DNA of 64,000 nucleotides from Bradyrhizobium sp. RD5-C2. Its GTDB lineage: Bacteria > Pseudomonadota > Alphaproteobacteria > Rhizobiales > Xanthobacteraceae. The stretch is taken from positions 186,001 to 250,000 of the forward strand of contig NZ_BOVL01000005.1 of NCBI RefSeq assembly GCF_019972155.1, in the 5' to 3' direction. The translations under genes and the position numbers were made by a program. Of this stretch, positions 1-64,000 are shown piece by piece (position 1 is the stretch's first letter; every line of letters starts with the position of its first letter). The notes beneath the pieces are model-generated. The model ran no database searches. It was not told where the DNA came from and saw nothing but the letters and a program-made list of their open reading frames with translations.

Positions 1-780
1 CTTGAGTTCGGCGCGCGCCGCCGGTCCCTTGCTGGCGACGCCGACCACCACGAGACGGTTGTCGATCTCGGTTGTGTACATGCCGAGCCACGGCCGCGCC
101 GGCCTGTCGACACGGCCGAACTTGCGCAGATCGCTCAGCACCGGCTTGAGCAGATCGATCGGTACAATCATGTTGACATGCTCGGCTCGGCCCGAGCGCT
201 CGCGTTCGAGCTGCAGCGAGCCGATGCCGATCAGCTCGCCGGCATTGTTGATCAGTCCGGCGCCGCCCCAGTTCGGATGCGACGGATGGGTGAAGATCGC
301 CTCGTCGAGCAGGTATTCCCAGTAGCCCGCGAACTCCTGCTTCGCGGCGATCTGGCTTGCGACCGAGCGCGTGCGGCCGCCGGCGCCGCCGAGCACGACA
401 CTGTCGCCGACCTGCGTTCCCGCCGACGAGCCGATCGGCAGCGGATTGATGTCGAGCTTGCCGAGTGCCTGCACCAGGCCGAAGCCGGATTCGAAATCGA
501 AGCCGAGCGCGTGGCCCTCGACCGCGCGGCCGTCGCCGAGATGCAGCCACACCGTGGCGGCTTCGGTGATCAGATAGCCGATCGTCAGCACCAGCCCGTT
601 GTCGATCAATACGCCGTTGCCGGTGCGCTCGGTGCCGAGCGTCTCGGCGCTGAACGCGTCAGGCGGAATGATCGAGTGCAGCCCGACCACGCTCATCAGC
701 GCACGATCGAGGTCATAGCGGTAATCTTCGGGACGGGGCTGAAAGGCCGCTGGCACTTTCCATTCGGTGGTGGAGGGCAT
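1..780 (-). CDS. HtrA/DegP-like trypsin-fold protein without catalytic triad (partial, runs off left edge)
   Basis: An open frame of 260 codons runs from an ATG at 780 to base 1 without a stop, so the C-terminus is missing. The fold resembles S1C proteases: a GNGVLIDNG strand near residue 53, a second barrel near 115-135, and the beginning of a PDZ-like segment (RPWLGMY) near 229. The three catalytic positions do not match. The His motif LTNNHVV reads LTIGYLI, the Asp motif DLAVL reads FGLVQ, and the GNSGG loop reads NWGGAG. I therefore infer a non-proteolytic chaperone or scaffold relative of HtrA. No signal peptide is obvious at this start. Confidence 0.75.
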   Translation of the reverse strand, partial: MPSTTEWKVPAAFQPRPEDYRYDLDRALMSVVGLHSIIPPDAFSAETLGTERTGNGVLIDNGLVLTIGYLITEAATVWLHLGDGRAVEGHALGFDFESGFGLVQALGKLDINPLPIGSSAGTQVGDSVVLGGAGGRTRSVASQIAAKQEFAGYWEYLLDEAIFTHPSHPNWGGAGLINNAGELIGIGSLQLERERSGRAEHVNMIVPIDLLKPVLSDLRKFGRVDRPARPWLGMYTTEIDNRLVVVGVASKGPAARAELK

Positions 781-937
781 CCGGGATCTCCTGGCGTGCA
801 GCGTGCTGGAACCTCATGGTAGTCCGAGGTTCTGCCGGCAGGGAAGATGGAATGATATACCTTGCGCGGCGGCCTGCACAGCTCATCTGGCGTGCAGACC
901 TGCCCCTCGCAAGATCAATTGAACCTATTCGCTTTTT

Positions 938-1034
938 GAAGCGCGATGAGGTCGGGTTGAATCGTCATCGCGCTTTAGCTTCTTGTTTGGACATGATCTT
1001 TTCGGAAACCGCTTCGCACTTTTCCGGATCATGC
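938..1034. repeat. Dispersed intergenic repeat, family A (short copy)
   Basis: The segment is close to the reverse complement of 48946-49074, sharing the GCGATGAG...CATCGCGCTTTAGC hairpin and the CACTTTTCCGGATCATGC end. It lacks an internal stretch of about 26 bp present in the other copy. Its end supplies the stop codon (1029-1031) of the neighbouring acyl-CoA synthetase gene. Confidence 0.75.
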
Positions 1035-2537
1035 CTTCGCGCGTGCCGGCATGATGCGGAAGGCGCGGTCCTCCTTGATCCACGCGGCGCGCTCGTCGCG
1101 CAGCATGGTGCGGCGGACTTTTCCGGAATCATCACGCGGCGCCGTGCCGACGCGCTCGAAACTTTCCGGATGCTTGTAGCGGCTGAGCCGGTCCTTCAAG
1201 AAATCGCCCATGCCGTCGGCGATCTTCTGCGCATCGGCGCTGTCGGCGAGTTCGAGGATCGCATGCACGCGCTGGCCGAATTCCGGATCGGGCAGTCCGA
1301 CCACGACGCAGGAGCACACCTCGGGATGCTCGCTGACCGCGGCCTCGACCTCGGCCGGATAAATGTTGGCGCCGCCGCGCAGCACCATGTCGGCGAGCCG
1401 GTCGCCGAGATAGAGATAACCTTCCTCATCGAGCCGGCCGATATCGCCGAGCGATTCCCAGCCGTCGCTGCGCCGCTTCGGCGTGGCGCCGAGATAGTGA
1501 TAGGTCGAGCCGGCGCCGTCATTGGGCAGGAAGTAGATCTCGCCGGTCTCGCCGGGCGCGACGTCGTTGCCGTCCTCGCCGATGATGCGCAAGCGCGCGG
1601 TCTCGCCGATCCTGCCGACCGAGCCCTTGTGCGCCATCCACTCGACGCCCGAGATCACGCAGGCGCCCTGCCGCTCGGTGCCGCCATAGAGCTCCCAGAC
1701 CCGTTCCGGCCCGAGCCATTCGATCCACTTCTCCTTCAGCCAGGGCGGCATGGGGGCTGCCATATGAAACACGATCTGCAGGCTGGAGACGTCGTAGCGT
1801 TTGCGCACCTCCTCGGGCAGCGCCCAGATCCGGTGCATCATGGTCGGCACGAAGTTGACCCATTGCACGCGCTCTCGCCCGATCAGCCGCAGCGTCTCCT
1901 CGGCGTCGAACTTCACCATGCCGGTCAGCCGCCCGCCGCCGAACAGCGCGGCGTGCGACAGAATGAAGGGCGCGTTGTGATACAGCGGGCCCGGGTTGAG
2001 CACCGACGCCTCATGCGGCATGCCGAGCAGCAGCGGTGTCGTGGTTTCGATCACGGCAGGGCTGTGATCGAGGATCACCTTCGGTCGTCCGGTCGAGCCG
2101 CCGCTCGTCATCGCCTTCCAGTAGCGCGCGACCGGTGCCTCGAGCGGCTCCCCGGAAAATCCCTCCGGCACGAAATCCACCGGCAGCGAATTCGGCGCGT
2201 TCCAGTCGGCTTCGCCGCCGACCACCAGCGACGGTTTCAGGATCTCGAGCACTGCGGCAGCCTCGCCGCGCGGCAGCCGCCATGACAGCGAGGTCGGCGT
2301 CGCGCCACACTTCCACACCGCAAACGTGGTCTCGAAGAATGCGTTGCTGTTGGGCAGCCCGATCGCGACGAAGTCGCCGGGCTTGACGCCCTTGGCGGCA
2401 AAGGCGCGCGCCCGCGCATTGGCGCGGCGTTCGAGCTCAAGCCAGGTCAGCGCATCCGCGCCGTGACTGACGGCGATCGCGTCTGCGGGCTTGCGTTCGG
2501 CATACCAGCGCGGCACGTCGGCGAGGGGGATCAGCAT
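1029..2537 (-). CDS. AMP-dependent acyl-CoA synthetase/ligase
   Basis: This 502-residue protein belongs to the ANL adenylating family, which activates a carboxylic acid with ATP and transfers the acyl group to CoA. The P-loop TSGGSTGRPK lies at about 144-153 and YGGTE near 285. The hinge motif GDRLADMVLRGGANIYP lies near 390, and the catalytic lysine is in SGKVRR near the C-terminus. The length is normal for the family. It resembles the bile-acid/fatty-acid CoA ligase branch, but the substrate cannot be read from sequence. It stands alone, and its stop codon lies inside a dispersed repeat. The region upstream is shared with a divergent PilZ gene. Confidence 0.85.
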   Translation of the reverse strand: MLIPLADVPRWYAERKPADAIAVSHGADALTWLELERRANARARAFAAKGVKPGDFVAIGLPNSNAFFETTFAVWKCGATPTSLSWRLPRGEAAAVLEILKPSLVVGGEADWNAPNSLPVDFVPEGFSGEPLEAPVARYWKAMTSGGSTGRPKVILDHSPAVIETTTPLLLGMPHEASVLNPGPLYHNAPFILSHAALFGGGRLTGMVKFDAEETLRLIGRERVQWVNFVPTMMHRIWALPEEVRKRYDVSSLQIVFHMAAPMPPWLKEKWIEWLGPERVWELYGGTERQGACVISGVEWMAHKGSVGRIGETARLRIIGEDGNDVAPGETGEIYFLPNDGAGSTYHYLGATPKRRSDGWESLGDIGRLDEEGYLYLGDRLADMVLRGGANIYPAEVEAAVSEHPEVCSCVVVGLPDPEFGQRVHAILELADSADAQKIADGMGDFLKDRLSRYKHPESFERVGTAPRDDSGKVRRTMLRDERAAWIKEDRAFRIMPARAKA

Positions 2538-2839
2538 GGGGCGTTTCCGAAGGACTAAGGCGGCTTGAAGCGCTCTTGTTGCAGGGATGTGGCCGAAGCC
2601 ACGGCTGCCACTTCACCAACTATGCGGTCTCCGTGTCAAGCCAATGGCTGCCAGGGCGACCGGTATCCCGCTGATGGAATTGCGGAATCCTCGTTCGATA
2701 AAAGCCGGGTCAAGATTCCGGTAAAGTTCAAGCGATCGCGCTAAGCCGGACTTTACGGGGCGACGGCATTGTGGCCCGTGCGGTTGTGTGCCGGGCGCGT
2801 CGATCGACCTGCGCGGCCTCCAATTTTTTTCAAGGACCA
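2538..2839. other. Divergent intergenic region, no gene seen
   Basis: This stretch of about 300 bp separates the leftward acyl-CoA synthetase from the rightward PilZ gene. I see no conserved ORF, RNA gene or clear operator. An AAGGA ribosome-binding site lies at its right end, just before the PilZ start. Confidence 0.5.
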
Positions 2840-3181
2840 ATGTCTTCAAGGACGACGACGATGGCGAGCAATGGAGCACGGATCAAAATCAGTCGCGAGC
2901 CGCGGCGCCAGCTCAATAATCGTGCGGCGTGGATCACGGTCGATGACGGCGTGACCGAGAACGCCTGCGCCGTGGTCGATATCTCGCCCGGTGGCGCCAA
3001 GATCACGACCGAGGTCGAGTTCGACGTCAAGGATCGCCTTGCGCTGACGCTGCTCGCTGATCACGCCAAGCGCTACCCCTGCGAGGTGGTCTGGCGTCGC
3101 GGCAAGACCTACGGGCTCAAATTCGTCACCGCCGACGCCGAGCCGGACGAACCGGCCGCGGAGCCGGCCGGCGCGATCTAG
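2840..3181 (+). CDS. PilZ-domain protein, putative c-di-GMP sensor
   Basis: This 113-residue protein is essentially one PilZ domain, the family that binds cyclic di-GMP. The two signatures are present: an arginine-rich RxxxR stretch (REPRRQLNNRA) at the N-terminus and DISPGG about 40 residues later. I chose the ATG at 2840 because AAGGA sits 5 nt upstream. An in-frame start at 2771 would add a low-quality arginine-rich tail, and the ATG at 2861 is a second alternative. The C-terminus is an Asp/Glu/Pro/Ala-rich tail. The partner protein is unknown. Confidence 0.8.
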   Translation: MSSRTTTMASNGARIKISREPRRQLNNRAAWITVDDGVTENACAVVDISPGGAKITTEVEFDVKDRLALTLLADHAKRYPCEVVWRRGKTYGLKFVTADAEPDEPAAEPAGAI

Positions 3182-3190
3182 CGCTGCGCC

Positions 3191-3460
3191 TCAACGCCCC
3201 TGCGCGCTGCTGGCATTGCCGGTTGTGTTCACCGAACCGCCGGGAGCGGCCGGCGCCGCACTGAAATTGCCGCCGGACGACGGTGCATAGCGCTGACCGC
3301 TCTGGGCTGGAAGCGCAGTGCCGCCCACGCCGCCCGGCGAAGCGGCGCGATCTCCGGGCCGCGGCGGGGGTGGGGAGCCCCCCGTGCTTTGCGCGAGAAG
3401 CTGGGCCGGCGCGAGGGTGAGGCCGGCGGCGAGGATGATGGCGAATTTGTTTCTGAACAT
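3191..3460 (-). CDS. Small exported Gly/Ser/Pro-rich protein
   Basis: This 89-residue protein starts with a clear signal peptide: MFRNK, a hydrophobic core, then cleavage near LLAQS. The mature part is low complexity, rich in Gly, Ser, Pro and Ala, with no recognisable domain. The ATG at 3460 was preferred over a longer frame because it places the signal peptide at the N-terminus. Function unknown. It converges on the PilZ gene with a gap of only 9 bp. Confidence 0.6.
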   Translation of the reverse strand: MFRNKFAIILAAGLTLAPAQLLAQSTGGSPPPPRPGDRAASPGGVGGTALPAQSGQRYAPSSGGNFSAAPAAPGGSVNTTGNASSAQGR

Positions 3461-3638
3461 GGGGTTAGTCCGGATGGTACGGTGAGGCTCCCGCGGTGGC
3501 GAGGTCCGCCAAGCCGCTCGATTGCGTCTCCAATAACGTAAGCGGTGCTGGTCCCGTTCCCAGAGGCTTCCGCCAAACCGCAAAGCAAATATCCGTGTGG
3601 TGGATCTCGGCAGCGATCAGGGGGCCGCGTCGGCCCGG

Positions 3639-4565
<927 letters not shown>

Positions 4566-4575
4566 TTACGTCTAA

Positions 4576-5634
<1,059 letters not shown>

Positions 5635-5654
5635 GGCGAGCCACACAACCCAAT

Positions 5655-5776
5655 GTCGTCCCGGCGCAGGCCGGGACCCATTGCCCCAAATGCGCGTTGT
5701 TGCGCGACGCTGAGGCCACAGCCCTCTTCAACAACACAACCCGGTGATTATGGGTCCCGGCCTTCGCCGGGACGAC
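5655..5776. repeat. Palindromic intergenic repeat, family D
   Basis: Two inverted arms of about 26 bp (5655-5680 and 5751-5776, each containing GTCGTCCCGG...GGGACCCA) flank a unique centre. They can form a long hairpin between two convergent genes. The copy at 41600-41722 has the same layout. Confidence 0.75.
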
Positions 5777-5841
5777 GATGTGGGCACAGGCCGTGACGCA
5801 CACTGGGTGTCGTCCCAACGAAAGCGAAGCGGCCGTGCCGC

Positions 5842-6870
5842 CTACCGTTCCGTCAGCTTCAGCTCGATGCGGCGGTTGCGCTTGTAGGCGTCTTCGGTCT
5901 GCGCGGTGTCGAGCGGCTGGAATTCGGCGAAGCCGGCGGCGACCAGGCGCTGCGCCGGCACGCCGAGCGAGACCAGATACTGCACCACCGAGATCGCGCG
6001 CGCGGAGGACAGCTCCCAGTTTGACTTGAACAGCGGGCTGTTGATCGGCCGCACGTCGGTGTGGCCGTCGACCCGCAGCACCCAGGCGATTTCGGCCGGG
6101 ATCTGCTTGTCGAGATCGATCAGCGCGCTCGCGACCGTATCGAGCTCGGTCTTGCCTTCCGGCAGCAGCGTCGCCTGGCCGGTATCGAAGAACACTTCGG
6201 ACTGGAACACGAAGCGGTCGCCGACGATGCGGATATCGGGGCGGTTGCCGAGGATCGCGCGCAGCCGGCCGAAGAATTCCGAGCGGTACTTCGACAATTC
6301 CTGCACCCGCTGCGCCAGCGCCACGTTGAGACGCGAGCCGAGATCGGCGATGCGGTTCTGCGATTCCTTGTCACGCTTCTCGGAGGCGTCGAGCGCCTCC
6401 TCGAGCGCGGCGAGCTGGCGGCGCAGCGCGCTGATCTGCTGGTTCAGCACCTCGATCTGCGCCAGCGCGCGCGACGACACGCTCTTTTCGGACTCCAGCG
6501 CCTTGTTGAGCTCGTTGGCGCGGCCCTGCGCGTCATTGCCGGAATTGGCGAGCCCCTCATAGAGCCCCTTCATGCGGTCGCGCTCGCCCTCGGCCGAGGC
6601 GAGGCCAGCGCGCAGTTGCGACACCTGGTCGTCGAGCGTCAGCTTGGAGAGCTTCTCCAGCGACAGCAGGTCGTTGAGCTGGGCGATCTTGGCGTTGAGC
6701 TGCTCCAGCGCCTTGTCCTTGCCAGTGACCTCCTGCGACAGGAAGAACTGCACGACCAGGAACACCGACAGCAGGAACACGATCGACAGCACCAGCGTCG
6801 ACAGCGCGTCGACAAAGCCGGGCCAGTAGTTGAAGCCGGATTCGCTGCGGCGCGATCGGGCGAGGGCCAT
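5842..6870 (-). CDS. MotB/OmpA-like peptidoglycan-binding protein of a proton-channel pair
   Basis: This 342-residue protein has one N-terminal membrane span (about 18-45) with an Asp at residue 21 in PGFVDALST. That is the place where MotB/TolR-type stators carry the proton-binding acid. A long coiled coil (about 50-185) follows, then a C-terminal OmpA domain with FFDTGQATL, RVDGHTDVRP and NWELSSARA. It should anchor to peptidoglycan and pair with the MotA/TolQ-like protein encoded at 7282-8334. The small VOC gene lies between them with gaps of 24 and 15 bp, so the three genes look like one operon. No flagellar or Tol genes are nearby. Confidence 0.82.
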   Translation of the reverse strand: MALARSRRSESGFNYWPGFVDALSTLVLSIVFLLSVFLVVQFFLSQEVTGKDKALEQLNAKIAQLNDLLSLEKLSKLTLDDQVSQLRAGLASAEGERDRMKGLYEGLANSGNDAQGRANELNKALESEKSVSSRALAQIEVLNQQISALRRQLAALEEALDASEKRDKESQNRIADLGSRLNVALAQRVQELSKYRSEFFGRLRAILGNRPDIRIVGDRFVFQSEVFFDTGQATLLPEGKTELDTVASALIDLDKQIPAEIAWVLRVDGHTDVRPINSPLFKSNWELSSARAISVVQYLVSLGVPAQRLVAAGFAEFQPLDTAQTEDAYKRNRRIELKLTER

Positions 6871-6894
6871 TCGGTTTCCCTTTATCTGTTACCG

Positions 6895-7266
6895 TCAGTC
6901 CTGCGGCGCGTGGCAGACGGCTTCGATATTGTGACCATCGGGATCGAGGACGAAAGCGCCGTAGTAGTTTGCATGATAGTGCGGCCGAATTCCGGGGCGC
7001 CCGTTGTCCCTGCCGCCGGCCTTGATCGCCTCGTCATAGAAGCGATCGACGGTGGCGCGATCGCATGCCGTGAAGGCGATGTGGGCGCCGGTCTGTGGCG
7101 TAGCGCGCCGGCCGATCCAGAAGAAGGCCTTTGGACGCACCCCATAGCCCGCAAACTCGGCACCCTCGGCATACAGGCGGATGATGCCGAGAGGACGCAA
7201 GGCCGCATCGTAGAAGGTCTTGGACCGCTCGATATCGCTGATGCCGATGGTCACGTGATCCAGCAC
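6895..7266 (-). CDS. VOC-superfamily (glyoxalase/dioxygenase-like) protein
   Basis: This 123-residue single-domain protein has the paired beta-alpha-beta-beta-beta pattern of the vicinal oxygen chelate family. It opens with MLDHVTIGISDIERS and ends with YYGAFVLDPDGHNIEAV, which gives plausible metal ligands (His4, a His in the middle, Glu near the end). Substrate unknown. It lies inside a putative MotA-like/OmpA-like operon, which is unusual for a metabolic enzyme. Confidence 0.8.
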   Translation of the reverse strand: MLDHVTIGISDIERSKTFYDAALRPLGIIRLYAEGAEFAGYGVRPKAFFWIGRRATPQTGAHIAFTACDRATVDRFYDEAIKAGGRDNGRPGIRPHYHANYYGAFVLDPDGHNIEAVCHAPQD

Positions 7267-7281
7267 GTTGGCCTCCGTGGC

Positions 7282-8334
7282 TCAGCTCTTCTCGGGCTGG
7301 CGGGCGAGGCGCTCGAGCAGCCGCTTGATCTCGCGGTTCTGCTCGCCCTGGCCGTCGGCCCATTCGCGGATCATCTGCTGCTCGGTGCGCATATGCGCAA
7401 CCAGCCCCTGGATCGCCTCGGCAAGATTGGCCATCGCCGCCGTGGTGCTGCGACCGCCGCCGCCGGCGCCACCTTCCTCGAACGTGGCACGCAGCCGGTC
7501 GATCGCGCCCTGCAGGTCGGCGCCGCCGGCGCCTGCGCCGACACCGTCGCCGGAAATGCCGCGCACGGTGGTGGCGAGCCAGTCTTCGAGGTCGGTGTAG
7601 AAGCGGTTCTGGGCCTGGCTCGATTGCAGATCGAGGAAGCCGAGGATCAGCGAGCCGGCGAGGCCGAACAGCGAGGACGAGAACGAAATGCCCATGCCGC
7701 CGAGCGGCGCGGCGAGGCCCTCCTTCAGCGTATCGAACAGCGCGCCGGCGTCGCCGCCGACCTTGAGGCCGTCGATCACCTTGCCGACCGAGCCCACCGT
7801 CTCGATCAGGCCCCAGAAGGTGCCGAGCAGGCCGAGGAAGACCAGCAGGCCGGTCATGTAGCGCGAGATGTCGCGGGCTTCATCGAGGCGGGTTGCGATC
7901 GAATCGAGCAGATGCCGCATGGTCTGCTGCGAGATCGACATCCGCCCGGTGCGCTCGCCGCCGAGAATGGCTGCCATGGGAGCAAGGAGCGTCGGACGGC
8001 GCTCGATCGCAAGGCCGGGATCGGCGATGCGGAAATTATTGACCCAGGCAACCTCGGGATACAGCCGGATCACCTGGCGGAACGCCAGGATGACGCCGAT
8101 CAGCAGCACGGCGCCGATCAGGGCGTTCAGCCCGGGATTGGCGAAGAAGGCGGTGACGATCTGCTTGTACAGGACGACCCCGACCAGGCCGCAGAGCACC
8201 AGGAACACCAGCATCCGCACCAGGAATATCCTGGGCGAGGACAGCTTGCTCAGTTCGATCTCCATTTCGGAGCGGGAAGGGGGCATTGCCGGGTCATCCG
8301 TTCGCGAAGGCCGCATCTGCCAGCAATATGGCAC
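7282..8334 (-). CDS. MotA/TolQ/ExbB-type proton-channel protein
   Basis: This protein of up to 350 residues has four predicted membrane spans: two near the N-terminus (IFLVRMLVFLVLCGLVGVV; NALIGAVLLIGVIL), then GLLVFLGLLGTFWGLIE and GISFSSSLFGLAGSLILGF. The last two form the conserved MotA_ExbB domain. The C-terminal 100 residues are cytoplasmic and Gly-rich, ending in a charged helix. The start is uncertain: ATG at 8334, 8286 and 8265 are all possible, and none has a strong ribosome-binding site. It probably forms a force-transmitting stator with the OmpA-like protein downstream. Confidence 0.8.
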   Translation of the reverse strand: MPYCWQMRPSRTDDPAMPPSRSEMEIELSKLSSPRIFLVRMLVFLVLCGLVGVVLYKQIVTAFFANPGLNALIGAVLLIGVILAFRQVIRLYPEVAWVNNFRIADPGLAIERRPTLLAPMAAILGGERTGRMSISQQTMRHLLDSIATRLDEARDISRYMTGLLVFLGLLGTFWGLIETVGSVGKVIDGLKVGGDAGALFDTLKEGLAAPLGGMGISFSSSLFGLAGSLILGFLDLQSSQAQNRFYTDLEDWLATTVRGISGDGVGAGAGGADLQGAIDRLRATFEEGGAGGGGRSTTAAMANLAEAIQGLVAHMRTEQQMIREWADGQGEQNREIKRLLERLARQPEKS

Positions 8335-8822
8335 AGCGGCGGAGTGAGGAAAGCCGAATCCAAAGGCTGTCAGCAGAACCCTGGGGTTGAGAGCGGCAGA
8401 GTGTTGCCGCTTTGCGCAGCATTCCGGCGCTTCGGCGCATCAGCCTGTTCAGAAAGTGCCAATCCCACGCGCGGGTCGCGAGACGAGTTCGGGTTGCACG
8501 CATCGCCGGGCGAGGCGCACCGTGATCGGCGATTCGCGCACCGCGCATTACGACTTTGCAATCTGCGGCATTCCCGCACAGGCAAAAGGCGTGTTCCCGT
8601 TTACGCAGTCCTTAACGCATTCCCACAGCCTGCGATGGAACCCGCTCACAATCCGGTGAGTCGACAAAACATGCCGCGAAATCAGGGTGATAGGTTTGTG
8701 TGACATTGAGCCGCCCGGCAAACGCATTGCGTCGCAGCAAGCGAGATTTATTTTAGCGACGGGCGCGGTGTCGGTGTGACGCCGCCTTTCGTTTATTCCA
8801 ACCCACAGAGGCGATCATCTCA
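8335..8822. other. Divergent intergenic region (488 bp) upstream of the RND efflux operon
   Basis: I see no conserved gene or RNA here. It must hold the promoters of the leftward MotA-like operon and the rightward efflux operon. No dedicated efflux regulator gene is adjacent. Confidence 0.4.
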
Positions 8823-10025
8823 ATGTCTGGACTTCGCGCGCAATCGGCATGCATTGCTCTGATGCTGGCCGTGACGGCGCCATTGCTTGCTGGCTGCGAC
8901 GAACCGAATTCGGCAACCGCCGCCGTACAAGCACCCGAGCCGGACGTCAGTGTCGTCACTGTGAAGCAGCAGGCGCGCGCGATGGTGCGCGAGCTGCCGG
9001 GCCGCATCGCGCCGACCCGTGTCTCCGAGGTGCGCCCTCGCGTCTCGGGGATCGTCGTCAACCGCATGTTCCACCAGGGCAGCGAGGTGAAGGTCGGCGA
9101 TCCCCTGTATCAGATCGATCCGCGTCCGTTCGAAGTCGAATTGCAGTCGACCGAGGCGGCGCTCGCACGTGCCAAGGCCGTGCTCGAGCAGAACTCGCTG
9201 CAGGCGCGCCGTATCGCCACTCTCACCAACCAGCGTGCGACCTCGGAGGCCGAGAACGAGAAGGCGATCGCCAACCTGAAGCAGGCCGAAGCCGACGTGC
9301 AGGGCCGCGAGGCGGACGTCGCGCGTGCGAAACTCAATCTGGACTATGCGACGATCCGCGCGCCGATCGACGGCATCATCGGTGCTGCGATCATCAGCGA
9401 AGGCGCGCTGGTCGTGCAGAACGACGCCGCGAGCCTTGCGACCATCCAGCAGCTCGATCCGATCTACGCCGACTTCCAGCAGTCGGTCACCGAGATGAAC
9501 CAGCTCCGCCGCGCCTTCGAGAACGGCGATCTCGACCGCATCGAGTCCGATGCGATGAAGGTGCGTCTCGTGCTCGACGACGGCTCGATCTATCCGCTGC
9601 CGGGCAAGCTGTTGTTCTCCGACGCCAAGGTCGACGCCCATACGGGGCAGGTCACCCTGCGCGGCGAGTTCCCGAATCCGAATCGAGTCCTGCTGCCGGG
9701 CATGTATGTCCGCGTGCAGATCGAGCAGGGCATCGACACCGATGCGATCGCCGTGCCGCAGCAGGCGATCCAGCGCAATGGCGGCGGCGGCAGCGAGGTG
9801 TTCGTCGTCAAGGACGACAATCACGTCGCGGTGCAGCCGGTGCGCACCGGCTCGCTGCAGGGCGGTTCCTGGTTCGTGACCGAAGGCCTCAAGGCCGGCG
9901 ACAAGGTCGTCGTCGAGGGTTTCCAGAAATTCGCCGCCGGCGACAAGGTTCGGCCGCTGGCCTGGCGTGACATCGACGCTGCTGCGGCACCGGATTCGCA
10001 GCAGACCGCGCACGCGGTGAAGTGA
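8823..10025 (+). CDS. RND efflux periplasmic adaptor (membrane fusion) lipoprotein, AcrA/MexA type
   Basis: This 400-residue protein is the periplasmic adaptor of a tripartite drug pump. A lipoprotein signal ends in the lipobox LLAGC with the lipidated Cys at residue 25. It is followed by the barrel-sandwich halves (RVSGIVVNRMFHQG and ATIRAPIDGIIG), an alpha-helical hairpin between them, and a beta-barrel with GMYVRVQIEQG. The pump gene begins 6 bp downstream, so they are co-transcribed. No outer-membrane TolC-type gene is in this operon, so the channel is probably encoded elsewhere. Confidence 0.93.
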   Translation: MSGLRAQSACIALMLAVTAPLLAGCDEPNSATAAVQAPEPDVSVVTVKQQARAMVRELPGRIAPTRVSEVRPRVSGIVVNRMFHQGSEVKVGDPLYQIDPRPFEVELQSTEAALARAKAVLEQNSLQARRIATLTNQRATSEAENEKAIANLKQAEADVQGREADVARAKLNLDYATIRAPIDGIIGAAIISEGALVVQNDAASLATIQQLDPIYADFQQSVTEMNQLRRAFENGDLDRIESDAMKVRLVLDDGSIYPLPGKLLFSDAKVDAHTGQVTLRGEFPNPNRVLLPGMYVRVQIEQGIDTDAIAVPQQAIQRNGGGGSEVFVVKDDNHVAVQPVRTGSLQGGSWFVTEGLKAGDKVVVEGFQKFAAGDKVRPLAWRDIDAAAAPDSQQTAHAVK

Positions 10026-10031
10026 TCCGAT

Positions 10032-13000
10032 ATGCCCAACTTCTTCATCGACAGGCCGATCTTCGCCTGGGTCGTCGCGCTGTTCATCTGTCTGGTCGGC
10101 GCGATCTCGATTCCGCTGCTTGCGGTCGCGCAGTACCCGATCATCGCGCCGCCCTCGATCTCGATCTCGACGAGCTATCCCGGCGCGTCGCCTGAAAACC
10201 TCTACAACAGCGTCACGCGGCTGATCGAGGAGGAACTCAACGGCGCCGCTAACATCCTGAACTTCGAATCGACCTCCGACTCGCTCGGCCAGGTCGAGAT
10301 CATCGCCAACTTCAAGCCGGGCACCGACACCAGCCAGGCCTCGGTCGAGGTACAGAACCGCCTCAAGCGCGTCGAGGCGCGGCTACCGCGTGCCGTGATC
10401 CAGCAGGGCATCCTGGTCGAGGAAGCCTCGTCCGCCGTGCTGCAGATCATTACGCTGAACTCGACCGACGGCTCGCTGGATGAGGTGGGCCTCGGCGACT
10501 TCATGATCCGCAACGTGCTGGGCGAGGTGCGCCGCATCCCCGGCGTCGGCCGCGCCACGCTGTATTCGACCGAGCGTTCGCTCCGCATCTGGATCGATCC
10601 GGCCAAGCTGGTCGGCTACGGCCTGTCCGCCGACGACGTCAACAAGGCGATCACGGCGCAGAACGCCCAGGTCGCCTCGGGCAGCATCGGCGCCCAACCG
10701 AGCACCGACACACAGACAATTTCCGCGCAGGTCCTGGTGAAGGGCCAGCTGTCATCGCCCGACGAGTTCGGTGCGATCATCCTGCGCGCCAACCCCGACG
10801 GCTCGACGGTTCGCCTGCGCGACGTCGCGCGGATCGAGATCGGCGGCCTCAGCTACCAGTTCAACACCCGTCTCGACGGCAAGCCGACCGCCGGCCTCTC
10901 GGTGCTGCTGTCGCCGAAGGGCAATGCGCTGGCGACCGCGAGCGCGGTCGAAGCCAAGATGAAGGAGCTGTCGCGCTTCTTCCCGGCCAATATCTCCTAC
11001 GAGATCCCCTACAACATCACACCCGTCGTGAAGGCCTCGATCGAGAAGGTCCTGATGACGCTGGTCGAGGCAGTGGTGCTCGTGTTCATCGTGATGTTCC
11101 TGTTCCTGCAGAACATCCGCTACACCATCATTCCCACCATCGTGGTTCCGGTGGCGCTGCTGGGCGCCTGCGCCACGCTCATGATCGCGGGCTTCTCGAT
11201 CAACATGCTGACCATGTTCGGCATGGTGCTGGCGGTCGGCATCCTGGTCGACGACGCCATCGTCGTGGTTGAGAACGTCGAGCGCATCATGGCCGAAGAG
11301 GGCCTGCCGCCGAAGGAAGCCACCAAGAAGGCGATGTCGCAGATTACCGGCGCCATCATCGGTATCACGCTGGTGCTGATGGCGGTGTTCGTGCCGATGG
11401 CGTTCTTCCCCGGTTCGGTCGGCATTATTTACCGCCAGTTCTCGGTCACCATGGTGGCGGCGATCGCGTTCTCGGCGTTGCTCGCGCTGTCGCTGACGCC
11501 TGCGCTGTGCGCGACCTTGCTCAAGCCGGTCGAGAAGGGCCACGGCCATGCCCGCAAGGGCGTGTTCGGCGCCTTCAACCGCGTGCTCGACCGCAGCCGT
11601 GCCGGCTATGTCACCACCGTGCAGGCCGGGCTGAAGCGCACCGGCCGCCTGATGCTGATCTATCTCGTGCTGTTCGCCGGCGTCGCCTACGGTTTCGTGC
11701 GGCTGCCGGGCGGCTTCCTGCCGGTCGACGACCAGGGCTTCATCACGACCGACGTGCAGACGCCGTCGGAGTCGTCCTATGCGCGGACCGAAGCTGCGGT
11801 CGAGCAGGTCGAGAAGTACCTGAAGAATCGCGCCGGCATCGAGAACGTCACGTTCCTCACCGGCTTCAGCTTCCTTGGCCAGGGCATGAACACCGCACAG
11901 GCGTTCATTACGCTGAAGGACTGGTCGGAGCGCGGCGCGAAGGATTCCGCCGCCGCCATCGTTGCCGACATCAACCGCGACCTGTCGTCGACGATCCGCG
12001 ACGCCAGGATCTCGGCGCTGCAGCCGCCGCCGATCGACAACCTCGGCAACTCCTCGGGCTTCTCGTTCCGCCTGCAGGACCGCGGCCAGAAGGGCTATGC
12101 GGCGCTGATCGCGGCGTCCGACCGCCTGATCGCGGAGGCCAATGCCAGTCCCGTGCTGCAGAAGGTCTATGTCGAAGGCCTGCCGCCGGCGCCGCAGGTC
12201 AATCTGATGATCGACCGCGAGAAGGCCGGCGCGTTCGGCCTCACCTTCGAGGACATTAACAACACGATCTCGACCAACCTCGGCTCGAACTACATCAACG
12301 ACTTCCCGAACCGTGGGCGCATGCAGCGCGTCATCGTGCAGGCCGACAAGACCAGCCGCATGAACGCGGACGACATCCTGAATTACAACGTCAAGAACAG
12401 CCGCGGCCAGCTGGTGCCGTTCTCGGCCTTCGCCACCATCGAATGGTCGAAGGGGCCCACTCAAATTGCGGGCTTCAACTACTATCCGGCGGTGCGCATC
12501 TCCGGCGAGGCGAAGCCGGGCTTCACTTCGGGTGACGCGATCGCGGAGATGGAGCGGCTCGCCGACAAGCTGCCGCGCGGCTTCGGCTATGAGTGGACCG
12601 GCCAGTCGCTGCAGGAGAAGCTGTCGGGCTCGCAGGCACCGTTCCTGCTCGCACTCTCGGTGCTGGTGGTGTTCCTGCTGCTCGCCGCGCTCTATGAGAG
12701 CTGGACCATTCCGCTCGCGGTGCTGCTCACGATTCCGCTCGGCATTCTCGGCGCGGTGGTGGCGGCAACGATGCGCAGCCTGTCCAACGACGTCTATTTC
12801 ACCGTCGGCCTGATCACCATCATCGGTCTCGCCGCCAAGGACGCGATCCTGATCATCGAGTTCGCCAAGGACCTGCGCGCACAGGGCAAACCGCTGGTCG
12901 AGGCGACCATCGAGGCGTGTAGCCTCCGATTCCGTCCGATCCTGATGACCGGTCTCGCCTTCGTCTGCGGCGTACTGCCGATGGCGATCGCGACTGGCGC

Positions 13001-13190
13001 CGGCGGCGCCAGCCAGCAGGCCCTTGGCACGTCGGTGATGGGCGGCATGATCGCCGTCGTGATCCTGGCGCTGCTCCTGGTGCCGGTGTTCTTCGTCAGC
13101 GTGCAGCGCGTGCTGGCGGGAGATCGCGAGAAAGCCCCGGCGAATGCCGAGGTCTATGGCCCGCCTGCGCCGGCGAGGATGGGTCATTGA
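10032..13190 (+). CDS. RND efflux pump permease, HAE1 (AcrB/MexB) family
   Basis: At 1052 residues this is full length for a hydrophobe/amphiphile RND pump. The N-terminus MPNFFIDRPIFAWVVAL is the canonical first membrane helix. The proton-relay aspartates are in GILVDDAIVVVENVER in TM4, and the second half has GLAAKDAILIIEFAKD. It exports hydrophobic or amphiphilic compounds across the cell envelope using the proton gradient, together with the adaptor encoded just upstream. Substrates cannot be predicted. Confidence 0.95.
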   Translation: MPNFFIDRPIFAWVVALFICLVGAISIPLLAVAQYPIIAPPSISISTSYPGASPENLYNSVTRLIEEELNGAANILNFESTSDSLGQVEIIANFKPGTDTSQASVEVQNRLKRVEARLPRAVIQQGILVEEASSAVLQIITLNSTDGSLDEVGLGDFMIRNVLGEVRRIPGVGRATLYSTERSLRIWIDPAKLVGYGLSADDVNKAITAQNAQVASGSIGAQPSTDTQTISAQVLVKGQLSSPDEFGAIILRANPDGSTVRLRDVARIEIGGLSYQFNTRLDGKPTAGLSVLLSPKGNALATASAVEAKMKELSRFFPANISYEIPYNITPVVKASIEKVLMTLVEAVVLVFIVMFLFLQNIRYTIIPTIVVPVALLGACATLMIAGFSINMLTMFGMVLAVGILVDDAIVVVENVERIMAEEGLPPKEATKKAMSQITGAIIGITLVLMAVFVPMAFFPGSVGIIYRQFSVTMVAAIAFSALLALSLTPALCATLLKPVEKGHGHARKGVFGAFNRVLDRSRAGYVTTVQAGLKRTGRLMLIYLVLFAGVAYGFVRLPGGFLPVDDQGFITTDVQTPSESSYARTEAAVEQVEKYLKNRAGIENVTFLTGFSFLGQGMNTAQAFITLKDWSERGAKDSAAAIVADINRDLSSTIRDARISALQPPPIDNLGNSSGFSFRLQDRGQKGYAALIAASDRLIAEANASPVLQKVYVEGLPPAPQVNLMIDREKAGAFGLTFEDINNTISTNLGSNYINDFPNRGRMQRVIVQADKTSRMNADDILNYNVKNSRGQLVPFSAFATIEWSKGPTQIAGFNYYPAVRISGEAKPGFTSGDAIAEMERLADKLPRGFGYEWTGQSLQEKLSGSQAPFLLALSVLVVFLLLAALYESWTIPLAVLLTIPLGILGAVVAATMRSLSNDVYFTVGLITIIGLAAKDAILIIEFAKDLRAQGKPLVEATIEACSLRFRPILMTGLAFVCGVLPMAIATGAGGASQQALGTSVMGGMIAVVILALLLVPVFFVSVQRVLAGDREKAPANAEVYGPPAPARMGH

Positions 13191-13229
13191 TGTTCGAGAT
13201 CGGTGGCGGCTTGCTTTCGCAGGCCGGCC

Positions 13230-13252
13230 AATCCAGATTGCATCTCTGGATT
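13230..13252. terminator. Hairpin after the efflux operon
   Basis: A perfect 8-bp inverted repeat, AATCCAGA and TCTGGATT with a 7-nt loop, lies 40 bp after the pump stop codon. No T-run follows, so it may be a weak terminator or an mRNA-stabilising hairpin. Confidence 0.4.
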
Positions 13253-13294
13253 GAACGGGGAGCGTAGAGGCAACCCGGGAGTTGAGGGCATGTG

Positions 13295-14440
<1,146 letters not shown>

Positions 14441-14454
14441 ATCGCGCCGTCGCG

Positions 14455-15249
14455 TTACTGCCCGAGCGGCTTCAGGATCTTGATCAGCTCTCCGTGCACG
14501 AACTCGTTGCCGCAGACGACGTGGCCGGTTTGCAGCGGGTCGTCACTGCCCTGGATTCCGGAGACCGTGCCGCCGGCTTCGCGGACCATCAGCAGGCCCG
14601 CTGCGACATCCCAGGACTGCAGATTGCGTTCCCAATAGCCGTCGAGGCGGCCGGCGGCGACGAAGGCGAGGTCGAGCGAGGCGGCGCCGAAGCGGCGGAA
14701 GCCCGCGACCTTGCTCTGCAGCGCGGCCATCTCCTGCAGCGCCAGCTGGTGGTTGCCGCGGCCGATATGCGGCAGGCCGCAGGCGACCACGCACTCGTTG
14801 AGCTGGCGGCGGCCGGCGACGCGCAGCCGCTGGTCGTTGAGGAACGCGCCCTTGCCGCGCTCGGCGATGTAGAGCTCGTCATTGGCGGGATTGTAGATCA
14901 CGCCGGCGATGATCGTGTCCTCGCGCTGAAGTCCGATCGAGATCGCGAATTGCGGGATGCCGTGAAGGAAGTTGGTGGTGCCGTCCAGGGGATCGACGAT
15001 CCAGGTGTGGCTCTTGTCGCTGCCCTCGCGCTTGCCGCCTTCCTCGCCGAGGAAGCCGTAACCGGGCCGGGCCTTTTCGAGGTCGGTGTAGAGCATCTCC
15101 TCGGCGCGCTTGTCGGCGAGCGAGACGAAATTCGCCGGGCCCTTCAGCGACACCTGGAGGTGTTCGATCTCGCCGAGGTCGCGCTTGAGGCTGCGGCCGG
15201 CGCGGCGCGCGGCCTTGACCATGACATTGATGAGGGCGGAGTAGAGCAT
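14455..15249 (-). CDS. Inositol monophosphatase family protein
   Basis: This 264-residue Mg-dependent phosphatase has the family motifs: metal ligands in GEEGG and WIVDPLDGTTN, and a WDVAAGLLMVREAGG segment near the C-terminus. Members hydrolyse inositol-1-phosphate or related sugar phosphates, and the SuhB branch also binds RNA polymerase. The exact substrate is not predictable. The ATG at 15249 (MLYSAL) is preferred. A longer frame to 15390 only translates the palindromic repeat upstream. Confidence 0.9.
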   Translation of the reverse strand: MLYSALINVMVKAARRAGRSLKRDLGEIEHLQVSLKGPANFVSLADKRAEEMLYTDLEKARPGYGFLGEEGGKREGSDKSHTWIVDPLDGTTNFLHGIPQFAISIGLQREDTIIAGVIYNPANDELYIAERGKGAFLNDQRLRVAGRRQLNECVVACGLPHIGRGNHQLALQEMAALQSKVAGFRRFGAASLDLAFVAAGRLDGYWERNLQSWDVAAGLLMVREAGGTVSGIQGSDDPLQTGHVVCGNEFVHGELIKILKPLGQ

Positions 15250-15300
15250 GATGAAGGTTTTCTTTGCGATTGTGCTGGAGGGCCGGCCCAAGCGTGGTCC

Positions 15301-15402
15301 CGTCATCCTGAGGAGCGCGGAACGCGCGTCTCGAAGGATGAACGGCCACCAGCCGGGCCGTTCATCCTTCGAGGCTCGCTCCGCTCGCACCTCAGGATGA
15401 CG
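15301..15402. repeat. Palindromic intergenic repeat, family C
   Basis: Arms CGTCATCCTGAGG (15301-15313) and CCTCAGGATGACG (15390-15402) enclose an inner palindrome around CGGCCACCAGCCGGGCCG. Related copies are at 46752, 50436 and 51548. Confidence 0.75.
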
Positions 15403-15468
15403 GGGCGGGAGGAGAGCTGCCTTGGATTGCCGGACTGGGTGCCCTCTGGAGGCCGCCCCGTCAAGGCG

Positions 15469-16542
15469 TCATTTGACGTTGTTTCCGATCCATTTTCGCG
15501 CGGCTGCCTCGCCCTTGGCGCGGTCTTCCGGGCTCATATCGGCGAGAATGTCGTCGAGGTCGGGGTCGCCCTTGCCGGCCGTCTTGGCGACCGTGTGCCA
15601 TTTCAGCGCCTCGACCTTGTCCACCGGGGCGCCGGCGCCGGTCGCCAGCACGTGGGCGAGGCGGTTCTGCGCGATCGCGCTGTTCTGCCGGGCCGCCTTG
15701 CGCAGCATCGCCACCGCCGCCGGCACGTTCCGCGGTGTGCCGCTGCCGTTGTAGAGCGCGATAGCATACTCGACCTCGGCATCGACATTGTCGGCCAGCG
15801 AGGCGGCCTGCAGCAGCCGGGCCGCCTTTTCGAGGTCCTTCGGCACGCCGGTGCCTTCCTTGTAGAAGGTCGCGAGCGCGTATTGCGCCTCGGGGCTGCC
15901 GGCGTCCGCGGCCATCCGCAACAGCTCGGCGGAGCGCTTGAGGTCCTGCGGCAGCGTTTGGCCGTCGAGATAGAGCAGCGCGAGATTATAGGCCGCCTTC
16001 GGCTCGCCGAGCTTGGCCGACGAGGCCAGCAGCTTGACCGCGGAATCCTTGTCCACCGCGCCGCCGCGGCCGGCGATCCGCATCATCGCGAGCGCGAACA
16101 TCGCCTCGCGGTCGCCAGCATCGGACGCGCGCTTGTACCAGTCGTCGGCCTTGACGTAGTCGCGCTTGACGCCGAGCCCGTTGGCATAGAGCTCGCCCAG
16201 CATCGTCATCGCCTTGGCATCGTTGTTGTTCTGGGCGCGCACCATCGCCAGGTCGAATGCGGTCTTGTACATGCCGCGCTGATAGGCGCCATAGACGAGG
16301 TCGACATTGGGATCATCCGGCGTCGGGGTCGGCGAGGGCGTCGGGGTGGCCGTTGGTGTGGCGGCGGGCTTCGGCGCGGGCTTCTTCGCGACGGGCGCAT
16401 GCACCTTCGGCTTCTCTTTCGGCGCCTCCTTCTTCGCGGGCGGCGGTGTCTGTGACGGCGGCGTGATCGAGAGCTGCGCCATCGCACCGCTCGCCAGCAT
16501 CATGCAGCCGAGCGCAACACCTATCGGACGCAGGCGATTCAT
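15469..16542 (-). CDS. Exported Sel1-repeat (TPR-like) protein
   Basis: This 357-residue protein has a signal peptide (MNRLRPIGVALGCMMLASGAMA). A Pro/Lys/Thr-rich linker (about 30-75) follows, then six Sel1-like repeats of about 36 residues with the pattern A..LG.LY..G.GV..D...A..W...A...G. Such proteins are usually periplasmic scaffolds. It starts 7 bp after the stop codon of the ThiE-like gene, so it is at the end of the central-carbon operon, but a metabolic role is not evident. The ATG at 16542 was chosen because it gives a proper signal peptide. Confidence 0.8.
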   Translation of the reverse strand: MNRLRPIGVALGCMMLASGAMAQLSITPPSQTPPPAKKEAPKEKPKVHAPVAKKPAPKPAATPTATPTPSPTPTPDDPNVDLVYGAYQRGMYKTAFDLAMVRAQNNNDAKAMTMLGELYANGLGVKRDYVKADDWYKRASDAGDREAMFALAMMRIAGRGGAVDKDSAVKLLASSAKLGEPKAAYNLALLYLDGQTLPQDLKRSAELLRMAADAGSPEAQYALATFYKEGTGVPKDLEKAARLLQAASLADNVDAEVEYAIALYNGSGTPRNVPAAVAMLRKAARQNSAIAQNRLAHVLATGAGAPVDKVEALKWHTVAKTAGKGDPDLDDILADMSPEDRAKGEAAARKWIGNNVK

Positions 16543-16549
16543 TCCGGCG

Positions 16550-17227
16550 TCATCCCTCGGCCTTGGCCGTGCCCAACGTGCCGGCATGCGCCTCTGCAAT
16601 CGCTGCGCCGATCTCGGCGAGCGCGGTCTTGGCGCCGCGCGGATCGGACCAGATGAACTCTCCGACCAGCACGAAATCCGCGCCGGCCGCGGCGAACGCC
16701 TCGGCCTCCTCGCGCGAGGTCGCAAAGCCGACGCAGGGCGGCTCGAACAATTCGTCCCACCATTGCAGCCGCTCGGCGATCGCCTCAAGCGAGGGGCGTT
16801 GTCCGTTGGCGTCGGGCTCGCCGAACAGCACATAATCGGCACCGGCTTCGCCCGCGGCCATGGAATCGTGGCGCGTCGCGAGCCCGCCGACGCCTGCGAT
16901 GCGGTCGGGCTTCAGCGAAGGCATCGCTTCTTCCATCGCGGCGAGGCCGGTCAGATGTGCGCCGTCGGCGCCGGCGCGGGCCACGATGTCGGGATGGCCG
17001 TCGATCAGCAGCGCAGCACCCGCGTTCTGGATCGCGGGCGCCAGCGCCTTGATGGTGGAGATCATGCTGCGCGGATCGGTCTCGCGCAGCCGCACCAGCA
17101 CGGCCGCGACATCGGCCGCAGCAAGCAGGTCGGCAAGCTCGGCCGCAAGCTGCAACGGCTCGTCGACCGGCGGAATTGCCAGATAGAGGCGCGGCGCCGG
17201 CCGCGGCGGAACGGGCTTGGTCGCCAA
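16550..17227 (-). CDS. ThiE/TenI-like TIM-barrel protein, active-site residues degenerate
   Basis: This 225-residue protein aligns with thiamine-phosphate synthases through LVRLRE, GADGAHL and EAGADYVLFGEP. Residues that bind pyrophosphate and substrate in ThiE are changed: the LRxK lysine is missing, the ND pair is absent, HLGQ reads HLTG, and the GP..PT.TK loop reads GEPDANGQRPS. It is better viewed as a TenI-like or diverged paralog, and thiamine synthesis is uncertain. The only good start is a TTG at 17227, directly abutting the TAG stop of the class I aldolase gene, which suggests translational coupling. Confidence 0.7.
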   Translation of the reverse strand: MATKPVPPRPAPRLYLAIPPVDEPLQLAAELADLLAAADVAAVLVRLRETDPRSMISTIKALAPAIQNAGAALLIDGHPDIVARAGADGAHLTGLAAMEEAMPSLKPDRIAGVGGLATRHDSMAAGEAGADYVLFGEPDANGQRPSLEAIAERLQWWDELFEPPCVGFATSREEAEAFAAAGADFVLVGEFIWSDPRGAKTALAEIGAAIAEAHAGTLGTAKAEG

Positions 17228-18253
17228 CTATGCCGCCTGTTTCTCGAGGCCGGCTTCCCAATTGCCGGTGCTCGCCAGCCCGTTCATCCGGGCGCGATGC
17301 GAGAAGGCGCGCTGGCCCGCGGGGAAGTTGTCTGATTTGCCGGACCACGCCTTTTGCGGCGCCGCCTGCAGCGCACGGCCATAGGAGAAGGTCAGCCGCC
17401 AGGGCAAATGGCCGATCTTGTTCATGGCGTCGAGATGCGCGGTCGCTTCCTCGTCGCTCTGCCCGCCGGAGAGGAAGGCGATGCCGGGCACCGCGGCCGG
17501 TACGCAGCTCTTGAGCAGGCGGATGGTCTTCTCGGCGACTTCCTGCACCGACGCCTGCTTCGGGCATTTCTTGCCCGAGATAATCATGTTGGGCTTCAGG
17601 ATCATGCCCTCGAGCGCGACGCGCTGCACCCGCAATTCCTGGAAGGTGCGGTTCAGCACGCGCTGCGTCACCTCATAGCAGCGGTCGATGTCGTGATCGC
17701 CGTCCATCAGCACCTCGGGCTCGACGATCGGCACGATCTGCGCGGCCTGGCACAGCGCGGCATAGCGCGCCAGCGCATGCGCATTGACGCGGACCGCGGT
17801 CTGGGTCGGGATTCGCGGCCCGATATCGATCACGGCGCGCCACTTCGCAAAGCGCGCACCGCGCTCGTAATACTTCTTCAAGCGTTCGGCGAGCTTGTCG
17901 AGGCCGACGGTGACGAGTTCGCCGGGGCAGTTCGGCAGCGCCTGGGTGCCCTCGTCGACCTTGATGCCGGGAATGCTGCCGGCCTGCTCGATCAGCTTGA
18001 CCAGCGGCGTGCCGTCCTTGGCATTCTGCCAGATCGTCTCGTCGTAGAGGATGACGCCGGAGATGTACTTGCTCATCGCCTCCTGCGAGCGGAACAGCAT
18101 CTCGCGATAGTCGCGGCGACTGTCTTCGGTTGAATCGACCTTGATGGCGTCGAAACGCTTCTTGATGGTGCCGGAGGATTCGTCGGCGGCGAGGATGCCC
18201 TTGCCCGGGGTGACCATGGCGAGCGCAATTTTGTTGAGGTCAGCGAGGTTCAT
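17228..18253 (-). CDS. Class I fructose-bisphosphate aldolase
   Basis: This 341-residue Schiff-base aldolase interconverts fructose-1,6-bisphosphate with dihydroxyacetone phosphate and glyceraldehyde-3-phosphate. The N-terminal block GKGILAADESSGTIKKRF and the active-site lysine in EGMILKPNMI mark the class I animal/plant-type family. It uses no metal. The ATG at 18253 follows a GGAGGA ribosome-binding site. A class II aldolase gene lies immediately upstream in the same direction, so the cluster encodes both unrelated forms of the enzyme. Confidence 0.93.
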   Translation of the reverse strand: MNLADLNKIALAMVTPGKGILAADESSGTIKKRFDAIKVDSTEDSRRDYREMLFRSQEAMSKYISGVILYDETIWQNAKDGTPLVKLIEQAGSIPGIKVDEGTQALPNCPGELVTVGLDKLAERLKKYYERGARFAKWRAVIDIGPRIPTQTAVRVNAHALARYAALCQAAQIVPIVEPEVLMDGDHDIDRCYEVTQRVLNRTFQELRVQRVALEGMILKPNMIISGKKCPKQASVQEVAEKTIRLLKSCVPAAVPGIAFLSGGQSDEEATAHLDAMNKIGHLPWRLTFSYGRALQAAPQKAWSGKSDNFPAGQRAFSHRARMNGLASTGNWEAGLEKQAA

Positions 18254-18442
18254 CGGGGGCGTCCTCCGGAGCCATTGCCTTTGCAAACCAAAATAGGCGG
18301 TTCTCGGGCAAATGCCTAGAAAACGTTCGTCGCGGCCGATGTTTGTCGCAGCCGGCGATCAAGCCCCGGGACACCGTTTCCGACTGCGTCAGAATCGGTG
18401 CCCCGCCTTAATGATTCAGGCGAGAAGTTGTCAGGCGGTTTC

Positions 18443-19510
18443 TCAAGCAACCTTGGGATCGAGCGCGCCCGAAGCGTAGCGCTTGGCCATTTCCGCGGTG
18501 GTCAGCACCTTCTTGATCTTGCTGGCCTGGCCCGCGGTGTTGAACTCCTGCAGGCGCTGCTTGCACAGCTTGGTCATCGCCTCCATCGCGGGCTTCAGGT
18601 ACTTGCGCGGATCGAACTCTTCCGGATTGTCCTTCAGCACCTTGCGGATCTGGCCGGTCATCGCCATCCGGTTGTCGGTGTCGATGTTGATCTTGCGCAC
18701 GCCGTTCTTGATGCCACGCTGGATCTCGGCGACCGGCACGCCCCAGGTCGGCTTCATCTTGCCGCCATTGGCATTGATGATCTCCTGCAGTTCCTGCGGC
18801 ACCGACGAGGAGCCGTGCATCACGAGATGCGTGTTCGGCAGCTTGCGATGGATTTCCTCGATCACATTCATGGCGAGGATGTCGCCGTCCGGCTTGCGGG
18901 TGAACTTGTAGGCGCCGTGCGAGGTGCCCATCGCGATCGCCAGCGCGTCGACCTTGGTTTCCTTGACGAACTTCACGGCTTCGTCCGGATTGGTCAGCAG
19001 CTGGTCATGCGACAGCTTGCCCTCGGCGCCGTGGCCGTCTTCCTTGTCGCCCATGCCGGTCTCGAGCGAGCCGAGCACGCCGAGTTCGCCTTCCACCGAG
19101 ATGCCGCCGAGATGGGCCATGCCGGTCACCGTCCGGGTGACGCCGACATTGTAGTCCCAATCGCCGGGGGTCTTGCCGTCGGCCTTCAGCGAGCCGTCCA
19201 TCATCACCGAGGTGAAGCCGGCCTGGATCGCGGTCATGCAGGTCGCAGGCTCGTTGCCGTGGTCGAGATGCACGCAGACCGGGATCTGCGGATAGATCTC
19301 GGTGACGGCGTCCATCATGTGCTTGAGCATGACGTCGTTGGCGTAGGACCGCGCACCGCGCGAGGCCTGGATGATGACGGGCGCGTCGACCTCGGAGGCT
19401 GCGGCCATGATCGCCAGGGCCTGCTCCATATTGTTGATGTTGAAGGCAGGTACGCCGTAATCATGCTCGGCCGCGTGATCGAGCAGTTGCCGCAATGTTA
19501 TGCGAGCCAT
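18443..19510 (-). CDS. fba: Class II fructose-bisphosphate aldolase (Calvin-cycle subtype)
   Basis: This 355-residue metal-dependent aldolase has zinc-ligand histidines in [12 protein letters not shown] and [10 protein letters not shown]. The [24 protein letters not shown] start and overall length match the CbbA-like subtype found in proteobacteria. It has a GGGAGAA ribosome-binding site and follows pgk by 42 bp in one transcription direction. It serves glycolysis/gluconeogenesis, and potentially a Calvin cycle if RuBisCO is encoded elsewhere. Confidence 0.95.
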
Positions 19511-19552
19511 TCCATTTCTCCCTGTAATGCGCGTTCGCGGATGTGACCTAAA

Positions 19553-20749
19553 TCAACGGTTTTTCAAAACTTCGACGCCCGGCAGCGGCTTGCCTTCCAT
19601 CCATTCAAGAAACGCGCCGCCCGCGGTCGAGACGTAGGAAAAATCGCCGGCCACGCCCGCCTGGTTGAGCGCCGCGACGGTATCGCCGCCGCCGGCGACC
19701 GAGACCAGCTTCTTGGCTTTGGTGCGCTCGGCGGCATGCTTGGCCGACACCACGGTGCCGCGGTCGAACGGCGTCAATTCGAAGGCGCCGAGCGGTCCGT
19801 TCCAGACCAGCGTCGCGGCATCGTCGATCGCGGCATGGATCCGCGCGATCGATTGCGGGCCGACGTCGAGGATCATGCCGTCGGCCGGGATCGCGTCGAG
19901 GCCGTAAGCGTGCGACGGCGCGTTGGCGGCGAACTGGTTGGCGACAACAGCGTCGACCGGCAGGATGATCGCGCAATTCGCCGCGTTGGCCTTCTCCATG
20001 ATCCGCAGCGCGGTCGGAGCGAGGTCCTTTTCGGCGAGCGACTTGCCGACGCCGATGCCCTGTGCGTGCAGGAAGGTGTTGGCCATGCCGCCGCCGATCA
20101 CCAGAGCGTCGACCTTGTTCACGAGGTTTTCCAACAGGTCGATCTTGGTCGAGACCTTGGCGCCGCCGATGATAGCGATCACGGGCTTGGTCGGTGCTTC
20201 CAGCGCCTTGCCGAGCGCGTCGAGCTCGGCCTGCATGGTGCGGCCGGCATAGGCCGGCAGCTTGTGGCCGAGGCCTTCGGTCGAGGCGTGGGCGCGGTGC
20301 GCAGCGGAGAAGGCGTCGTTGACCCAGATGTCGCCGAGCTTGGCGAGTTCAGCGACGAAGCCGGCGTCGTTCTTTTCCTCTTCCTTGTGGAAGCGGGTGT
20401 TCTCGAGGCAGAGGATGTCGCCGTCCTTGAGGGCCGCAACCGCGTTGGCGGCCGGCTCGCCGATGCAGTCCTCGGCGAAGGCGACCGGGCGCTTGATCAC
20501 CTTCGACAGCGCTTCCGCGACCGGCTTCAGCGACTCCTTGGGATCGCGGCCCTTGGGCCGGCCGAAATGGGCGAGCAGGATCACCTTGCCGCCCTTGTCG
20601 GAAATCTCGGTGACGGTGGGCGCAACGCGCTCGAGCCGTGTGGCGTCGGTGACGCGGCCGCCTTCCATGGGAACGTTGAGGTCGACGCGAAGCAGCACGC
20701 GCTTGCCCTTCACGTTGACGTCGTCGAGGGTGCGGAACGATTTGGTCAT
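19553..20749 (-). CDS. pgk: Phosphoglycerate kinase
   Basis: This 398-residue enzyme transfers phosphate between 1,3-bisphosphoglycerate and ADP. It has the N-domain [10 protein letters not shown] motif, FGRPKG, the C-domain nucleotide-binding segment [15 protein letters not shown], and the C-terminal [11 protein letters not shown]. The ATG at 20749 follows AGGAAACGCTC. It lies between gap and fba on the same strand, as in many proteobacterial glycolytic/Calvin operons. Confidence 0.96.
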
Positions 20750-20852
20750 GAGCGTTTCCTGTGCGGCCGGACACAGCCGTCCAGCGGACGGCGTCGCTTT
20801 CGCTTGCCGATGTCGCGGCCGTCGAGGTCGCGAATGCGGGGGCAAACACGCA

Positions 20853-20877
20853 GATGCCCGGCGCTGGGCCGGGCATC
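20853..20877 (-). terminator. Intercistronic hairpin between gap and pgk
   Basis: A perfect 9-bp stem (GATGCCCGG with CCGGGCATC, 7-nt loop) lies 15 nt after the gap stop codon. No T-run follows. It may be an attenuator or an RNA-processing and stability element that sets the gap:pgk ratio. Confidence 0.45.
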
Positions 20878-20891
20878 ACGGGTGGTCGGTG

Positions 20892-21899
20892 TTAGATCAG
20901 CTTGCCGATCGCAACGGCCGTGTCGGCCATGCGGTTCGAGAAGCCCCACTCATTGTCGTACCAGGCCATCACGCGCACCAGCGTGCCGTTCTGCACCTTG
21001 GTCTGGTCCATGTGGAAGGTGGCCGAGTGCGGATCGTGGTTGAAGTCGATCGAGACGTTCGGCGCGGTGGTGAAGCCCAGAATGCCCTTGAGCTGCTGCT
21101 CGGAGGCGCGCTTCATCGCTTCGTTGATTTCCTTGGCGTCGGTGGCGCGCTTGGCGACGATCTTCAGATCGATCACCGAGACGTTCGGGGTCGGCACGCG
21201 GATCGAGACGCCGTCGAGCTTGCCCTTCAGTTCCGGCAGCACCAGGCCGATGGCTTTCGCCGCACCGGTCGAGGTCGGGATCATCGACATCGCCGCGGCG
21301 CGGCCGCGATAGAGATCCTTGTGCAGGGTGTCGAGCGTCGGCTGGTCGCCGGTATAGGCGTGGATCGTGGTCATGAAGCCGGTCTCGATGCCGACGGTCT
21401 CGTTCAGCACCTTGGCAACCGGCGCGAGGCAGTTGGTGGTGCAGGAGCCGTTGGAGACGACGAGCTGATCCTTGTTCAGCGTGTCGTGGTTGACGCCGTA
21501 GACGATGGTGGCGTCAGCGCCATCGGCCGGGGCCGAGACCAGCACGCGCCTGGCGCCGGCGGTGAGGTGCGCAGAGGCCTTGTCCTTGGCGGTGAAGATG
21601 CCGGTGCATTCCAGCGCGATGTCGACGCCGAGGGCCTTCCACGGCAGCTTGGAGGGATCGCGCTCGGCCGAGACCTTGATCTTGTTGTCGCCGACGCTGA
21701 TCGAATCGCCGTCGACGGTCACGGTGCCCGGAAAGCGGCCATGCACGGAATCGAAGCGCAGCAGGTGTGCGTTGGTCTCGACCGGGCCGAGGTCGTTGAT
21801 GCCGACCACCTCGATGTCCTTGCGGCCGGACTCGGCGATGGCGCGCAACACATTGCGGCCGATACGCCCAAACCCGTTGATCGCGACGCGGATTGCCAT
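20892..21899 (-). CDS. gap: Type I glyceraldehyde-3-phosphate dehydrogenase
   Basis: This 335-residue protein has the NAD-binding [15 protein letters not shown] block and the catalytic cysteine in [12 protein letters not shown]. It also has [10 protein letters not shown] and the C-terminal [12 protein letters not shown]. An Asp in GIND (about residue 34) favours NAD over NADP. The start has an AGAGGAG ribosome-binding site. It lies between tkt and pgk, in the same direction. Confidence 0.96.
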
Positions 21900-22062
21900 G
21901 CTGTGTCTCCTCTAAAAGCTGCTGCCGGCCCCGTGGGAGGTGTCCCACGAGGGTTTTACGGCGGAACGCCCGGTTCAGCCGGACGCGAGCGGAAAAGATG
22001 GAGCTTTGGTAATCCTTTTTCGCGGCAAGCTCAACCTTCGACCGGCGGGTGTCAGACCGGCG

Positions 22063-24045
22063 TCAGACGCGCTTCAGGGCAGCGTTAACGACGGCCTCCG
22101 CAGTAATGCCGAAATGCGGGAAAAGGTCCTTCGCCGGGGCGCTGGCGCCGAAACCGTGCATGCCGACGAATTCACCGTCGCGGCCGATCACGGCATCCCA
22201 GCCCCAGCGCACCGCGGCCTCGATCGCGATCTTGACCGGGGCGTTGCCGATAACGGCATTTTGCCGCTCGGCGGGCTGCGCCAGCAGCAATTCCAGCGAC
22301 GGGACCGAGACGACCCGCGTCGCGATGCCGCGCCCGGCGAGCTGCTTCTGCGCCTCGACCGCGATCTGGACCTCGGAACCGGAGGCGAACAATGACACTT
22401 TTGCGTCGCCTTGCGCCGCGACCAGCTCGTAGGCGCCGTGGCTGCACGGATTGTCGTTCGGCGCCGTGGTGCGGAGCTGCGGCAGGTTCTGGCGGGTCAG
22501 CGCCAGCACGGTCGGCCCGTCGATCCGGTTGAGCGCGAGTTCCCAGCACTCGGCGGTCTCGACTGCGTCGCAGGGACGGAACACGCGCATGTTGGGCATC
22601 GCGCGCAGCGCGGAGAGATGCTCGACCGGCTGGTGCGTCGGGCCGTCTTCGCCGAGGCCGATCGAATCATGGGTCATCACATAGACGACGCCGGTGCCCA
22701 TCAGCGCCGACAGCCGCATCGCGCCGCGCGCATAGTCGGTGAACACCAGGAAGGTGGCGCCGTTCGGCGCGAAGCCGCCATGCAGGAAGATGCCGTTGAG
22801 GCACGCCGCCATGCCGTGCTCGCGGATGCCGTAATGGATGAAGCGGCCCTTCGGGGTCTTGGCCGCGAACCCGACCGCCGACTTCGCCTTGTTGTTGTTG
22901 GAGCCGGTGAGGTCGGCGGAGCCGGCCACGAATTCCATCGGCATCGCGGCGGCGATTACCTCGATCGCGGCTTCCGACGATTTGCGGGTCGCGACGTTGA
23001 GCGGATTTTCCAGCAGGCCCTTCTTGAAGGCGCGCAGCCCCTTGGCGAGCGATTGCGGCCGCTCGTGACGCAGGCGGCGCTCGAACTCGGCGCGCTTGCG
23101 GTTGCCGAGCTGCGCGAACTGCTCGTCCCAGGCCTTGTGTTCGGCGGCGCCGCGGGCACCCGCCTCGCGCCAGGCCTTCAGCACGTCGTCGGGCACCGAG
23201 AACGGCTCGAGCGAGATGCCGAGCTTCTCCTTGGCACCCTTGAGCTCGGCGGCGCCGAGCGCCTCGCCATGCGCCTTCGCGGTGCCGGCCCTGGTCGGCG
23301 CGCCGAAGCCGATCGTGGTCTTGCAGGCGATCAGCGAAGGCTTGCTGGACTTCTGCGCGCGGGTGATCGCAGCGGCAATCGCCTGCGGATCATGACCGTC
23401 GATCAATTCGGCGGCCCAGCCGGCGGACTTGAAGCGCTTCACCTGGTCGACGGAATCGGAGATCGAGGTCGGGCCGTCGATCGAGATGCCGTTGTCGTCG
23501 TACAGCACGATCATCTTGTTGAGCCGCCAGTGGCCGGCGAGCGCGATCGCTTCCTGCGAGATGCCTTCCATCAGGTCGCCGTCGGAGGCGAGCACATAGG
23601 TTTGGTGGCTGACGATCTTCTTGCCGAACTCCGCGGCGAGCATCTTCTCGGCGAGCGCCATGCCGACCGCGGTGGCAATGCCCTGGCCGAGCGGGCCGGT
23701 GGTGGTCTCGATGCCCTTGGTGTGGAAGTTCTCCGGGTGTCCCGGCGTCAGCGATCCGAGCTGACGGAAGTGCTTGAGCTGGTCGAGCGTCATGTCCTTG
23801 TTGCCGGTGAGGTACAGCAACGCATAGAGCAGCATCGAGCCGTGGCCGGCCGACAGCACGAAGCGGTCGCGATCGGGCCACGCCGTGTCGGCGGCATCGA
23901 ACTTCAGGAATTTGGTGAACAGGACGGTCGCGATGTCGGCGGCGCCCATCGGCAGGCCCGGATGGCCGGAATTCGCCTTCTCGACGGCGTCCATGGCAAG
24001 GCCACGGATCGCATTGGCCATACGGGTGTGATCGACCTGCGTCAT
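22063..24045 (-). CDS. tkt: Transketolase
   Basis: This 660-residue thiamine-diphosphate enzyme moves two-carbon ketol units in the pentose-phosphate and Calvin pathways. The N-terminus [21 protein letters not shown], the ThDP/Mg motif ASDGDLMEG, and the pyrimidine-domain [19 protein letters not shown] are all intact. The ATG at 24045 (MTQVDH) is the family start. An in-frame extension to 24207 has no support. It is the first gene of the leftward tkt-gap-pgk-fba cluster. Confidence 0.95.
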
Positions 24046-24382
24046 GATGAAAAGTCCGCCTGGAATGAGGAGCTGAATGCTGGACGCATCGGGGCGGGCA
24101 GCCGCGATACGCGCGTGGATGGCCTTACGGGTTGGAGGGTGGATTAGCACCTCAATTCCGCAAGTCCAAGGCGATGAAATGCCCCAAAACGGGGAAAAGT
24201 TGCTCAAAACGGCCCAATTTCATTGAACGGTGCATAGTTCGGCGCCGCCGTTGCGCTCGGCTCGCTTGCCACGTAAATTTCATCCGCTAACCGCTTGCCG
24301 AACCGCCAGTTTTGCCGTGCGGCAGGCTTGTTTCCGGCAGGCTACCCCAGCCGACCAATTTGAAGGGTCCACACCGCGTGTC
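24046..24382. other. Divergent intergenic region between tkt and the DUF4164 gene
   Basis: About 340 bp separates the two transcription units and must contain both promoters. I see no ORF or RNA gene. A small CCCC...GGGG palindrome lies near 24183, with no clear operator. Confidence 0.4.
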
Positions 24383-24703
24383 ATGAGTGATCGTCTCGCC
24401 AACGGGTCTGGCAATACCGAGGCACCGCTCGCCGATATCGATGCTGCGACAAAGCGGCTGATGGCAGCGCTCGATGCGCTGGAGAGCTCCGTGGAGCGGC
24501 GCCGTGAGGCCGACCGCGACGAAAACGAATTGGCGAGCCGGATCCAGGCGCTCGGCGCCGATCGCTCCAGGCTTGCCGATGAGCTCGACGGATCGCTGGT
24601 GAAGACGCGCAAGCTCGAGCGCGTCAATCGCGACATCGCGGAAAAGCTCGACGCGGCGATTGGCACCATTCGCGCCGTGCTCGATGGCGGAGAAGGCAGA
24701 TGA
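24383..24703 (+). CDS. DUF4164-type coiled-coil protein
   Basis: This 106-residue protein is almost entirely a predicted coiled coil rich in Arg, Glu, Asp and Leu (TKRLMAALDALESSVERRRE and onward). It matches the small alphaproteobacterial family found directly upstream of zapA. Its stop overlaps the zapA start by ATGA (24700-24703), so the two are translationally coupled. A role in cell division alongside ZapA is inferred from this context. The ATG at 24383 was preferred over a longer frame. Confidence 0.75.
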   Translation: MSDRLANGSGNTEAPLADIDAATKRLMAALDALESSVERRREADRDENELASRIQALGADRSRLADELDGSLVKTRKLERVNRDIAEKLDAAIGTIRAVLDGGEGR

Positions 24704-25083
24704 GCCACATCAACGTCACCATCAATGGCCGGCAATACCGGATGGCCTGCGAGGAGGGCCAGGAGGTGCGGCTCCTGAAGCTCGCGGAAAATCTCCAGCA
24801 GCGCGTCGAATCGCTGCGCGGCAAGTTCGGCGAGATCGGCGATGCGCGGCTGACCGTGATGGCGGCGCTCACCGCCTGCGACGAGCTGGTCGATGCCGGC
24901 GCGCGCATCCGCAGCCTCGAGGAAGAGGTCGAGCAGCTGCGCAATGCCCGCACGGCCGCCACCGACCGCGCCCGCGCGACCCAGACCGCGGTCTCCAATG
25001 CGCTCAACGCCGCCGCCGAGCGGATCGAGCGCACCACGCAGGTGCTCAACCGCACCATCGGCGGCGGCATCGCGATCGGCTGA
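24700..25083 (+). CDS. zapA: Cell division protein ZapA
   Basis: This 127-residue protein has the ZapA globular head (HINVTINGRQYRMACEEGQE, then LAENLQQRVESLRGKFG). A long C-terminal coiled coil (EEEVEQLRNAR...) follows. ZapA tetramers cross-link FtsZ filaments at the division ring. It overlaps the preceding DUF4164 gene. In alphaproteobacteria zapA usually precedes the 6S RNA and 5-formyl-THF cyclo-ligase genes. Here two extra genes lie between. Confidence 0.92.
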   Translation: MSHINVTINGRQYRMACEEGQEVRLLKLAENLQQRVESLRGKFGEIGDARLTVMAALTACDELVDAGARIRSLEEEVEQLRNARTAATDRARATQTAVSNALNAAAERIERTTQVLNRTIGGGIAIG

Positions 25084-25203
25084 AGTTCGCGGCAGCTTCA
25101 CCTGACGGGGGGCGGACCGGACTGAAATGAACAGACGTGGCCAGATGCGATCTATTTGCCTGCATCTGCCAACGATCGTCCGCCGGATCGAATGAGCGGC
25201 GCA

Positions 25204-25680
25204 TCAGCGCTCCGGACGCACCGCGACCCGATATGTCGACGTGATATGAGCGCAAGGCTCAGGTTCGCCGTCGGAAGTCAGCCAGCATTCGAGATAATGC
25301 AGGCGGCGGCCGCGGCGCACGATGCGCGCCTCCGCGATCAGATCCGAAGTCCTGGCTGGCCGCAGGAAGGTGATGTTGAAGGCTGCCATCACCGGGATCA
25401 CCTTGGCTCCGAGGGCCGCCAGAACGCAGCCGTACATCGTGGTGTCGGCAAGGCCCATCACCATCGGTCCGGAAAACACGCCGCCGCTGCCGTCTTGCCA
25501 CAACTCGGCTCCCATGAACGCCTGCTGATACGGAAGCCGGACACGGATCGCGTTCGGTCCGACGTTCTCGACGATCTCGCCGTGGTGGTCGATGCTCGGC
25601 AGATTTCGGATGATCGCCCGCCGTACCTGTTCGGCATCCAGCAAAGGTTCAATGGAGCGTACCGTTTCGTGTTCACGCAT
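25204..25680 (-). CDS. PaaI-family hotdog-fold thioesterase
   Basis: This 158-residue single hotdog-domain protein has GGVFSGPMVMGLADTTMYG (the catalytic-helix region) and AAFNITFLRPA (the CoA-binding strand). Family members hydrolyse aromatic or acyl-CoA thioesters. It is transcribed divergently from a TetR gene with 135 bp between them, containing candidate operators, so it is probably the TetR target. The pair sits between zapA and 6S RNA and looks like an insertion. Confidence 0.82.
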   Translation of the reverse strand: MREHETVRSIEPLLDAEQVRRAIIRNLPSIDHHGEIVENVGPNAIRVRLPYQQAFMGAELWQDGSGGVFSGPMVMGLADTTMYGCVLAALGAKVIPVMAAFNITFLRPARTSDLIAEARIVRRGRRLHYLECWLTSDGEPEPCAHITSTYRVAVRPER

Positions 25681-25765
25681 GGTGCTCTCCGGGAGAAACT
25701 CTGGACTATGCCTGGCGTCGGAAGTCCTTGGGGCCGCGGCGACGACATGCGCTTGCCCAAGCTGA

Positions 25766-25797
25766 ATAACGATGTTATCTGTTGGAAACGATGTTAC
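25766..25797. promoter_or_regulatory. Candidate TetR operator pair
   Basis: A perfect palindrome ATAAC-GAT-GTTAT (25766-25778) is followed by a second AACGATGTTA (25787-25796) whose start lies 19 bp from the first. Both are between the divergent thioesterase and TetR genes and are plausible sites for the TetR dimer. Confidence 0.6.
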
Positions 25798-25815
25798 AGA
25801 ACCGGCAAGGAGTCA

Positions 25816-26445
25816 ATGGCTGCCGCGGCGCAAACCTATCAGCAGACCCTCGACCTTCATCGTCGTCGTGTGATCGTTGACGCCGCGCGTCGTGTATTTG
25901 AGACCACCGGCCTCGAGGGCGCGTCGATCAGGGCGATCGCGCAAATGGCCGGGTGCACGACCGGCGCGATCTACCCGCTGTTTCGATCGAAGGAGGAAGT
26001 ATTCGCGGCGGCGCTGGGTGAATCGCTGTCGGCAGTCACTGAAGAAGTCAGGGCCGCGATGGACGGCATCGCCGTTCCGGCGAAATCGCTTCGACGGGGG
26101 ACCCTTGCAATATACAAATATTACGACGCGCATCCGTCCGAGCTGACGCTGTCGCTCGTGCTATTCAATGGGGACCGCAAGAAGAAGCTCGGGTCCGGAT
26201 TGGATGAGGCCCTCAAGCGGCAGCTGGACGCTCTGCTCGCTCTGCTCGCGGAGCAGGTCCGCAAGGCCACGGCGAAGCCGTTTCTGCCGATGGTCCGCAT
26301 CGAGGCGACCGCGCTTATTACGCATCTGGTCGGGTTGCTCGTGCTCAAGCACGGGGGAAGGATCGACGTGCTCGGCAACAACGCGCCGGTTCTGCTGGCG
26401 CACTACACCAGGAACATGGTTGCGCGGCTGGGCGGCGGAGGCTGA
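25816..26445 (+). CDS. TetR/AcrR-family transcriptional regulator
   Basis: This 209-residue protein has an N-terminal TetR helix-turn-helix (IRAIAQMAGCTTGAIYPLFRSKEEVF, about 39-64) and a helical ligand-binding domain. The ATG at 25816 follows AAGGAG. It probably represses the divergent thioesterase gene and itself through the AACGATGTTA sites just upstream. The ligand is unknown, possibly an acyl-CoA given the neighbour. Confidence 0.88.
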   Translation: MAAAAQTYQQTLDLHRRRVIVDAARRVFETTGLEGASIRAIAQMAGCTTGAIYPLFRSKEEVFAAALGESLSAVTEEVRAAMDGIAVPAKSLRRGTLAIYKYYDAHPSELTLSLVLFNGDRKKKLGSGLDEALKRQLDALLALLAEQVRKATAKPFLPMVRIEATALITHLVGLLVLKHGGRIDVLGNNAPVLLAHYTRNMVARLGGGG

Positions 26446-26626
26446 TTGAAGCGCCAGTTCGGTCGGCGATCAGCCGGCGAGGCCGGCTGGGGTCGCCCGC
26501 TTCGTCCGGCGCCGCGACGGAGCGCACATTTTCCACTCCTGTGGAAGCCGAGTACGGCGCCGGCGCCCTGATTTGCGGAAGTCCGTCCCTTGCCGCTGGC
26601 GGAACCAGCACTTCGTCGCTACATTG

Positions 26627-26798
26627 GCCCTGCGAAGCTGCGTCGTGCGTCAGGAGCCATATATCCCCGGGGCCTTATCGATCCTTTAGGGAACTGTCCC
26701 TGGCCGGGTCCGTGGACCCGGACATATGGTGCCCACCTACTTTCGTAGGGAACTCCGGGATCGAGCGCTCCAACGGCCTCTGCGGCTTCGCACTGATT
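26627..26798 (+). ncRNA. ssrS: 6S RNA
   Basis: The position, directly upstream of the 5-formyl-THF cyclo-ligase gene, is the classic 6S RNA locus. The ends pair: TGCGAAGCTGCG (26631-26642) with TGCGGCTTCGCA (26781-26792), 12 bp including G-U pairs. An inner stem pairs CCATATATCC with GGACATATGG. A T-run follows at 26797-26801. The length of about 170 nt fits 6S RNA, which mimics an open promoter and sequesters sigma-70 RNA polymerase. A TACATT box lies at 26620, and the exact 5' end is inferred. Confidence 0.8.
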
Positions 26799-26991
26799 TT
26801 TGCTGTTGCCTTGTCGTCGCGCTGCGGCGGTTTGATTAGCAGTTTCCCCGCAATGGGTCTCGTCATCGGCTCGCCCGCTGGCAGGCTCCTCGCGGGGTGT
26901 CCAGTGCGCCGCGGCCTGGTCAAACGAATGCTAGCGTTTCTGAGTGCCGGCTCGTTCGCGTTTTGCGGACGATGACAGCGGAAGATGGATC

Positions 26992-27570
26992 ATGCACGCA
27001 GCTCCATCGAAGGCCGAGCTTCGGGCGCTTGCTCTCGCCAAGCGCGACGCGCTGAGCGACGAGCAGCGTGCGACCGCCGCCGAAGCGCTCGCCAAGCGCG
27101 GCGCGCCGTTCGAGATCACGCAGGGCATGATCATCTCGGGCTATGCGCCGATCCGCAGCGAACTCGATCCGGCGCCGCTGATGAAGAAGCTTGCCGAAAA
27201 GGGTGCGCGGCTTGCGCTGCCCTGCATCAATGCGCGCGGCCAGTCGCTGACCTTCCGCAACTGGTGGCCGCAGGACCGGCTGATGCTCGGGCCGCTCGGC
27301 ATTCCCGAGCCGTCGCCGGCCGCCGCCGAGGTGCATCCCGACGTGATGCTGGTGCCGCTCGCGGCATTCGACAAGCTCGGCCACCGCATCGGCTACGGCG
27401 CCGGCTATTACGACTATACCTTTGCACATCTGCGCAAGGCCAAGCATGTGATCGGGGTGGGGGTCGCCTTTGCTGCACAGGAAACCAAGGCCATTCCGGC
27501 GCTGTCGCACGACGTCCCGCTCGATTATGTGCTAACGGAGCGCAAGACGTTCGATTTCCGGAGTAGCTAG
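26992..27570 (+). CDS. 5-formyltetrahydrofolate cyclo-ligase
   Basis: This 192-residue enzyme converts 5-formyl-THF plus ATP to 5,10-methenyl-THF. The hallmark GYGAGYYDYTFAHL motif is near residue 132, with LALPCINARG and LVPLAAFDKLGHRIG before it. The ATG at 26992 is chosen because upstream in-frame codons fall in the 6S RNA downstream region. Linkage to 6S RNA (like ygfA in E. coli) is conserved. It is followed after 2 bp by the YmdB-like gene. Confidence 0.93.
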   Translation: MHAAPSKAELRALALAKRDALSDEQRATAAEALAKRGAPFEITQGMIISGYAPIRSELDPAPLMKKLAEKGARLALPCINARGQSLTFRNWWPQDRLMLGPLGIPEPSPAAAEVHPDVMLVPLAAFDKLGHRIGYGAGYYDYTFAHLRKAKHVIGVGVAFAAQETKAIPALSHDVPLDYVLTERKTFDFRSS

Positions 27571-27572
27571 CC

Positions 27573-28397
27573 TTGCGTATTCTGTTCGTTGGTGACGTCG
27601 TCGGCAGGACCGGCCGCACCGCCATATCAGACCATCTTCCCGGCATGATCAAAGACTGGTCGCTCGATCTCGTCGTCGTCAACGGCGAGAACGCCGCCGG
27701 CGGCTTCGGCATCACCGAGGCGATCTACCAGGAGCTGCTCGACGCCGGCGCCGATGCGATCACGCTCGGCAACCATGCCTGGAATCAGAAGGAGGCGCTG
27801 GTCTTCATCGAGCGTGCGCCGCGCCTGATCCGGCCGCTGAATTTCCCGCGCCATTCGCCCGGTCGCGGCGCCACGCTGGTCGACACCAAGAGCGGCAAGC
27901 GCGCGCTGATCATCAACGCGATCGGCCGCGTCTTCATGGAGCCGTCCTCGAACGATCCGTTCAGTGCGATCGAGCGCGAGCTCGAGGCTTGCCCGCTGCG
28001 CGAGGGCTGTGACGCCATCGTGCTCGATTTCCATGCCGAGGCGACCTCCGAGAAGCAGGGCGTCGGCTTCTTCTGCGACGGCCGCGTCAGCCTCGTGGTC
28101 GGGACCCATACCCATGTGCCGACCGCCGACCACCAGGTGCTGCCTGGCGGCACCGCCTATATGAGCGATGCCGGCATGACAGGCGACTATGATTCGGTGA
28201 TCGGCATGCAGAAGGAGGAGCCGCTGCAGCGCTTCCTCACCGGCATTCCCTCCGGCCGCTTCGAGCCGGCCGGCGGCGTTGCGACGCTTAGCGGCGTTGC
28301 GGTCGAGACCGACGATGCGACCGGCCTTGCGGTCAAGGTCGCGCCGGTGCGTGCCGGCGGGCGCCTCGAGCCCGCGGTGCCGCCGTTCTGGACGTAG
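27573..28397 (+). CDS. YmdB-like metallophosphoesterase (TIGR00282 family)
   Basis: This 274-residue calcineurin-like phosphoesterase has metal-ligand motifs GDVVGRTGR, NGENAAGGFGI, GNHAWNQKE, DFHAEATSEKQ and GTHTHVPTAD. These are typical of the YmdB family, which hydrolyses 2',3'-cyclic nucleotides. The start is a TTG at 27573, two bases after the cyclo-ligase stop, and no better ATG exists, so translation is probably coupled. Confidence 0.9.
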   Translation: MRILFVGDVVGRTGRTAISDHLPGMIKDWSLDLVVVNGENAAGGFGITEAIYQELLDAGADAITLGNHAWNQKEALVFIERAPRLIRPLNFPRHSPGRGATLVDTKSGKRALIINAIGRVFMEPSSNDPFSAIERELEACPLREGCDAIVLDFHAEATSEKQGVGFFCDGRVSLVVGTHTHVPTADHQVLPGGTAYMSDAGMTGDYDSVIGMQKEEPLQRFLTGIPSGRFEPAGGVATLSGVAVETDDATGLAVKVAPVRAGGRLEPAVPPFWT

Positions 28398-28399
28398 CG

Positions 28400-28431
28400 C
28401 CCGGATTGCGCTTCGCTGCATTCGGGCTACA
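28400..28431. repeat. Palindromic intergenic repeat, family E (half copy)
   Basis: CCCGGATTGCGCTTCGCTGCATTCGGGC is one arm of the element present as full pairs at 30093-30178 and 37682-37766. It begins 3 bp after the YmdB-like stop codon. Confidence 0.65.
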
Positions 28432-28563
28432 AGCTATTTCGGAATAATAGAAAAATACGTCTGAGTTGCCCGACGTGTCAAGGGCAGTGCCAAGCGCGGG
28501 CAGCCGCCGGCTACTTTGCATGGGGTTGTTTTCCATTTTTTGGCAGGGCCGGCGAGGGTTAGC

Positions 28564-29988
28564 CTAGCTCTGCCGAAAACCCATCCGGAACGCGCCCCAG
28601 TGGCGGCCGTTCACGACGATCGGCGACGAGACGTCCTTCATCAGCACGAAGTTGCCGCCGCCCATGTCGCGGCGATAGGTCTGCAGCAGGAACGGCTTGG
28701 TGTTGGCCGCGACCTTGCTCACCGCGCGGTCGTTGAACAGCCGGCGGTTGCGGCAATTGGCGTTATTCCACACCGGGTCCGGTCCCTGCGGCAGCCGGTA
28801 GTTCGGATTGTGGGTCGGCAGATAGCCGCTGCGCGCCCAGGCGACGCAGAACACGATGCGTGGATCGGTCTTCTGGATCGGATCCTGGATCGCGGGCAGC
28901 ACGCGGTCGGTGAAGCTGACATAGTCGGTCAGATATTGCTTCGGATTGGTGCCGGCGATCTCGCGATAATTCTCGTCCATCAATTGCGCGAGCGTGATCT
29001 CGCCGCTTGCTATGGCCTTCTCGAACAGCTCCGAGATCTGCTTCGCGGTGTCGATCACGACGCGGATCAGCGGCGCATCGCTGGTTTCGACGCCGCTGTC
29101 GGCGATGGTCACGATCAGGCTCTCGGACAGCTCGAGCAGCTTCGCGACGCGGCCGTCGGCGTGCTTGAGGTCGCGCGAGGAGAGATCGACGCCCTTGGCG
29201 AGCTCGTTGAGCTCCGCGATCACGGTGTCGCAATGACCGAGATTGGAGGTTGCGGCGCGCGCCACGCTGCCGATCTCGGCGCCGACGGATGAAAAGCCCT
29301 CCTGCACCCGCATGATGATGCCCGATATCTGCTGGGCGCCTTCGCCGGCGCTCTTGGCGCGCAGCGAGGCGTCGCTGCTCTCGCCGATCAGGCTGCCGAT
29401 CTGGCCGTCGAGATCGCGCACGGTGTCGGAAATCTGATGGGTCGCCTGGCGGGTCGCCTCGGCAAGGTTCTTCACCTCGCTCGCGACCACGGCAAAGCCG
29501 CGACCGGCATTGCCGGCGCGCGCCGCCTCGATCGTGGCGTTGAGCGCGAGCAGATTGGTCTGCTTGGCGATCGCCTCGATCGAGCCGGAGACCTTGGCGA
29601 CCTGGTTCAGCGCGGAGCCGACCGCGGCGAGCCGCGCCTCGATCCGTCCGACCGCTGCGACGAGCTCTGCGATATGGCCGACCGCCGTCTCGACCGCATG
29701 ACGCGACTCAGCGATCTGGCCGACCGCGGCGGATGCGGTCGTTTGCACCGCCTGCGATGCGTTGGCGATGTCGTGATTGGCCGAGACCATGATCTCGGCG
29801 GTCTCCTGCAAATGATGGAACCGCTCCGACTGGCTGGAGACGCGGTTCGCGACCTCCTGGACGTTGCCGGCTATGTCGGCAAGCTCGACCCCGAGGCCGC
29901 CGATGCGGTCGGCGAGCTGGTCGACCAGCCGTTCGGCCAGCGTCCGGTTCGATGACGTATCCAGCACTGCAAGCTGCGCCGCCGACAT
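28564..29988 (-). CDS. Soluble methyl-accepting chemotaxis protein with C-terminal sensor module
   Basis: This 474-residue protein has no membrane span. The MCP signalling hairpin is near residues 140-185 ([23 protein letters not shown], split here by the tip), flanked by coiled coils. A C-terminal module (about 300-474) ends with [20 protein letters not shown] and [11 protein letters not shown]. The same module ends the neighbouring receptor at 30185-31939. It is probably a cytoplasmic or membrane-peripheral chemoreceptor sensing through this module, which may be Cache-related. No che genes are adjacent. Confidence 0.88.
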
Positions 29989-30092
29989 GTCGCGTTTCCT
30001 CCGTTACAGCCGCCCGTCGCGCCGCTGCAGCATTCCCCATCTCGATCTAAAGCGTGATTCGCGCAGGCGGTCTTGCCTGAGCGTGCACTGCG

Positions 30093-30178
30093 TGGCCCGG
30101 ATGGAGCGCAGCGAAATCCGGGGCCAATGTGCCAGTGGATCAGAATCCCGGATTGCGCTTCGCTCCATCCGGGCTACG
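30093..30178. repeat. Palindromic intergenic repeat, family E
   Basis: Inverted arms GCCCGGATGGAGCGCAGCG and CGCTTCGCTCCATCCGGGC flank a short centre between the two chemoreceptor genes. Confidence 0.75.
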
Positions 30179-30184
30179 AAACCA

Positions 30185-31939
30185 TCAAAGCTTGTAAGCG
30201 GTGCGGAAGGCGCCCCAGTGCCGGCCGCGCACGCGGATCGGCACGTCGATCTCGCGCATCATCACGGTGGTGCCGTTACCCATGTCGCGCGCGTAGCTCT
30301 GAACCAGATAGGCGCGCTCATTGTGCGCGGCGGCGAGGCCCGCGGGATCGTTGAAGATGCGGCGATTACGGCAATTGGCGCTGTTGTAAGCCACGTCGCC
30401 CGGCCGCTGCGGCTGCGAGTAGATCTTGTTGTGGACCGGCAGATAGCCGTTGCGGTCGACCGTCGCGCAGAACGCCAGGCGCTTGTCCTTGGCGAGGAAC
30501 GCCTCGAGCAGAGCGGGCAGCGCGCGATCCGCCCAATCGAGCATTTTGGTGCGGTACTGCACCGGATTGGTGCCCGGTATCTCGACATAGCCGGTGTCGA
30601 ACATGTCAGCGATCGTGATCGCGCCGCTTGCCAGTCCGTCCTCGAACAGCCTGCTCAGCGCGCGGCCGGCTTCCATCGCGCGGGTGACGAGTTCGGCGTT
30701 CTCCTCGTGGATCGCCCACATCCGGTCTTCGATCTTTTCGCGCAATTCGGCGGTCGCGGCCTCGAAGCGCGCTTGCGTGCCGGCCTTGCTGCGGTCGCCG
30801 ATCCTGATCCGGCAGGCGCCGACGTCCTGCAAGGTCGCGGTCAGCGTCTCATGGGTCGGCAGCTTCTCGGCATCGGGGCCCCCGATCAGGATGCCGTCCA
30901 TCGCGATCTCGTAGACCGGCGCGGTGACGATGCCGCGCGCGGTCGTGATCTCGATTGTGAGGCTGCAGGGCAGGCGCTCGTTCTTGCGCGGATCGCCGCG
31001 CTCGTCCTGGCGCAGCAGCACCGCGCAGCGCGCCTTCAGCTTCTGGGCGAACGCGGTCACCGCCTTGCCGGCCTTCGCGACATTGTCGCCATGCGCGGCG
31101 GCTTCCTGGGTCGCCGAATCGATCTCGCCGGCGCTGGTGCCGACCGAGACGATGAAGTGGGAGGCGGAGGCCGCGTTCTGGCCCATCTCGCCGGTGATCT
31201 GGTTCTGCTCGGCGACGGCGCCGTTGACGTTCTCGAATACCGGACGGATCTTTTCGATCGCCTGCGAGATGCGGTGGACGGCGTCTGCCGATCCGGTGGC
31301 GTCCTTTTGCAACGCCTCGATCTTGCGGGTGATCTCTTCCGTCGCGCTCTGGGTCTGTACCGCGAGCGCCTTGACCTCGGTGGCGACCACCGCAAAGCCC
31401 TTGCCGGCCGCGCCGGCGCGCGCCGCTTCAATGGTCGAGTTGAGCGCCAGCAGCGTGGTCTGCCGCGCGATCTGCGCGATCAGGTTGACGACATTTCCGA
31501 TCGCGGCCGAGGATTCGCGCAGCCGATCGACATTGGCGGTGGCCTCGCGCGCCGCCGCCGCCGCATCGTCGGCGAGCTGGCTGGCGCTGCGCACTTGCGC
31601 GCCGATGCCTTCAGCGGAATGGGTGAAGCGGTCGGCGGCTTCGGAGAACGTCGTCGCGGTGCTCTGCGCATCACTGCTGCGGCCGGTCAGCGCGTCGGTG
31701 CGGGCGCGGATGGTCGCGAGCTTGGCTGCCGTTGCCTCAGCGCCGTCGGCCACCGAGCCTGCGGCGCGCTCGAGCTGGCGGATCATCGCGCCGAGTTCGA
31801 GTTCCAGCAGCTCCAGGATTTCCTTTGACGAATCCTTGGCCGAATCAGTCTCGGTCGAGGCTTCAACCGCGGTCGGAACCTGCGCGGCGGCCGACGCAGC
31901 CGGCTCCGGCTCTTGCTTTCGAAACAAACCGAACGCCAT
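30185..31939 (-). CDS. Soluble chemoreceptor with internal PilZ-like domain and C-terminal sensor module
   Basis: This 584-residue protein has no membrane span. The MCP signalling region (about 60-300) contains [21 protein letters not shown] PilZ-like segment follows (about 316-395): RKNERLPCSLTIEI carries the RxxxR motif, and YEIAMDGILIGG occupies the (D/N)xSxxG position in degenerate form. The C-terminal 175 residues repeat the module of the neighbouring receptor ([31 protein letters not shown]). It may link c-di-GMP level to chemotaxis, but c-di-GMP binding is uncertain because the second motif is imperfect. The ATG at 31939 was chosen over a longer frame. Confidence 0.85.
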   Translation of the reverse strand: MAFGLFRKQEPEPAASAAAQVPTAVEASTETDSAKDSSKEILELLELELGAMIRQLERAAGSVADGAEATAAKLATIRARTDALTGRSSDAQSTATTFSEAADRFTHSAEGIGAQVRSASQLADDAAAAAREATANVDRLRESSAAIGNVVNLIAQIARQTTLLALNSTIEAARAGAAGKGFAVVATEVKALAVQTQSATEEITRKIEALQKDATGSADAVHRISQAIEKIRPVFENVNGAVAEQNQITGEMGQNAASASHFIVSVGTSAGEIDSATQEAAAHGDNVAKAGKAVTAFAQKLKARCAVLLRQDERGDPRKNERLPCSLTIEITTARGIVTAPVYEIAMDGILIGGPDAEKLPTHETLTATLQDVGACRIRIGDRSKAGTQARFEAATAELREKIEDRMWAIHEENAELVTRAMEAGRALSRLFEDGLASGAITIADMFDTGYVEIPGTNPVQYRTKMLDWADRALPALLEAFLAKDKRLAFCATVDRNGYLPVHNKIYSQPQRPGDVAYNSANCRNRRIFNDPAGLAAAHNERAYLVQSYARDMGNGTTVMMREIDVPIRVRGRHWGAFRTAYKL

Positions 31940-32142
31940 GGGGGGCTCTTGGAAAGTTGCGGCGGGACGGGGCGATCCTCGCATCCGGGCATGAAGTCAT
32001 GGTTAACAAGTGCCTCATATTCCGGCTTGCGGTAGTATTCCCGGGCCGGACGGCCCCTGCCGACCTTTGATTTTGACCGCCAGGGGCCTATAAGGCCGCG
32101 TTTTCCACCCCTGTTCAGACCCTACGCTCGAAGAGACGTCGC

Positions 32143-32889
32143 ATGGCCGGCCATTCCCAATTCAAGAACATCATGCACCGCAAGGGCCGGCAGGATGCCC
32201 AGAAGTCGAAGCTTTTCGGCAAGCTGGCCCGCGAAATCACCGTCGCGGCCAAGCTCGGCACCCCGGACCCCGCGATGAACCCGCGGCTGCGCGCCGCCGT
32301 GGTCGCGGCCCGCGCCGAGAACATGCCCAAGGACAATATCGACCGCGCCATCAAGAAGGCGATCGGCGGTGAGGGCGAGAACTATGACGAGATCCGCTAT
32401 GAGGGTTATGGCCCCGGCGGCGTCGCCGTCATCGTCGAGGCGCTGACCGACAACCGCAACCGCGCCGCCTCCGACATCCGCTCGTTCTTCACCAAGTCGG
32501 GCGGCAATCTCGGCGAAACCGGCTCGGTCGCCTTCATGTTCGACCACACCGGCATCATCGAATACGACGCCAAGGTCGCTTCCGACGACGCCATGCTGGA
32601 TGCCGCGATCGAGGCCGGCGCCGACGACGTGGTTTCCAGCGAGGCAGGTCACGAGGTCTACGCCTCGCAGGACACCTTCCGCGAAGTCGCAAAGGCGCTG
32701 GAAACGAAGTTCGGCGAGCCGCGCAAGGCGGCGCTGACCTGGAAGCCGCAGAACACCGTCGCGGTCGACGACGAGACCGGCGAAAAGCTCTTGAAGCTGA
32801 TGGACCTGCTCAACGAGCACGACGACGTGCAGAACGTGTACGCCAATTTCGAGGTGTCCGACGCGCTGCTCGCGAAGATGGGCGGGTAA
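32143..32889 (+). CDS. yebC: YebC/PmpR-family DNA-binding/translation-associated protein
   Basis: This 248-residue protein has the invariant start [20 protein letters not shown] and [21 protein letters not shown], as in YebC/TACO1 proteins. These have been described as transcription regulators and as factors helping translation of proline stretches. It lies upstream of ruvCAB on the same strand, a common arrangement in bacteria. Confidence 0.94.
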
Positions 32890-32919
32890 GAGCCTCGTTC
32901 ATCGTCTCAAACTCCCGCT

Positions 32920-33019
32920 GTCGTCGCCCGGCTCGACCGGGCGATCCAGTATTCCAGAGACCGTCATTTGATCCGAGAGGCCGCGGCGTACTGGATCCCC
33001 CGCTTTCGCGGGGGATGAC
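32920..33019. repeat. Palindromic intergenic repeat, family D variant
   Basis: GTCGTCGCCCGG...GATCCAGT pairs with ACTGGATC...GGGGGATGAC across the yebC-ruvC gap. It could form a hairpin of about 100 nt in the transcript. Confidence 0.65.
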
Positions 33020-33077
33020 GAGCAAGGGCGGGATGACGAGCGGGGCCGACGGCGACCGCGGCAGGGGACGAGCGCCC

Positions 33078-33092
33078 GTTTGTGTTTCGTTC
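33078..33092 (+). promoter_or_regulatory. LexA-box-like site upstream of ruvC
   Basis: GTTT-N7-GTTC lies 28 bp before the ruvC start and differs by one base from the alphaproteobacterial LexA box GTTC-N7-GTTC. SOS control of ruvCAB would be expected, but a single degenerate match is weak evidence. Confidence 0.35.
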
Positions 33093-33119
33093 TCCCGGCG
33101 CAGGCGGTATCACTACCCC

Positions 33120-33647
33120 ATGACATCGCAGCCGATTCGCTCTCCTGTCCGCATCATCGGTATCGATCCGGGTCTCCGCCGCACCGGCTGGGGCGTGATC
33201 GAGACCGAGGGCAACCGTCTGGTCTATATCGGCTGCGGTTCAGTCGAACCCCCGGACGATCTGCCGCTGGCGAGCCGGCTGCTCGCGATCCATGAGGGAC
33301 TGGCCGCCGTGCTCGGCGACTACAGGCCGGCGGAGGCCGCGGTCGAGCAGACCTTCGTCAACAAGGACGGCGTTGCCACGCTGAAGCTCGGCCAGGCCCG
33401 CGGCGTCGCCATGCTGGCGCCCGCAATGTTCGGTATCTCGGTCGCCGAATACGCGCCGAACCAGGTCAAGAAGACCGTGGTCGGCGCCGGTCATGCCGAG
33501 AAGAATCAGATCCAGGTAATGCTCAAGATCCTGTTGCCGAAAGCCGAGCCGCCGTCCGCCGACGCCGCCGACGCGCTCGCGATTGCGATCACCCACGCCC
33601 ATCACCGCCAGAGCATCGCGCTGCGCCTCAGGGTGGCGAACCTATGA
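33120..33647 (+). CDS. ruvC: Crossover junction endodeoxyribonuclease RuvC
   Basis: This 175-residue Holliday-junction resolvase has catalytic acids in [21 protein letters not shown] and the C-terminal [17 protein letters not shown]. It cuts four-way junctions delivered by RuvAB. The ATG at 33120 is preferred; the frame extends upstream into the repeat. Its stop overlaps the ruvA start by 4 bp. Confidence 0.96.
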
Positions 33648-34261
33648 TCGGCAAGCTCAAGGGCCTGATCGATTCCTATGGCGAGGATTACGTGATCCTC
33701 GATGTCGGCGGCGTCGGTTATCAGGTGCATTGCGCGAGCCGCACGTTGCAAGCGCTGCCACAGCCGGGCGGCGCGGCCGTGCTCTCGATCGAAACCTATG
33801 TCCGCGAGGATCAGATCAAGCTGTTCGGATTCCGCTCGGATCTCGAGCGTGAATGGTTTCGCCTGTTGCAGACCGTGCAGGGCGTCGGTGCCAAGGTCGC
33901 GCTGGCGGTGCTCGGCACGTTGCCGCCGACCGATCTCGCCAACGCCATCGCGCTGCGCGACAAGGCGGCGGTGGCGCGCACGCCGGGGGTCGGGCCGAAG
34001 GTCGCCGAGCGCATCGTCAGCGAATTGAAGGACAAGGCGCCGGGCTTTGCCGATGTCGATCCGGCGGTGGTGCAGCTCTCGGGTGCGATCGACAACAACC
34101 GCGCGCCGCGTCCGGTGACGGATGCGATCTCCGCGCTGGTCAATCTCGGCTACGGCCAGCCGCAGGCCGCCGCCGCCATCGCCGCCGCCTCGCGCAGCGC
34201 CGGTGAGAGCGCCGAGACCGCGCAGCTGATCCGGCTGGGCCTGAAGGAATTGTCGAAGTGA
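33644..34261 (+). CDS. ruvA: Holliday junction branch migration protein RuvA
   Basis: This 205-residue protein has the N-terminal OB-fold [20 protein letters not shown] and two helix-hairpin-helix motifs ([32 protein letters not shown]). A C-terminal RuvB-contact domain ([17 protein letters not shown]) completes it. It binds the junction and loads RuvB. ATGA overlap with ruvC indicates coupled translation. Confidence 0.96.
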
Positions 34262-34309
34262 ACCTGCGCTCGATATCGTGCATCATTCACGCTGGGCGCG
34301 TCACTGCGT

Positions 34310-34411
34310 TCCCTCCCCCCTTGTGGGGGAGGGTTAGGGAGGGGGGTGCCGCGGCGGCAGTCTTCGTGTGGCCCCCCTTCCCCAACCCCTCCCCACAAGG
34401 GGGAGGGGAGC
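34310..34411. repeat. Palindromic intergenic repeat, family F
   Basis: CCCTCCCCCCTTGTGGGGGAGGG and its inverted partner CCCTCCCCACAAGGGGGAGGGG flank a centre between ruvA and ruvB, interrupting an otherwise tight operon. Confidence 0.75.
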
Positions 34412-34454
34412 CTAACCACCACCGACGTGGCTTGCGTTGTATTGGTCTGCGAAC

Positions 34455-35504
34455 ATGAACACGCCCTCGCGCATCGTCACGCCCGAACGCCGCTCCGACG
34501 ATGTCGGCGACACCGCGCTGCGTCCGCAGTCGCTAACGGAGTTCGTCGGCCAGGCGCAGGCGCGCAAGAATCTCTCGATCTTCATCGAAGCCGCCAAGAA
34601 GCGCGGCGAGGCGCTCGATCACGTGCTGTTCGTCGGGCCTCCGGGCCTCGGCAAGACCACGCTGGCGCAGATCGTCGCGCGCGAGCTCGGTGTCGGCTTC
34701 CGCGCCACCTCCGGTCCCGTGATCGCGAAGGCCGGCGACCTTGCGGCGCTGCTCACCAATCTGGAAGAGCGCGACGTGCTGTTCATCGACGAGATCCATC
34801 GCCTGAGCCCGGCGGTCGAAGAAGTGCTCTATCCTGCGATGGAGGACTTCCAGCTCGATTTGATCATCGGCGAAGGTCCCGCAGCGCGCTCGGTGAAGAT
34901 CGAGCTGTCGAAATTCACCCTGGTCGGCGCGACGACGCGGGCGGGCCTGCTCACCAATCCGCTGCGCGACCGCTTCGGCATTCCGATCCGGCTCAATTTC
35001 TACACCGTGGAAGAGCTGGAGAAGATCGTCACCCGCGGCGCCCGCGTGCTGAACATCGGCATGAGCCCCGACGGCGCCAACGAGATCGCGCGCCGCGCCC
35101 GCGGCACGCCGCGCATCGCCGGCCGCCTGCTGCGCCGCGTGCGCGACTTTGCCTCCGCCGCGGATGCCGACGCCATCGACCGCGGCATCGCCGATCGTGC
35201 GCTGAGCGCGCTCGAGGTCGACAGCGCCGGGCTCGATGCGATGGACCGGCGCTATCTCACCACCATCGCCTTGAACTATGGCGGCGGTCCGGTCGGCGTC
35301 GAGACAATGGCGGCCGCGCTATCCGAGCCACGCGATGCGATCGAGGACATCATCGAGCCCTATCTGATCCAGTGCGGCTATTTGCAACGCACCCCGCGCG
35401 GCCGGCTCCTGACCTCGCATGCCTTCCGTCATCTCGGCCTCGCCGAGCCGAACCGGGATCCCTCGCAGTTCGGCCTGTTCGGCGGCAATGGCGACGAGGA
35501 TTGA
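34455..35504 (+). CDS. ruvB: Holliday junction branch migration helicase RuvB
   Basis: This 349-residue AAA+ motor has Walker [10 protein letters not shown], Walker [10 protein letters not shown], sensor 1 GATTRAG and the winged-helix end YLQRTPRGR. It drives branch migration with RuvA. The ATG at 34455 gives the normal N-terminus ([13 protein letters not shown]). A 193-bp gap containing a palindromic repeat separates it from ruvA. Confidence 0.96.
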
Positions 35505-35676
35505 GGCACGCGCTCTCGAAGACGTGAACAGACGTGTTGACGCAGCGCATCGCGCCGCGCGGTAACCTTGCGCGCTAACCATCGCGACGTCTCTGCAGGC
35601 CGTCTGCACAAACGCGGCCCAATTTCGCTCCAATCAAAGGGCCTATCATGGACCAGGCATCACCGATCAAGTGTCC

Positions 35677-36594
35677 ATGATTTCACGTCGACATTTTCTG
35701 CGCACCGCCGGCGGATTGACCGCCGCCACCGCCTCGACCGCGGCCTATGGCCTGAGCGAGCCGGTCGTCCGTCTTACGCTGACGCGTTACGATCTGTCGC
35801 CGCGGCAATGGCCTTCGGACTTTCCGCTCAAGATCGCCGCGCTCGCCGACATTCACGCCTGCGATCCCTGGATGTCGCTCGATCGCGTCGCAGAGATCGT
35901 CGAGCGAACCAATGCGCTGAACCCTGACATCATCGTGCTGCTCGGCGATTATGTCGCCGGGCTGCGCCACGTCACCCGCTTCATTCCGGCCTCCGAATGG
36001 GCCGCGGTGCTCAAGGATCTGAAGGCGCCGCTCGGCGTGCACGCCGTGCTCGGCAATCACGATTACTGGGAGGACAAGACGGTGCAGCGCCTGGGTCAGG
36101 GCACACCCGTCGCGCGTCGTGCGCTGGAGCGCGCCGGCATTCCGGTCTACGAGAACGACGCGGTGCGGCTCACCAAGGATAACCGTCCGTTCTGGCTCGC
36201 CGGCCTCGGCGACCAACTCGCCTTTATGCCGGCGCGGCGCTATCGCGAGGTCCGGCGTATCGGCGTCGACGATCTCAACGCGACGCTCGCAAAAGTCACC
36301 GACGACGCGCCGGTGATCCTGCTCGCGCACGAGCCGGACGTCGCGCTCCGCGTGCCCTCGCGCGTCGCGCTGCAGCTGTCCGGTCACACCCATGGCGGCC
36401 AGATCCGGCTGCTCGGATGGTCGCCCGCGGTGCCGGTGAAGCACGGCATGCGGCTCGCCTATGGCCACATCAAGCTGAAATGCGACGTCGTCGTCTCCGG
36501 CGGCCTCGGCTGCAGCATCATGCCGTTCCGCCTCGGTGTGCCGCCCGAGATCGTGCAGGTCACGCTCGGCGCAAAGGGGCCGGTGGTGTCCTGA
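35677..36594 (+). CDS. Tat-exported calcineurin-like metallophosphoesterase
   Basis: This 305-residue protein starts with a twin-arginine signal (SRRHFLRTAGG), implying folded export to the periplasm. Metal-binding motifs are ALADIHACDPW, LLGDYV, VLGNHDYW, LLAHEPD and LSGHTHGGQ, the full set for the calcineurin/YkuE-like branch. A GTG two codons upstream (35671) is an alternative start. Substrate unknown; relatives are UDP-2,3-diacylglucosamine or phospholipid phosphoesterases. Confidence 0.88.
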   Translation: MISRRHFLRTAGGLTAATASTAAYGLSEPVVRLTLTRYDLSPRQWPSDFPLKIAALADIHACDPWMSLDRVAEIVERTNALNPDIIVLLGDYVAGLRHVTRFIPASEWAAVLKDLKAPLGVHAVLGNHDYWEDKTVQRLGQGTPVARRALERAGIPVYENDAVRLTKDNRPFWLAGLGDQLAFMPARRYREVRRIGVDDLNATLAKVTDDAPVILLAHEPDVALRVPSRVALQLSGHTHGGQIRLLGWSPAVPVKHGMRLAYGHIKLKCDVVVSGGLGCSIMPFRLGVPPEIVQVTLGAKGPVVS

Positions 36595-36662
36595 TCGCGC
36601 TTGCGTGATCGCGCAATTTGCGCAAAACGATTGTTCTGACGAGGGCAATCGAGGGGCCGCAA

Positions 36663-37112
36663 TTGACCTTACCCCATATCGACGGCGCGATCCGCGATGG
36701 CCGACATCATATGCAGGTCCGTGTCTATTACGAGGACACCGATTTTTCCGGCATCGTCTACCACGCCAATTATTTGCGCTTCATGGAGCGCGGGCGCACC
36801 AATCATCTCCGATTGATGGGCGCCGAACAGAACGCGCTGTTCGAGGAGGCGCAGGAGGAGACCGGCGGCTTCGCCTTTGTGGTGCGCTCGATGACGCTGG
36901 ACTTTCTGAAGCCCGCGCGGATGGACGACATGCTCGACGTCGTGACCTGGCCGATCGCGGTGAAGGGCGCCTCCATCATGCTCGCGCAGGAGGTCCGGCG
37001 CGGCGATGACGTGCTTGTGAAGGCGCAGGTGCGCGTCGCCTTCGTCAGTCAGGGCAGGGCACAACCGATTCCGAAGTCTATCCGCGCGCTGATGAAGGCC
37101 GATCTGGCCTAA
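36663..37112 (+). CDS. YbgC-like acyl-CoA thioesterase
   Basis: This 149-residue hotdog-fold thioesterase has the YbgC motif YYEDTDFSGIVYHANYLRFMERGRT, with the catalytic Asp in DTDFSG, split across about residues 20-44. It is often linked to the Tol-Pal system. I chose a TTG start at 36663 because GAGGGG lies 7 nt upstream. ATG 36711 would trim 16 residues, and a farther TTG at 36618 lacks a ribosome-binding site. Confidence 0.88.
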   Translation: MTLPHIDGAIRDGRHHMQVRVYYEDTDFSGIVYHANYLRFMERGRTNHLRLMGAEQNALFEEAQEETGGFAFVVRSMTLDFLKPARMDDMLDVVTWPIAVKGASIMLAQEVRRGDDVLVKAQVRVAFVSQGRAQPIPKSIRALMKADLA

Positions 37113-37198
37113 CTATCGGGCGATAGGAAACGCCCCATCGACTCTTTATCCAGCGACGATAGATTTGCGCGTGACAAAACAACCGCGAGGGATCGCCG

Positions 37199-37666
37199 AT
37201 GTCACGCCCGCCACTGCCGCCCTTTACCCGCGAGACCGCCGCGCAGAAGGCGCGCATGGCGGAGGATGCCTGGAATTCGCGCGACCCGGTTCGGGTTGCC
37301 GGCGCCTATACCGAGGACAGCCGCTGGCGCAATCGCTCCGAGGTGTTCGAGGGCCGCGAAGCGATCGTGGCCTTCCTGACCCGTAAATGGGAAAAGGAGC
37401 GGGAGTATCGCCTGATCAAGGATCTCTGGGCGTTCGACGGCAACCGCATCGCGGTGCGCTTCCAGTACGAATGGCACGATGCCGGCGGCAACTGGTTTCG
37501 CTCCTACGGCAACGAGCAGTGGGAGTTCGACGAGCACGGCCTGATGCGCCGCCGCGAGGCCTCGATCAACGACATCGCGATTGCGGAGAAGGACCGCCGC
37601 TTCCACTGGCCCGCGCCGGGCCCGCGTCCGGCCGATGTGCCCGGGTTGGGGCAGGAGCCGTTTTGA
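37199..37666 (+). CDS. DUF1348 / NTF2-like (SnoaL-fold) protein
   Basis: This 155-residue protein matches the DUF1348 family: [22 protein letters not shown], then [24 protein letters not shown] and [24 protein letters not shown], each a contiguous block. The fold is NTF2-like with a hydrophobic pocket. No enzymatic function is established. It stands alone with an 86-bp upstream gap. Confidence 0.85.
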
Positions 37667-37681
37667 TCCGCTCTTCGTTGG

Positions 37682-37766
37682 CCGGATGGAGCGAAAGCGA
37701 AATCCGGGGCAGTCTCTGATGCGGTGAGATCGATCCCGGATTGCGCTGCGCTCCATCCGGGCTACG
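37682..37766. repeat. Palindromic intergenic repeat, family E
   Basis: Arms GCCGGATGGAGCGAAAGCG and CGCTGCGCTCCATCCGGGC flank a short centre after the DUF1348 gene. Confidence 0.72.
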
Positions 37767-37866
37767 GGTCGTTGTGGGGACTCATCGAAAACGTTTGCGC
37801 GTCTCGATGAGCACTGGTTTATGCTGGTCGGCGTTGCAACCTCACCGCGTCCGCCGGACCCATTAC

Positions 37867-38343
37867 ATGCCAATTAAACGTTCTAGAGTCATTGCGCTCG
37901 CGGGCTGCCTGCTCGCGACCGCCCTCAATCTTGCCCAGCCCGCGGCTGCGCAGAGCAGCGCAGACCATTCCGCAAAATGGGGGGCGCTGTTTCGCACTCA
38001 GGTCGCCAAGTGTTGGCGTAAACCTGCCCCCGTTGGGGACGAGGCAGCGAACATAAAGTTGGTTCTCGAGATCAAGCTGACGCGCGAGGGCTCGCTGGCG
38101 GAGCAACCGTCGGTGTCGTCGCAGAACAGTCCAGCCGTGTCCGACTACTCCCAGGCCTATCGCAAGAGCGCGCTGCAAGCGATCACGCTCTGCCAGCCAT
38201 ATTCCTTGCCGGCGGAATATTACGATGAATGGAAATACTTCATGCCGGTATTTCTTGAGGTGCCGTCCCCTCTCGGCGGGAAGGGGAAGCCTACAGCCGG
38301 GGAGCTCGATAAGCGGAAGCTTTCGATTTGCCGAGGCTGCTGA
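37867..38343 (+). CDS. Exported TolA/TonB C-terminal-like protein
   Basis: This 158-residue protein has a signal peptide (MPIKRSRVIALAGCLLATAL, cleavage near AAAQS) and one domain resembling the TolA/TonB C-terminus. That domain contains an FRTQVAKCWRKP helix, LEIKLTREGSLA, and YRKSALQAITLCQPY. It is likely periplasmic. The last ~25 residues (VPSPLGGKGKPTAG...) look unlike the domain and coincide with GC-rich palindromic-repeat-like DNA, so the original stop may have been lost. Confidence 0.7.
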   Translation: MPIKRSRVIALAGCLLATALNLAQPAAAQSSADHSAKWGALFRTQVAKCWRKPAPVGDEAANIKLVLEIKLTREGSLAEQPSVSSQNSPAVSDYSQAYRKSALQAITLCQPYSLPAEYYDEWKYFMPVFLEVPSPLGGKGKPTAGELDKRKLSICRGC

Positions 38344-38382
38344 CGTAACAGCAGGCAGCGCATGCGGAAGCAGCCCCACCTA

Positions 38383-38414
38383 ACCCTCTCCCCGTGAAGA
38401 ACGGGGGAGAGGGG
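38383..38414. repeat. Palindromic intergenic repeat, family F (single hairpin)
   Basis: CCCTCTCCCCGT...ACGGGGGAGAGGG lies in the gap between the convergent TolA-like and GST genes and may serve as a terminator-like hairpin. Confidence 0.6.
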
Positions 38415-38425
38415 GCGCAGTGTGC

Positions 38426-39070
38426 TTACGCCGCCGCCTTGTGGCGCGCGATTTCGGCCTTGTAGAGTTCGAACTCCTCCGCGACCGCCTTGGCGACCGC
38501 CGGCCTCGTGCGCAGGCGCTCGTAATAGGCCTTCAGCGCCGGCCACTTCGCGAGCTCGATCGGCGGCGTCGCCATGGTCCAGTTGATGACCGTGACGAGA
38601 TAGGCGTCGGCGACGCTGAAATGATCCAGCAAATACTCGCGGCCCTTCAGGTGGTCTTCGACATAGTCGAGCCGCGAGACGTATTTCTCCAGCGCGTAGG
38701 ACTTGGCGTCCGGCGGCGCCTTCTTGTCGAGCAGCGGCAGGAACAGGCCCTTGTGCAACTCGGTGCCGATGAAGCACAGCCATTGATGCAGCTTTGAACG
38801 CTCGGCGTTCGACGCGGTGCCGAGGCCGGCGCGCGGGAACTGGTCGGCGACATATTGCAGGATCGCGGCGTTCTCGGTCAGCACGACGCCGTCGTCGGTG
38901 CGCAGCGTCGGAACCAGGCCGAGCGGGTTGACCTTGTTGAAGTCGGAGCCGTCGTTGCGCACCTGCTTGGTCTTCGGATCGACCTCGAGATAGTTGGCCG
39001 GTTGGCCGGCTTCATAGAGCGCGACGCGGGTCGCCATCGAGCAGGCGAGCGGCGAGAAATAAAGGTCCAT
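38426..39070 (-). CDS. Glutathione S-transferase
   Basis: This 214-residue protein has an N-terminal thioredoxin-like domain: MDLYFSPLACSMATRVALYE, then GLVPTLRTDDGVVLTENAAI with the cis-Pro and the glutathione-contacting E-N/S region. A helical C-domain follows with FSVADAYL. The LACS motif suggests a beta-class-like enzyme using Cys/Ser. The ribosome-binding site is a strong AGGAGG. It is divergent from a TetR gene with 99 bp between, suggesting repression by that TetR. Confidence 0.9.
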   Translation of the reverse strand: MDLYFSPLACSMATRVALYEAGQPANYLEVDPKTKQVRNDGSDFNKVNPLGLVPTLRTDDGVVLTENAAILQYVADQFPRAGLGTASNAERSKLHQWLCFIGTELHKGLFLPLLDKKAPPDAKSYALEKYVSRLDYVEDHLKGREYLLDHFSVADAYLVTVINWTMATPPIELAKWPALKAYYERLRTRPAVAKAVAEEFELYKAEIARHKAAA

Positions 39071-39118
39071 TGGTGCCTCCTTGGGGCGGTCTGGCGCGGA
39101 TGTCCCGGCCGTTGTTGA

Positions 39119-39181
39119 TTTTTGTACTGTCTTGGATAATATTGAAGGCGTCAAGGAATTAAGTGCGAAATGGTACAAAAA
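39119..39181. promoter_or_regulatory. Inverted repeat flanking the TetR/GST divergent promoter
   Basis: TTTTTGTAC (39119-39127) and GTACAAAAA (39173-39181) form 9-bp inverted arms. The right arm begins within the TetR ATG codon. The arms may be two operator halves or two separate sites. Confidence 0.45.
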
Positions 39182-39829
39182 AGTAAGAGGCCGCCATCTG
39201 CTGCCAAAATCGAGGCTCCGGTCGCGCCGAAGCGCCGTGGGCGGCCGCGCGCCTATGAGCCCGAGGTCGCGCTCGGCAAGGCGCTCGATCTGTTCCGGCG
39301 CGACGGCTTCGCCGCGACCTCGCTCGATGATCTGAGTGCTGCGACCGGCATGAACCGGCCGAGCCTCTATGGCGCGTTCGGCGACAAGCGCGAGCTCTAC
39401 ATCAAGAGCTACCAGCGCTACCGCGACGACGCGCGCGCGGCGATGGTCGACATCTTCCGCGCCGATGCGCCGCTGCGCGAGCGGCTGGAGCGCATCTATC
39501 GCATCGCGCTCGACATCTATCTCTCCGGCGAGTCCGGCCCGCGCGGCTGCTTCACGGTGATGACCGCAGCATCCGAGGCGGTGTCGGATCCTGGTATCCG
39601 CACCATGGTGGTGGAGGGACTGACCGAGCTCGACAAGGCGTTCGGCATCTGCTTCCGCCATGCCAAGGAGCGCGGCGAACTGCCTGAGGGTGCCGATCCG
39701 GCGGCACTGGCGCATCTTGCCTCCGCCACCATCCACACCATCGCGATCCGTGCCCGCGCCCGCGTGCCGCGCGGGGAACTCGAGGCGATCGTGAAGGGCG
39801 CCCTCGATGTGCTGTGCGCGGCCAAATAG
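39170..39829 (+). CDS. TetR/AcrR-family transcriptional regulator
   Basis: This 219-residue protein has a basic N-terminal tail (KRRGRPRAY) and then a TetR helix-turn-helix (LDDLSAATGMNRPSLYGAFGDKREL, contiguous in the frame). A C-terminal domain (FTVMTAASEAVSDPGIRTMV) follows. It is divergent from the GST gene, its probable target. The ligand is likely a reactive electrophile or xenobiotic; this is inference. Confidence 0.88.
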   Translation: MVQKSKRPPSAAKIEAPVAPKRRGRPRAYEPEVALGKALDLFRRDGFAATSLDDLSAATGMNRPSLYGAFGDKRELYIKSYQRYRDDARAAMVDIFRADAPLRERLERIYRIALDIYLSGESGPRGCFTVMTAASEAVSDPGIRTMVVEGLTELDKAFGICFRHAKERGELPEGADPAALAHLASATIHTIAIRARARVPRGELEAIVKGALDVLCAAK

Positions 39830-39856
39830 AGGCGGCGAAGTTTCTTCGGCAGCAAA

Positions 39857-39883
39857 TGTCGGGTGCTGTTTTTCCCGCCCGTC
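39857..39883 (+). promoter_or_regulatory. Predicted ECF42-type promoter (DHFR-like gene)
   Basis: TGTCGG (39857-39862), a 17-bp spacer, and CGTC (39880-39883) lie 37 bp upstream of the ATG at 39921. The layout is identical to five other sites in the window. Confidence 0.7.
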
Positions 39884-39920
39884 TTCCGTAAGGTCTCTCA
39901 ACCTACGGAAGTGGAATATC

Positions 39921-40571
39921 ATGGGAAAAGTCAGGACTTCGGCATTCTCGGTCTCGATCGACGGATTTGGCGCGGCACCGCGTCAGAGCCTCGAAAATCC
40001 ATTCGGCGAAGGCGGCATGGTGTTGCCCGGCTGGTTCCTCCAGACGCGGACGTTCCGCCAGACCTTCGGCCAGGACGGCGGCAGCACCGGGCTCGATGAC
40101 GAGATTGCGCGCAAAGCGATGGAAAATATCGGCGCCTGGATCCTCGGGCGGAACATGTTCGGCCCGATCCGCGGGCCGTGGCCGGATCATGCCTGGAAGG
40201 GCTGGTGGGGCGCCAATCCGCCGTATCACACGCCGGTGTTCGTGCTGACCCATCACGCGCGGCCTGACATCGAAATGGAAGGCGGCACCACGTTTCATTT
40301 CGTGACCGACGGCATTCACGCCGCGCTCGAGCGGGCGCGCGCCGTTGCGGGGGACAAGGACATCCGGGTCGGTGGCGGCGTGTCGCTGGTGCGCCAATTC
40401 CTTCAGGCACGTCTGCTCGACGAGGTGCAACTGGCGCTGTCGCCGGTGCTGCTCGGCTCGGGCGAGAATCTGTTCGCGGGCCTCGATCTGCCTGCGCTCG
40501 GCTATGGCGTCGTCTCGCATGTCGCGAGCCCGAACGCCACCCACGTCACCTTCGCGCGCAAGACATCCTGA
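39921..40571 (+). CDS. Dihydrofolate reductase-like (RibD C-terminal family) protein
   Basis: This 216-residue protein has the DHFR/RibD fold: VSIDGFGAAP at the N-terminus, WILGRNMFGP, then IRVGGGVSLVRQFLQARLLDE for the nucleotide site and LALSPVLLGSGENLF. Members of this group are widespread small reductases of unknown substrate, often in stress or resistance clusters. The ATG at 39921 is used. A predicted ECF42 promoter lies 38 bp upstream. Confidence 0.87.
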   Translation: MGKVRTSAFSVSIDGFGAAPRQSLENPFGEGGMVLPGWFLQTRTFRQTFGQDGGSTGLDDEIARKAMENIGAWILGRNMFGPIRGPWPDHAWKGWWGANPPYHTPVFVLTHHARPDIEMEGGTTFHFVTDGIHAALERARAVAGDKDIRVGGGVSLVRQFLQARLLDEVQLALSPVLLGSGENLFAGLDLPALGYGVVSHVASPNATHVTFARKTS

Positions 40572-40635
40572 ACGGTTCACACCTGCGTCAGCGGCCAAAA
40601 TTGGCCGTTGACGCGACCCGCCGTTCGGTCGTATT

Positions 40636-40656
40636 TAACCCATAGGTTATTTAACC
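40636..40656. promoter_or_regulatory. ArsR-type operator
   Basis: TAACC-CATA-GGTTA (40636-40649) is a perfect palindrome, followed at once by another TAACC (40652-40656). It is 15-35 bp upstream of the ArsR gene, consistent with autorepression. Confidence 0.6.
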
Positions 40657-40670
40657 GATGAGCTAAGTAC

Positions 40671-41075
40671 ATGCCGCTCGATCCCCTCACTTCGACCTTC
40701 GCGGCGCTGGCCGATCCGACCCGGCGCGCGATCCTGGCGCGGCTCGCGCTCGGCGAGACCTCGGTGATGGAGCTGGCAAAGCCGTTCGACATGAGCCTGC
40801 CGGCGATCTCCAAGCACCTGAAGGTGCTGGAGCATGCCGGGTTGATCTCGCGCGGGCGCGAGGCGCAGTGGCGGCCGTGCCGCATCGCGCCTGCTTCGTT
40901 CAAGCAGGTTGATGGCTGGCTCGGGAATTTCCGCCGCTTCTGGGACGAGAGCTTCAACCGCCTCGACGGTCTGCTCGAGGAGATGAAGGCGGAGGAGGCC
41001 GCAAAGGCCCCGCCGCACACCACCCGTAAAGTCAGAGTAAAGAAGGAGAAGCAACGTGGACGCACGCGTGGATAA
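40671..41075 (+). CDS. ArsR-family transcriptional regulator
   Basis: This 134-residue winged-helix repressor starts LTSTFAALADPTRRAILARL and has recognition helix DMSLPAISKHLKVLEHAGLI. It lacks the Cys metal site of arsenic sensors and belongs to the ArsR type paired with AHSA1/SRPBCC genes. Its last 20 bp overlap the AHSA1-like gene, so they form one translationally coupled operon. A TAACC-N4-GGTTA palindrome lies just upstream. Confidence 0.92.
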   Translation: MPLDPLTSTFAALADPTRRAILARLALGETSVMELAKPFDMSLPAISKHLKVLEHAGLISRGREAQWRPCRIAPASFKQVDGWLGNFRRFWDESFNRLDGLLEEMKAEEAAKAPPHTTRKVRVKKEKQRGRTRG

Positions 41076-41547
41076 GACGCTGAGGATCACCACCCCGTCG
41101 GATTTCGAGTTCGCCATGACGCGCCAGTTCGACGCGCCGCGGCGGTTCGTGTTCGACGCCATGACGAAGCCCGAATACGTCGTGCGTTGGCTCGGCTGCG
41201 AGCAGCTCACAATGCCGGTGTGCGAGATCGACCTGCGCGTCGGCGGCGCCTACCGGTTCGTGTTCCGGTCGTCCGACGGCGTCGAGCACATCCTCACCGG
41301 CACCTATCGCGAAGTGGTGCGCCCGGAGCGGCTGGCATTCGGCGAGATCTTTGCGATGCCGGGCTTCACCAGCGACGAATATCTCGTCATCTCGACCTTC
41401 GTCGAGGAAGGCGGCACCACTACGCTGACCACCACCATCCGCCATCCCACCAAGGAGGCCCGTGACGGTCATCTCAATTCCGGCATCGACAAGGGCGTCG
41501 AGCCCGCCTACGACCGGCTCGCGGAGATCGTTGCCGAGATGGGTTGA
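41056..41547 (+). CDS. AHSA1-like SRPBCC-domain protein
   Basis: This 163-residue single-domain protein has the START/SRPBCC fold signatures: FAMTRQFDAPRRFVFDAMT, then EYVVRWLGCEQL and AYRFVFRSSDGVE. Such proteins bind hydrophobic ligands, and the function here is unknown. The start is GTG at 41056 with AAGGAG upstream, overlapping the ArsR reading frame. Co-transcription with ArsR suggests its expression responds to the repressor's ligand. Confidence 0.88.
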   Translation: MDARVDKTLRITTPSDFEFAMTRQFDAPRRFVFDAMTKPEYVVRWLGCEQLTMPVCEIDLRVGGAYRFVFRSSDGVEHILTGTYREVVRPERLAFGEIFAMPGFTSDEYLVISTFVEEGGTTTLTTTIRHPTKEARDGHLNSGIDKGVEPAYDRLAEIVAEMG

Positions 41548-41599
41548 GGCCTTGGCCGAGAGTTGCGCTTCGCCAGCGAAGCGCTGCTCCATCAACATG

Positions 41600-41722
41600 G
41601 TCGTCCCTGCGAAAGCAGGGACCCATACCCCGCGGCCGGTGTAGTGAAACAGACTCGTCGTTCCACTATCGCGCGTCGATAAGCATCGGTGGTTATGGGT
41701 CCCTGCTTTCGCAGGGACGACA
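41600..41722. repeat. Palindromic intergenic repeat, family D
   Basis: Arms GTCGTCCCTGCGAAAGCAGG (41600-) and CCTGCTTTCGCAGGGACGAC (-41722) enclose about 70 bp between convergent genes. Confidence 0.78.
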
Positions 41723-41727
41723 CTGCC

Positions 41728-42693
41728 TCAATACCCCCGCGTGCGATCGACCAGGTTCTCCAACTCTCCGCCTTGCTCGAAGCGCGCGATCTGCTGAGCG
41801 ACGTATTTCGAGATCTCGTCGGCGTCGGTGTCGGCGGCGTTGTGCGGCGTCAGCACCACCTTCGGATGGCTCCAGAACGGGCTGTCTTGCGGCAGCGGCT
41901 CGGTCTCGTAGACGTCGAGCGAGGCGGCGCCCAGCGTGCCGTCGTCGAGTGCGCGCAAAATGTCCGATTCGTTCTGCAATCCGCCGCGGCCGGCATTGAT
42001 GATGACGGGCGCGCCGAGCGGGCTCTCGCGGTTCAGTTTCGCGAACGCGTCGCGATTCAGCACGTGGCGGGTATCGGGCGTCAGCGGCAGCAGGCAGACC
42101 AGGATGTTGGTCTCGCGCAGGAACGCGTCCAGCCCCTCGGTGCCGTGGTGGCAGGCGACGCCGTCGATCCGCTTCTCGCTGCGGCTCCAGCCGACGACGC
42201 GGAAGCCGAGCGCGCGCAGCGCATGCGCCGAGGCCGCGCCGAGCGTGCCGAGCCCCATCACGCCGACAGTGATCGCGCTTGCCGCCCATTGATAGTCCGG
42301 GGCCCAGCGCTTCGCTCGCTGCGACTCCCGCAGGTAAAGCTCCTGGCGGTGATGCATCAGCACATGCAGCACGACATATTCGGTCATGCGGTCGGTGAGA
42401 TCGCCGACCGCGACCCGCACCAGTGGCACATCGGGCAGCGAGCGGTCGGCCATCAGCGCGTCGACGCCGGCGCCGAGATTGAAGATGACGCGGAGGTTCT
42501 TGAACGCCGCGAGTTCGCCCGGCTTCGGCTTCCACACCGCGGCATAGTGCACCTCGGCGGGATCGAGCGCGCCGTCCGGCAGCAGCACCACGGGGCGGTC
42601 CGGGCAGGCCGTGTCGAATCGCGCCTTCCAGCGCGCCGACGACCAGTTTTCCGAGCCGCCATTGATCAGCAGCGCCAGTGCGCCTTTGCCCAT
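41728..42693 (-). CDS. D-2-hydroxyacid dehydrogenase, glyoxylate/hydroxypyruvate reductase A type
   Basis: This 321-residue protein has the NAD(P)-binding motif VGVMGLGTLGAASAHAL near residue 137. Active-site Arg, Glu and His lie in NAGRGGLQNESD, LDVYETEPLPQ and LTPHNAAD. The length and the FNLGAGVDAL segment match GhrA-like enzymes, which reduce glyoxylate and hydroxypyruvate. A perfect CRP-type palindrome lies 21 bp upstream of its start in the divergent promoter region. Confidence 0.9.
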   Translation of the reverse strand: MGKGALALLINGGSENWSSARWKARFDTACPDRPVVLLPDGALDPAEVHYAAVWKPKPGELAAFKNLRVIFNLGAGVDALMADRSLPDVPLVRVAVGDLTDRMTEYVVLHVLMHHRQELYLRESQRAKRWAPDYQWAASAITVGVMGLGTLGAASAHALRALGFRVVGWSRSEKRIDGVACHHGTEGLDAFLRETNILVCLLPLTPDTRHVLNRDAFAKLNRESPLGAPVIINAGRGGLQNESDILRALDDGTLGAASLDVYETEPLPQDSPFWSHPKVVLTPHNAADTDADEISKYVAQQIARFEQGGELENLVDRTRGY

Positions 42694-42713
42694 CCGGATA
42701 CCTCCAATTTCAA

Positions 42714-42729
42714 TGTGATATAGATCACA
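42714..42729. promoter_or_regulatory. Perfect CRP/FNR-family palindrome
   Basis: TGTGATATAGATCACA matches TGTGA-N6-TCACA with 6-bp perfect arms (TGTGAT/ATCACA). It sits between the GhrA-like gene (leftward) and a small exported-protein gene (rightward), 21 bp and 53 bp from their starts. Confidence 0.7.
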
Positions 42730-42782
42730 GAGCGAGCCTGGCTCGCTCCCTAGTCTCCTGCCATCAACCGGGGAGAACTTCC

Positions 42783-43070
42783 ATGCGCAAGCTGATCCTG
42801 ATCTCGGCTTTCATCGCAGCCACCGCCACCACCGCGCACGCCGGCCAGAGCCGCGGCCTGGTGCTCGCAAATGCCGACACGCCAGCTCAGGCGCAACCGG
42901 CCGTTGCGCCCGCTCCGGCCGAAGCCCAGCCGGCCCCGTCGCAGGCCCAGTCGGCCGAGGCCCCGCGGCCGCAGGCGTCGCGGCCGGTGAAGAGGAGCCA
43001 GGCCAGCCGCCGGGAGAGCGACGAGGCCAAGGCGCGCCGGATCGCCGCTCGTTACGGCGTCTATTGGTGA
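42783..43070 (+). CDS. Small exported Ala/Pro/Gln-rich protein
   Basis: This 95-residue protein has a signal peptide (MRKLILISAFIAATATTAHA), an Ala/Pro/Gln-rich middle, and a basic C-terminus (AKARRIAARYGVYW). No domain is recognised. The GGGGAG ribosome-binding site precedes the ATG. It is divergent from the GhrA-like gene across the CRP-type palindrome. Confidence 0.65.
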   Translation: MRKLILISAFIAATATTAHAGQSRGLVLANADTPAQAQPAVAPAPAEAQPAPSQAQSAEAPRPQASRPVKRSQASRRESDEAKARRIAARYGVYW

Positions 43071-43205
43071 TCGCAGCATCGTTGCCACGGTGATGACCTG
43101 ACGCGCCATCGCTGTGGCCTCAGCCTTCAGTCTGTCGCGACGCGCCATGAAACGTCGGCCCAATCCATCGCCGGCATCCGGAACCTAAATTTCTTTCGCG
43201 CCGCC

Positions 43206-43232
43206 TGTCGGCAGCGGGCATAATCGTTCGTT
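43206..43232 (+). promoter_or_regulatory. Predicted ECF42-type promoter (DGPF-sigma operon)
   Basis: TGTCGG (43206-43211), 17 bp, then CGTT (43229-43232), 27 bp before the DGPF gene start. The last base of the -10 element differs from the other five sites (CGTT, not CGTC). It would place the sigma operon under its own control. Confidence 0.6.
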
Positions 43233-43259
43233 CTTGCAATGAACGGAGATGCCTTTTCG

Positions 43260-43628
43260 ATGCTGTACGCCATCCTCTGCTATCATGACGAAGACATGGT
43301 CGGTTCCTGGAGCAAGGAGCACGACGCCTCGGTCATGCAGAAATTGTCGGTCGTGCAGGACAAGCTCGCCAAGCAGGGCCGGCTCGGCCCGGTGGCGCGG
43401 CTGCTGCCGACCACCGCGGCGACCACGCTGCGCAAGGAAAACCCGCCGCTGGTGCTCGACGGCCCGTTCGCCGAAACCAAGGAGCAGCTGCTCGGCTTCT
43501 ATCTGGTGGAGGGCAAGAACCTCGACGAGGTGCTCGACATCGCGCGCGACCTCGGCGAGGCCAATCCCGGCGGCACCTATGAGATCCGCCCGGTCGGCTA
43601 CTTCAATCAGGGGGGCACGAAGGCGTGA
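43260..43628 (+). CDS. DGPF-motif YCII-family protein linked to ECF42 sigma factor
   Basis: This 122-residue ferredoxin-like-fold protein has the DGPF signature (VLDGPFAETKEQLLGFYLVE, motif at 67-70) and a C-terminal YEIRPVGYF strand. DGPF proteins are the conserved genomic partners of ECF42 sigma factors, though their biochemical role is unsettled. The gene overlaps the sigma-factor start by GTGA (43625-43628). I chose the ATG at 43260; one at 43239 is possible. Confidence 0.88.
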   Translation: MLYAILCYHDEDMVGSWSKEHDASVMQKLSVVQDKLAKQGRLGPVARLLPTTAATTLRKENPPLVLDGPFAETKEQLLGFYLVEGKNLDEVLDIARDLGEANPGGTYEIRPVGYFNQGGTKA

Positions 43629-44902
43629 GCATGACCGACACCGCCTGGATCGATGCCGCGCTCACGTCGGCGCGTCCCCAGGCGGTTGGCGCGCTGCTGC
43701 GCTACTTCCGCAATCTCGATACCGCCGAGGAGGCCTTCCAGAACGCCTGCCTGCGGGCGCTGAAGAGCTGGCCACAGAACGGCCCGCCGCGCGATCCCGC
43801 GGCGTGGCTGATCATGGTTGGCCGCAATGTCGCGATCGACGACATCCGGCGCGGCAAGAAGCAGGAGCCGTTGCCCGACGATGACCAGGCGATCTCCGAC
43901 CTCGGCGATGCCGAGGAAGAGCTCGCCGAGCGCCTCGACGGTTCGCATTACCGCGACGACATCCTGCGGCTCTTGTTCATCTGCTGCCACAAGGACCTGC
44001 CGGCGACGCAGCAGATCGCGCTCGCGCTGCGCATCGTCTCCGGTCTGTCGGTGAAGCAGATCGCGCGCGCCTTCCTGGTCTCGGAAGCCGCGATGGAGCA
44101 GCGCATCACGCGGGCCAAGACCCGCGTCGCCGACGCCGATGTGCCGTTCGAGACGCCGGGCGCGGTCGAGCGCAGCGAGCGGCTCGTCTCGGTCGCCGCG
44201 ATGATCTATTTGATCTTCAACGAGGGCTATTCGGCGAGCGGCGACACCGCTCAAATTCGCTCGCCGCTGTGCGAGGAGGCGATCCGGCTGGCCCGCCTGC
44301 TGCTGCGGCTGTTCCAGAGCGAGCCGGAGATCATGGGGCTGACGGCGCTGTTGCTGTTGCAGCACGCCCGCGCCGCCGCGCGGTTCGACGCCGATGGCGC
44401 GGTGATCCTGCTCGACGACCAGGACCGCAGCCTGTGGAACCAGAAGCTGATCGCCGAAGGCCTCGCGCTGATCGACAAGGCGATGCGTCATCGCCGCAGC
44501 GGGCCCTATCAGGTGCAGGCCGCGATCGCCGCACTCCATGCCCGCGCGGAAAAGCCCGAGGATACCGACTGGACCCAGATCGACCTGCTTTATGGCGCGC
44601 TCGAGATCATGCAGCCGTCGCCGGTGATCACGCTCAATCGCGCCGTTGCGGTCTCCAAGGTGAAGGGGCCGGAAGCCGCGCTCGAGATGATCGAGCCGTT
44701 AGCGCCGCGGCTCTCCAATTATTTCCACTATTTCGGCGTGCGCGGCGCCTTCCTGATGCAGCTCGGCCGCAACGAGGAGGCCCGCGTCACGTTCGACCGC
44801 GCCATCGCGCTCGCCAACACCACCGCCGAAGCCGCCCATATCCGCATGCATATCGACCGCCTGATGCGCGACAGCCAGCCGCGCAATGTGAAGGCGAAGT
44901 AG
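43625..44902 (+). CDS. ECF42-type RNA polymerase sigma factor with TPR-like C-terminal extension
   Basis: This 425-residue protein is far longer than a typical 180-residue ECF sigma factor. It has region 2 (about 17-85: AEEAFQNACLRALKSW, NVAIDDIRRGKK), region 4 (about 125-170: LSVKQIARAFLVSEAAMEQR), then a helical extension starting with YLIFNEGYSASGD (195-207). This is the architecture of group ECF42, in which the extension replaces an anti-sigma factor. It is coupled to the DGPF gene upstream. Six TGTCGG-N17-CGTC-like sites in the window are its predicted promoters. GTG 43625 or ATG 43631 may be the start. Confidence 0.9.
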   Translation: MSMTDTAWIDAALTSARPQAVGALLRYFRNLDTAEEAFQNACLRALKSWPQNGPPRDPAAWLIMVGRNVAIDDIRRGKKQEPLPDDDQAISDLGDAEEELAERLDGSHYRDDILRLLFICCHKDLPATQQIALALRIVSGLSVKQIARAFLVSEAAMEQRITRAKTRVADADVPFETPGAVERSERLVSVAAMIYLIFNEGYSASGDTAQIRSPLCEEAIRLARLLLRLFQSEPEIMGLTALLLLQHARAAARFDADGAVILLDDQDRSLWNQKLIAEGLALIDKAMRHRRSGPYQVQAAIAALHARAEKPEDTDWTQIDLLYGALEIMQPSPVITLNRAVAVSKVKGPEAALEMIEPLAPRLSNYFHYFGVRGAFLMQLGRNEEARVTFDRAIALANTTAEAAHIRMHIDRLMRDSQPRNVKAK

Positions 44903-44948
44903 TCAGCCAGAGCTTGCGTTGCTCCAAGCTGAGAGACTTCCCGCATGA

Positions 44949-45113
44949 ACCCCTCTCCCTAACCCTCTCCCGCAAGGGGAGAGGGAACCCCTCCGCCGGT
45001 GCTTCCCTCACGTCGGATTATCAAGCGCTGAAATTTTGTGAACGAGCGCAAGTGAGGTGAGCGCGCTCGACAGGCTCCCTCCCCCCTTGTGGGGGAGGGT
45101 TGGGGAGAGGGGT
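44949..45113. repeat. Composite family F repeat region
   Basis: Two family F hairpins (44949-44993 with CCCTCTCCCGCAAGGGGAGAGGG; 45073-45113 with CCCTCCCCCCTTGTGGGGGAGGG) occupy most of the 355-bp gap after the sigma factor. The rest of the gap holds the ECF42-like promoter of the DoxX gene and no other gene that I can see. Confidence 0.7.
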
Positions 45114-45190
45114 AAGCCCCGGGCGAGCTGACCGATGTGTGCGTCGCTCTCGCAACTCTGGTCGCGGCTGCGAAAAATCTTCACCGCCCT

Positions 45191-45217
45191 TGTCGGCCCC
45201 GCGCTCCTCCGTTCGTC
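45191..45217 (+). promoter_or_regulatory. Predicted ECF42-type promoter (DoxX operon)
   Basis: TGTCGG (45191-45196), 17 bp, CGTC (45214-45217), 40 bp upstream of the DoxX-like gene start. Confidence 0.7.
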
Positions 45218-45257
45218 ATGAAGGCAGAGAGCATCACCAAGCGTTACGGAGCCTGCC

Positions 45258-45668
45258 ATGCCGACGATCGTCGACACCGAAATCTCGAAGCCCGCCCGCA
45301 TCACTGGCCGCGTCGTCAGCGGCGTGGTCGTCCTTTTCCTGTTGTTCGATGGCGCCATCAAGCTGTTGCCATTGCCCGTCGTCACCGAGACCATGGACAA
45401 GATGGGCTTTGGTGCGAGCGATACGCTGGCGCGCAGCCTCGGCATCATCACCATCGTCTGCACGCTGCTGTACTCGGTGCCGCCGACCTCGATCCTCGGC
45501 GCCATCCTGCTCACCGGCTATCTCGGCGGCGCGATCGCGTCCCATGTGCGGATCGGCAGCCCGCTGTTCAGCCACACCCTGTTCGGGCTCTATCTCGGCC
45601 TGATGGTGTGGGGCGGGCTCTATCTGCGCGACGGCAATCTGCGTGCGCTGCTTCCGTTCCGCCGCTGA
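45258..45668 (+). CDS. DoxX-family membrane protein
   Basis: This 136-residue protein has four predicted membrane helices (VVSGVVVLFLLFDGAIKLL; LGIITIVCTLLYSV; ILGAILLTGYLGGAIASHV; LFGLYLGLMVWGGLYL). This is the pattern of small DoxX-like proteins associated with redox stress. It starts 41 bp after a predicted ECF42 promoter and is followed 34 bp later by an SRPBCC gene in the same direction. Confidence 0.85.
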   Translation: MPTIVDTEISKPARITGRVVSGVVVLFLLFDGAIKLLPLPVVTETMDKMGFGASDTLARSLGIITIVCTLLYSVPPTSILGAILLTGYLGGAIASHVRIGSPLFSHTLFGLYLGLMVWGGLYLRDGNLRALLPFRR

Positions 45669-45702
45669 GCTATCATCTCAATTGATCTACCTGGAGACCA
45701 TC

Positions 45703-46239
45703 ATGTTCGAGACCATTGCCATCATCGCGGTCATCCTCGCGATTGCGATTGCCGTCATCCTCGTCCTCGCGGCGACCAAGCCGAGCACGTTCCGCGTCAC
45801 GCGTGCGACCAGTATCAATGCGCCGGCGGAACGGATCTTTCCATTGATCGACGATTTCCGGCAGTGGACGGTCTGGTCGCCTTACGAGAACCGGGACCCG
45901 GCCATGAAGCGCAGCTATGACGGCGCCGGGCGCGGGCAGGGGGCGGTCTATGCCTGGGACGGCAACAAGAATGTCGGCACCGGTCGCATGGAGATCCTGC
46001 AATCGTCCGCGCCGTCGAAGGTCGTCATCAAGCTCGACTTCCTCAAGCCGTTTGAGGGCCACAACACCGCCGAGTTCACAATGCTGCCGCAGGGAGATGC
46101 GACCAGCGTCACATGGACGATGTATGGTCCGGCCGTCTTCATGTCGAAGGTGATGCAGGTGTTCATGAACCTGGATCACATGATCGGCAAGGATTTCGAG
46201 GTCGGTCTCGCCAATCTGAAGAAGCTGACTGAAAAATAG
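45703..46239 (+). CDS. Membrane-anchored SRPBCC-domain protein
   Basis: This 178-residue protein begins with a single membrane helix (IAIIAVILAIAIAVILVLAA). It continues with an SRPBCC/polyketide-cyclase domain (TRATSINAPAERIFPLIDD, WSPYENRDPAMKRSY, then KDFEVGLANLKK). The anchor suggests it binds a lipid-like ligand at the inner membrane. It is probably co-transcribed with the DoxX-like gene and thus part of the predicted ECF42 regulon. Confidence 0.85.
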   Translation: MFETIAIIAVILAIAIAVILVLAATKPSTFRVTRATSINAPAERIFPLIDDFRQWTVWSPYENRDPAMKRSYDGAGRGQGAVYAWDGNKNVGTGRMEILQSSAPSKVVIKLDFLKPFEGHNTAEFTMLPQGDATSVTWTMYGPAVFMSKVMQVFMNLDHMIGKDFEVGLANLKKLTEK

Positions 46240-46298
46240 CAAGCGTTTTCGAGCGAAGTGGTTACCGGTTCGCGCGAAGAAAACGCCTCAAACGAAAA
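46239..46298. repeat. Dispersed intergenic repeat, family B
   Basis: GCGTTTTCGAGCGAAGTGG...ACCGGTTCGCG...GAAAACGC is a recognisable Rhizobiales-type dispersed element with GCGTTTTC/GAAAACGC inverted ends. It lies between the SRPBCC and VOC genes. Confidence 0.6.
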
Positions 46299-46318
46299 TC
46301 TACCCCAGGGAGCATGTG

Positions 46319-46729
46319 ATGCAGGTCAACCCCTATCTCTCTTACGACGGCAATTGCGGCGCCGCGCTGAACTTCTACCAGAAGGTTCTCGGTGCGCGGA
46401 TCGAGGAATCCTATCCTTACGGCGAGGGTAATCCGGAGATGCAGACGCCGCCCGGATGGAAGGACAAGATCATGCACGCCCGGGTCTCGATCGACGGCGA
46501 GATCATCATGGCCTCCGATGCCCCGCCCGGCCACTTCCAGAAGCCGCAAGGGTTTCACGTCTCGCTGCAGGTCGAGGATCCCGCGGAAGCCGAGCGCCGC
46601 TTCAAGGCGCTGTCCGAAGGCGGCACCGTCACCATGCCGTTCGGCAAGACCTTCTTCTCCAACGGTTTTGGCATGTGCGTCGATCAGTTCGGCATCCCCT
46701 GGATGGTGAACTGCCCGCAGCAGATGTAG
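46319..46729 (+). CDS. PhnB-like VOC-superfamily protein
   Basis: This 136-residue protein matches the PhnB/3-demethylubiquinone-methyltransferase-like VOC group: NPYLSYDGNCGAALNFYQKV, MHARVSIDGEIIMASD, GGTVTMPFGKTFFSNGFG and DQFGIPWMVN. Metal ligands are not conserved as in true glyoxalases, and the function is unknown. The start is ATG 46319 with AGGGAG upstream; GTG 46316 is possible. It may be the last gene of the DoxX/SRPBCC unit. Confidence 0.86.
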   Translation: MQVNPYLSYDGNCGAALNFYQKVLGARIEESYPYGEGNPEMQTPPGWKDKIMHARVSIDGEIIMASDAPPGHFQKPQGFHVSLQVEDPAEAERRFKALSEGGTVTMPFGKTFFSNGFGMCVDQFGIPWMVNCPQQM

Positions 46730-46751
46730 TCACGCGACAACCCGATTGGAC

Positions 46752-46884
46752 CGTCATCCTGAGGTGGCCGCTCCTTCAGCGGCCCTCGAAGGATGGACGG
46801 CCCGGCTGGTGGCCGTGCATCCTTCGAGGCTCGCAAGGGCTCGCACCTCCAGCGACAATGGCGTTGCCATTGCGCGGGGATGAC
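46752..46884. repeat. Palindromic intergenic repeat, family C
   Basis: CGTCATCCTGAGGTGGCCGC at the left and a rearranged CTCGAAGGATG...CATCCTTCGAGG palindrome in the middle lie between convergent genes. Confidence 0.7.
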
Positions 46885-46900
46885 GGGACGGAGAGCGCGC

Positions 46901-47323
46901 CTACCTGCACCGCGGATAGATCGCGGCGAGTTCGCGGCCGCGCAGCAGCAGCAGGCGTGAGGTCAGGCCGCCACGGCGCACGATCCAGCCGCGCACCGGC
47001 GCCGGATAGGCCTCGAGCACGGCCTCGGATGCTTCCGGCTCGGCATAGGTCCGGCCGCGCCGGTCGATCGAGCGCGCGGCGTGGAAGCCGAGCACAGCGC
47101 GCCGCGTCACGCAGATGCGGTCGCCCGGCACCATCGAGAGCACCAGCGTGCAGGCCGACAGGCACGGCCCGTCGATCACCACGCGCTCTCCGGACTCCCG
47201 CACCTTTTCGAACAGGTCGATGAATGGGCCGACCTGCCCGCCGGGGCTGGCGAGGATTCGGACGTCGGCCTGCGCGCAGCCGATCGTTGCGCAGAGGGCT
47301 GCCGCCGCGACAAACATTTTCAT
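46901..47323 (-). CDS. Exported ClpP/crotonase-like small protein
   Basis: This 140-residue protein has a signal peptide (MKMFVAAAALCATIGCAQA). A compact domain with VVIDGPCLSACTLVL, DRICVTRRAVLGFHAAR and a C-terminal RELAAIYPRC follows. The Ser in GPCLSAC and the His in GFHAAR sit where SDH/ClpP-like serine hydrolases place nucleophile and base. A periplasmic peptidase-like role is inferred only from this pattern. The ATG at 47323 was chosen to keep the signal peptide N-terminal. Confidence 0.65.
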   Translation of the reverse strand: MKMFVAAAALCATIGCAQADVRILASPGGQVGPFIDLFEKVRESGERVVIDGPCLSACTLVLSMVPGDRICVTRRAVLGFHAARSIDRRGRTYAEPEASEAVLEAYPAPVRGWIVRRGGLTSRLLLLRGRELAAIYPRCR

Positions 47324-47438
47324 CAGCGCAATCCAGGCCCGCGATGCGGTCGAGGTCCCGCCGCATCTGAAGTCGCAAGGCTCGCGCCGGAATGGGGCAT
47401 CGTCAAGACCGATGCCCCTTTCACGATGACAGGCGGGC

Positions 47439-47729
47439 TCAGGCTGCCCGGTTCTTGAGCGCGCCCACGATCGCGGTGAGCACCGCACCGGCAACGCCGC
47501 CGCCGGCGACCTGTCCGATGATGCTGCCGATGTCAGGCGCAGCACCTGAATTGGCGAGCAGTGGGATCAGCATGCCCAGAAGCTGTCCGCCCGCGCCGCC
47601 GCCGATGGCGCCCGCGATGGTGTTTCCGAGCGTGCCGAGATCGATGTTCTTGGCCGCTCCGGCGGCGACATTGCCGCCGACGGCTCCGCTGATGATTTGA
47701 ATGATCAGATTAATGAGGACTCCCGACAT
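47439..47729 (-). CDS. Small Gly/Ala-rich hydrophobic protein of unknown function
   Basis: This 96-residue protein is rich in glycine-zipper-like stretches (ISGAVGGNVAAGAAKNI, GAIGGGAGGQLLGMLIPLL, VAGGGVAGAVLTAIVG). It may insert in a membrane or self-assemble. It resembles DUF937/YidB-like small proteins loosely, and I do not assign a function. The ATG at 47729 has a GGGAGTC-like ribosome-binding site. Confidence 0.6.
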   Translation of the reverse strand: MSGVLINLIIQIISGAVGGNVAAGAAKNIDLGTLGNTIAGAIGGGAGGQLLGMLIPLLANSGAAPDIGSIIGQVAGGGVAGAVLTAIVGALKNRAA

Positions 47730-47903
47730 GACGCGATTTCTCCCCGGTATCTGGTTCAGCATGGCTGAGGCGCCGAATGGCGTCCGGCCGGCGCAGAGGT
47801 TAGGCCTCCAGCGCGCAGAGGTCATGCTGCGCACGCGAAGATTGCGGCCCATGCGGGCGGTATGCACCGGCTTTTTGGGGAGCAGTTCGGCTAACCTGCA
47901 GCT

Positions 47904-48917
47904 TTAGCCCGCGCCGGAGACGCCGGCTTCGGCAAAGGTCGCCATGCCGCCATGACAGGCGAGCGCCGCGCGCAGCAGCAGGATCGCAACCCCTGCGCCG
48001 GAGGCTTCGCCGAGCCGCATCTCGAGATCGAGCAGGGGCGCGAGCTGCAGTTCGCGCAGCAGCTGGCGATGGCCGAGCTCGGCCGAGACATGCCCGGCGC
48101 GGCAATGTGCGAGACCGTTGGGCGCAAGCCGCGCCAGCGGCAGCACCGCCGAGGTCGCGACGAAGCCGTCGAGCAGCACCGGGATCGATCTCGCCCGCGC
48201 TGCCAGCACGGCGCCCGCGATGGCCGCGAGCTCGCGGCCGCCGAGCGCGACCGCGACGGCGAGCGGATCGTCGAGCAGGCTGCGATGCAGTTTCAACGCG
48301 GTATCGATCACGGTGCGCTTGCGCAGCAGGCCGGCATCGTCGACGCCGGTGCCGCGGCCGGCCCAGCGCGCGCCGCGCCCGCCCATCAATGCCGCGCACA
48401 GCGTCGCGGCGACCGTGGTGTTGGCGATGCCCATCTCGCCGACCACGAGCAGATCGCATTGCTCGGGCACCGTGCGCCAGCCGGTGTCGAAGGCGACCAG
48501 GAAATCGGCGCCATCCATCGCCGGCGCCATCGTGAAATCGCGGGTCGGACGTGCGAGCTCGAGCGGCTCGACGCGCAACTCGGCCCCGGCAAGCCTGGCG
48601 ATCTGGTTGATCGCGGCACCCCCCGCGGCGAAATTCGCCACCATCTGCGCAGTGACCTCAGAGGGAAAGGCGGAGACGCCGCGCTCGGCGATGCCGTGAT
48701 TGCCGGCGAACACGGCGATCGTGACCTGGTCGAGCCGGGGGATCTCGCGCCGCTGCCAGCGCGCCAGCCAGATCGCGACCTCTTCCAGCCGGCCGAGGCT
48801 GCCCGGCGGCTTGGTCAGGTTCTGCTGGCGCAGCGTGGCCGCCGCGGCGCTTGCCGAGTCGCCTTCGGGCAGCTCGCGACAAAAGCTGCGGATGTCGTCT
48901 AGAGTACTGAACTGCAT
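47904..48917 (-). CDS. cobT: Nicotinate-nucleotide-dimethylbenzimidazole phosphoribosyltransferase
   Basis: This 337-residue enzyme makes alpha-ribazole phosphate for the lower loop of cobalamin. Motifs include LTKPPGSLGRLEEVAIWLA, FAGNHGIAERGVSAFP, GEMGIANTT, and the C-terminal LEMRLGEASGAGVAI with the catalytic Glu. A GAGGGA ribosome-binding site precedes the ATG at 48917. It is divergent from cobS, and the gap between is filled by dispersed repeat A. Confidence 0.95.
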   Translation of the reverse strand: MQFSTLDDIRSFCRELPEGDSASAAAATLRQQNLTKPPGSLGRLEEVAIWLARWQRREIPRLDQVTIAVFAGNHGIAERGVSAFPSEVTAQMVANFAAGGAAINQIARLAGAELRVEPLELARPTRDFTMAPAMDGADFLVAFDTGWRTVPEQCDLLVVGEMGIANTTVAATLCAALMGGRGARWAGRGTGVDDAGLLRKRTVIDTALKLHRSLLDDPLAVAVALGGRELAAIAGAVLAARARSIPVLLDGFVATSAVLPLARLAPNGLAHCRAGHVSAELGHRQLLRELQLAPLLDLEMRLGEASGAGVAILLLRAALACHGGMATFAEAGVSGAG

Positions 48918-48945
48918 GCGATTCCCTCGTCGAGCGGGCCGCAAA

Positions 48946-49074
48946 CTAAAGCATGATCCGGAAAAGTGTGAAGCGGTTTTTCCTCGCGACAAATGCGTAG
49001 CATTTGCGCCGAGATCATGCCCAAACAAGAAGCTAAAGCGCGATGAGATTCAGCCCGATCTCATCGCGCTTTAG
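48946..49074. repeat. Dispersed intergenic repeat, family A (long copy)
   Basis: It is nearly the reverse complement of 938-1034 but carries an extra ~26 bp with the palindrome CAAATGCGTAGCATTTG. It ends in a GCGATGAGAT...ATCTCATCGC hairpin. It occupies most of the cobT-cobS divergent promoter region. Confidence 0.78.
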
Positions 49075-49095
49075 TTCAATTTTCAGGCCTTCACC

Positions 49096-49848
49096 ATGAA
49101 TCAATGGCTCGACGATCTCAGGATCGCCATCGCCTTTCTGACCCGGCTGCCGATGCCGCATCCGGACGGCGCGCGGCCAGCGGGTTTTGCCCGGGCACAG
49201 CGGCTGTTTCCCCTCGTCGGCGCAGGCATCGGGGCGGCGATCGGCCTGTTCTGTCTGCTGCTGCGAACGATCGGTGTGCCGGACCTCGCCGCGGCGGCGC
49301 TGGCGCTCGGTGGCGGCGCGCTGTTGACCGGCGCGCTGCATGAGGACGGGCTCGCCGATGTTGCCGACGGGTTCGGCGGCGGCCGCGATGTCGCGGCCAA
49401 GCTCGAGATCATGCGCGACAGCCGGCTCGGCACCTATGGCGCGCTGGCGCTGCTGGTGAGCTTTGCCACCAGGCTTGCGGCGCTGGCGGCGCTTCCCAAC
49501 GATATGGTGGTTCAGAGCCTGATCGCGGCACATGCGCTCGGCCGCGGCGTGCTGCCGTGGATCGCGATCAGCCTGCCTTTCGCGCGCAAGGATGGACTCG
49601 CGGCCAATGCCGGCCGGCCCGATGGCACGATCGCGGCGGTGGCGGCAGCTATCGCGCTGGCGATCGCAATCCTCGTCTTGCCGTTCGGCAGCGCGCTGCT
49701 GGCGGCGATCGCGGCCGGCGCGGGCGCATTGATCATGGCGCTGCTGGCAAAGCGGCAGATCGGCGGCCAGACCGGCGACGTGCTTGGCGCGGCAGAGCAG
49801 GTTGCGGAGACCGCGATGCTGGTGCTGCTCGCGGCGCGATTCGGGTGA
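49096..49848 (+). CDS. cobS: Adenosylcobinamide-GDP ribazoletransferase
   Basis: This 250-residue integral membrane protein joins adenosylcobinamide-GDP with alpha-ribazole (phosphate) to form cobalamin. The conserved acidic loop ALHEDGLADVADGFGGGRD and EIMRDSRLGTYGA are present, with about six hydrophobic spans. It is followed after 7 bp by a CobC-like phosphatase gene, so the two form one unit. Confidence 0.94.
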   Translation: MNQWLDDLRIAIAFLTRLPMPHPDGARPAGFARAQRLFPLVGAGIGAAIGLFCLLLRTIGVPDLAAAALALGGGALLTGALHEDGLADVADGFGGGRDVAAKLEIMRDSRLGTYGALALLVSFATRLAALAALPNDMVVQSLIAAHALGRGVLPWIAISLPFARKDGLAANAGRPDGTIAAVAAAIALAIAILVLPFGSALLAAIAAGAGALIMALLAKRQIGGQTGDVLGAAEQVAETAMLVLLAARFG

Positions 49849-49855
49849 ACGAAAC

Positions 49856-50446
49856 ATGGATCACGAAACGCATCTCTGGCTGATCCGCCACGCGCCGGTC
49901 GACGGTCCGCGCGGCGTGATCCACGCGCCCGATGCGCCCGCGGACCTCGGCGATGCCGCGGCCTTTGCAGTGTTGCAGGCGCGGCTGCCGGCTGACGCTT
50001 TCGCGGTCTGCAGTCCGGCGCGGCGCACAAGCGAGACCGCCGTGCGGCTCGGCCTCACGGCAACAGCGGATGATGCCTTTCGCGAGCAGGATTTTGGCGA
50101 CTGGACCGGCCGCCGCCACAGCGAGATCGAGGCTGAACTCGGCGCGGCGGCCTATCGCGCGTTCTGGCAATCGCCGGGCACCAACCGGCCGCCGGGCGGT
50201 GAAAGCTTTGCAGATCAGATCGCGCGGGCGCGTGCGGGGCTGGCGCGCCTGCCGGCCGGCGACGTCGTGCTGGTCGTGCACTCCGGCACCATCCGCGCGA
50301 TCCTCGCAATCGCGCTCGAGCTCGCGCCGGAGCTTGCGCTCCGCTTCGTCATCGATCCGATGTCGCTGACGCGGATCGATCGGCTGGCGGACGCCTGGCG
50401 CGTCGTTGCGGTGAACCTGCCGCCGCTACCAACCCCGTCATCCTGA
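49856..50446 (+). CDS. cobC: Histidine phosphatase, probable alpha-ribazole phosphatase (CobC)
   Basis: This 196-residue protein has the branch-1 histidine phosphatase start (LIRHAPVDGP; catalytic His in RHA), CSPARRTSETA, FREQDFGDWTGR and VLVVHSGTIRAIL with the second His. Its position directly after cobS supports the alpha-ribazole-phosphate phosphatase role. The classic RHG triplet is RHA here. Confidence 0.85.
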   Translation: MDHETHLWLIRHAPVDGPRGVIHAPDAPADLGDAAAFAVLQARLPADAFAVCSPARRTSETAVRLGLTATADDAFREQDFGDWTGRRHSEIEAELGAAAYRAFWQSPGTNRPPGGESFADQIARARAGLARLPAGDVVLVVHSGTIRAILAIALELAPELALRFVIDPMSLTRIDRLADAWRVVAVNLPPLPTPSS

Positions 50447-50539
50447 GGTGCGAGCTCTTGCGAGCCTCGAAGGATGCACGGCCACCAGCCGGGCCGTCGA
50501 CCCTTCGAGACGCGCTACGCGCTCCTCCTCAGGGTGACG
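50436..50539. repeat. Palindromic intergenic repeat, family C
   Basis: CGTCATCCTGAGG...CTCGAAGGATGCACGGCCACCAGCC...CCTCAGGGTGACG. Its left end overlaps the last codons of the cobC-like gene. Confidence 0.75.
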
Positions 50540-50567
50540 GTGATAGATCAAGCGCGCAGCTCCATCC

Positions 50568-50652
50568 CGTCATTGCGAGGAGCCTCAGCGACGAAGCAAT
50601 CCATTTCTCCGCTTGCGGCGCGATGGATTGCTTCGCTTCGCTCGCAATGACG
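50568..50652. repeat. Palindromic intergenic repeat, family G
   Basis: CCGTCATTGCGAGGAGC and its inverted partner GCTCGCAATGACGG bound a palindrome containing GCAATCCAT/ATGGATTGC. Confidence 0.72.
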
Positions 50653-50670
50653 GAGAGAGGATCCGCGTTG

Positions 50671-51459
50671 CTACCCATTCCGACGCTGGCCGCGCAGGGT
50701 CGGCAGGCCGATGCCGGCGGCGTCGAAGCCGCCGTCGACGGCGAGGATCTGGCCGGTGATGTAGCTGGCGCGATCCGAGCACAGGAAGAAGATCGCTTCC
50801 GCCAGCTCCTCCTCCAGCCCGTAGCGGTTGAGCGGGATGGCGTCGTGATAGTCGGCGCGGATCTCGGGCGTGTGCACGGCCTTGGCCATCGCGGTCTCGA
50901 CCGGCCCGGGTGCGACGCCGTTGACGCGGATGCCGAGCGAGGCGAGCTCCACCGCAAGCTGCTTGGTGAGGTGCGCAAGCCCGGCCTTGCTGGTGCCGTA
51001 GGCCGAGCGCAGCGTCGAGGCGCGCACCGCCGAGATCGAGGTGATGTTGACGATCGCGCCGCCGCCATGCTCGCGCATCACAGGCGCGGCCGCCTTGGTG
51101 CACAGGAACGGGCCGGTGAGGTTGACCGCCATGATCCGGTTCCAGTCGGCGTCCGAGGTCTCCAGCACCGGCGTGAACACGGCGATGCCGGCGTTGTTGA
51201 CCAGCGCGTCGAGCCGGCCGAAGCGGCTCGTGATCGCAGCGATCGCGGCCGCCACGCCAGCGGCGTCCGATACGTCGCAGGTCAGCGCCAGCGTCGCGTC
51301 AGGCTGCTTCAATGCCGCGACCGCGCTCTCCAGCAGCGCGCCCTCGATGTCGAGCAGCGCGACGCGCCAGCCGTCGGCGAGAAAGCGTTTCGCGGCGGCG
51401 AGCCCGATACCGCGCGCGGCGCCGGTCACGAGTGCGACTTTGGGGGAAGCGGAATTCAT
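50671..51459 (-). CDS. SDR-family oxidoreductase
   Basis: This 262-residue classical short-chain dehydrogenase has the cofactor motif TGAARGIG, the NNAG motif, and catalytic Ser and Tyr-x-x-x-Lys in ITSISAVRA and YGTSKAG. It also has PGPVETAM. NAD(P)-dependent oxidation or reduction of an alcohol/ketone is expected, and the substrate is unknown. The ATG at 51459 is used; 51471 is an alternative. Confidence 0.9.
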   Translation of the reverse strand: MNSASPKVALVTGAARGIGLAAAKRFLADGWRVALLDIEGALLESAVAALKQPDATLALTCDVSDAAGVAAAIAAITSRFGRLDALVNNAGIAVFTPVLETSDADWNRIMAVNLTGPFLCTKAAAPVMREHGGGAIVNITSISAVRASTLRSAYGTSKAGLAHLTKQLAVELASLGIRVNGVAPGPVETAMAKAVHTPEIRADYHDAIPLNRYGLEEELAEAIFFLCSDRASYITGQILAVDGGFDAAGIGLPTLRGQRRNG

Positions 51460-51547
51460 CGGATGGTCCATCGGTTCGGGCAGCAAGCCCCGACCGTCTG
51501 CGACCTTTACTCCGACGTGTCAACCCGATGGGGATTCTTCGTCATTC

Positions 51548-51610
51548 GGGGCGCGTCTCGAAGGATGCACGGCCACCAGCCCGGTCCGTCCATCCTTCGA
51601 GGATCGCACC
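51548..51610. repeat. Palindromic intergenic repeat, family C (partial)
   Basis: CGTCTCGAAGGATGCACGGC...TCCATCCTTCGAGGATCG is the inner palindrome of family C without the outer arms, next to the stop codon of the triple-PAS receptor. Confidence 0.65.
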
Positions 51611-51615
51611 GCAAC

Positions 51616-53286
51616 CTACGCCGCGAGCTCGGCGGAGGCGCGCTGCATGTTTGTCGACATGTCCTGCGTGACGATGCTCTGCTCCTCGACCGCGGCGGCG
51701 GTGGAGGTGATGTATTCGTTGACGCCGGCGATCGCCGCCTTGATCTCGGACAGCGAGGTCACCACTTCGGCAGCGATCGAGTTCAGCGCATCGATCTCCG
51801 AGGAGATCGTGTCGGTCGCCTGCTTGGCCTGGTTGGCGAGGCTCTTCACCTCTGAGGCCACCACCGCGAAGCCGCGGCCGGCTTCGCCCGCACGTGCCGA
51901 TTCGATCGTGGCGTTGAGCGCGAGCAGGTTGATCTGCCCGGTGATGCTCGAGATCATCTCGACGATGCCGCTCATCGCCTGTGCTGCGGCGTTGAGCTTC
52001 TGCGCCTGTCCGTCGGCAGCCTCGACGCGGCCGCTGGCGACCGCGGCGTTCTGCTTCGACTTGGTCATGGTCTCCGAGATCTCGCGGATCGAGGCGCTCA
52101 TCTCCTCGCTGCCGGCGGCAACCGCCTCGATCAGGCCGCGCGCGCTGTCGGCCTTCTTGCGGCCGATCGCCTGCGCGGTGATGTCGGTGGCGTATTTCAC
52201 CACCTTGTAGGGTTTGCCGTTGAGATCGAGGATCGGGTTGTAGGAGGCCTGGATCCAGATCTCGCGGCCGCCCTTGGCGATGCGCTTGTATTCGGCGGCC
52301 TGGAACTCGCCGCGGTTCAGCGCCCCCCAGAACTCGCGGTAGCCCGACGAACTCGCCTCGACCGGCTCGACGAACATGCTGTGATGTTTGCCCTGAATCT
52401 CGGCGAGCAGATAGCCCATCGCGGCGAGGAAGTTCGGGTTCGCGGTGCGGATCGTGCCGTCCATGTTGAACTCGATCACAGCTTGCGACTTGCCGATGGC
52501 GTCGATCTGGCCGTCATTGTCGGCGGCCTTCAGCTTCTGCTGCGTGACGTCGGTTGCGAACTTGACGACCTTGAACGGTTTGCCGCGGTCGTCGAGGATC
52601 GGGTTGTAGCTGGCGAGAATCCAGATCTCCTTGCCACCCTTGGCGACCCGCTTGAACTCGCCGGTCTCGAACTCGCCGCGGTTCAGCCGTGCCCAGAAAT
52701 CGCGATAGGCCGGGCTGTCGCGGTCGGCCGGCGGCATGAACATGCTGTGATGCTTGCCCTGAATCTCGGCGAGCGAGTAACCCATCGCGCCGAGGAAGTT
52801 CTCGTTGGCATTGACGATGGTGCCGTCCATGTTGAACTCGATCACCGCCTGCGCGCGGCCGATCGCGGCGATCTTGCCGGCGTCTTCCATGCTGTGGATC
52901 TTCTGCGCGGTGATGTCGGTGGCGAACTTGATGACGCCGACCGGCTTGCCGTTCTTGTCCGTGATCGGATTGTAGGAGGCCTGGATCCAGACCTCGCGGC
53001 CGCCCTTGGCAACGCGCTTGTACTGGGCGGCCTGGAATTCGCCGCGGTTGAGGCTCGCCCAAAACGCGCGATAGTCGTGGCTGTCGCGATACGCCGGCTC
53101 GACGAACATGCTGTGGTGCTTGCCCCTGATCTCGTCGAGCGAGTAGCCCATCGCGTTCAGGAAGTTTTCGTTCGCGGTGACGATGGTGCCGTCGAGCTTG
53201 AACTCGATCACCGCCTGCGATTTGCCGATCGCTGCGGCTTGCGCCAGCGCACTGTCGATGTTTGCCTTGTTGCTGAAACTGAACAT
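51616..53286 (-). CDS. Soluble chemoreceptor with three tandem PAS domains
   Basis: This 556-residue protein has three near-identical PAS-PAC units of about 122 residues starting near 20, 142 and 264. Each contains (S/A)QAVIEF, ANxNFLxAMGY, GKHHSMF, NRGEF and WIxASYNPI. An MCP signalling domain (about 385-556) follows with [20 protein letters not shown]. There is no membrane span, so it is a cytoplasmic Aer-like receptor. The HHSMF and SYNP blocks match PAS domains proposed to bind heme or flavin, but the cofactor is not certain. Confidence 0.92.
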
Positions 53287-53771
53287 CAGGGCTCCGTGAA
53301 GTTTCAAATGAAACGGGATGGGAAATTGGATTGACGCAACTCACGGAAAGGTTGCAGCGAGCCGTTTAGCATCGGTAAAGCCTGCGGCCTGGCACGGACT
53401 GCACAATGCAGCGCGGCGCGCGCGCATCTATCTCAGATTGCGAAGTAATTTTCTGATGTGCACGCTATCATCCATAGTCGTGATGCGATGTTCACCGTAA
53501 TCTTACGGACGAAAATTGGTGACAACTTTGGTCTGGTGCGGATGATCGCAACGCGTCTACTTCAGCGCCGCTGATAGACCTATTACGAACGTTGATATTG
53601 CTGACTGCTTCACGGATCGATTCAGCACCGCGATTCGCGTGCTCAACGAATGCGCGTCGCGTCGATGCCCGCTCTCGGCGCCGGGCGATGGGCAAAAAAA
53701 TTTCCGCACGAGATGTCGGCAGAGCGGTTTCCGGTCCGTCCTCCGGGTACTGGTTCCACAATGGAGTTCTG
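53287..53771. other. Intergenic region (485 bp) between divergent chemoreceptor and GST genes
   Basis: I see no convincing ORF. It contains a small palindrome CCGTAA-TC-TTACGG (53495-53508) and the predicted ECF42-type promoter of the GST gene at 53714-53740. The region is less GC-rich around 53440-53540. Confidence 0.5.
53714..53740 (+). promoter_or_regulatory. Predicted ECF42-type promoter (GST gene)
   Basis: TGTCGG (53714-53719), 17 bp, CGTC (53737-53740), 31 bp upstream of the GST start at 53772. Confidence 0.7.
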
Positions 53772-54425
53772 ATGTCACTGACCCTGCATTACCACCCGCT
53801 GTCCTCGTTCTGCTGGAAGGCGCTGGTCGCACTTTACGAGAACGGCGCGCCGTTCACGCCGAACATGGTCAATCTCGGCGATCCCGCCGAGCGCGCGGCG
53901 CTGCTCTCGCTGTCGCCGATCGGCCGGTTTCCCGTCCTCCACGACGAAACGCGCGGCGAGGCGGTGCCTGAATCGAGCATCGTCATCGAGTATCTCGACC
54001 GGCACTATCCCGGCACCGTCAAGTTGATTCCCGACGACCCGGAGCTTGCGTTGCAGACCCGGCTGCGTGACCGCTTCCTCGATCTCTATGTCCATCTGCC
54101 GTTGCAGAAGATCGTCGGCGACCGGCTGCGTCCGGCGGACAGCAAGGATCCGCGGGGCGTCGCCGAGGCGCGGGCGCAGCTCCGCACCTCCTATGCGACC
54201 CTGGATCAGCAGCTCGCGCATGGTGGCTGGATGATGGGCGAGCAGGTCTCGCTGGCAGACTGTGCGGCCGCGCCGGCGCTGTTCTACGGCAACAAGGTCG
54301 AGCCGATCGGGGAGGGCCATCCACATCTGGCGGCCTATCTCGAGCGGCTGAAGGCACGACCGTCCTTCGCGCGCGTCCTCAAGGAAGCCGAGCCCTATTT
54401 CGGCATGTTCCCCAAGGGGGACTGA
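53772..54425 (+). CDS. Glutathione S-transferase family protein
   Basis: This 217-residue protein has a thioredoxin-like N-domain (LHYHPLSSFCWKALVALYE; GRFPVLHDE; VPESSIVIEYLD) and a helical C-domain (GWMMGEQVSLADCAAAPAL). The SSFC motif gives a Ser/Cys active site. GGAG precedes the ATG. It is the first of a run of small rightward stress enzymes and is preceded by a predicted ECF42 promoter. Confidence 0.9.
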   Translation: MSLTLHYHPLSSFCWKALVALYENGAPFTPNMVNLGDPAERAALLSLSPIGRFPVLHDETRGEAVPESSIVIEYLDRHYPGTVKLIPDDPELALQTRLRDRFLDLYVHLPLQKIVGDRLRPADSKDPRGVAEARAQLRTSYATLDQQLAHGGWMMGEQVSLADCAAAPALFYGNKVEPIGEGHPHLAAYLERLKARPSFARVLKEAEPYFGMFPKGD

Positions 54426-54480
54426 ACCGACAAGGGAACCTGAGGCTCGGTCAGGACCCCGAAAATAAATCGCGGCGCGA

Positions 54481-54507
54481 TGTCGCTTTCGCGCCGCTCC
54501 GTTCGTC
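54481..54507 (+). promoter_or_regulatory. Predicted ECF42-type promoter (SnoaL-like/serine hydrolase pair)
   Basis: TGTCGC (54481-54486, last base differing), 17 bp, CGTC (54504-54507), 72 bp upstream of the SnoaL-like gene. Confidence 0.6.
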
Positions 54508-54579
54508 TTCTCCCTGAAGCCCGGGTTCTGGAGCGCAAGTCGCGCCCCGGGGCTCGGGCGGCACTTTGTGGGAGACGAC

Positions 54580-54951
54580 ATGGCTGCAGCTGGCAACAGG
54601 GCGGAGATCATCCGCGGGCTCTTCGCCGCCTATCTCGCCAATGACCGTGCGAGCGTCGAGGCCGCATTCGCCGAGAATTTCCGCTTCTCGACGCCCTATG
54701 GCGAGAACATCGACAAGCCGCGTTATTTCGCCGAGTGCTGGCGCGACTCTGGCTGGATCGGCCGCCACGAGATCGAGCGCATCATGGTCGAAGGCGTTGA
54801 GGCTTTCGTCACCTATCGCTGCGTCGCCCGCGACGGCAAGAGTTTCCGCAACACCGAGTTCTTCGTGTTCGACGGCGACAAGGTGTCGCGCATCGACGTC
54901 TATTTCGGTCCGTCGCATCAGGATGGCGAACTCGTCAGGCAGGATCGATAA
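54580..54951 (+). CDS. SnoaL/NTF2-like protein
   Basis: This 123-residue cone-shaped alpha+beta protein has AEIIRGLFAAYLANDRASVE, FRFSTPYGENIDK and a C-terminal DVYFGPSH strand. It belongs to the SnoaL-like NTF2 superfamily, and the activity is not predictable. The ATG at 54580 follows GGGAG; GTG 54568 would add four residues. It is followed after 70 bp by the serine hydrolase gene. Confidence 0.82.
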   Translation: MAAAGNRAEIIRGLFAAYLANDRASVEAAFAENFRFSTPYGENIDKPRYFAECWRDSGWIGRHEIERIMVEGVEAFVTYRCVARDGKSFRNTEFFVFDGDKVSRIDVYFGPSHQDGELVRQDR

Positions 54952-55021
54952 GGCAAACTCGGTCATATCGCTCGCCCGATGGTCGCAGGCGAGCACGAAT
55001 TCTGCGAAGGAAACCCGGAAA

Positions 55022-56227
55022 ATGTCCATTGCAAGTGAAAGCAGCGGTCTGTCGCAGGCACGGCTCGGACGCATGCGCGAGGTGCTGGCGCGCCATGTCG
55101 AAGACGACGACGTTCCGGGCCTCGTGGCGCTGGTCAGCCGTCGCGGCGAGATCCATGCCGATGTGCTTGGCCGCATGGCTATCGACGGGCCGCCGATGCA
55201 GCGCGACACCATCTTCCGCATCGCCTCGATGACCAAGCCGGTGACAGCGGTCGCCGCGATGATCCTGGTCGAGGAATGTCGGCTCAGGCTCGATGATCCC
55301 CTCGATCGCTGGCTGCCCGAACTCGCCGATCGCCGTGTGTTGCGCACCATCGAATCCGAGATCCACGACACGGTGCCGGCCAAGCGCGCGATCACGCTGC
55401 GCGACCTTCTGACCTTCCGTCTCGGGCTCGGCATGATCCCGGTGTTTCCGGCGCGCTATCCGATCCAGATGGCGATCGCGGATGCCGGCTTCGCGCCCGG
55501 GCCAGTGTTTCCGTCGTTTCCGCCGGACGAATTGCTGCGCCGCTACGGCACGCTGCCGCTAGCCTATCAGCCCGGCGAACGCTGGCTCTACAACACCGGG
55601 AGCCAGATCCTCGGCGTGTTGATCGCGCGTGTCGCAGGAACGTCGTTCGCGGGCTTCCTGGAAGAGCGGATCTTCGGGCCGCTCGGCATGAACGATACGG
55701 CGTTCCATGTGCCGCAGCACAAGCTGTCGCGGTTGGCGACGTGCTATGGCGGCGATCCTGCGACCGGCACGCTGAAAGTATTCGACGAACCTGCGACCGG
55801 CAGATACGCGGCGCCGCCGGTGTTCGAGAACGGCGGCGCCGGGCTGGTGTCGACCGCGGATGATTTCAACGCCTTCGCGCAGATGCTGCTCAATGGCGGG
55901 CGGCTCGGCACCGAGCGCATCCTGTCGCGTCCCTCGGTGGAACTGATGACTTCGAACCAGATCACGCCGGAGCAGAAACATGGCTCCGAATTCTTGCTCG
56001 GTTCGTGCGGCTGGGGTCTCGGGCTGTCGGTGTTCACCGCGCGCGACGATCTCTGTCATGTGCCGGGTCGCTACGGCTGGGACGGCGGCTATGGCACCTC
56101 CTGGTATTCCGATCCGCGCGAAACGATGACCGGAATCCTGCTGACCCAGCGCATGATGGATTCGCCGGAGCCGCCCAGGGTGTTCTCAGATTTCTGGACG
56201 CTCGCCTATCAGGCGATCGATGACTAG
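55022..56227 (+). CDS. Beta-lactamase-family serine hydrolase (class C/esterase EstB-like)
   Basis: This 401-residue protein has the serine beta-lactamase fold: SxxK in ASMTKP near residue 76, a YxN-like motif in LYNTGSQ, and WDGGYGTSW near the C-terminus in the place of the KTG motif. Its length and motif 3 suggest an esterase or D-peptidase rather than a resistance enzyme. It has no signal peptide, so it is probably cytoplasmic. Confidence 0.88.
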   Translation: MSIASESSGLSQARLGRMREVLARHVEDDDVPGLVALVSRRGEIHADVLGRMAIDGPPMQRDTIFRIASMTKPVTAVAAMILVEECRLRLDDPLDRWLPELADRRVLRTIESEIHDTVPAKRAITLRDLLTFRLGLGMIPVFPARYPIQMAIADAGFAPGPVFPSFPPDELLRRYGTLPLAYQPGERWLYNTGSQILGVLIARVAGTSFAGFLEERIFGPLGMNDTAFHVPQHKLSRLATCYGGDPATGTLKVFDEPATGRYAAPPVFENGGAGLVSTADDFNAFAQMLLNGGRLGTERILSRPSVELMTSNQITPEQKHGSEFLLGSCGWGLGLSVFTARDDLCHVPGRYGWDGGYGTSWYSDPRETMTGILLTQRMMDSPEPPRVFSDFWTLAYQAIDD

Positions 56228-56271
56228 CGCGGGGCGTACGTCAATGACCTCGAGAATAATTTCAAACGCCG

Positions 56272-56298
56272 TGTCGGAATTGCAGACTCTGCATCGTC
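56272..56298 (+). promoter_or_regulatory. Predicted ECF42-type promoter (YCII gene run)
   Basis: TGTCGG (56272-56277), 17 bp, CGTC (56295-56298), 52 bp upstream of the first of three YCII-family genes. Confidence 0.7.
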
Positions 56299-56350
56299 GT
56301 TCAATCGAGCGCCGGTGCTGAGATCGGCACATAGACAACGGAGCAGGACG

Positions 56351-56767
56351 ATGAAGTTCATGGTGATCGTGAAGGCGAACAAGGATACCGAGGCCGGCGT
56401 GATGCCGAGCACCGAGCTGCTCGCCGCGATGGGCAAGTTCAACGAGGAGATGGTCAAGGCCGGCGTGATGCAGGCCGGCGAGGGCCTGCATCCGACCAAC
56501 AAGGGCGCACGCGTCAAATATTCCGGCGGGCAGAGCACCGTGAGCCACGGACCGTTCAGCCCGACCGGAGATATGGTCTGCGGCTTCTGGCTGATCGAGA
56601 CCTCCTCGCTCGATGAAGCGATCGACTGGATGAAGCGCGCGCCGTTCGGCGGCGGCTCCGAGATCGAGATCCGCCAAGTGTTCGCCGCGGAGGATTTCGG
56701 CGAGGCGCTGACGCCCGAGCTGCGCGAGCAGGGAGAGCGCCTGCGCGCGCAGGCCGGAAAGAAGTAA
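56351..56767 (+). CDS. YCII-family protein with HGPF variant of the DGPF motif
   Basis: This 138-residue dimeric ferredoxin-like protein starts MKFMVIVKANKDTEAG and has GEGLHPTNKGARVKYSGG. HGPF (66-69) stands in place of DGPF, then CGFWLIETSSLDEAIDWM. It belongs to the DGPF/YCII group linked to ECF42 sigma factors. It is preceded by a predicted ECF42 promoter and followed by two more YCII genes with gaps of 85 and 81 bp. Confidence 0.88.
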   Translation: MKFMVIVKANKDTEAGVMPSTELLAAMGKFNEEMVKAGVMQAGEGLHPTNKGARVKYSGGQSTVSHGPFSPTGDMVCGFWLIETSSLDEAIDWMKRAPFGGGSEIEIRQVFAAEDFGEALTPELREQGERLRAQAGKK

Positions 56768-56852
56768 TGATTTCGTCAATCCGGGCCTGCGCATCCCGGA
56801 ATGACGAGGGGAAAGAGTCACACGCGATTCAACAGACAAGGAAGTCCGACCA

Positions 56853-57278
56853 ATGCGTTTCATGATGCTGATGATCCCGCTCGGCTACGAGTCCGCGCCG
56901 GCCAAACTCGAGCTCGACCCGGAACGGGTCGCCGCGATGATGCGATACAATCAGGCGCTGAAGGACGCCGGCGTGCTGATCACGCTGGAAGGCCTGCATC
57001 CGCCGGCGTCAGGCGCGCGGGTCAAGTTCGATACCGGCGAGCCCATGGTGGTCGACGGCCCCTTCACCGAGGCCAAGGAAGTGATCGGCGGCTTCTGGAT
57101 GATCGAGGTCGCCTCGCGCGCGGAAGCGATCGAGTGGGCCAAGAAGTGCCCGGCCAGTGCGAACGAGATGATCGAGATCCGCCAGGTGCAGGAGATGGCG
57201 GATTTCTCCGAGGAAGTGCAGCAGGCGGCTTCGACCTTCGAGCATCCGCAGGGCGGCTGGGGCAAGGCGCTGCGCTAG
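56853..57278 (+). CDS. DGPF-motif YCII-family protein
   Basis: This 141-residue protein starts MRFMMLMIPLGYESAPAK and has the canonical VVDGPFTEAKEVIGGFWMIE block (DGPF at 68-71). It is a clear paralog of the gene upstream and probably co-transcribed with it. AAGGAAG precedes the start. Biochemical activity is unknown. Confidence 0.9.
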   Translation: MRFMMLMIPLGYESAPAKLELDPERVAAMMRYNQALKDAGVLITLEGLHPPASGARVKFDTGEPMVVDGPFTEAKEVIGGFWMIEVASRAEAIEWAKKCPASANEMIEIRQVQEMADFSEEVQQAASTFEHPQGGWGKALR

Positions 57279-57359
57279 ATCTCAAACGAGACGCGATGCC
57301 GCCGCAAAGCGGCATCGTGTGACCGACCGATCGTCAAACCACCACAACGGAGAAGCACG

Positions 57360-57725
57360 ATGAGCACCAACACTTACCTTGCCGTCTATCTCGGCGGCGG
57401 CAAAACCGGTTCGCGCATGACAGCCTGGAACGCGCTGCCGGAGGCCGAACGGCGTGCCAAGGAGCAGCAGGGCATGGCCGCGTGGGGCGCCTGGGTCGAG
57501 AAGCACCACGACGTGATCGTCGAGATGGGCGGACCGCTCGGCAACACCAAGCAGGTCGGCGCCGGCGGCACTGCCGACATCGCCAATCTGATGACCGGCT
57601 TCACTGTGGTGCGCGCGCCCTCGCATGAGGCGGCAGCAAAGCTGTTCGAGAACCACCCGCACTTTGCGATCTTCCCCGGCGAGGCCGTGGAGATCATGCC
57701 GGTGCTGCCGATCCCCGGGCGATAG
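57360..57725 (+). CDS. YCII-related protein
   Basis: This 121-residue protein carries a divergent YCII-like domain: YLAVYLGGGKTGSRM, EQQGMAAWGAWVEKHHDVIVEMGGPL, GFTVVRAPSHEAAAKLFENHP and FPGEAVEIMPVLPIP. It lacks the DGPF motif. It is third in the YCII run. Function unknown. Confidence 0.85.
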   Translation: MSTNTYLAVYLGGGKTGSRMTAWNALPEAERRAKEQQGMAAWGAWVEKHHDVIVEMGGPLGNTKQVGAGGTADIANLMTGFTVVRAPSHEAAAKLFENHPHFAIFPGEAVEIMPVLPIPGR

Positions 57726-57751
57726 GAACGCGAAAGCCCCAAACTCACCGC

Positions 57752-57779
57752 ACCTCTCCCGTTTCCCGCGGGAGAGGGC
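57752..57779. repeat. Palindromic repeat, family F (single hairpin)
   Basis: CCTCTCCCG...CGGGAGAGG just after the YCII run could act as a terminator-like hairpin. Confidence 0.55.
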
Positions 57780-57908
57780 TGCCTTCCCGAGAACGAACGT
57801 GTGCTTGTTCGAGATGCCGACAAGCTGCGTGTGCTGATCCGCCCGACGTCGCTCTCGGTTCATGCCGGCCCAAGCAAATCTGAAAACCCCGGGTGGAGGT
57901 CTCGCGCC

Positions 57909-58439
57909 ATGGCGAAGCTCGTCTTCGGATTGAACCAGTCGCTGGACGGCTATGTCGATCATCAGGCCATGCTGCCGGACACCGGGCTGTTTCGTCATTT
58001 CATCGAGCAGGTGCGCGGCGTCAGCGGCATGCTGTACGGCCGCCGCATATACGAGGTGATGCGGTATTGGGACGATGACCTCCCTGGATGGGATGCGGAA
58101 GAGCGCGACTATGCGGAAGCGTGGCGGAGCCGGCCCAAGTGGGTCGTGTCGCGCTCGCTGAAGTCGGTCGGACCCAACGCGACGCTCGTCGAGGGGGACC
58201 TCGCAGCGGCGGTACGCGGGCTGAAGGCCCGGCAGGATGGGGAGATCGAGGTCGCCGGACCGGAGCTGGCGGGGAACCTGACCGAGTTCGGCCTGATTGA
58301 CGAGTATCGAATCTACCTCCGCCCGATCGTGCTTGGTCGCGGCAAGCCGTTCTTTGCCGGCCCCCGCGCGCCGCTCCGCCTCATAGCGAGCGATCGGCTG
58401 GGCGAGAACACCATCAGGTTGACCTACGTCCCCGCCTAG
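57909..58439 (+). CDS. Dihydrofolate reductase-like (RibD C-terminal family) protein
   Basis: This 176-residue protein has GLNQSLDGYVDH at the N-terminus, GMLYGRRIYEVMRYW, VAGPELAGNLTEFGLIDEY and YLRPIVLGRGKPFFAG, typical of RibD_C/DHFR-like reductases. It is a distant paralog of the 39921-40571 protein. No ECF42-like site precedes it, and the gap of 183 bp suggests a separate promoter. Confidence 0.87.
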   Translation: MAKLVFGLNQSLDGYVDHQAMLPDTGLFRHFIEQVRGVSGMLYGRRIYEVMRYWDDDLPGWDAEERDYAEAWRSRPKWVVSRSLKSVGPNATLVEGDLAAAVRGLKARQDGEIEVAGPELAGNLTEFGLIDEYRIYLRPIVLGRGKPFFAGPRAPLRLIASDRLGENTIRLTYVPA

Positions 58440-58554
58440 TCACGCAAACGCGCCTGAGGGCTTGGCGAGGCAGGCCACGGCGGCATTCAGCTCGCTGGTC
58501 CGTTAATCTTGATGAACCGTCGGCCTGGCCGCTAGTGACCTTTACCGCCGGCTC

Positions 58555-58573
58555 ATGTAAAAGCCGTTCACAT
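58555..58573. promoter_or_regulatory. Candidate TetR operator overlapping the TetR start codon
   Basis: ATGTAAA-N5-TTCACAT, with outer arms CTC/GAG making an imperfect 10-bp inverted repeat. It matches the site at 59352-59370 at 14 of 19 positions. Confidence 0.6.
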
Positions 58574-59273
58574 GAGCTGGCGCAAGGACCAAGGCCGCGC
58601 CGAGCGCGGCTATCATCACGGCAATCTCAAAGAGGCGTTGCTGCAGGCAGCCCTCGACCTGATCTCGAAGAAGGGGCCGGCCGGCTTCACCTTCGCCGAT
58701 GCCGCGCGGATGGCCGGCGTCAGCCCCGCCGCGCCCTACCGCCACTTCCGCGACCGTGACGAACTGATCGCCAGCATCGCGCAGCGCGGCTTCGAGCAGT
58801 TCGAGTCGCTGCTGACGCAGGCCTGGGACGACGGCCGTCCCGACACCGTCTCGGCGTTCGAGCGGGTCGGCAAGGCCTATCTCGCTTTCGCGCGCGAGGA
58901 GCCCGCGTTCTACTCTGCGATGTTCGAATCCGGCCTGCCGGTCGATTCCAATCCGACCTTGATGGCAGCAAGCGAACGCGCGTTCGCGATCATCCGCGCC
59001 GCCGCCGAGCGGCTCGCGGCACTGGCGCCGCCCGGCACACCGCGCCCGCCGGCGATGATGATGGCGCTGCATATCTGGTCGATGTCGCACGGCGTCGCCT
59101 CGCTGTTCGGCCGCGGCGATGCCGCGCGGCGCAAGCTGCCGATGTCGCCGGAGGATCTGCTCGAGGCCGAAGTGCTGATCTATCTGCGCGGCCTTGGCTT
59201 CCTCACGGATCGCAACCCGGGAACCGCGGCAGCCGACGAAAAGCCTGCCGGCCCGTGGGGCAAGCCGAAATAA
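58572..59273 (+). CDS. TetR/AcrR-family transcriptional regulator
   Basis: This 233-residue protein has an RGYHHGNLKEALLQAALDLI start and an HTH FADAARMAGVSPAAPYRHF near residues 40-58. A C-terminal WHG-type domain (IWSMSHGVASLFG) follows. Its own start lies in a palindrome matching that upstream of the DUF2852 gene, so autorepression and control of that neighbour are predicted. Confidence 0.9.
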   Translation: MSWRKDQGRAERGYHHGNLKEALLQAALDLISKKGPAGFTFADAARMAGVSPAAPYRHFRDRDELIASIAQRGFEQFESLLTQAWDDGRPDTVSAFERVGKAYLAFAREEPAFYSAMFESGLPVDSNPTLMAASERAFAIIRAAAERLAALAPPGTPRPPAMMMALHIWSMSHGVASLFGRGDAARRKLPMSPEDLLEAEVLIYLRGLGFLTDRNPGTAAADEKPAGPWGKPK

Positions 59274-59351
59274 GGTTCAACGGCTGGCCTAAAAATAATC
59301 CGAGGGGTGCGTCATCTGCTCTGCTTGACTTTCCCGAGGGCTCGGCTATCT

Positions 59352-59370
59352 ATGTAAATGTTATTTACAT
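59352..59370. promoter_or_regulatory. Candidate TetR operator upstream of the DUF2852 gene
   Basis: ATGTAAAT-GTT-ATTTACAT is a perfect 8-bp inverted repeat, 34 bp before the chosen start of the DUF2852 gene and related to the site at 58555-58573. Confidence 0.65.
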
Positions 59371-59404
59371 TCACAACGGCGTGATTGCCGTCATGGAGAA
59401 GGAA

Positions 59405-59896
59405 ATGGCCTACACCGCTGATGTCAATCGCTGGCGCGGCCCCGTCGAAGAGCCCTACCGACCGCACTTCTACGCGACGCCGTGGCATCCCCTGAAGATC
59501 GCCGGGATCATCCTCGGCTTCATGATCTGGTGGCCGATCGGCCTCGCCCTTCTCTTTTTCACACTCGGGAGCAGAAAAATGGCCTGTTGGAGTCACTACG
59601 ATCAGGATCGTTGGGCGAACAAGATGGAGCGCATGCAGGACAAGATGGAGCGGATGAAGAGCCGCATGGAGCGCCGCGGCTTCCCGTTCGGCGGCTTCGG
59701 CCCGCCCTCCAGCGGCAACCGCGCCTTCGACGAGTACCGCCAGGACACGCTGCGCCGGCTCGAGGAAGAGCAGGTCGAGTTCAAGAACTTCCTCGATCGC
59801 CTGCGCCACGCCAAGGACAAGGAAGAGTTCGACGCCTTCATGGCGCAGCACAAGACCCGTCCGACCCCGCCGAACGATCAGCCGCCGCAAGGCTAA
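59405..59896 (+). CDS. DUF2852 small membrane protein
   Basis: This 163-residue protein has one or two membrane helices (HPLKIAGIILGFMIWWPIGL and IGLALLFFTLGS). A Met/Arg/Glu-rich helix (MERMQDKMERMKSRMERRG) and a charged C-terminal helix (QVEFKNFLDRLRHAKDKEEF) follow. It matches the DUF2852 family of alphaproteobacteria, of unknown function. I chose the ATG at 59405 (MAYTADVN) because GGAGAAGG lies just upstream; 59393 is an alternative. Confidence 0.82.
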   Translation: MAYTADVNRWRGPVEEPYRPHFYATPWHPLKIAGIILGFMIWWPIGLALLFFTLGSRKMACWSHYDQDRWANKMERMQDKMERMKSRMERRGFPFGGFGPPSSGNRAFDEYRQDTLRRLEEEQVEFKNFLDRLRHAKDKEEFDAFMAQHKTRPTPPNDQPPQG

Positions 59897-60064
59897 TTTG
59901 GAAGGCTGGCTGATCCCGCGAGGCAAGCACTGAGCCTTCAGGCGATGTGCCCCCATAACACCTGATGGCCCCGAGCCGCCCGTTTGCGACAAGCACGCGG
60001 GCGGTTTGCATTGTGCGGCTGCCATGCCCACTCTATCGTCCTGAAGCGGGGCGATGAGGTGATC

Positions 60065-60829
60065 ATGGCGACATTTGCGACGGCGAGTCCTGACGATCTC
60101 TGGCTTGCGATCCGGCGCGAGGCGGAAGCTGCCGTTGTCGCCGATCCATTTCTCGAGGCGTCGGCTGCCTTCATCCTCGATCAGGGCGACCTCGGCGGCG
60201 TGCTCGCCTTCCTGATCGGCCGGCGCATCAGTCGCGCGGAAGCCGATCGCGCGCAGTTCGTGCGCACCGCCCGCGAAGCGTTCGCGGCCGAACCCGCGCT
60301 GGTCGAAGCCGCGGCCATCGATCTCACAGCCATCGTGGGCCGCGACCCGGCGATCACGGGCTTGCTGCAGCCGCTCCTCAACTTCAAGGGTTACGTCGCG
60401 CTGCAAGCCTGGCGGGTGTCGAACTGGCTCTGGCGCCACGATCGCCCCGACCTCGCGCTGTTGATGCACAGTGCGGCGGCGGACCAGTTGCAGATCAGCA
60501 TTCACCCGTCGGCCCGGATCGGAACGGCGGTTTTCCTCGATCACGGCACCGGCATCATCATCGGCGCGCTGGCTTCGGTTGGCGACGAGGTCACGATCTT
60601 GCAGAACGTCACCATCGCGCGGCATCAGGATGACCCGCGCCACGCCCCGACGATTGGCCGCGGCGTGCTGCTCAGCGCCGGCGCAACGCTGATCGGAGAT
60701 CTCACCATCGGCGACTTCGCCAAGGTCGGCGCCGGCGCGCTGGTGACGTCGGATGTGCCGGCGGGCTGCACCGCCGTCGGCGTGCCGGCGCGGCTGACCA
60801 ATTGCGCGGAGGCGCGTGCGCTTTCTTGA
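60065..60829 (+). CDS. cysE: Serine O-acetyltransferase
   Basis: This 254-residue left-handed beta-helix acyltransferase makes O-acetylserine for cysteine synthesis. The N-terminal helical domain (DLWLAIRREAEAAVVADPFL) is followed by hexapeptide repeats from SIHPSARIGTAVFLDHGTGI, with the catalytic DHGTG, through VGVPARL. The C-terminus ends near the hexapeptide domain, with a short tail compared with E. coli CysE. The ATG at 60065 follows GAGGTGATC. Confidence 0.9.
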   Translation: MATFATASPDDLWLAIRREAEAAVVADPFLEASAAFILDQGDLGGVLAFLIGRRISRAEADRAQFVRTAREAFAAEPALVEAAAIDLTAIVGRDPAITGLLQPLLNFKGYVALQAWRVSNWLWRHDRPDLALLMHSAAADQLQISIHPSARIGTAVFLDHGTGIIIGALASVGDEVTILQNVTIARHQDDPRHAPTIGRGVLLSAGATLIGDLTIGDFAKVGAGALVTSDVPAGCTAVGVPARLTNCAEARALS

Positions 60830-60850
60830 GGCGCGCACCCCCTCGCGTCG

Positions 60851-61663
60851 CTACGCCGGCACGAGCATGTCGGCGAGTTGCGTAAAGCTGTCGGCGTGGA
60901 GGTCGATCCAGGATTCCGGCGCGACGTCGACCTTCGCCGCCGGGCCGAATTCCAGCGGACGGGCGACGAACGCGGTGCGCATGCCGAACGCACGGGCCGC
61001 CTTCAGGTCGTATTTGTGGCAGGCGACCATCAGGATTTTGTCGGCGGGATAGCCGAGGTAGTCGACGGCGAGCTGATACACCGCGGGTGACGGCTTGTAG
61101 CTGTGCGCAAGCTCCGCGGTCAGCACGGCATCGAACGGCAGTTTCGCGTGCTTGACCACCGCCACCACCGCGGCCATGCCGGCATTCGACAAGGTCGAGG
61201 TCACGAACCGGCTACGCAGGCGCGCAAGGCCCTCGACGCTGTCGGGCCATGCGTCGAGCTTGCTCCACACGGTGTTCAATTCGTCGCGCTCGTGGCTCGT
61301 GAAGGCCGCCGAGAGCCCGTGGCGATCGAGCAGCACATCCAGCGCCTCGCGATAGATGCGGTCGACCCGAATCCACGCGCGCTTGCCGGCGATCACGTCG
61401 TCGAGCGCGGCACGATAGAGATCGCGCCACTCACTCGAGAGCCTGGCCCAGTCGAGCGTGAGCCCCTTCGCGGTGTTGACGGCCTGCCCCGCACGCAGGA
61501 TCGGCTGATAGAAATCGACGCACGTCCCCTGGACGTCGAATGCGATGGCGCGGATCTCATCATGCCATGTCGCGGCGCCTGCCGGCCGTATCCCCGTCAT
61601 CGCGGCCATGATCGATAGTCCTCCGGCAGTCATGAAGTGTCGTCTGGTCAGATCGGGTAGCAC
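60851..61663 (-). CDS. Tat-exported haloacid-dehalogenase-like (type II) protein
   Basis: This 270-residue protein has a twin-arginine signal (TRRHFMTAGG), implying periplasmic location. The HAD nucleophile motif reads AFDVQGTCVD. Motif II is TLSNAG, motif III SYKPSPAVY, and motif IV VACHKYDLKAARAFGM. Type II dehalogenases usually have DxYGT and phosphatases DxDxT, so the Gln at +2 makes the reaction uncertain. It converges on cysE with a 21-bp gap. Confidence 0.82.
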   Translation of the reverse strand: MLPDLTRRHFMTAGGLSIMAAMTGIRPAGAATWHDEIRAIAFDVQGTCVDFYQPILRAGQAVNTAKGLTLDWARLSSEWRDLYRAALDDVIAGKRAWIRVDRIYREALDVLLDRHGLSAAFTSHERDELNTVWSKLDAWPDSVEGLARLRSRFVTSTLSNAGMAAVVAVVKHAKLPFDAVLTAELAHSYKPSPAVYQLAVDYLGYPADKILMVACHKYDLKAARAFGMRTAFVARPLEFGPAAKVDVAPESWIDLHADSFTQLADMLVPA

Positions 61664-61705
61664 GGTTTGTTCCCCGGTTGCTGGTATCGGAAGGGGCGTG
61701 CCTTC

Positions 61706-61918
61706 GTGAGGTGGGCACCCTGGTTGGGCTCCCTCTCCCCTTGCGGGAGAGGGTGGGGAGAGGGGTGGCCCCGGGAGTGAAGCGAGAGATTGAGCCGTGA
61801 CGTATTAGCCTGCGCAGCGACTGGCGTAGTCCCAATGGAGAGCGGAGCAAGCGCGCCCCTCTCCCCAACCCTCCCCCGCAAGGGGGGAGGGAGCCCGACC
61901 AACGTGCTCACCTCACTG
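61706..61918. repeat. Large inverted repeat with family F ends
   Basis: Two arms of about 60 bp (61706-61766 and 61857-61918) are inverted copies, including GTGAGGTGGGCACC.../...GTGCTCACCTCAC outer ends and inner CCCTCTCCCC-type hairpins. They fill the 272-bp gap between the HAD and tartrate dehydrogenase genes, which otherwise holds nothing I can identify. Confidence 0.7.
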
Positions 61919-61935
61919 CATTTCTCACCGACGCA

Positions 61936-63009
61936 TCACACATTCGACCCATGGATCGCGTCGATCACGGCGTCGGTCACTTCCTTGGTCGTCGCCGTGC
62001 CGCCGACGTCGGGCGTCAGCACACCGGCCGCGCAGACCTTCTCGACCGCGGCCATCAGGCGCGCTGCGGCATCCTTTTCGCCGAGATGCTCCAGCATCTG
62101 CGCGCCGGTCCAGAAGGTCGCGACCGGGTTGGCGATGCCCTTGCCGGTGATGTCGAAGGCCGAGCCGTGGATCGGCTCGAACATCGAGGGGAAGCGGCGC
62201 TGCGGGTCGATATTGCCGGTCGGCGCGACGCCGAGGCTGCCGGCCAGCGCGCCTGCCAGATCGGACAGGATGTCGGCGTGCAGGTTGGTCGCCACGATGG
62301 TGTCGAGGCTCTTCGGATGCAGCGTCATCCGCACCGTCATGGCGTCGACCAGCATCTTGTCCCAGGTGACGTCGGGAAATTCCTTCGCCACCTCGGCGGC
62401 GATCTCGTCCCACATCACCATGCCGTGGCGCTGCGCGTTCGACTTGGTCACCACGGTGAGGAATTTGCGCGGCCGCGACTGCGCGAGCTGGAACGCATAG
62501 CGCATGATCCGCGTCACGCCGACGCGCGTGAACACCGCGACCTCGGTGCCGACCTCTTCCGGCAGGCCGCGGTGCGCGCGGCCGCCCATCCCGGCATATT
62601 CGCCTTCGGAGTTCTCGCGCACGATTACCCAGTCGAGATCGCCGACGCCGACATTGCGCAGCGGCGAGGCGACACCGGGCAGGATTTTTGTCGGCCGCAC
62701 ATTGGCGTATTGGTCAAAACCCTGGCAGATCGGCAGCCGCAGGCCCCACAGCGTGATGTGGTCGGGCACGTCGGGCGCGCCGACCGCGCCGAAATAGATC
62801 GCGTCGAGATTCTTCAGGTCTTTGAGCCCGTCGGCCGGCATCATCACGCCGTGCTTCTTGTAATAGTCCGAGCCCCAGTCGAAGGTTTTGACGTTGAAGC
62901 TGATGTCGCCCGAGCGCTTCGCCAGCGCCTGGAGCACGCGGACACCCGCGGAGATCACTTCAGGGCCGATGCCGTCGGCGGGGATAGCGGCGATGGAATG
63001 GGTACGCAT
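61936..63009 (-). CDS. ttuC: Tartrate dehydrogenase/decarboxylase family protein
   Basis: This 357-residue protein belongs to the isocitrate/isopropylmalate dehydrogenase family: AIPADGIGPEVI, GAVGAPDVPDHITLWGLRLP, substrate arginines in QYANVRPTK and IVRENSEGEYAG, and metal aspartates in NLHADILSDLAG. The DHITLWGL block fits TtuC-type enzymes, which oxidise tartrate and D-malate. It follows an ACS-type MFS gene by 21 bp, so transport and oxidation of tartrate or a related dicarboxylate are likely coupled. Confidence 0.9.
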   Translation of the reverse strand: MRTHSIAAIPADGIGPEVISAGVRVLQALAKRSGDISFNVKTFDWGSDYYKKHGVMMPADGLKDLKNLDAIYFGAVGAPDVPDHITLWGLRLPICQGFDQYANVRPTKILPGVASPLRNVGVGDLDWVIVRENSEGEYAGMGGRAHRGLPEEVGTEVAVFTRVGVTRIMRYAFQLAQSRPRKFLTVVTKSNAQRHGMVMWDEIAAEVAKEFPDVTWDKMLVDAMTVRMTLHPKSLDTIVATNLHADILSDLAGALAGSLGVAPTGNIDPQRRFPSMFEPIHGSAFDITGKGIANPVATFWTGAQMLEHLGEKDAAARLMAAVEKVCAAGVLTPDVGGTATTKEVTDAVIDAIHGSNV

Positions 63010-63030
63010 GGGTTGTCTCCGGATAAGTGG

Positions 63031-64000
63031 TTAGCGGGTTCGCATGGGGTTGGGTTGCGGTTCGGATTGCGCGGGCGCGGCTTGCGCGCGCGACAGCAGC
63101 AGCGTGAGCACGGCTGACAGCACCAGCAGGCCGGCGACGAAATAGAGGCCGCCCTCGAAACTGCCGGTGCGCTCCTTGATCCAGCCGATCATCGCAGGTC
63201 CGACGAAGCCGCCGAGATTGCCGATCGAGTTGATGGTGGCGATCCCGGCCGCGGCGGCCGAGCCTGACAGGAACATGGTCGGCATGCTCCACAGCGGCGG
63301 CTTGGACGAGGAGATGCCGATATTGACCAAGGTCAGCGCCGCGATCACGGCGGCGAGGCCGGTCCACAATCCGGCAAGCGCAAGTCCTGCGGCCGCGATC
63401 AGGCAGGCGATCACGACGTGCCAGGTGCGTTCGCCGGTGCGGTCGGAATGCCGCGCCCACAGGATCATCGCGATGACAGCGATGGTTGCCGGCACCGCGT
63501 TGAGGAAGCCGACTTGCAGCGACGACAGGCCGAACGCTTTGATGATCTGCGGCGCCCACACGCCAAGTGTGTAGAGCCCGGCCGAGGTACCGAAATAGAC
63601 CAGCGCCAGCGCCAGCACGCGCGGGTCGGCCAGGCCGCGCCAGATGCTGTGGCTCGCGGTCGCGGCCTTGCCGTCGTTCTCGGCCTTCATGGTCTTGACC
63701 AGCCAGGCGCGCTCGTCGTCGGCGAGCCATCTGGCCTGCTCCGGCCGGTCGGTCAGGAAGCCGAGCACGACGAAACCGAGCAGCACAGCCGGCACGGCCT
63801 CCAGCACGAACAGCCATTGCCAGCCCTTGAAGCCGAACAGGCCGTCCATCTCCAAGAGTGCGCCCGACACCGGCGAGCCGAGCACGGTCGAGAGCGGCGC
63901 TGCGGCCATGAACAGCGCGGTGACGGCGGCGCGCTGCCGCGCCGGGAACCAGTAGGAGAGGTAGAGGATGATGCCGGGGAAGAAGCCGGCCTCGGCGGCG
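63031..64000 (-). CDS. MFS transporter, anion:cation symporter (ACS) family (partial, runs off right edge)
   Basis: The open frame continues to base 64000, so the N-terminal ~100 residues are missing. Visible are EAGFFPGIILYLSYWFP (family hallmark in TM4), a cytoplasmic loop, and the six C-terminal helices with GLYTLGVWAPQIIKAFGLS and GNLGGFVGPAMIGW. ACS transporters take up organic anions such as tartrate, phthalate or glucarate. The downstream tartrate dehydrogenase suggests tartrate or D-malate as substrate. Confidence 0.9.
   Translation of the reverse strand, partial: AAEAGFFPGIILYLSYWFPARQRAAVTALFMAAAPLSTVLGSPVSGALLEMDGLFGFKGWQWLFVLEAVPAVLLGFVVLGFLTDRPEQARWLADDERAWLVKTMKAENDGKAATASHSIWRGLADPRVLALALVYFGTSAGLYTLGVWAPQIIKAFGLSSLQVGFLNAVPATIAVIAMILWARHSDRTGERTWHVVIACLIAAAGLALAGLWTGLAAVIAALTLVNIGISSSKPPLWSMPTMFLSGSAAAAGIATINSIGNLGGFVGPAMIGWIKERTGSFEGGLYFVAGLLVLSAVLTLLLSRAQAAPAQSEPQPNPMRTR

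Follow-up and report, generated by a model that had tools for sequence, protein, structure and literature searches.

A predicted ECF42 sigma factor regulon around a DGPF-sigma operon in Bradyrhizobium sp. RD5-C2

A 64-kb stretch of the genome of Bradyrhizobium sp. RD5-C2 (the whole stretch analyzed, hereafter the window) encodes an ECF42-type sigma factor which, judged from sequence comparison, very probably drives six promoters in the window, that of its own operon included, and about five elsewhere in the genome. We propose that this sigma factor (43625-44902, + strand) would direct RNA polymerase to a TGTCGG -35 element separated by an exact 17-bp spacer from a CGTC or CGTT -10 element; the -10 region would usually read TTCGTC[TC]T, and an A/T tract would lie 10-18 bases upstream of the -35 element. 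Use of the DGPF-sigma operon promoter among the six would amount to autoregulation.

Predicted promoters and genes of the window

The exact core TGTCGG-N17-CGTC occurs at 39857, 45191, 53714, and 56272, always on the + strand. This count of 4 compares with a mean of 0.27 and a largest value of 2 in 100 dinucleotide shuffles of the window, in keeping with the estimate of the initial annotation that the pattern should arise by chance well under once per window. The two further sites that it had listed, with CGTT at 43206 and TGTCGC at 54481, were confirmed as one-base variants with the same 17-bp spacer, and all six sites were indeed intergenic by the accepted gene starts and ends. Their placement upstream of same-strand genes also held, while the distance of 28-73 bp to the start codon was corrected to 27-72 nt; taking the sites in their order along the map, we measured 37, 27, 40, 31, 72, and 52 nt from the end of the -10 element to the likely ATG.

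All features are on the + strand. The first predicted promoter (P1, 39857-39883, exact) precedes a gene for a RibD C-terminal/DHFR-like protein (39921-40571; PF01872, 9.3e-16). P2 (43206-43232, TGTCGG-N17-CGTT), the predicted autoregulatory promoter, lies ahead of the DGPF-sigma operon, whose first gene encodes a YCII/DGPF protein with a DGPF stretch (43260-43628; PF03795, 3.9e-19 in a scan from 43239); the preceding GGAGA and its spacing seem to favor the start at 43260 over that at 43239. P3 (45191-45217, exact) is predicted to serve a run of genes for a DoxX-like membrane protein (45258-45668; PF13564), an SRPBCC/polyketide-cyclase-like protein (45703-46239; PF10604), and a VOC/glyoxalase-like protein (46316-46729; PF00903). 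P4 (53714-53740, exact) stands before a glutathione S-transferase (GST) gene (53772-54425; PF13417/PF13410 in a scan from 53775), and P5 (54481-54507, TGTCGC-N17-CGTC) before a pair encoding a SnoaL-like protein (54580-54951; PF12680) and a serine hydrolase/beta-lactamase-like protein (55022-56227; PF00144, scanned within the longer frame 54530-56227). Finally, P6 (56272-56298, exact) precedes a run of three YCII-domain genes at 56351-56767 (PF03795 in a scan from 56315), 56853-57278 (PF03795), and 57360-57725 (PF03795, scoring 24.1 bits where the cut-off is 24).

One-mismatch matches numbered 15 in the window against 9.85 expected, and because 7 of the 100 shuffles also reach 15, the two variant sites do not reach significance by number. 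Their support comes instead from their flanks and from homologues, TGTCGG/CGTT being found in 16 of 80 sigma operons and TGTCGC/CGTC in 5 of 31 SnoaL homologues.

Conservation in related genomes

Comparative conservation is the strongest evidence for the predicted promoter set. In 80 related sigma loci, the 17-bp spacer gave 220 forward matches versus 1 reverse match, and the next best spacer gave 48. Of the 220, 208 preceded a window-gene homologue by no more than 250 nt, and 203 of these by no more than 100 nt. The exact site was present in all orthologues of the RibD_C (18/18) and first YCII (24/24) genes, in 32 of 44 DoxX orthologues (8 without any site), and in 24 of 34 orthologues of the window GST gene (9 without any site). 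The sigma operon carried TGTCGG-N17-CGT[CT] in 73 of 80 orthologues (57 with CGTC and 16 with CGTT), and the spacer sequence varies among the conserved sites. Some genes inside the runs have a site of their own in other genomes: an exact one in 17/50 SRPBCC, 17/41 second YCII, and only 3/72 VOC orthologues, and a site in 2/8 serine hydrolase homologues. No site was found before neighboring-gene controls (TetR 0/63, ArsR 0/15, AHSA1 0/15, and the third YCII gene 0/33), and inside the operon, before the sigma gene, the exact site occurred in 0/80 loci, with one near match. Hence, the check on related genomes that the initial annotation had proposed came out in favor of five of the six site-bearing genes, which mostly keep their site; SnoaL homologues do so in only 10 of 31 cases. 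Farther away, 27 of 30 window-type sigmas with 67% identity or more had TGTCGG-N17-CGTC upstream, and 155 more distant ECF42 loci had any upstream TGTCGn-N17-CGn[CT] in 100 cases and none in 55. Many of these 55 are from outside the class.

The SnoaL data bear on a narrower reading, in which only the autoregulatory, DoxX, GST, RibD_C, and YCII promoters work and the TGTCGC variant is decayed or weak. Among the 31 homologues, 5 have TGTCGC/CGTC, 2 are doubtful, and 19 have no site, as this reading would predict, but another 5 have the full TGTCGG core in the corresponding upstream region, and the flank of the window site has a null tail of 0.0007. We therefore regard a partly live set as rather unlikely and retain P5 in the predicted regulon.

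Sequences flanking the sites

Flanks were scored with a matrix trained on sigma-operon promoters alone, which for 43206 are still its own orthologues, and the scoring took in all 36 exact genome sites, among them the four in the window. The six window sites gave tails from under 0.0001 to 0.0100 against a null of random rather than intergenic positions, a null against which A/T-rich intergenic DNA generally would also gain. The flank at 39857 was the weakest of the six (0.010; 0.080 for the upstream part alone). Eight other + strand one-mismatch matches in the window had full-flank tails of 0.026-0.97, on which we rejected the notion that every one-mismatch match is a promoter; one match, at 3605, reached 0.011 for its upstream part alone, and the single - strand match, at 57796, was left out of the scoring. 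Median tails of the orthologues were 0.0001-0.005 for RibD_C, DoxX, GST, YCII_1, YCII_2, SRPBCC, and VOC, and weaker for SnoaL (0.025) and serine hydrolase (0.30). An earlier matrix, for which orthologues of the window sites served as the training set, is circular for those sites and is not cited here.

Matches across the genome and the Alphaproteobacteria

The exact pattern occurs 36 times in the genome versus 16 times for its reversed control. Of 485 matches with spacers N14 to N20, the first 100 gave counts of 2, 19, 23, 10, 22, 19, and 5, so that N15, N16, N18, and N19 are each commoner than N17 among these; this probably reflects codon phase, N14 and N20 sharing the phase of N17. With N17 not the commonest spacer, the 10-base pattern taken by itself lacks specificity at the genome scale. 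We thus rejected the genome-wide count as proof, and the case rests on position, flanks, and conservation. A genome scan with a position matrix had been put forward initially as a test of the regulon; the exact-pattern scan showed an excess over the control but an unspecific bare pattern.

By our reading, only 12 of the 36 exact sites are suitably placed before a gene, a further reason for not taking the count as proof. About five further supported sites lie outside the window, with flank tails of 0.0003-0.0017 for four and 0.025 for one, which goes against the description of the regulon as local. Their predicted targets are, for two divergent sites, GST and PhnB/VOC genes, and for the others a VOC gene, a DUF899 gene, and, more weakly, a second PhnB/VOC gene; an MFS gene and a YCII gene elsewhere are perhaps also targets. 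For the GST gene on contig C20, TGTCGG-N17-CGT[CT] was found in 20 of 28 orthologues, the own genome counted, and seven of the eight orthologues without a site are 82-87% identical, closer than many with one. One outside site precedes a protein 53% identical to SMb20475, a VOC protein and, in the portion of the literature available to us, a mapped target of Sinorhizobium RpoE10; we read the core directly in pSymB ahead of SMb20475. With about eleven promoters predicted, including one ahead of a gene related to an experimentally mapped target, the regulon would provide a reporter list for seeking the inducer in a Bradyrhizobium laboratory strain.

Two wider searches were not used for counts, because the control was unfair in that the ATG was reversed along with the motif. 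TGTCGN-N17-CGWC plus ATG gave 99 versus 15 matches, many of them arising from an inverted repeat and from ATGs that overlap, and TGTCGS-N17-CGTY-YT plus ATG gave 16 versus 1. Five matches of the latter search (C4, C5:448450, C12:412911, C21, and C59) were left unjudged.

Over 289 alphaproteobacterial genomes, the motif exceeded its reversed control only where ECF42 sigmas occur. It numbered 785 against 564 in the 48 genomes with DUF6596, a domain that we take to be a marker of ECF42, and 1390 against 1377 in the 241 genomes without it. The TGTCGG excess per genome was 6.6 with the E158 type (22 genomes) and 2.9 with other ECF42 sigmas only (26 genomes), and the contrast shrinks to 4.8 versus 0.9 (p 0.006) in genomes with at least 10 motif and control matches together. 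A Fisher value was set aside, since it treats related genomes as independent.

These data also bear on whether the sites are promoters at all, or result from coincidence in GC-rich sequence or from the common descent of short upstream regions that were duplicated. Loose matches are common in the window and other spacers outnumber N17 as noted above, but both of these readings are highly improbable in view of the exact spacer, the confinement to one strand, the upstream position, the gene-specific conservation around variable spacer sequence, and the motif excess tied to ECF42 presence.

Paralogous ECF42 sigmas and a possible promoter code

The genome encodes two paralogous ECF42 sigmas, on C26 (47% identity) and C19 (42%), which the initial annotation had left out of account. 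Both resemble the window sigma in being DUF6596 sigmas after YCII-like gene(s), in the N17 spacer, and in the A/T tract upstream of the -35 element that is common to all three promoters. They differ in their own operon cores, TGTCGT-N17-CGAC (30/30) and TGTCGA-N17-CGTC (25/26), each conserved across the genus. Because the paralogue operons carry these other cores, the sites in the window are consistent with its own sigma.

If the sites are real ECF42 promoters, it is still improbable that a paralogue, or all three sigmas together, drives them. In favor of such a reading, the three sigmas coexist in the genome, no more than one or two bases separate their cores, and the small TGTCGG excess of 2.9 persists in genomes whose ECF42 sigmas are all of other types. 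However, the paralogue operons keep their own cores, the window lineage keeps TGTCGG/CGT[CT], and the six sites cluster round the window sigma, keeping or nearly keeping its core. Control of these genes by the sigma at 43625, as initially put forward, is thus supported by conservation and by the paralogue cores, and we infer that this sigma binds at the sites.

In the window lineage, the TGTCGG -35 element of the sigma operon goes together with Glu in the recognition helix. We analyzed covariation in a set of 291 sigmas, of which 61 without an accepted site were dropped; for sigmas with several sites, one was picked by our scoring rule. In the 230 sigmas, the Glu158 column was the most informative on -35 base 6 (0.96 bits; 0.92 and 0.91 for the next columns). 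Glu goes with G in 108 sigmas and with A in 2, and three non-Glu sigmas also have G. On a tree of 103 representatives, base 6 changes five times and the residue once, so that the covariation, hanging on one event, is no independent support. We offer only tentatively the idea that the three ECF42 sigmas in one cell are insulated by a code of -35 base 6 (G/T/A) and -10 base 3 (T/A/T), each lineage having kept its code throughout the genus, and the window lineage throughout the class; Glu158, which opens the recognition helix of region 4, may be the residue that reads base 6 in the TGTCGG lineage. If this is true, ECF42 would be a natural set of insulated promoter-sigma pairs. The three conserved cores allow the insulation between close sigma paralogues to be tested directly.

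The sigma factor and known ECF42 systems

Domain searches detected regions 2 and 4 (PF04542, 1.8e-12; PF08281, 2.1e-10) in the window sigma and DUF6596 (PF20239) at residues 186-287; several solved ECF sigmas matched residues about 7-170. In an AlphaFold2 model, whose residues 1-123 cannot be relied on and whose region 4 is of no more than fair quality (about 62), the long C-terminus is predicted to form helical hairpins, with pLDDT block means of 70-94 for residues 221-390 and 61-68 up to about 420. The best Foldseek matches were TOM70 and many chains titled TPR, at low TM-scores, and no Pfam TPR model scored below 0.001. The model thus points to the TPR-like C-terminal extension of about 200 residues expected of ECF42. 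A YCII/DGPF homologue stands directly upstream of the sigma gene in 80/80 related loci. Together, these features support the ECF42 assignment made initially. Ten proteins scanned around the sites included no anti-sigma domain.

As far as the available text of Lang et al. 2018 (PMC6180224) goes, the ECF42 sigma RpoE10 of S. meliloti has the same TGTCGG-N17-CGTC core at the mapped promoters of SMc01151, SMc01149, and SMb20475, and its overexpression raised six genes, with increases of at least two-fold for four that belong to two operons. The predicted promoters of the window sigma likewise carry TGTCGa/g and CGTC with a 17-bp spacer, as mapped for RpoE10. According to the same text, the S. meliloti DGPF gene, first in its operon, carries the motif yet did not respond to RpoE10 overexpression (PMC6180224). 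The autoregulation proposed in the initial annotation is therefore favored by conservation and weakened by this counterpart. As described there, the RpoE10 locus shares with the window a YCII-related gene followed by the sigma gene, and the RpoE10 targets, hydrophobic-ligand-binding and glyoxalase-like proteins, resemble the Bradyrhizobium set (PMC6180224); the hydrophobic-ligand-binding target may be SRPBCC-like. The Bradyrhizobium set, about 11 promoters predicted here from sequence alone, is larger than that reported for RpoE10, the additions being GST, DoxX, RibD_C, SnoaL, serine hydrolase, DUF899, and the YCII run. With the core already published for RpoE10, the regulon appears to be a larger relative of the Sinorhizobium system.

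Streptomyces venezuelae has three ECF42 sigmas (Sven_0747, Sven_4377, and Sven_7131) whose C-terminal extension, rich in TPRs, spans about 200 residues, as given in the available part of PMC8999054. They are like the window sigma in this TPR-type extension and differ in being actinobacterial. Their targets are presumably DGPF genes. The activity of ECF42 sigmas has been proposed to depend on the binding of a partner by the extension, in the part of PMC8999054 at hand, and the literature, as far as available, describes the signal and the interaction partner as unidentified. By analogy, the activity of the window sigma is probably set in this way, and our guess for the partner is the co-transcribed DGPF protein. 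The products of the predicted regulon would be mostly small-molecule-handling proteins (GST, glyoxalase/VOC, SRPBCC, SnoaL, DoxX, RibD_C, serine hydrolase, and YCII), so that its likely role is to protect against small molecules that are reactive or xenobiotic. Pseudomonas putida ECF-10, a member of ECF42, is described in the accessible text as having a stress and antibiotic phenotype (PMC6180224, PMC8999054) and a genomic context similar to that of RpoE10 (PMC6180224).

Predicted Promoter Sites in the Window

The genome carrying the window comprises 8.26 Mb in 73 contigs, and the product of its ECF42-type sigma factor gene at 43625..44902 (+) is 99% identical to the counterpart in Bradyrhizobium sp. 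C9. The initial annotation had proposed that this sigma factor controls a local set of genes through four exact TGTCGG-N17-CGTC sites and two variants. All six were found at the positions claimed, each followed by a gene on the same (+) strand: a RibD_C protein behind the first site (39857), the DGPF/YCII-sigma operon behind 43206 (CGTT variant), a DoxX-SRPBCC-VOC run behind 45191, a GST gene behind 53714, a SnoaL protein and serine hydrolase behind 54481 (TGTCGC variant), and three YCII proteins in a run behind 56272. The gap between the -10 element and the likely ATG is 27–72 nt over the six sites. As had been estimated, the exact pattern is expected well under once per window by chance (0.27 expected vs 4 found). 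One-mismatch matches numbered 15 against 9.85 expected and 7 of 100 shuffles reached 15; because this excess is not significant, the two variant sites require further support.

As regards the flanks, the 210 distinct sites share TT ahead of CGTC, [TC]T behind it, and an A/T-rich stretch upstream of the -35 element. A flank matrix trained on sigma-operon promoters alone gave null tails of 0.0100 (39857), < 0.0001 (43206), 0.0001 (45191), 0.0003 (53714), 0.0007 (54481), and 0.0001 (56272), and of 0.026–0.97 for the eight other + strand one-mismatch matches in the window; because the null was drawn at random from the loci and not from intergenic DNA, this signal may in part reflect intergenic A/T-richness. 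The A/T stretch, which both paralogue operons also carry ahead of the -35 element, appears to resemble an UP element.

Two further features were observed in the window. At 41601-41723, in the gap that separates the AHSA1 gene from the following one, a GTCCCTGCTTTCGCAGGGAC-like element is present as two inverted copies, and similar inverted repeats are present elsewhere in the genome. By eye, a long ORF on the - strand (51616-53307) contains repeated stretches resembling tandem PAS-type units.

Conservation around Related Sigma Factors

Among 316 matched stretches, 300 encode a relative; the best 80 loci around close sigma relatives (1.48 Mb; 74 titled Bradyrhizobium) were analyzed. In these 80 loci, the sigma strand carries 220 matches to the N17 pattern and the opposite strand a single one, and any other spacer from 8 to 28 gives 48 matches at most. 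Homologues of window genes follow 208 of the 220 matches within 250 nt (203 within 100 nt), and 11 of the remaining 12 have an ATG in the next 110 bases. When a site was sought within 130 nt upstream of each homologue, the exact form preceded RibD_C in 18/18 cases, YCII_1 in 24/24, DoxX in 32/44, and GST in 24/34; the sigma operon had it in 57/80 and the CGTT form in 16/80 (TGTCGG-N17-CGT[CT] in 73/80). Lower counts were obtained for YCII_2 (17/41), SRPBCC (17/50), VOC (3/72), serine hydrolase (2/8), and SnoaL (exact 5/31, TGTCGC 5/31). Within the same distance, no site preceded homologues of TetR (0/63), ArsR (0/15), AHSA1 (0/15), or YCII_3 (0/33), and no exact site was found in the operon interior ahead of the sigma gene (0/80). 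The promoter is therefore tied to particular genes and can be placed before differing members of a run. Conservation of the sites in related genomes, which the initial annotation had named as a check, holds for the most part and is patchy for SnoaL and serine hydrolase. One sigma locus, in a record titled Frankia sp. RB7 (JAUEPE010000010; L127), is 84% identical to the Bradyrhizobium one; this record may be misnamed or contaminated.

Sites Elsewhere in the Genome

Genome-wide, the exact core occurs 36 times, four of them in the window, and the reversed control 16 times. Well-flanked sites precede the divergent PhnB/VOC and GST genes on contig C20 (flank tails 0.0003 and 0.0017), a VOC gene on C12 (0.0003), and a DUF899 gene on C56 (0.0012), with weaker support for a PhnB/VOC gene on C19 (0.025); sites before C20 MFS, C56 YCII, and C20 SnoaL genes are at a suitable distance with poor flanks (0.09–0.21). 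The regulon, first described as local, is thus scattered over the genome and densest around the sigma gene. The C20 GST has orthologues in 28 of 40 genus genomes, its own counted. TGTCGG-N17-CGT[CT] lies within 140 nt of 20 of these orthologues, and the eight that lack it include seven from among the closer relatives. Overall, we conclude that the ECF42 regulon is genuine, conserved, and genome-wide, and that the sigma factor at 43625 most likely drives it.

Probable Assignment to the Sigma Factor at 43625

A genome-wide search found two more DUF6596 sigmas, on C26 (47%) and C19 (42%), with operon promoters TGTCGT-N17-CGAC (G000:C26:154276; L045:6277) and TGTCGA-N17-CGTC (G000:C19:770069; L046:6070). 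Searching 40 genomes recovered 30 C26-type and 26 C19-type loci, and these cores precede the sigmas' own operons in 30/30 and 25/26 genus loci, respectively. That the paralogue operons differ from the window-lineage core supports the proposed control of the site-bearing genes by the sigma at 43625. In loci L178 and L181, a second TGTCGT-N17-CGAC at about -799 and -810 before the C26-type sigma, some 440–460 nt upstream of the operon promoter, suggests an extra target gene in some species. Two C26-type matches (G320:C20:42012-43277 and G306:C25:397419-398681; L175 and L179) contain a single in-frame TGA, which could reflect a disrupted gene, a misassembly, or an artefact of the start site.

Over 230 of 291 sigmas, -35 base 6 is best predicted by the alignment column that holds Glu158 in the window sigma, a residue inside the modelled region 4 helix 154-170 (confidence about 62). 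Glu158 may bear on the reading of this base; because further columns are almost as informative and Glu at 158 arises once on the tree, we treat this role as hypothetical.

Of 30 more remote loci that come closest to the window type (at least 67% identity), 27 have TGTCGG-N17-CGTC upstream, and in 26 of the 27 the site stands at roughly -400 to -450 relative to the sigma gene; one of the three others has just 455 bases of the stretch covered. Many ECF42 loci from outside the Alphaproteobacteria (among L217-L246 and L283-L342) lack TGTCGn-N17-CGn[CT] in the 1–1.2 kb upstream searched, which may point to other promoters or another operon layout. In 48 alphaproteobacterial genomes with DUF6596, the exact motif outnumbers the reversed control (785 vs 564), and 241 without DUF6596 show no excess (1390 vs 1377; rank test over 289 genomes, p about 1e-5, kinship not corrected for). 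For genomes with at least 10 matches to motif and control together (47 with DUF6596, 122 without), the mean excess was 4.8 vs 0.9 (p 0.006). Across the DUF6596 genomes, the excess was 6.6 per genome with an E158-type sigma (22) and 2.9 with other ECF42 types only (26; p 0.03).

Comparison with Known ECF42 Systems

The promoters of S. meliloti RpoE10 were mapped by Lang et al. 2018 (PMC6180224), and the SMc01151, SMc01149, and SMb20475 promoter sequences given there all contain TGTCGG-N17-CGTC, a core identical to that of the window. In pSymB, an A/T stretch precedes the SMb20475 promoter, and the VOC protein behind this promoter shares 53% identity with the C20 PhnB/VOC of RD5-C2. In the same study, SMc01151 did not increase when RpoE10 was overexpressed, which leaves autoregulation uncertain in S. 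meliloti; in Bradyrhizobium, conservation would argue for it. The predicted Bradyrhizobium regulon is related to that of RpoE10 and larger. Among the papers listed, judged by title and the opening of the abstract, we recognised no description of this regulon in Bradyrhizobium or of the three cores; the collection searched leaves out most subscription journals.

According to PMC8999054, the ECF42 C-terminal extension is essential and thought to act via a partner protein yet to be found; PMC8103513 adds little. The window sigma comprises region 2, region 4, and DUF6596, and in the structure model its C-terminus is helical, with TOM70 and many chains titled TPR as the top structural matches.
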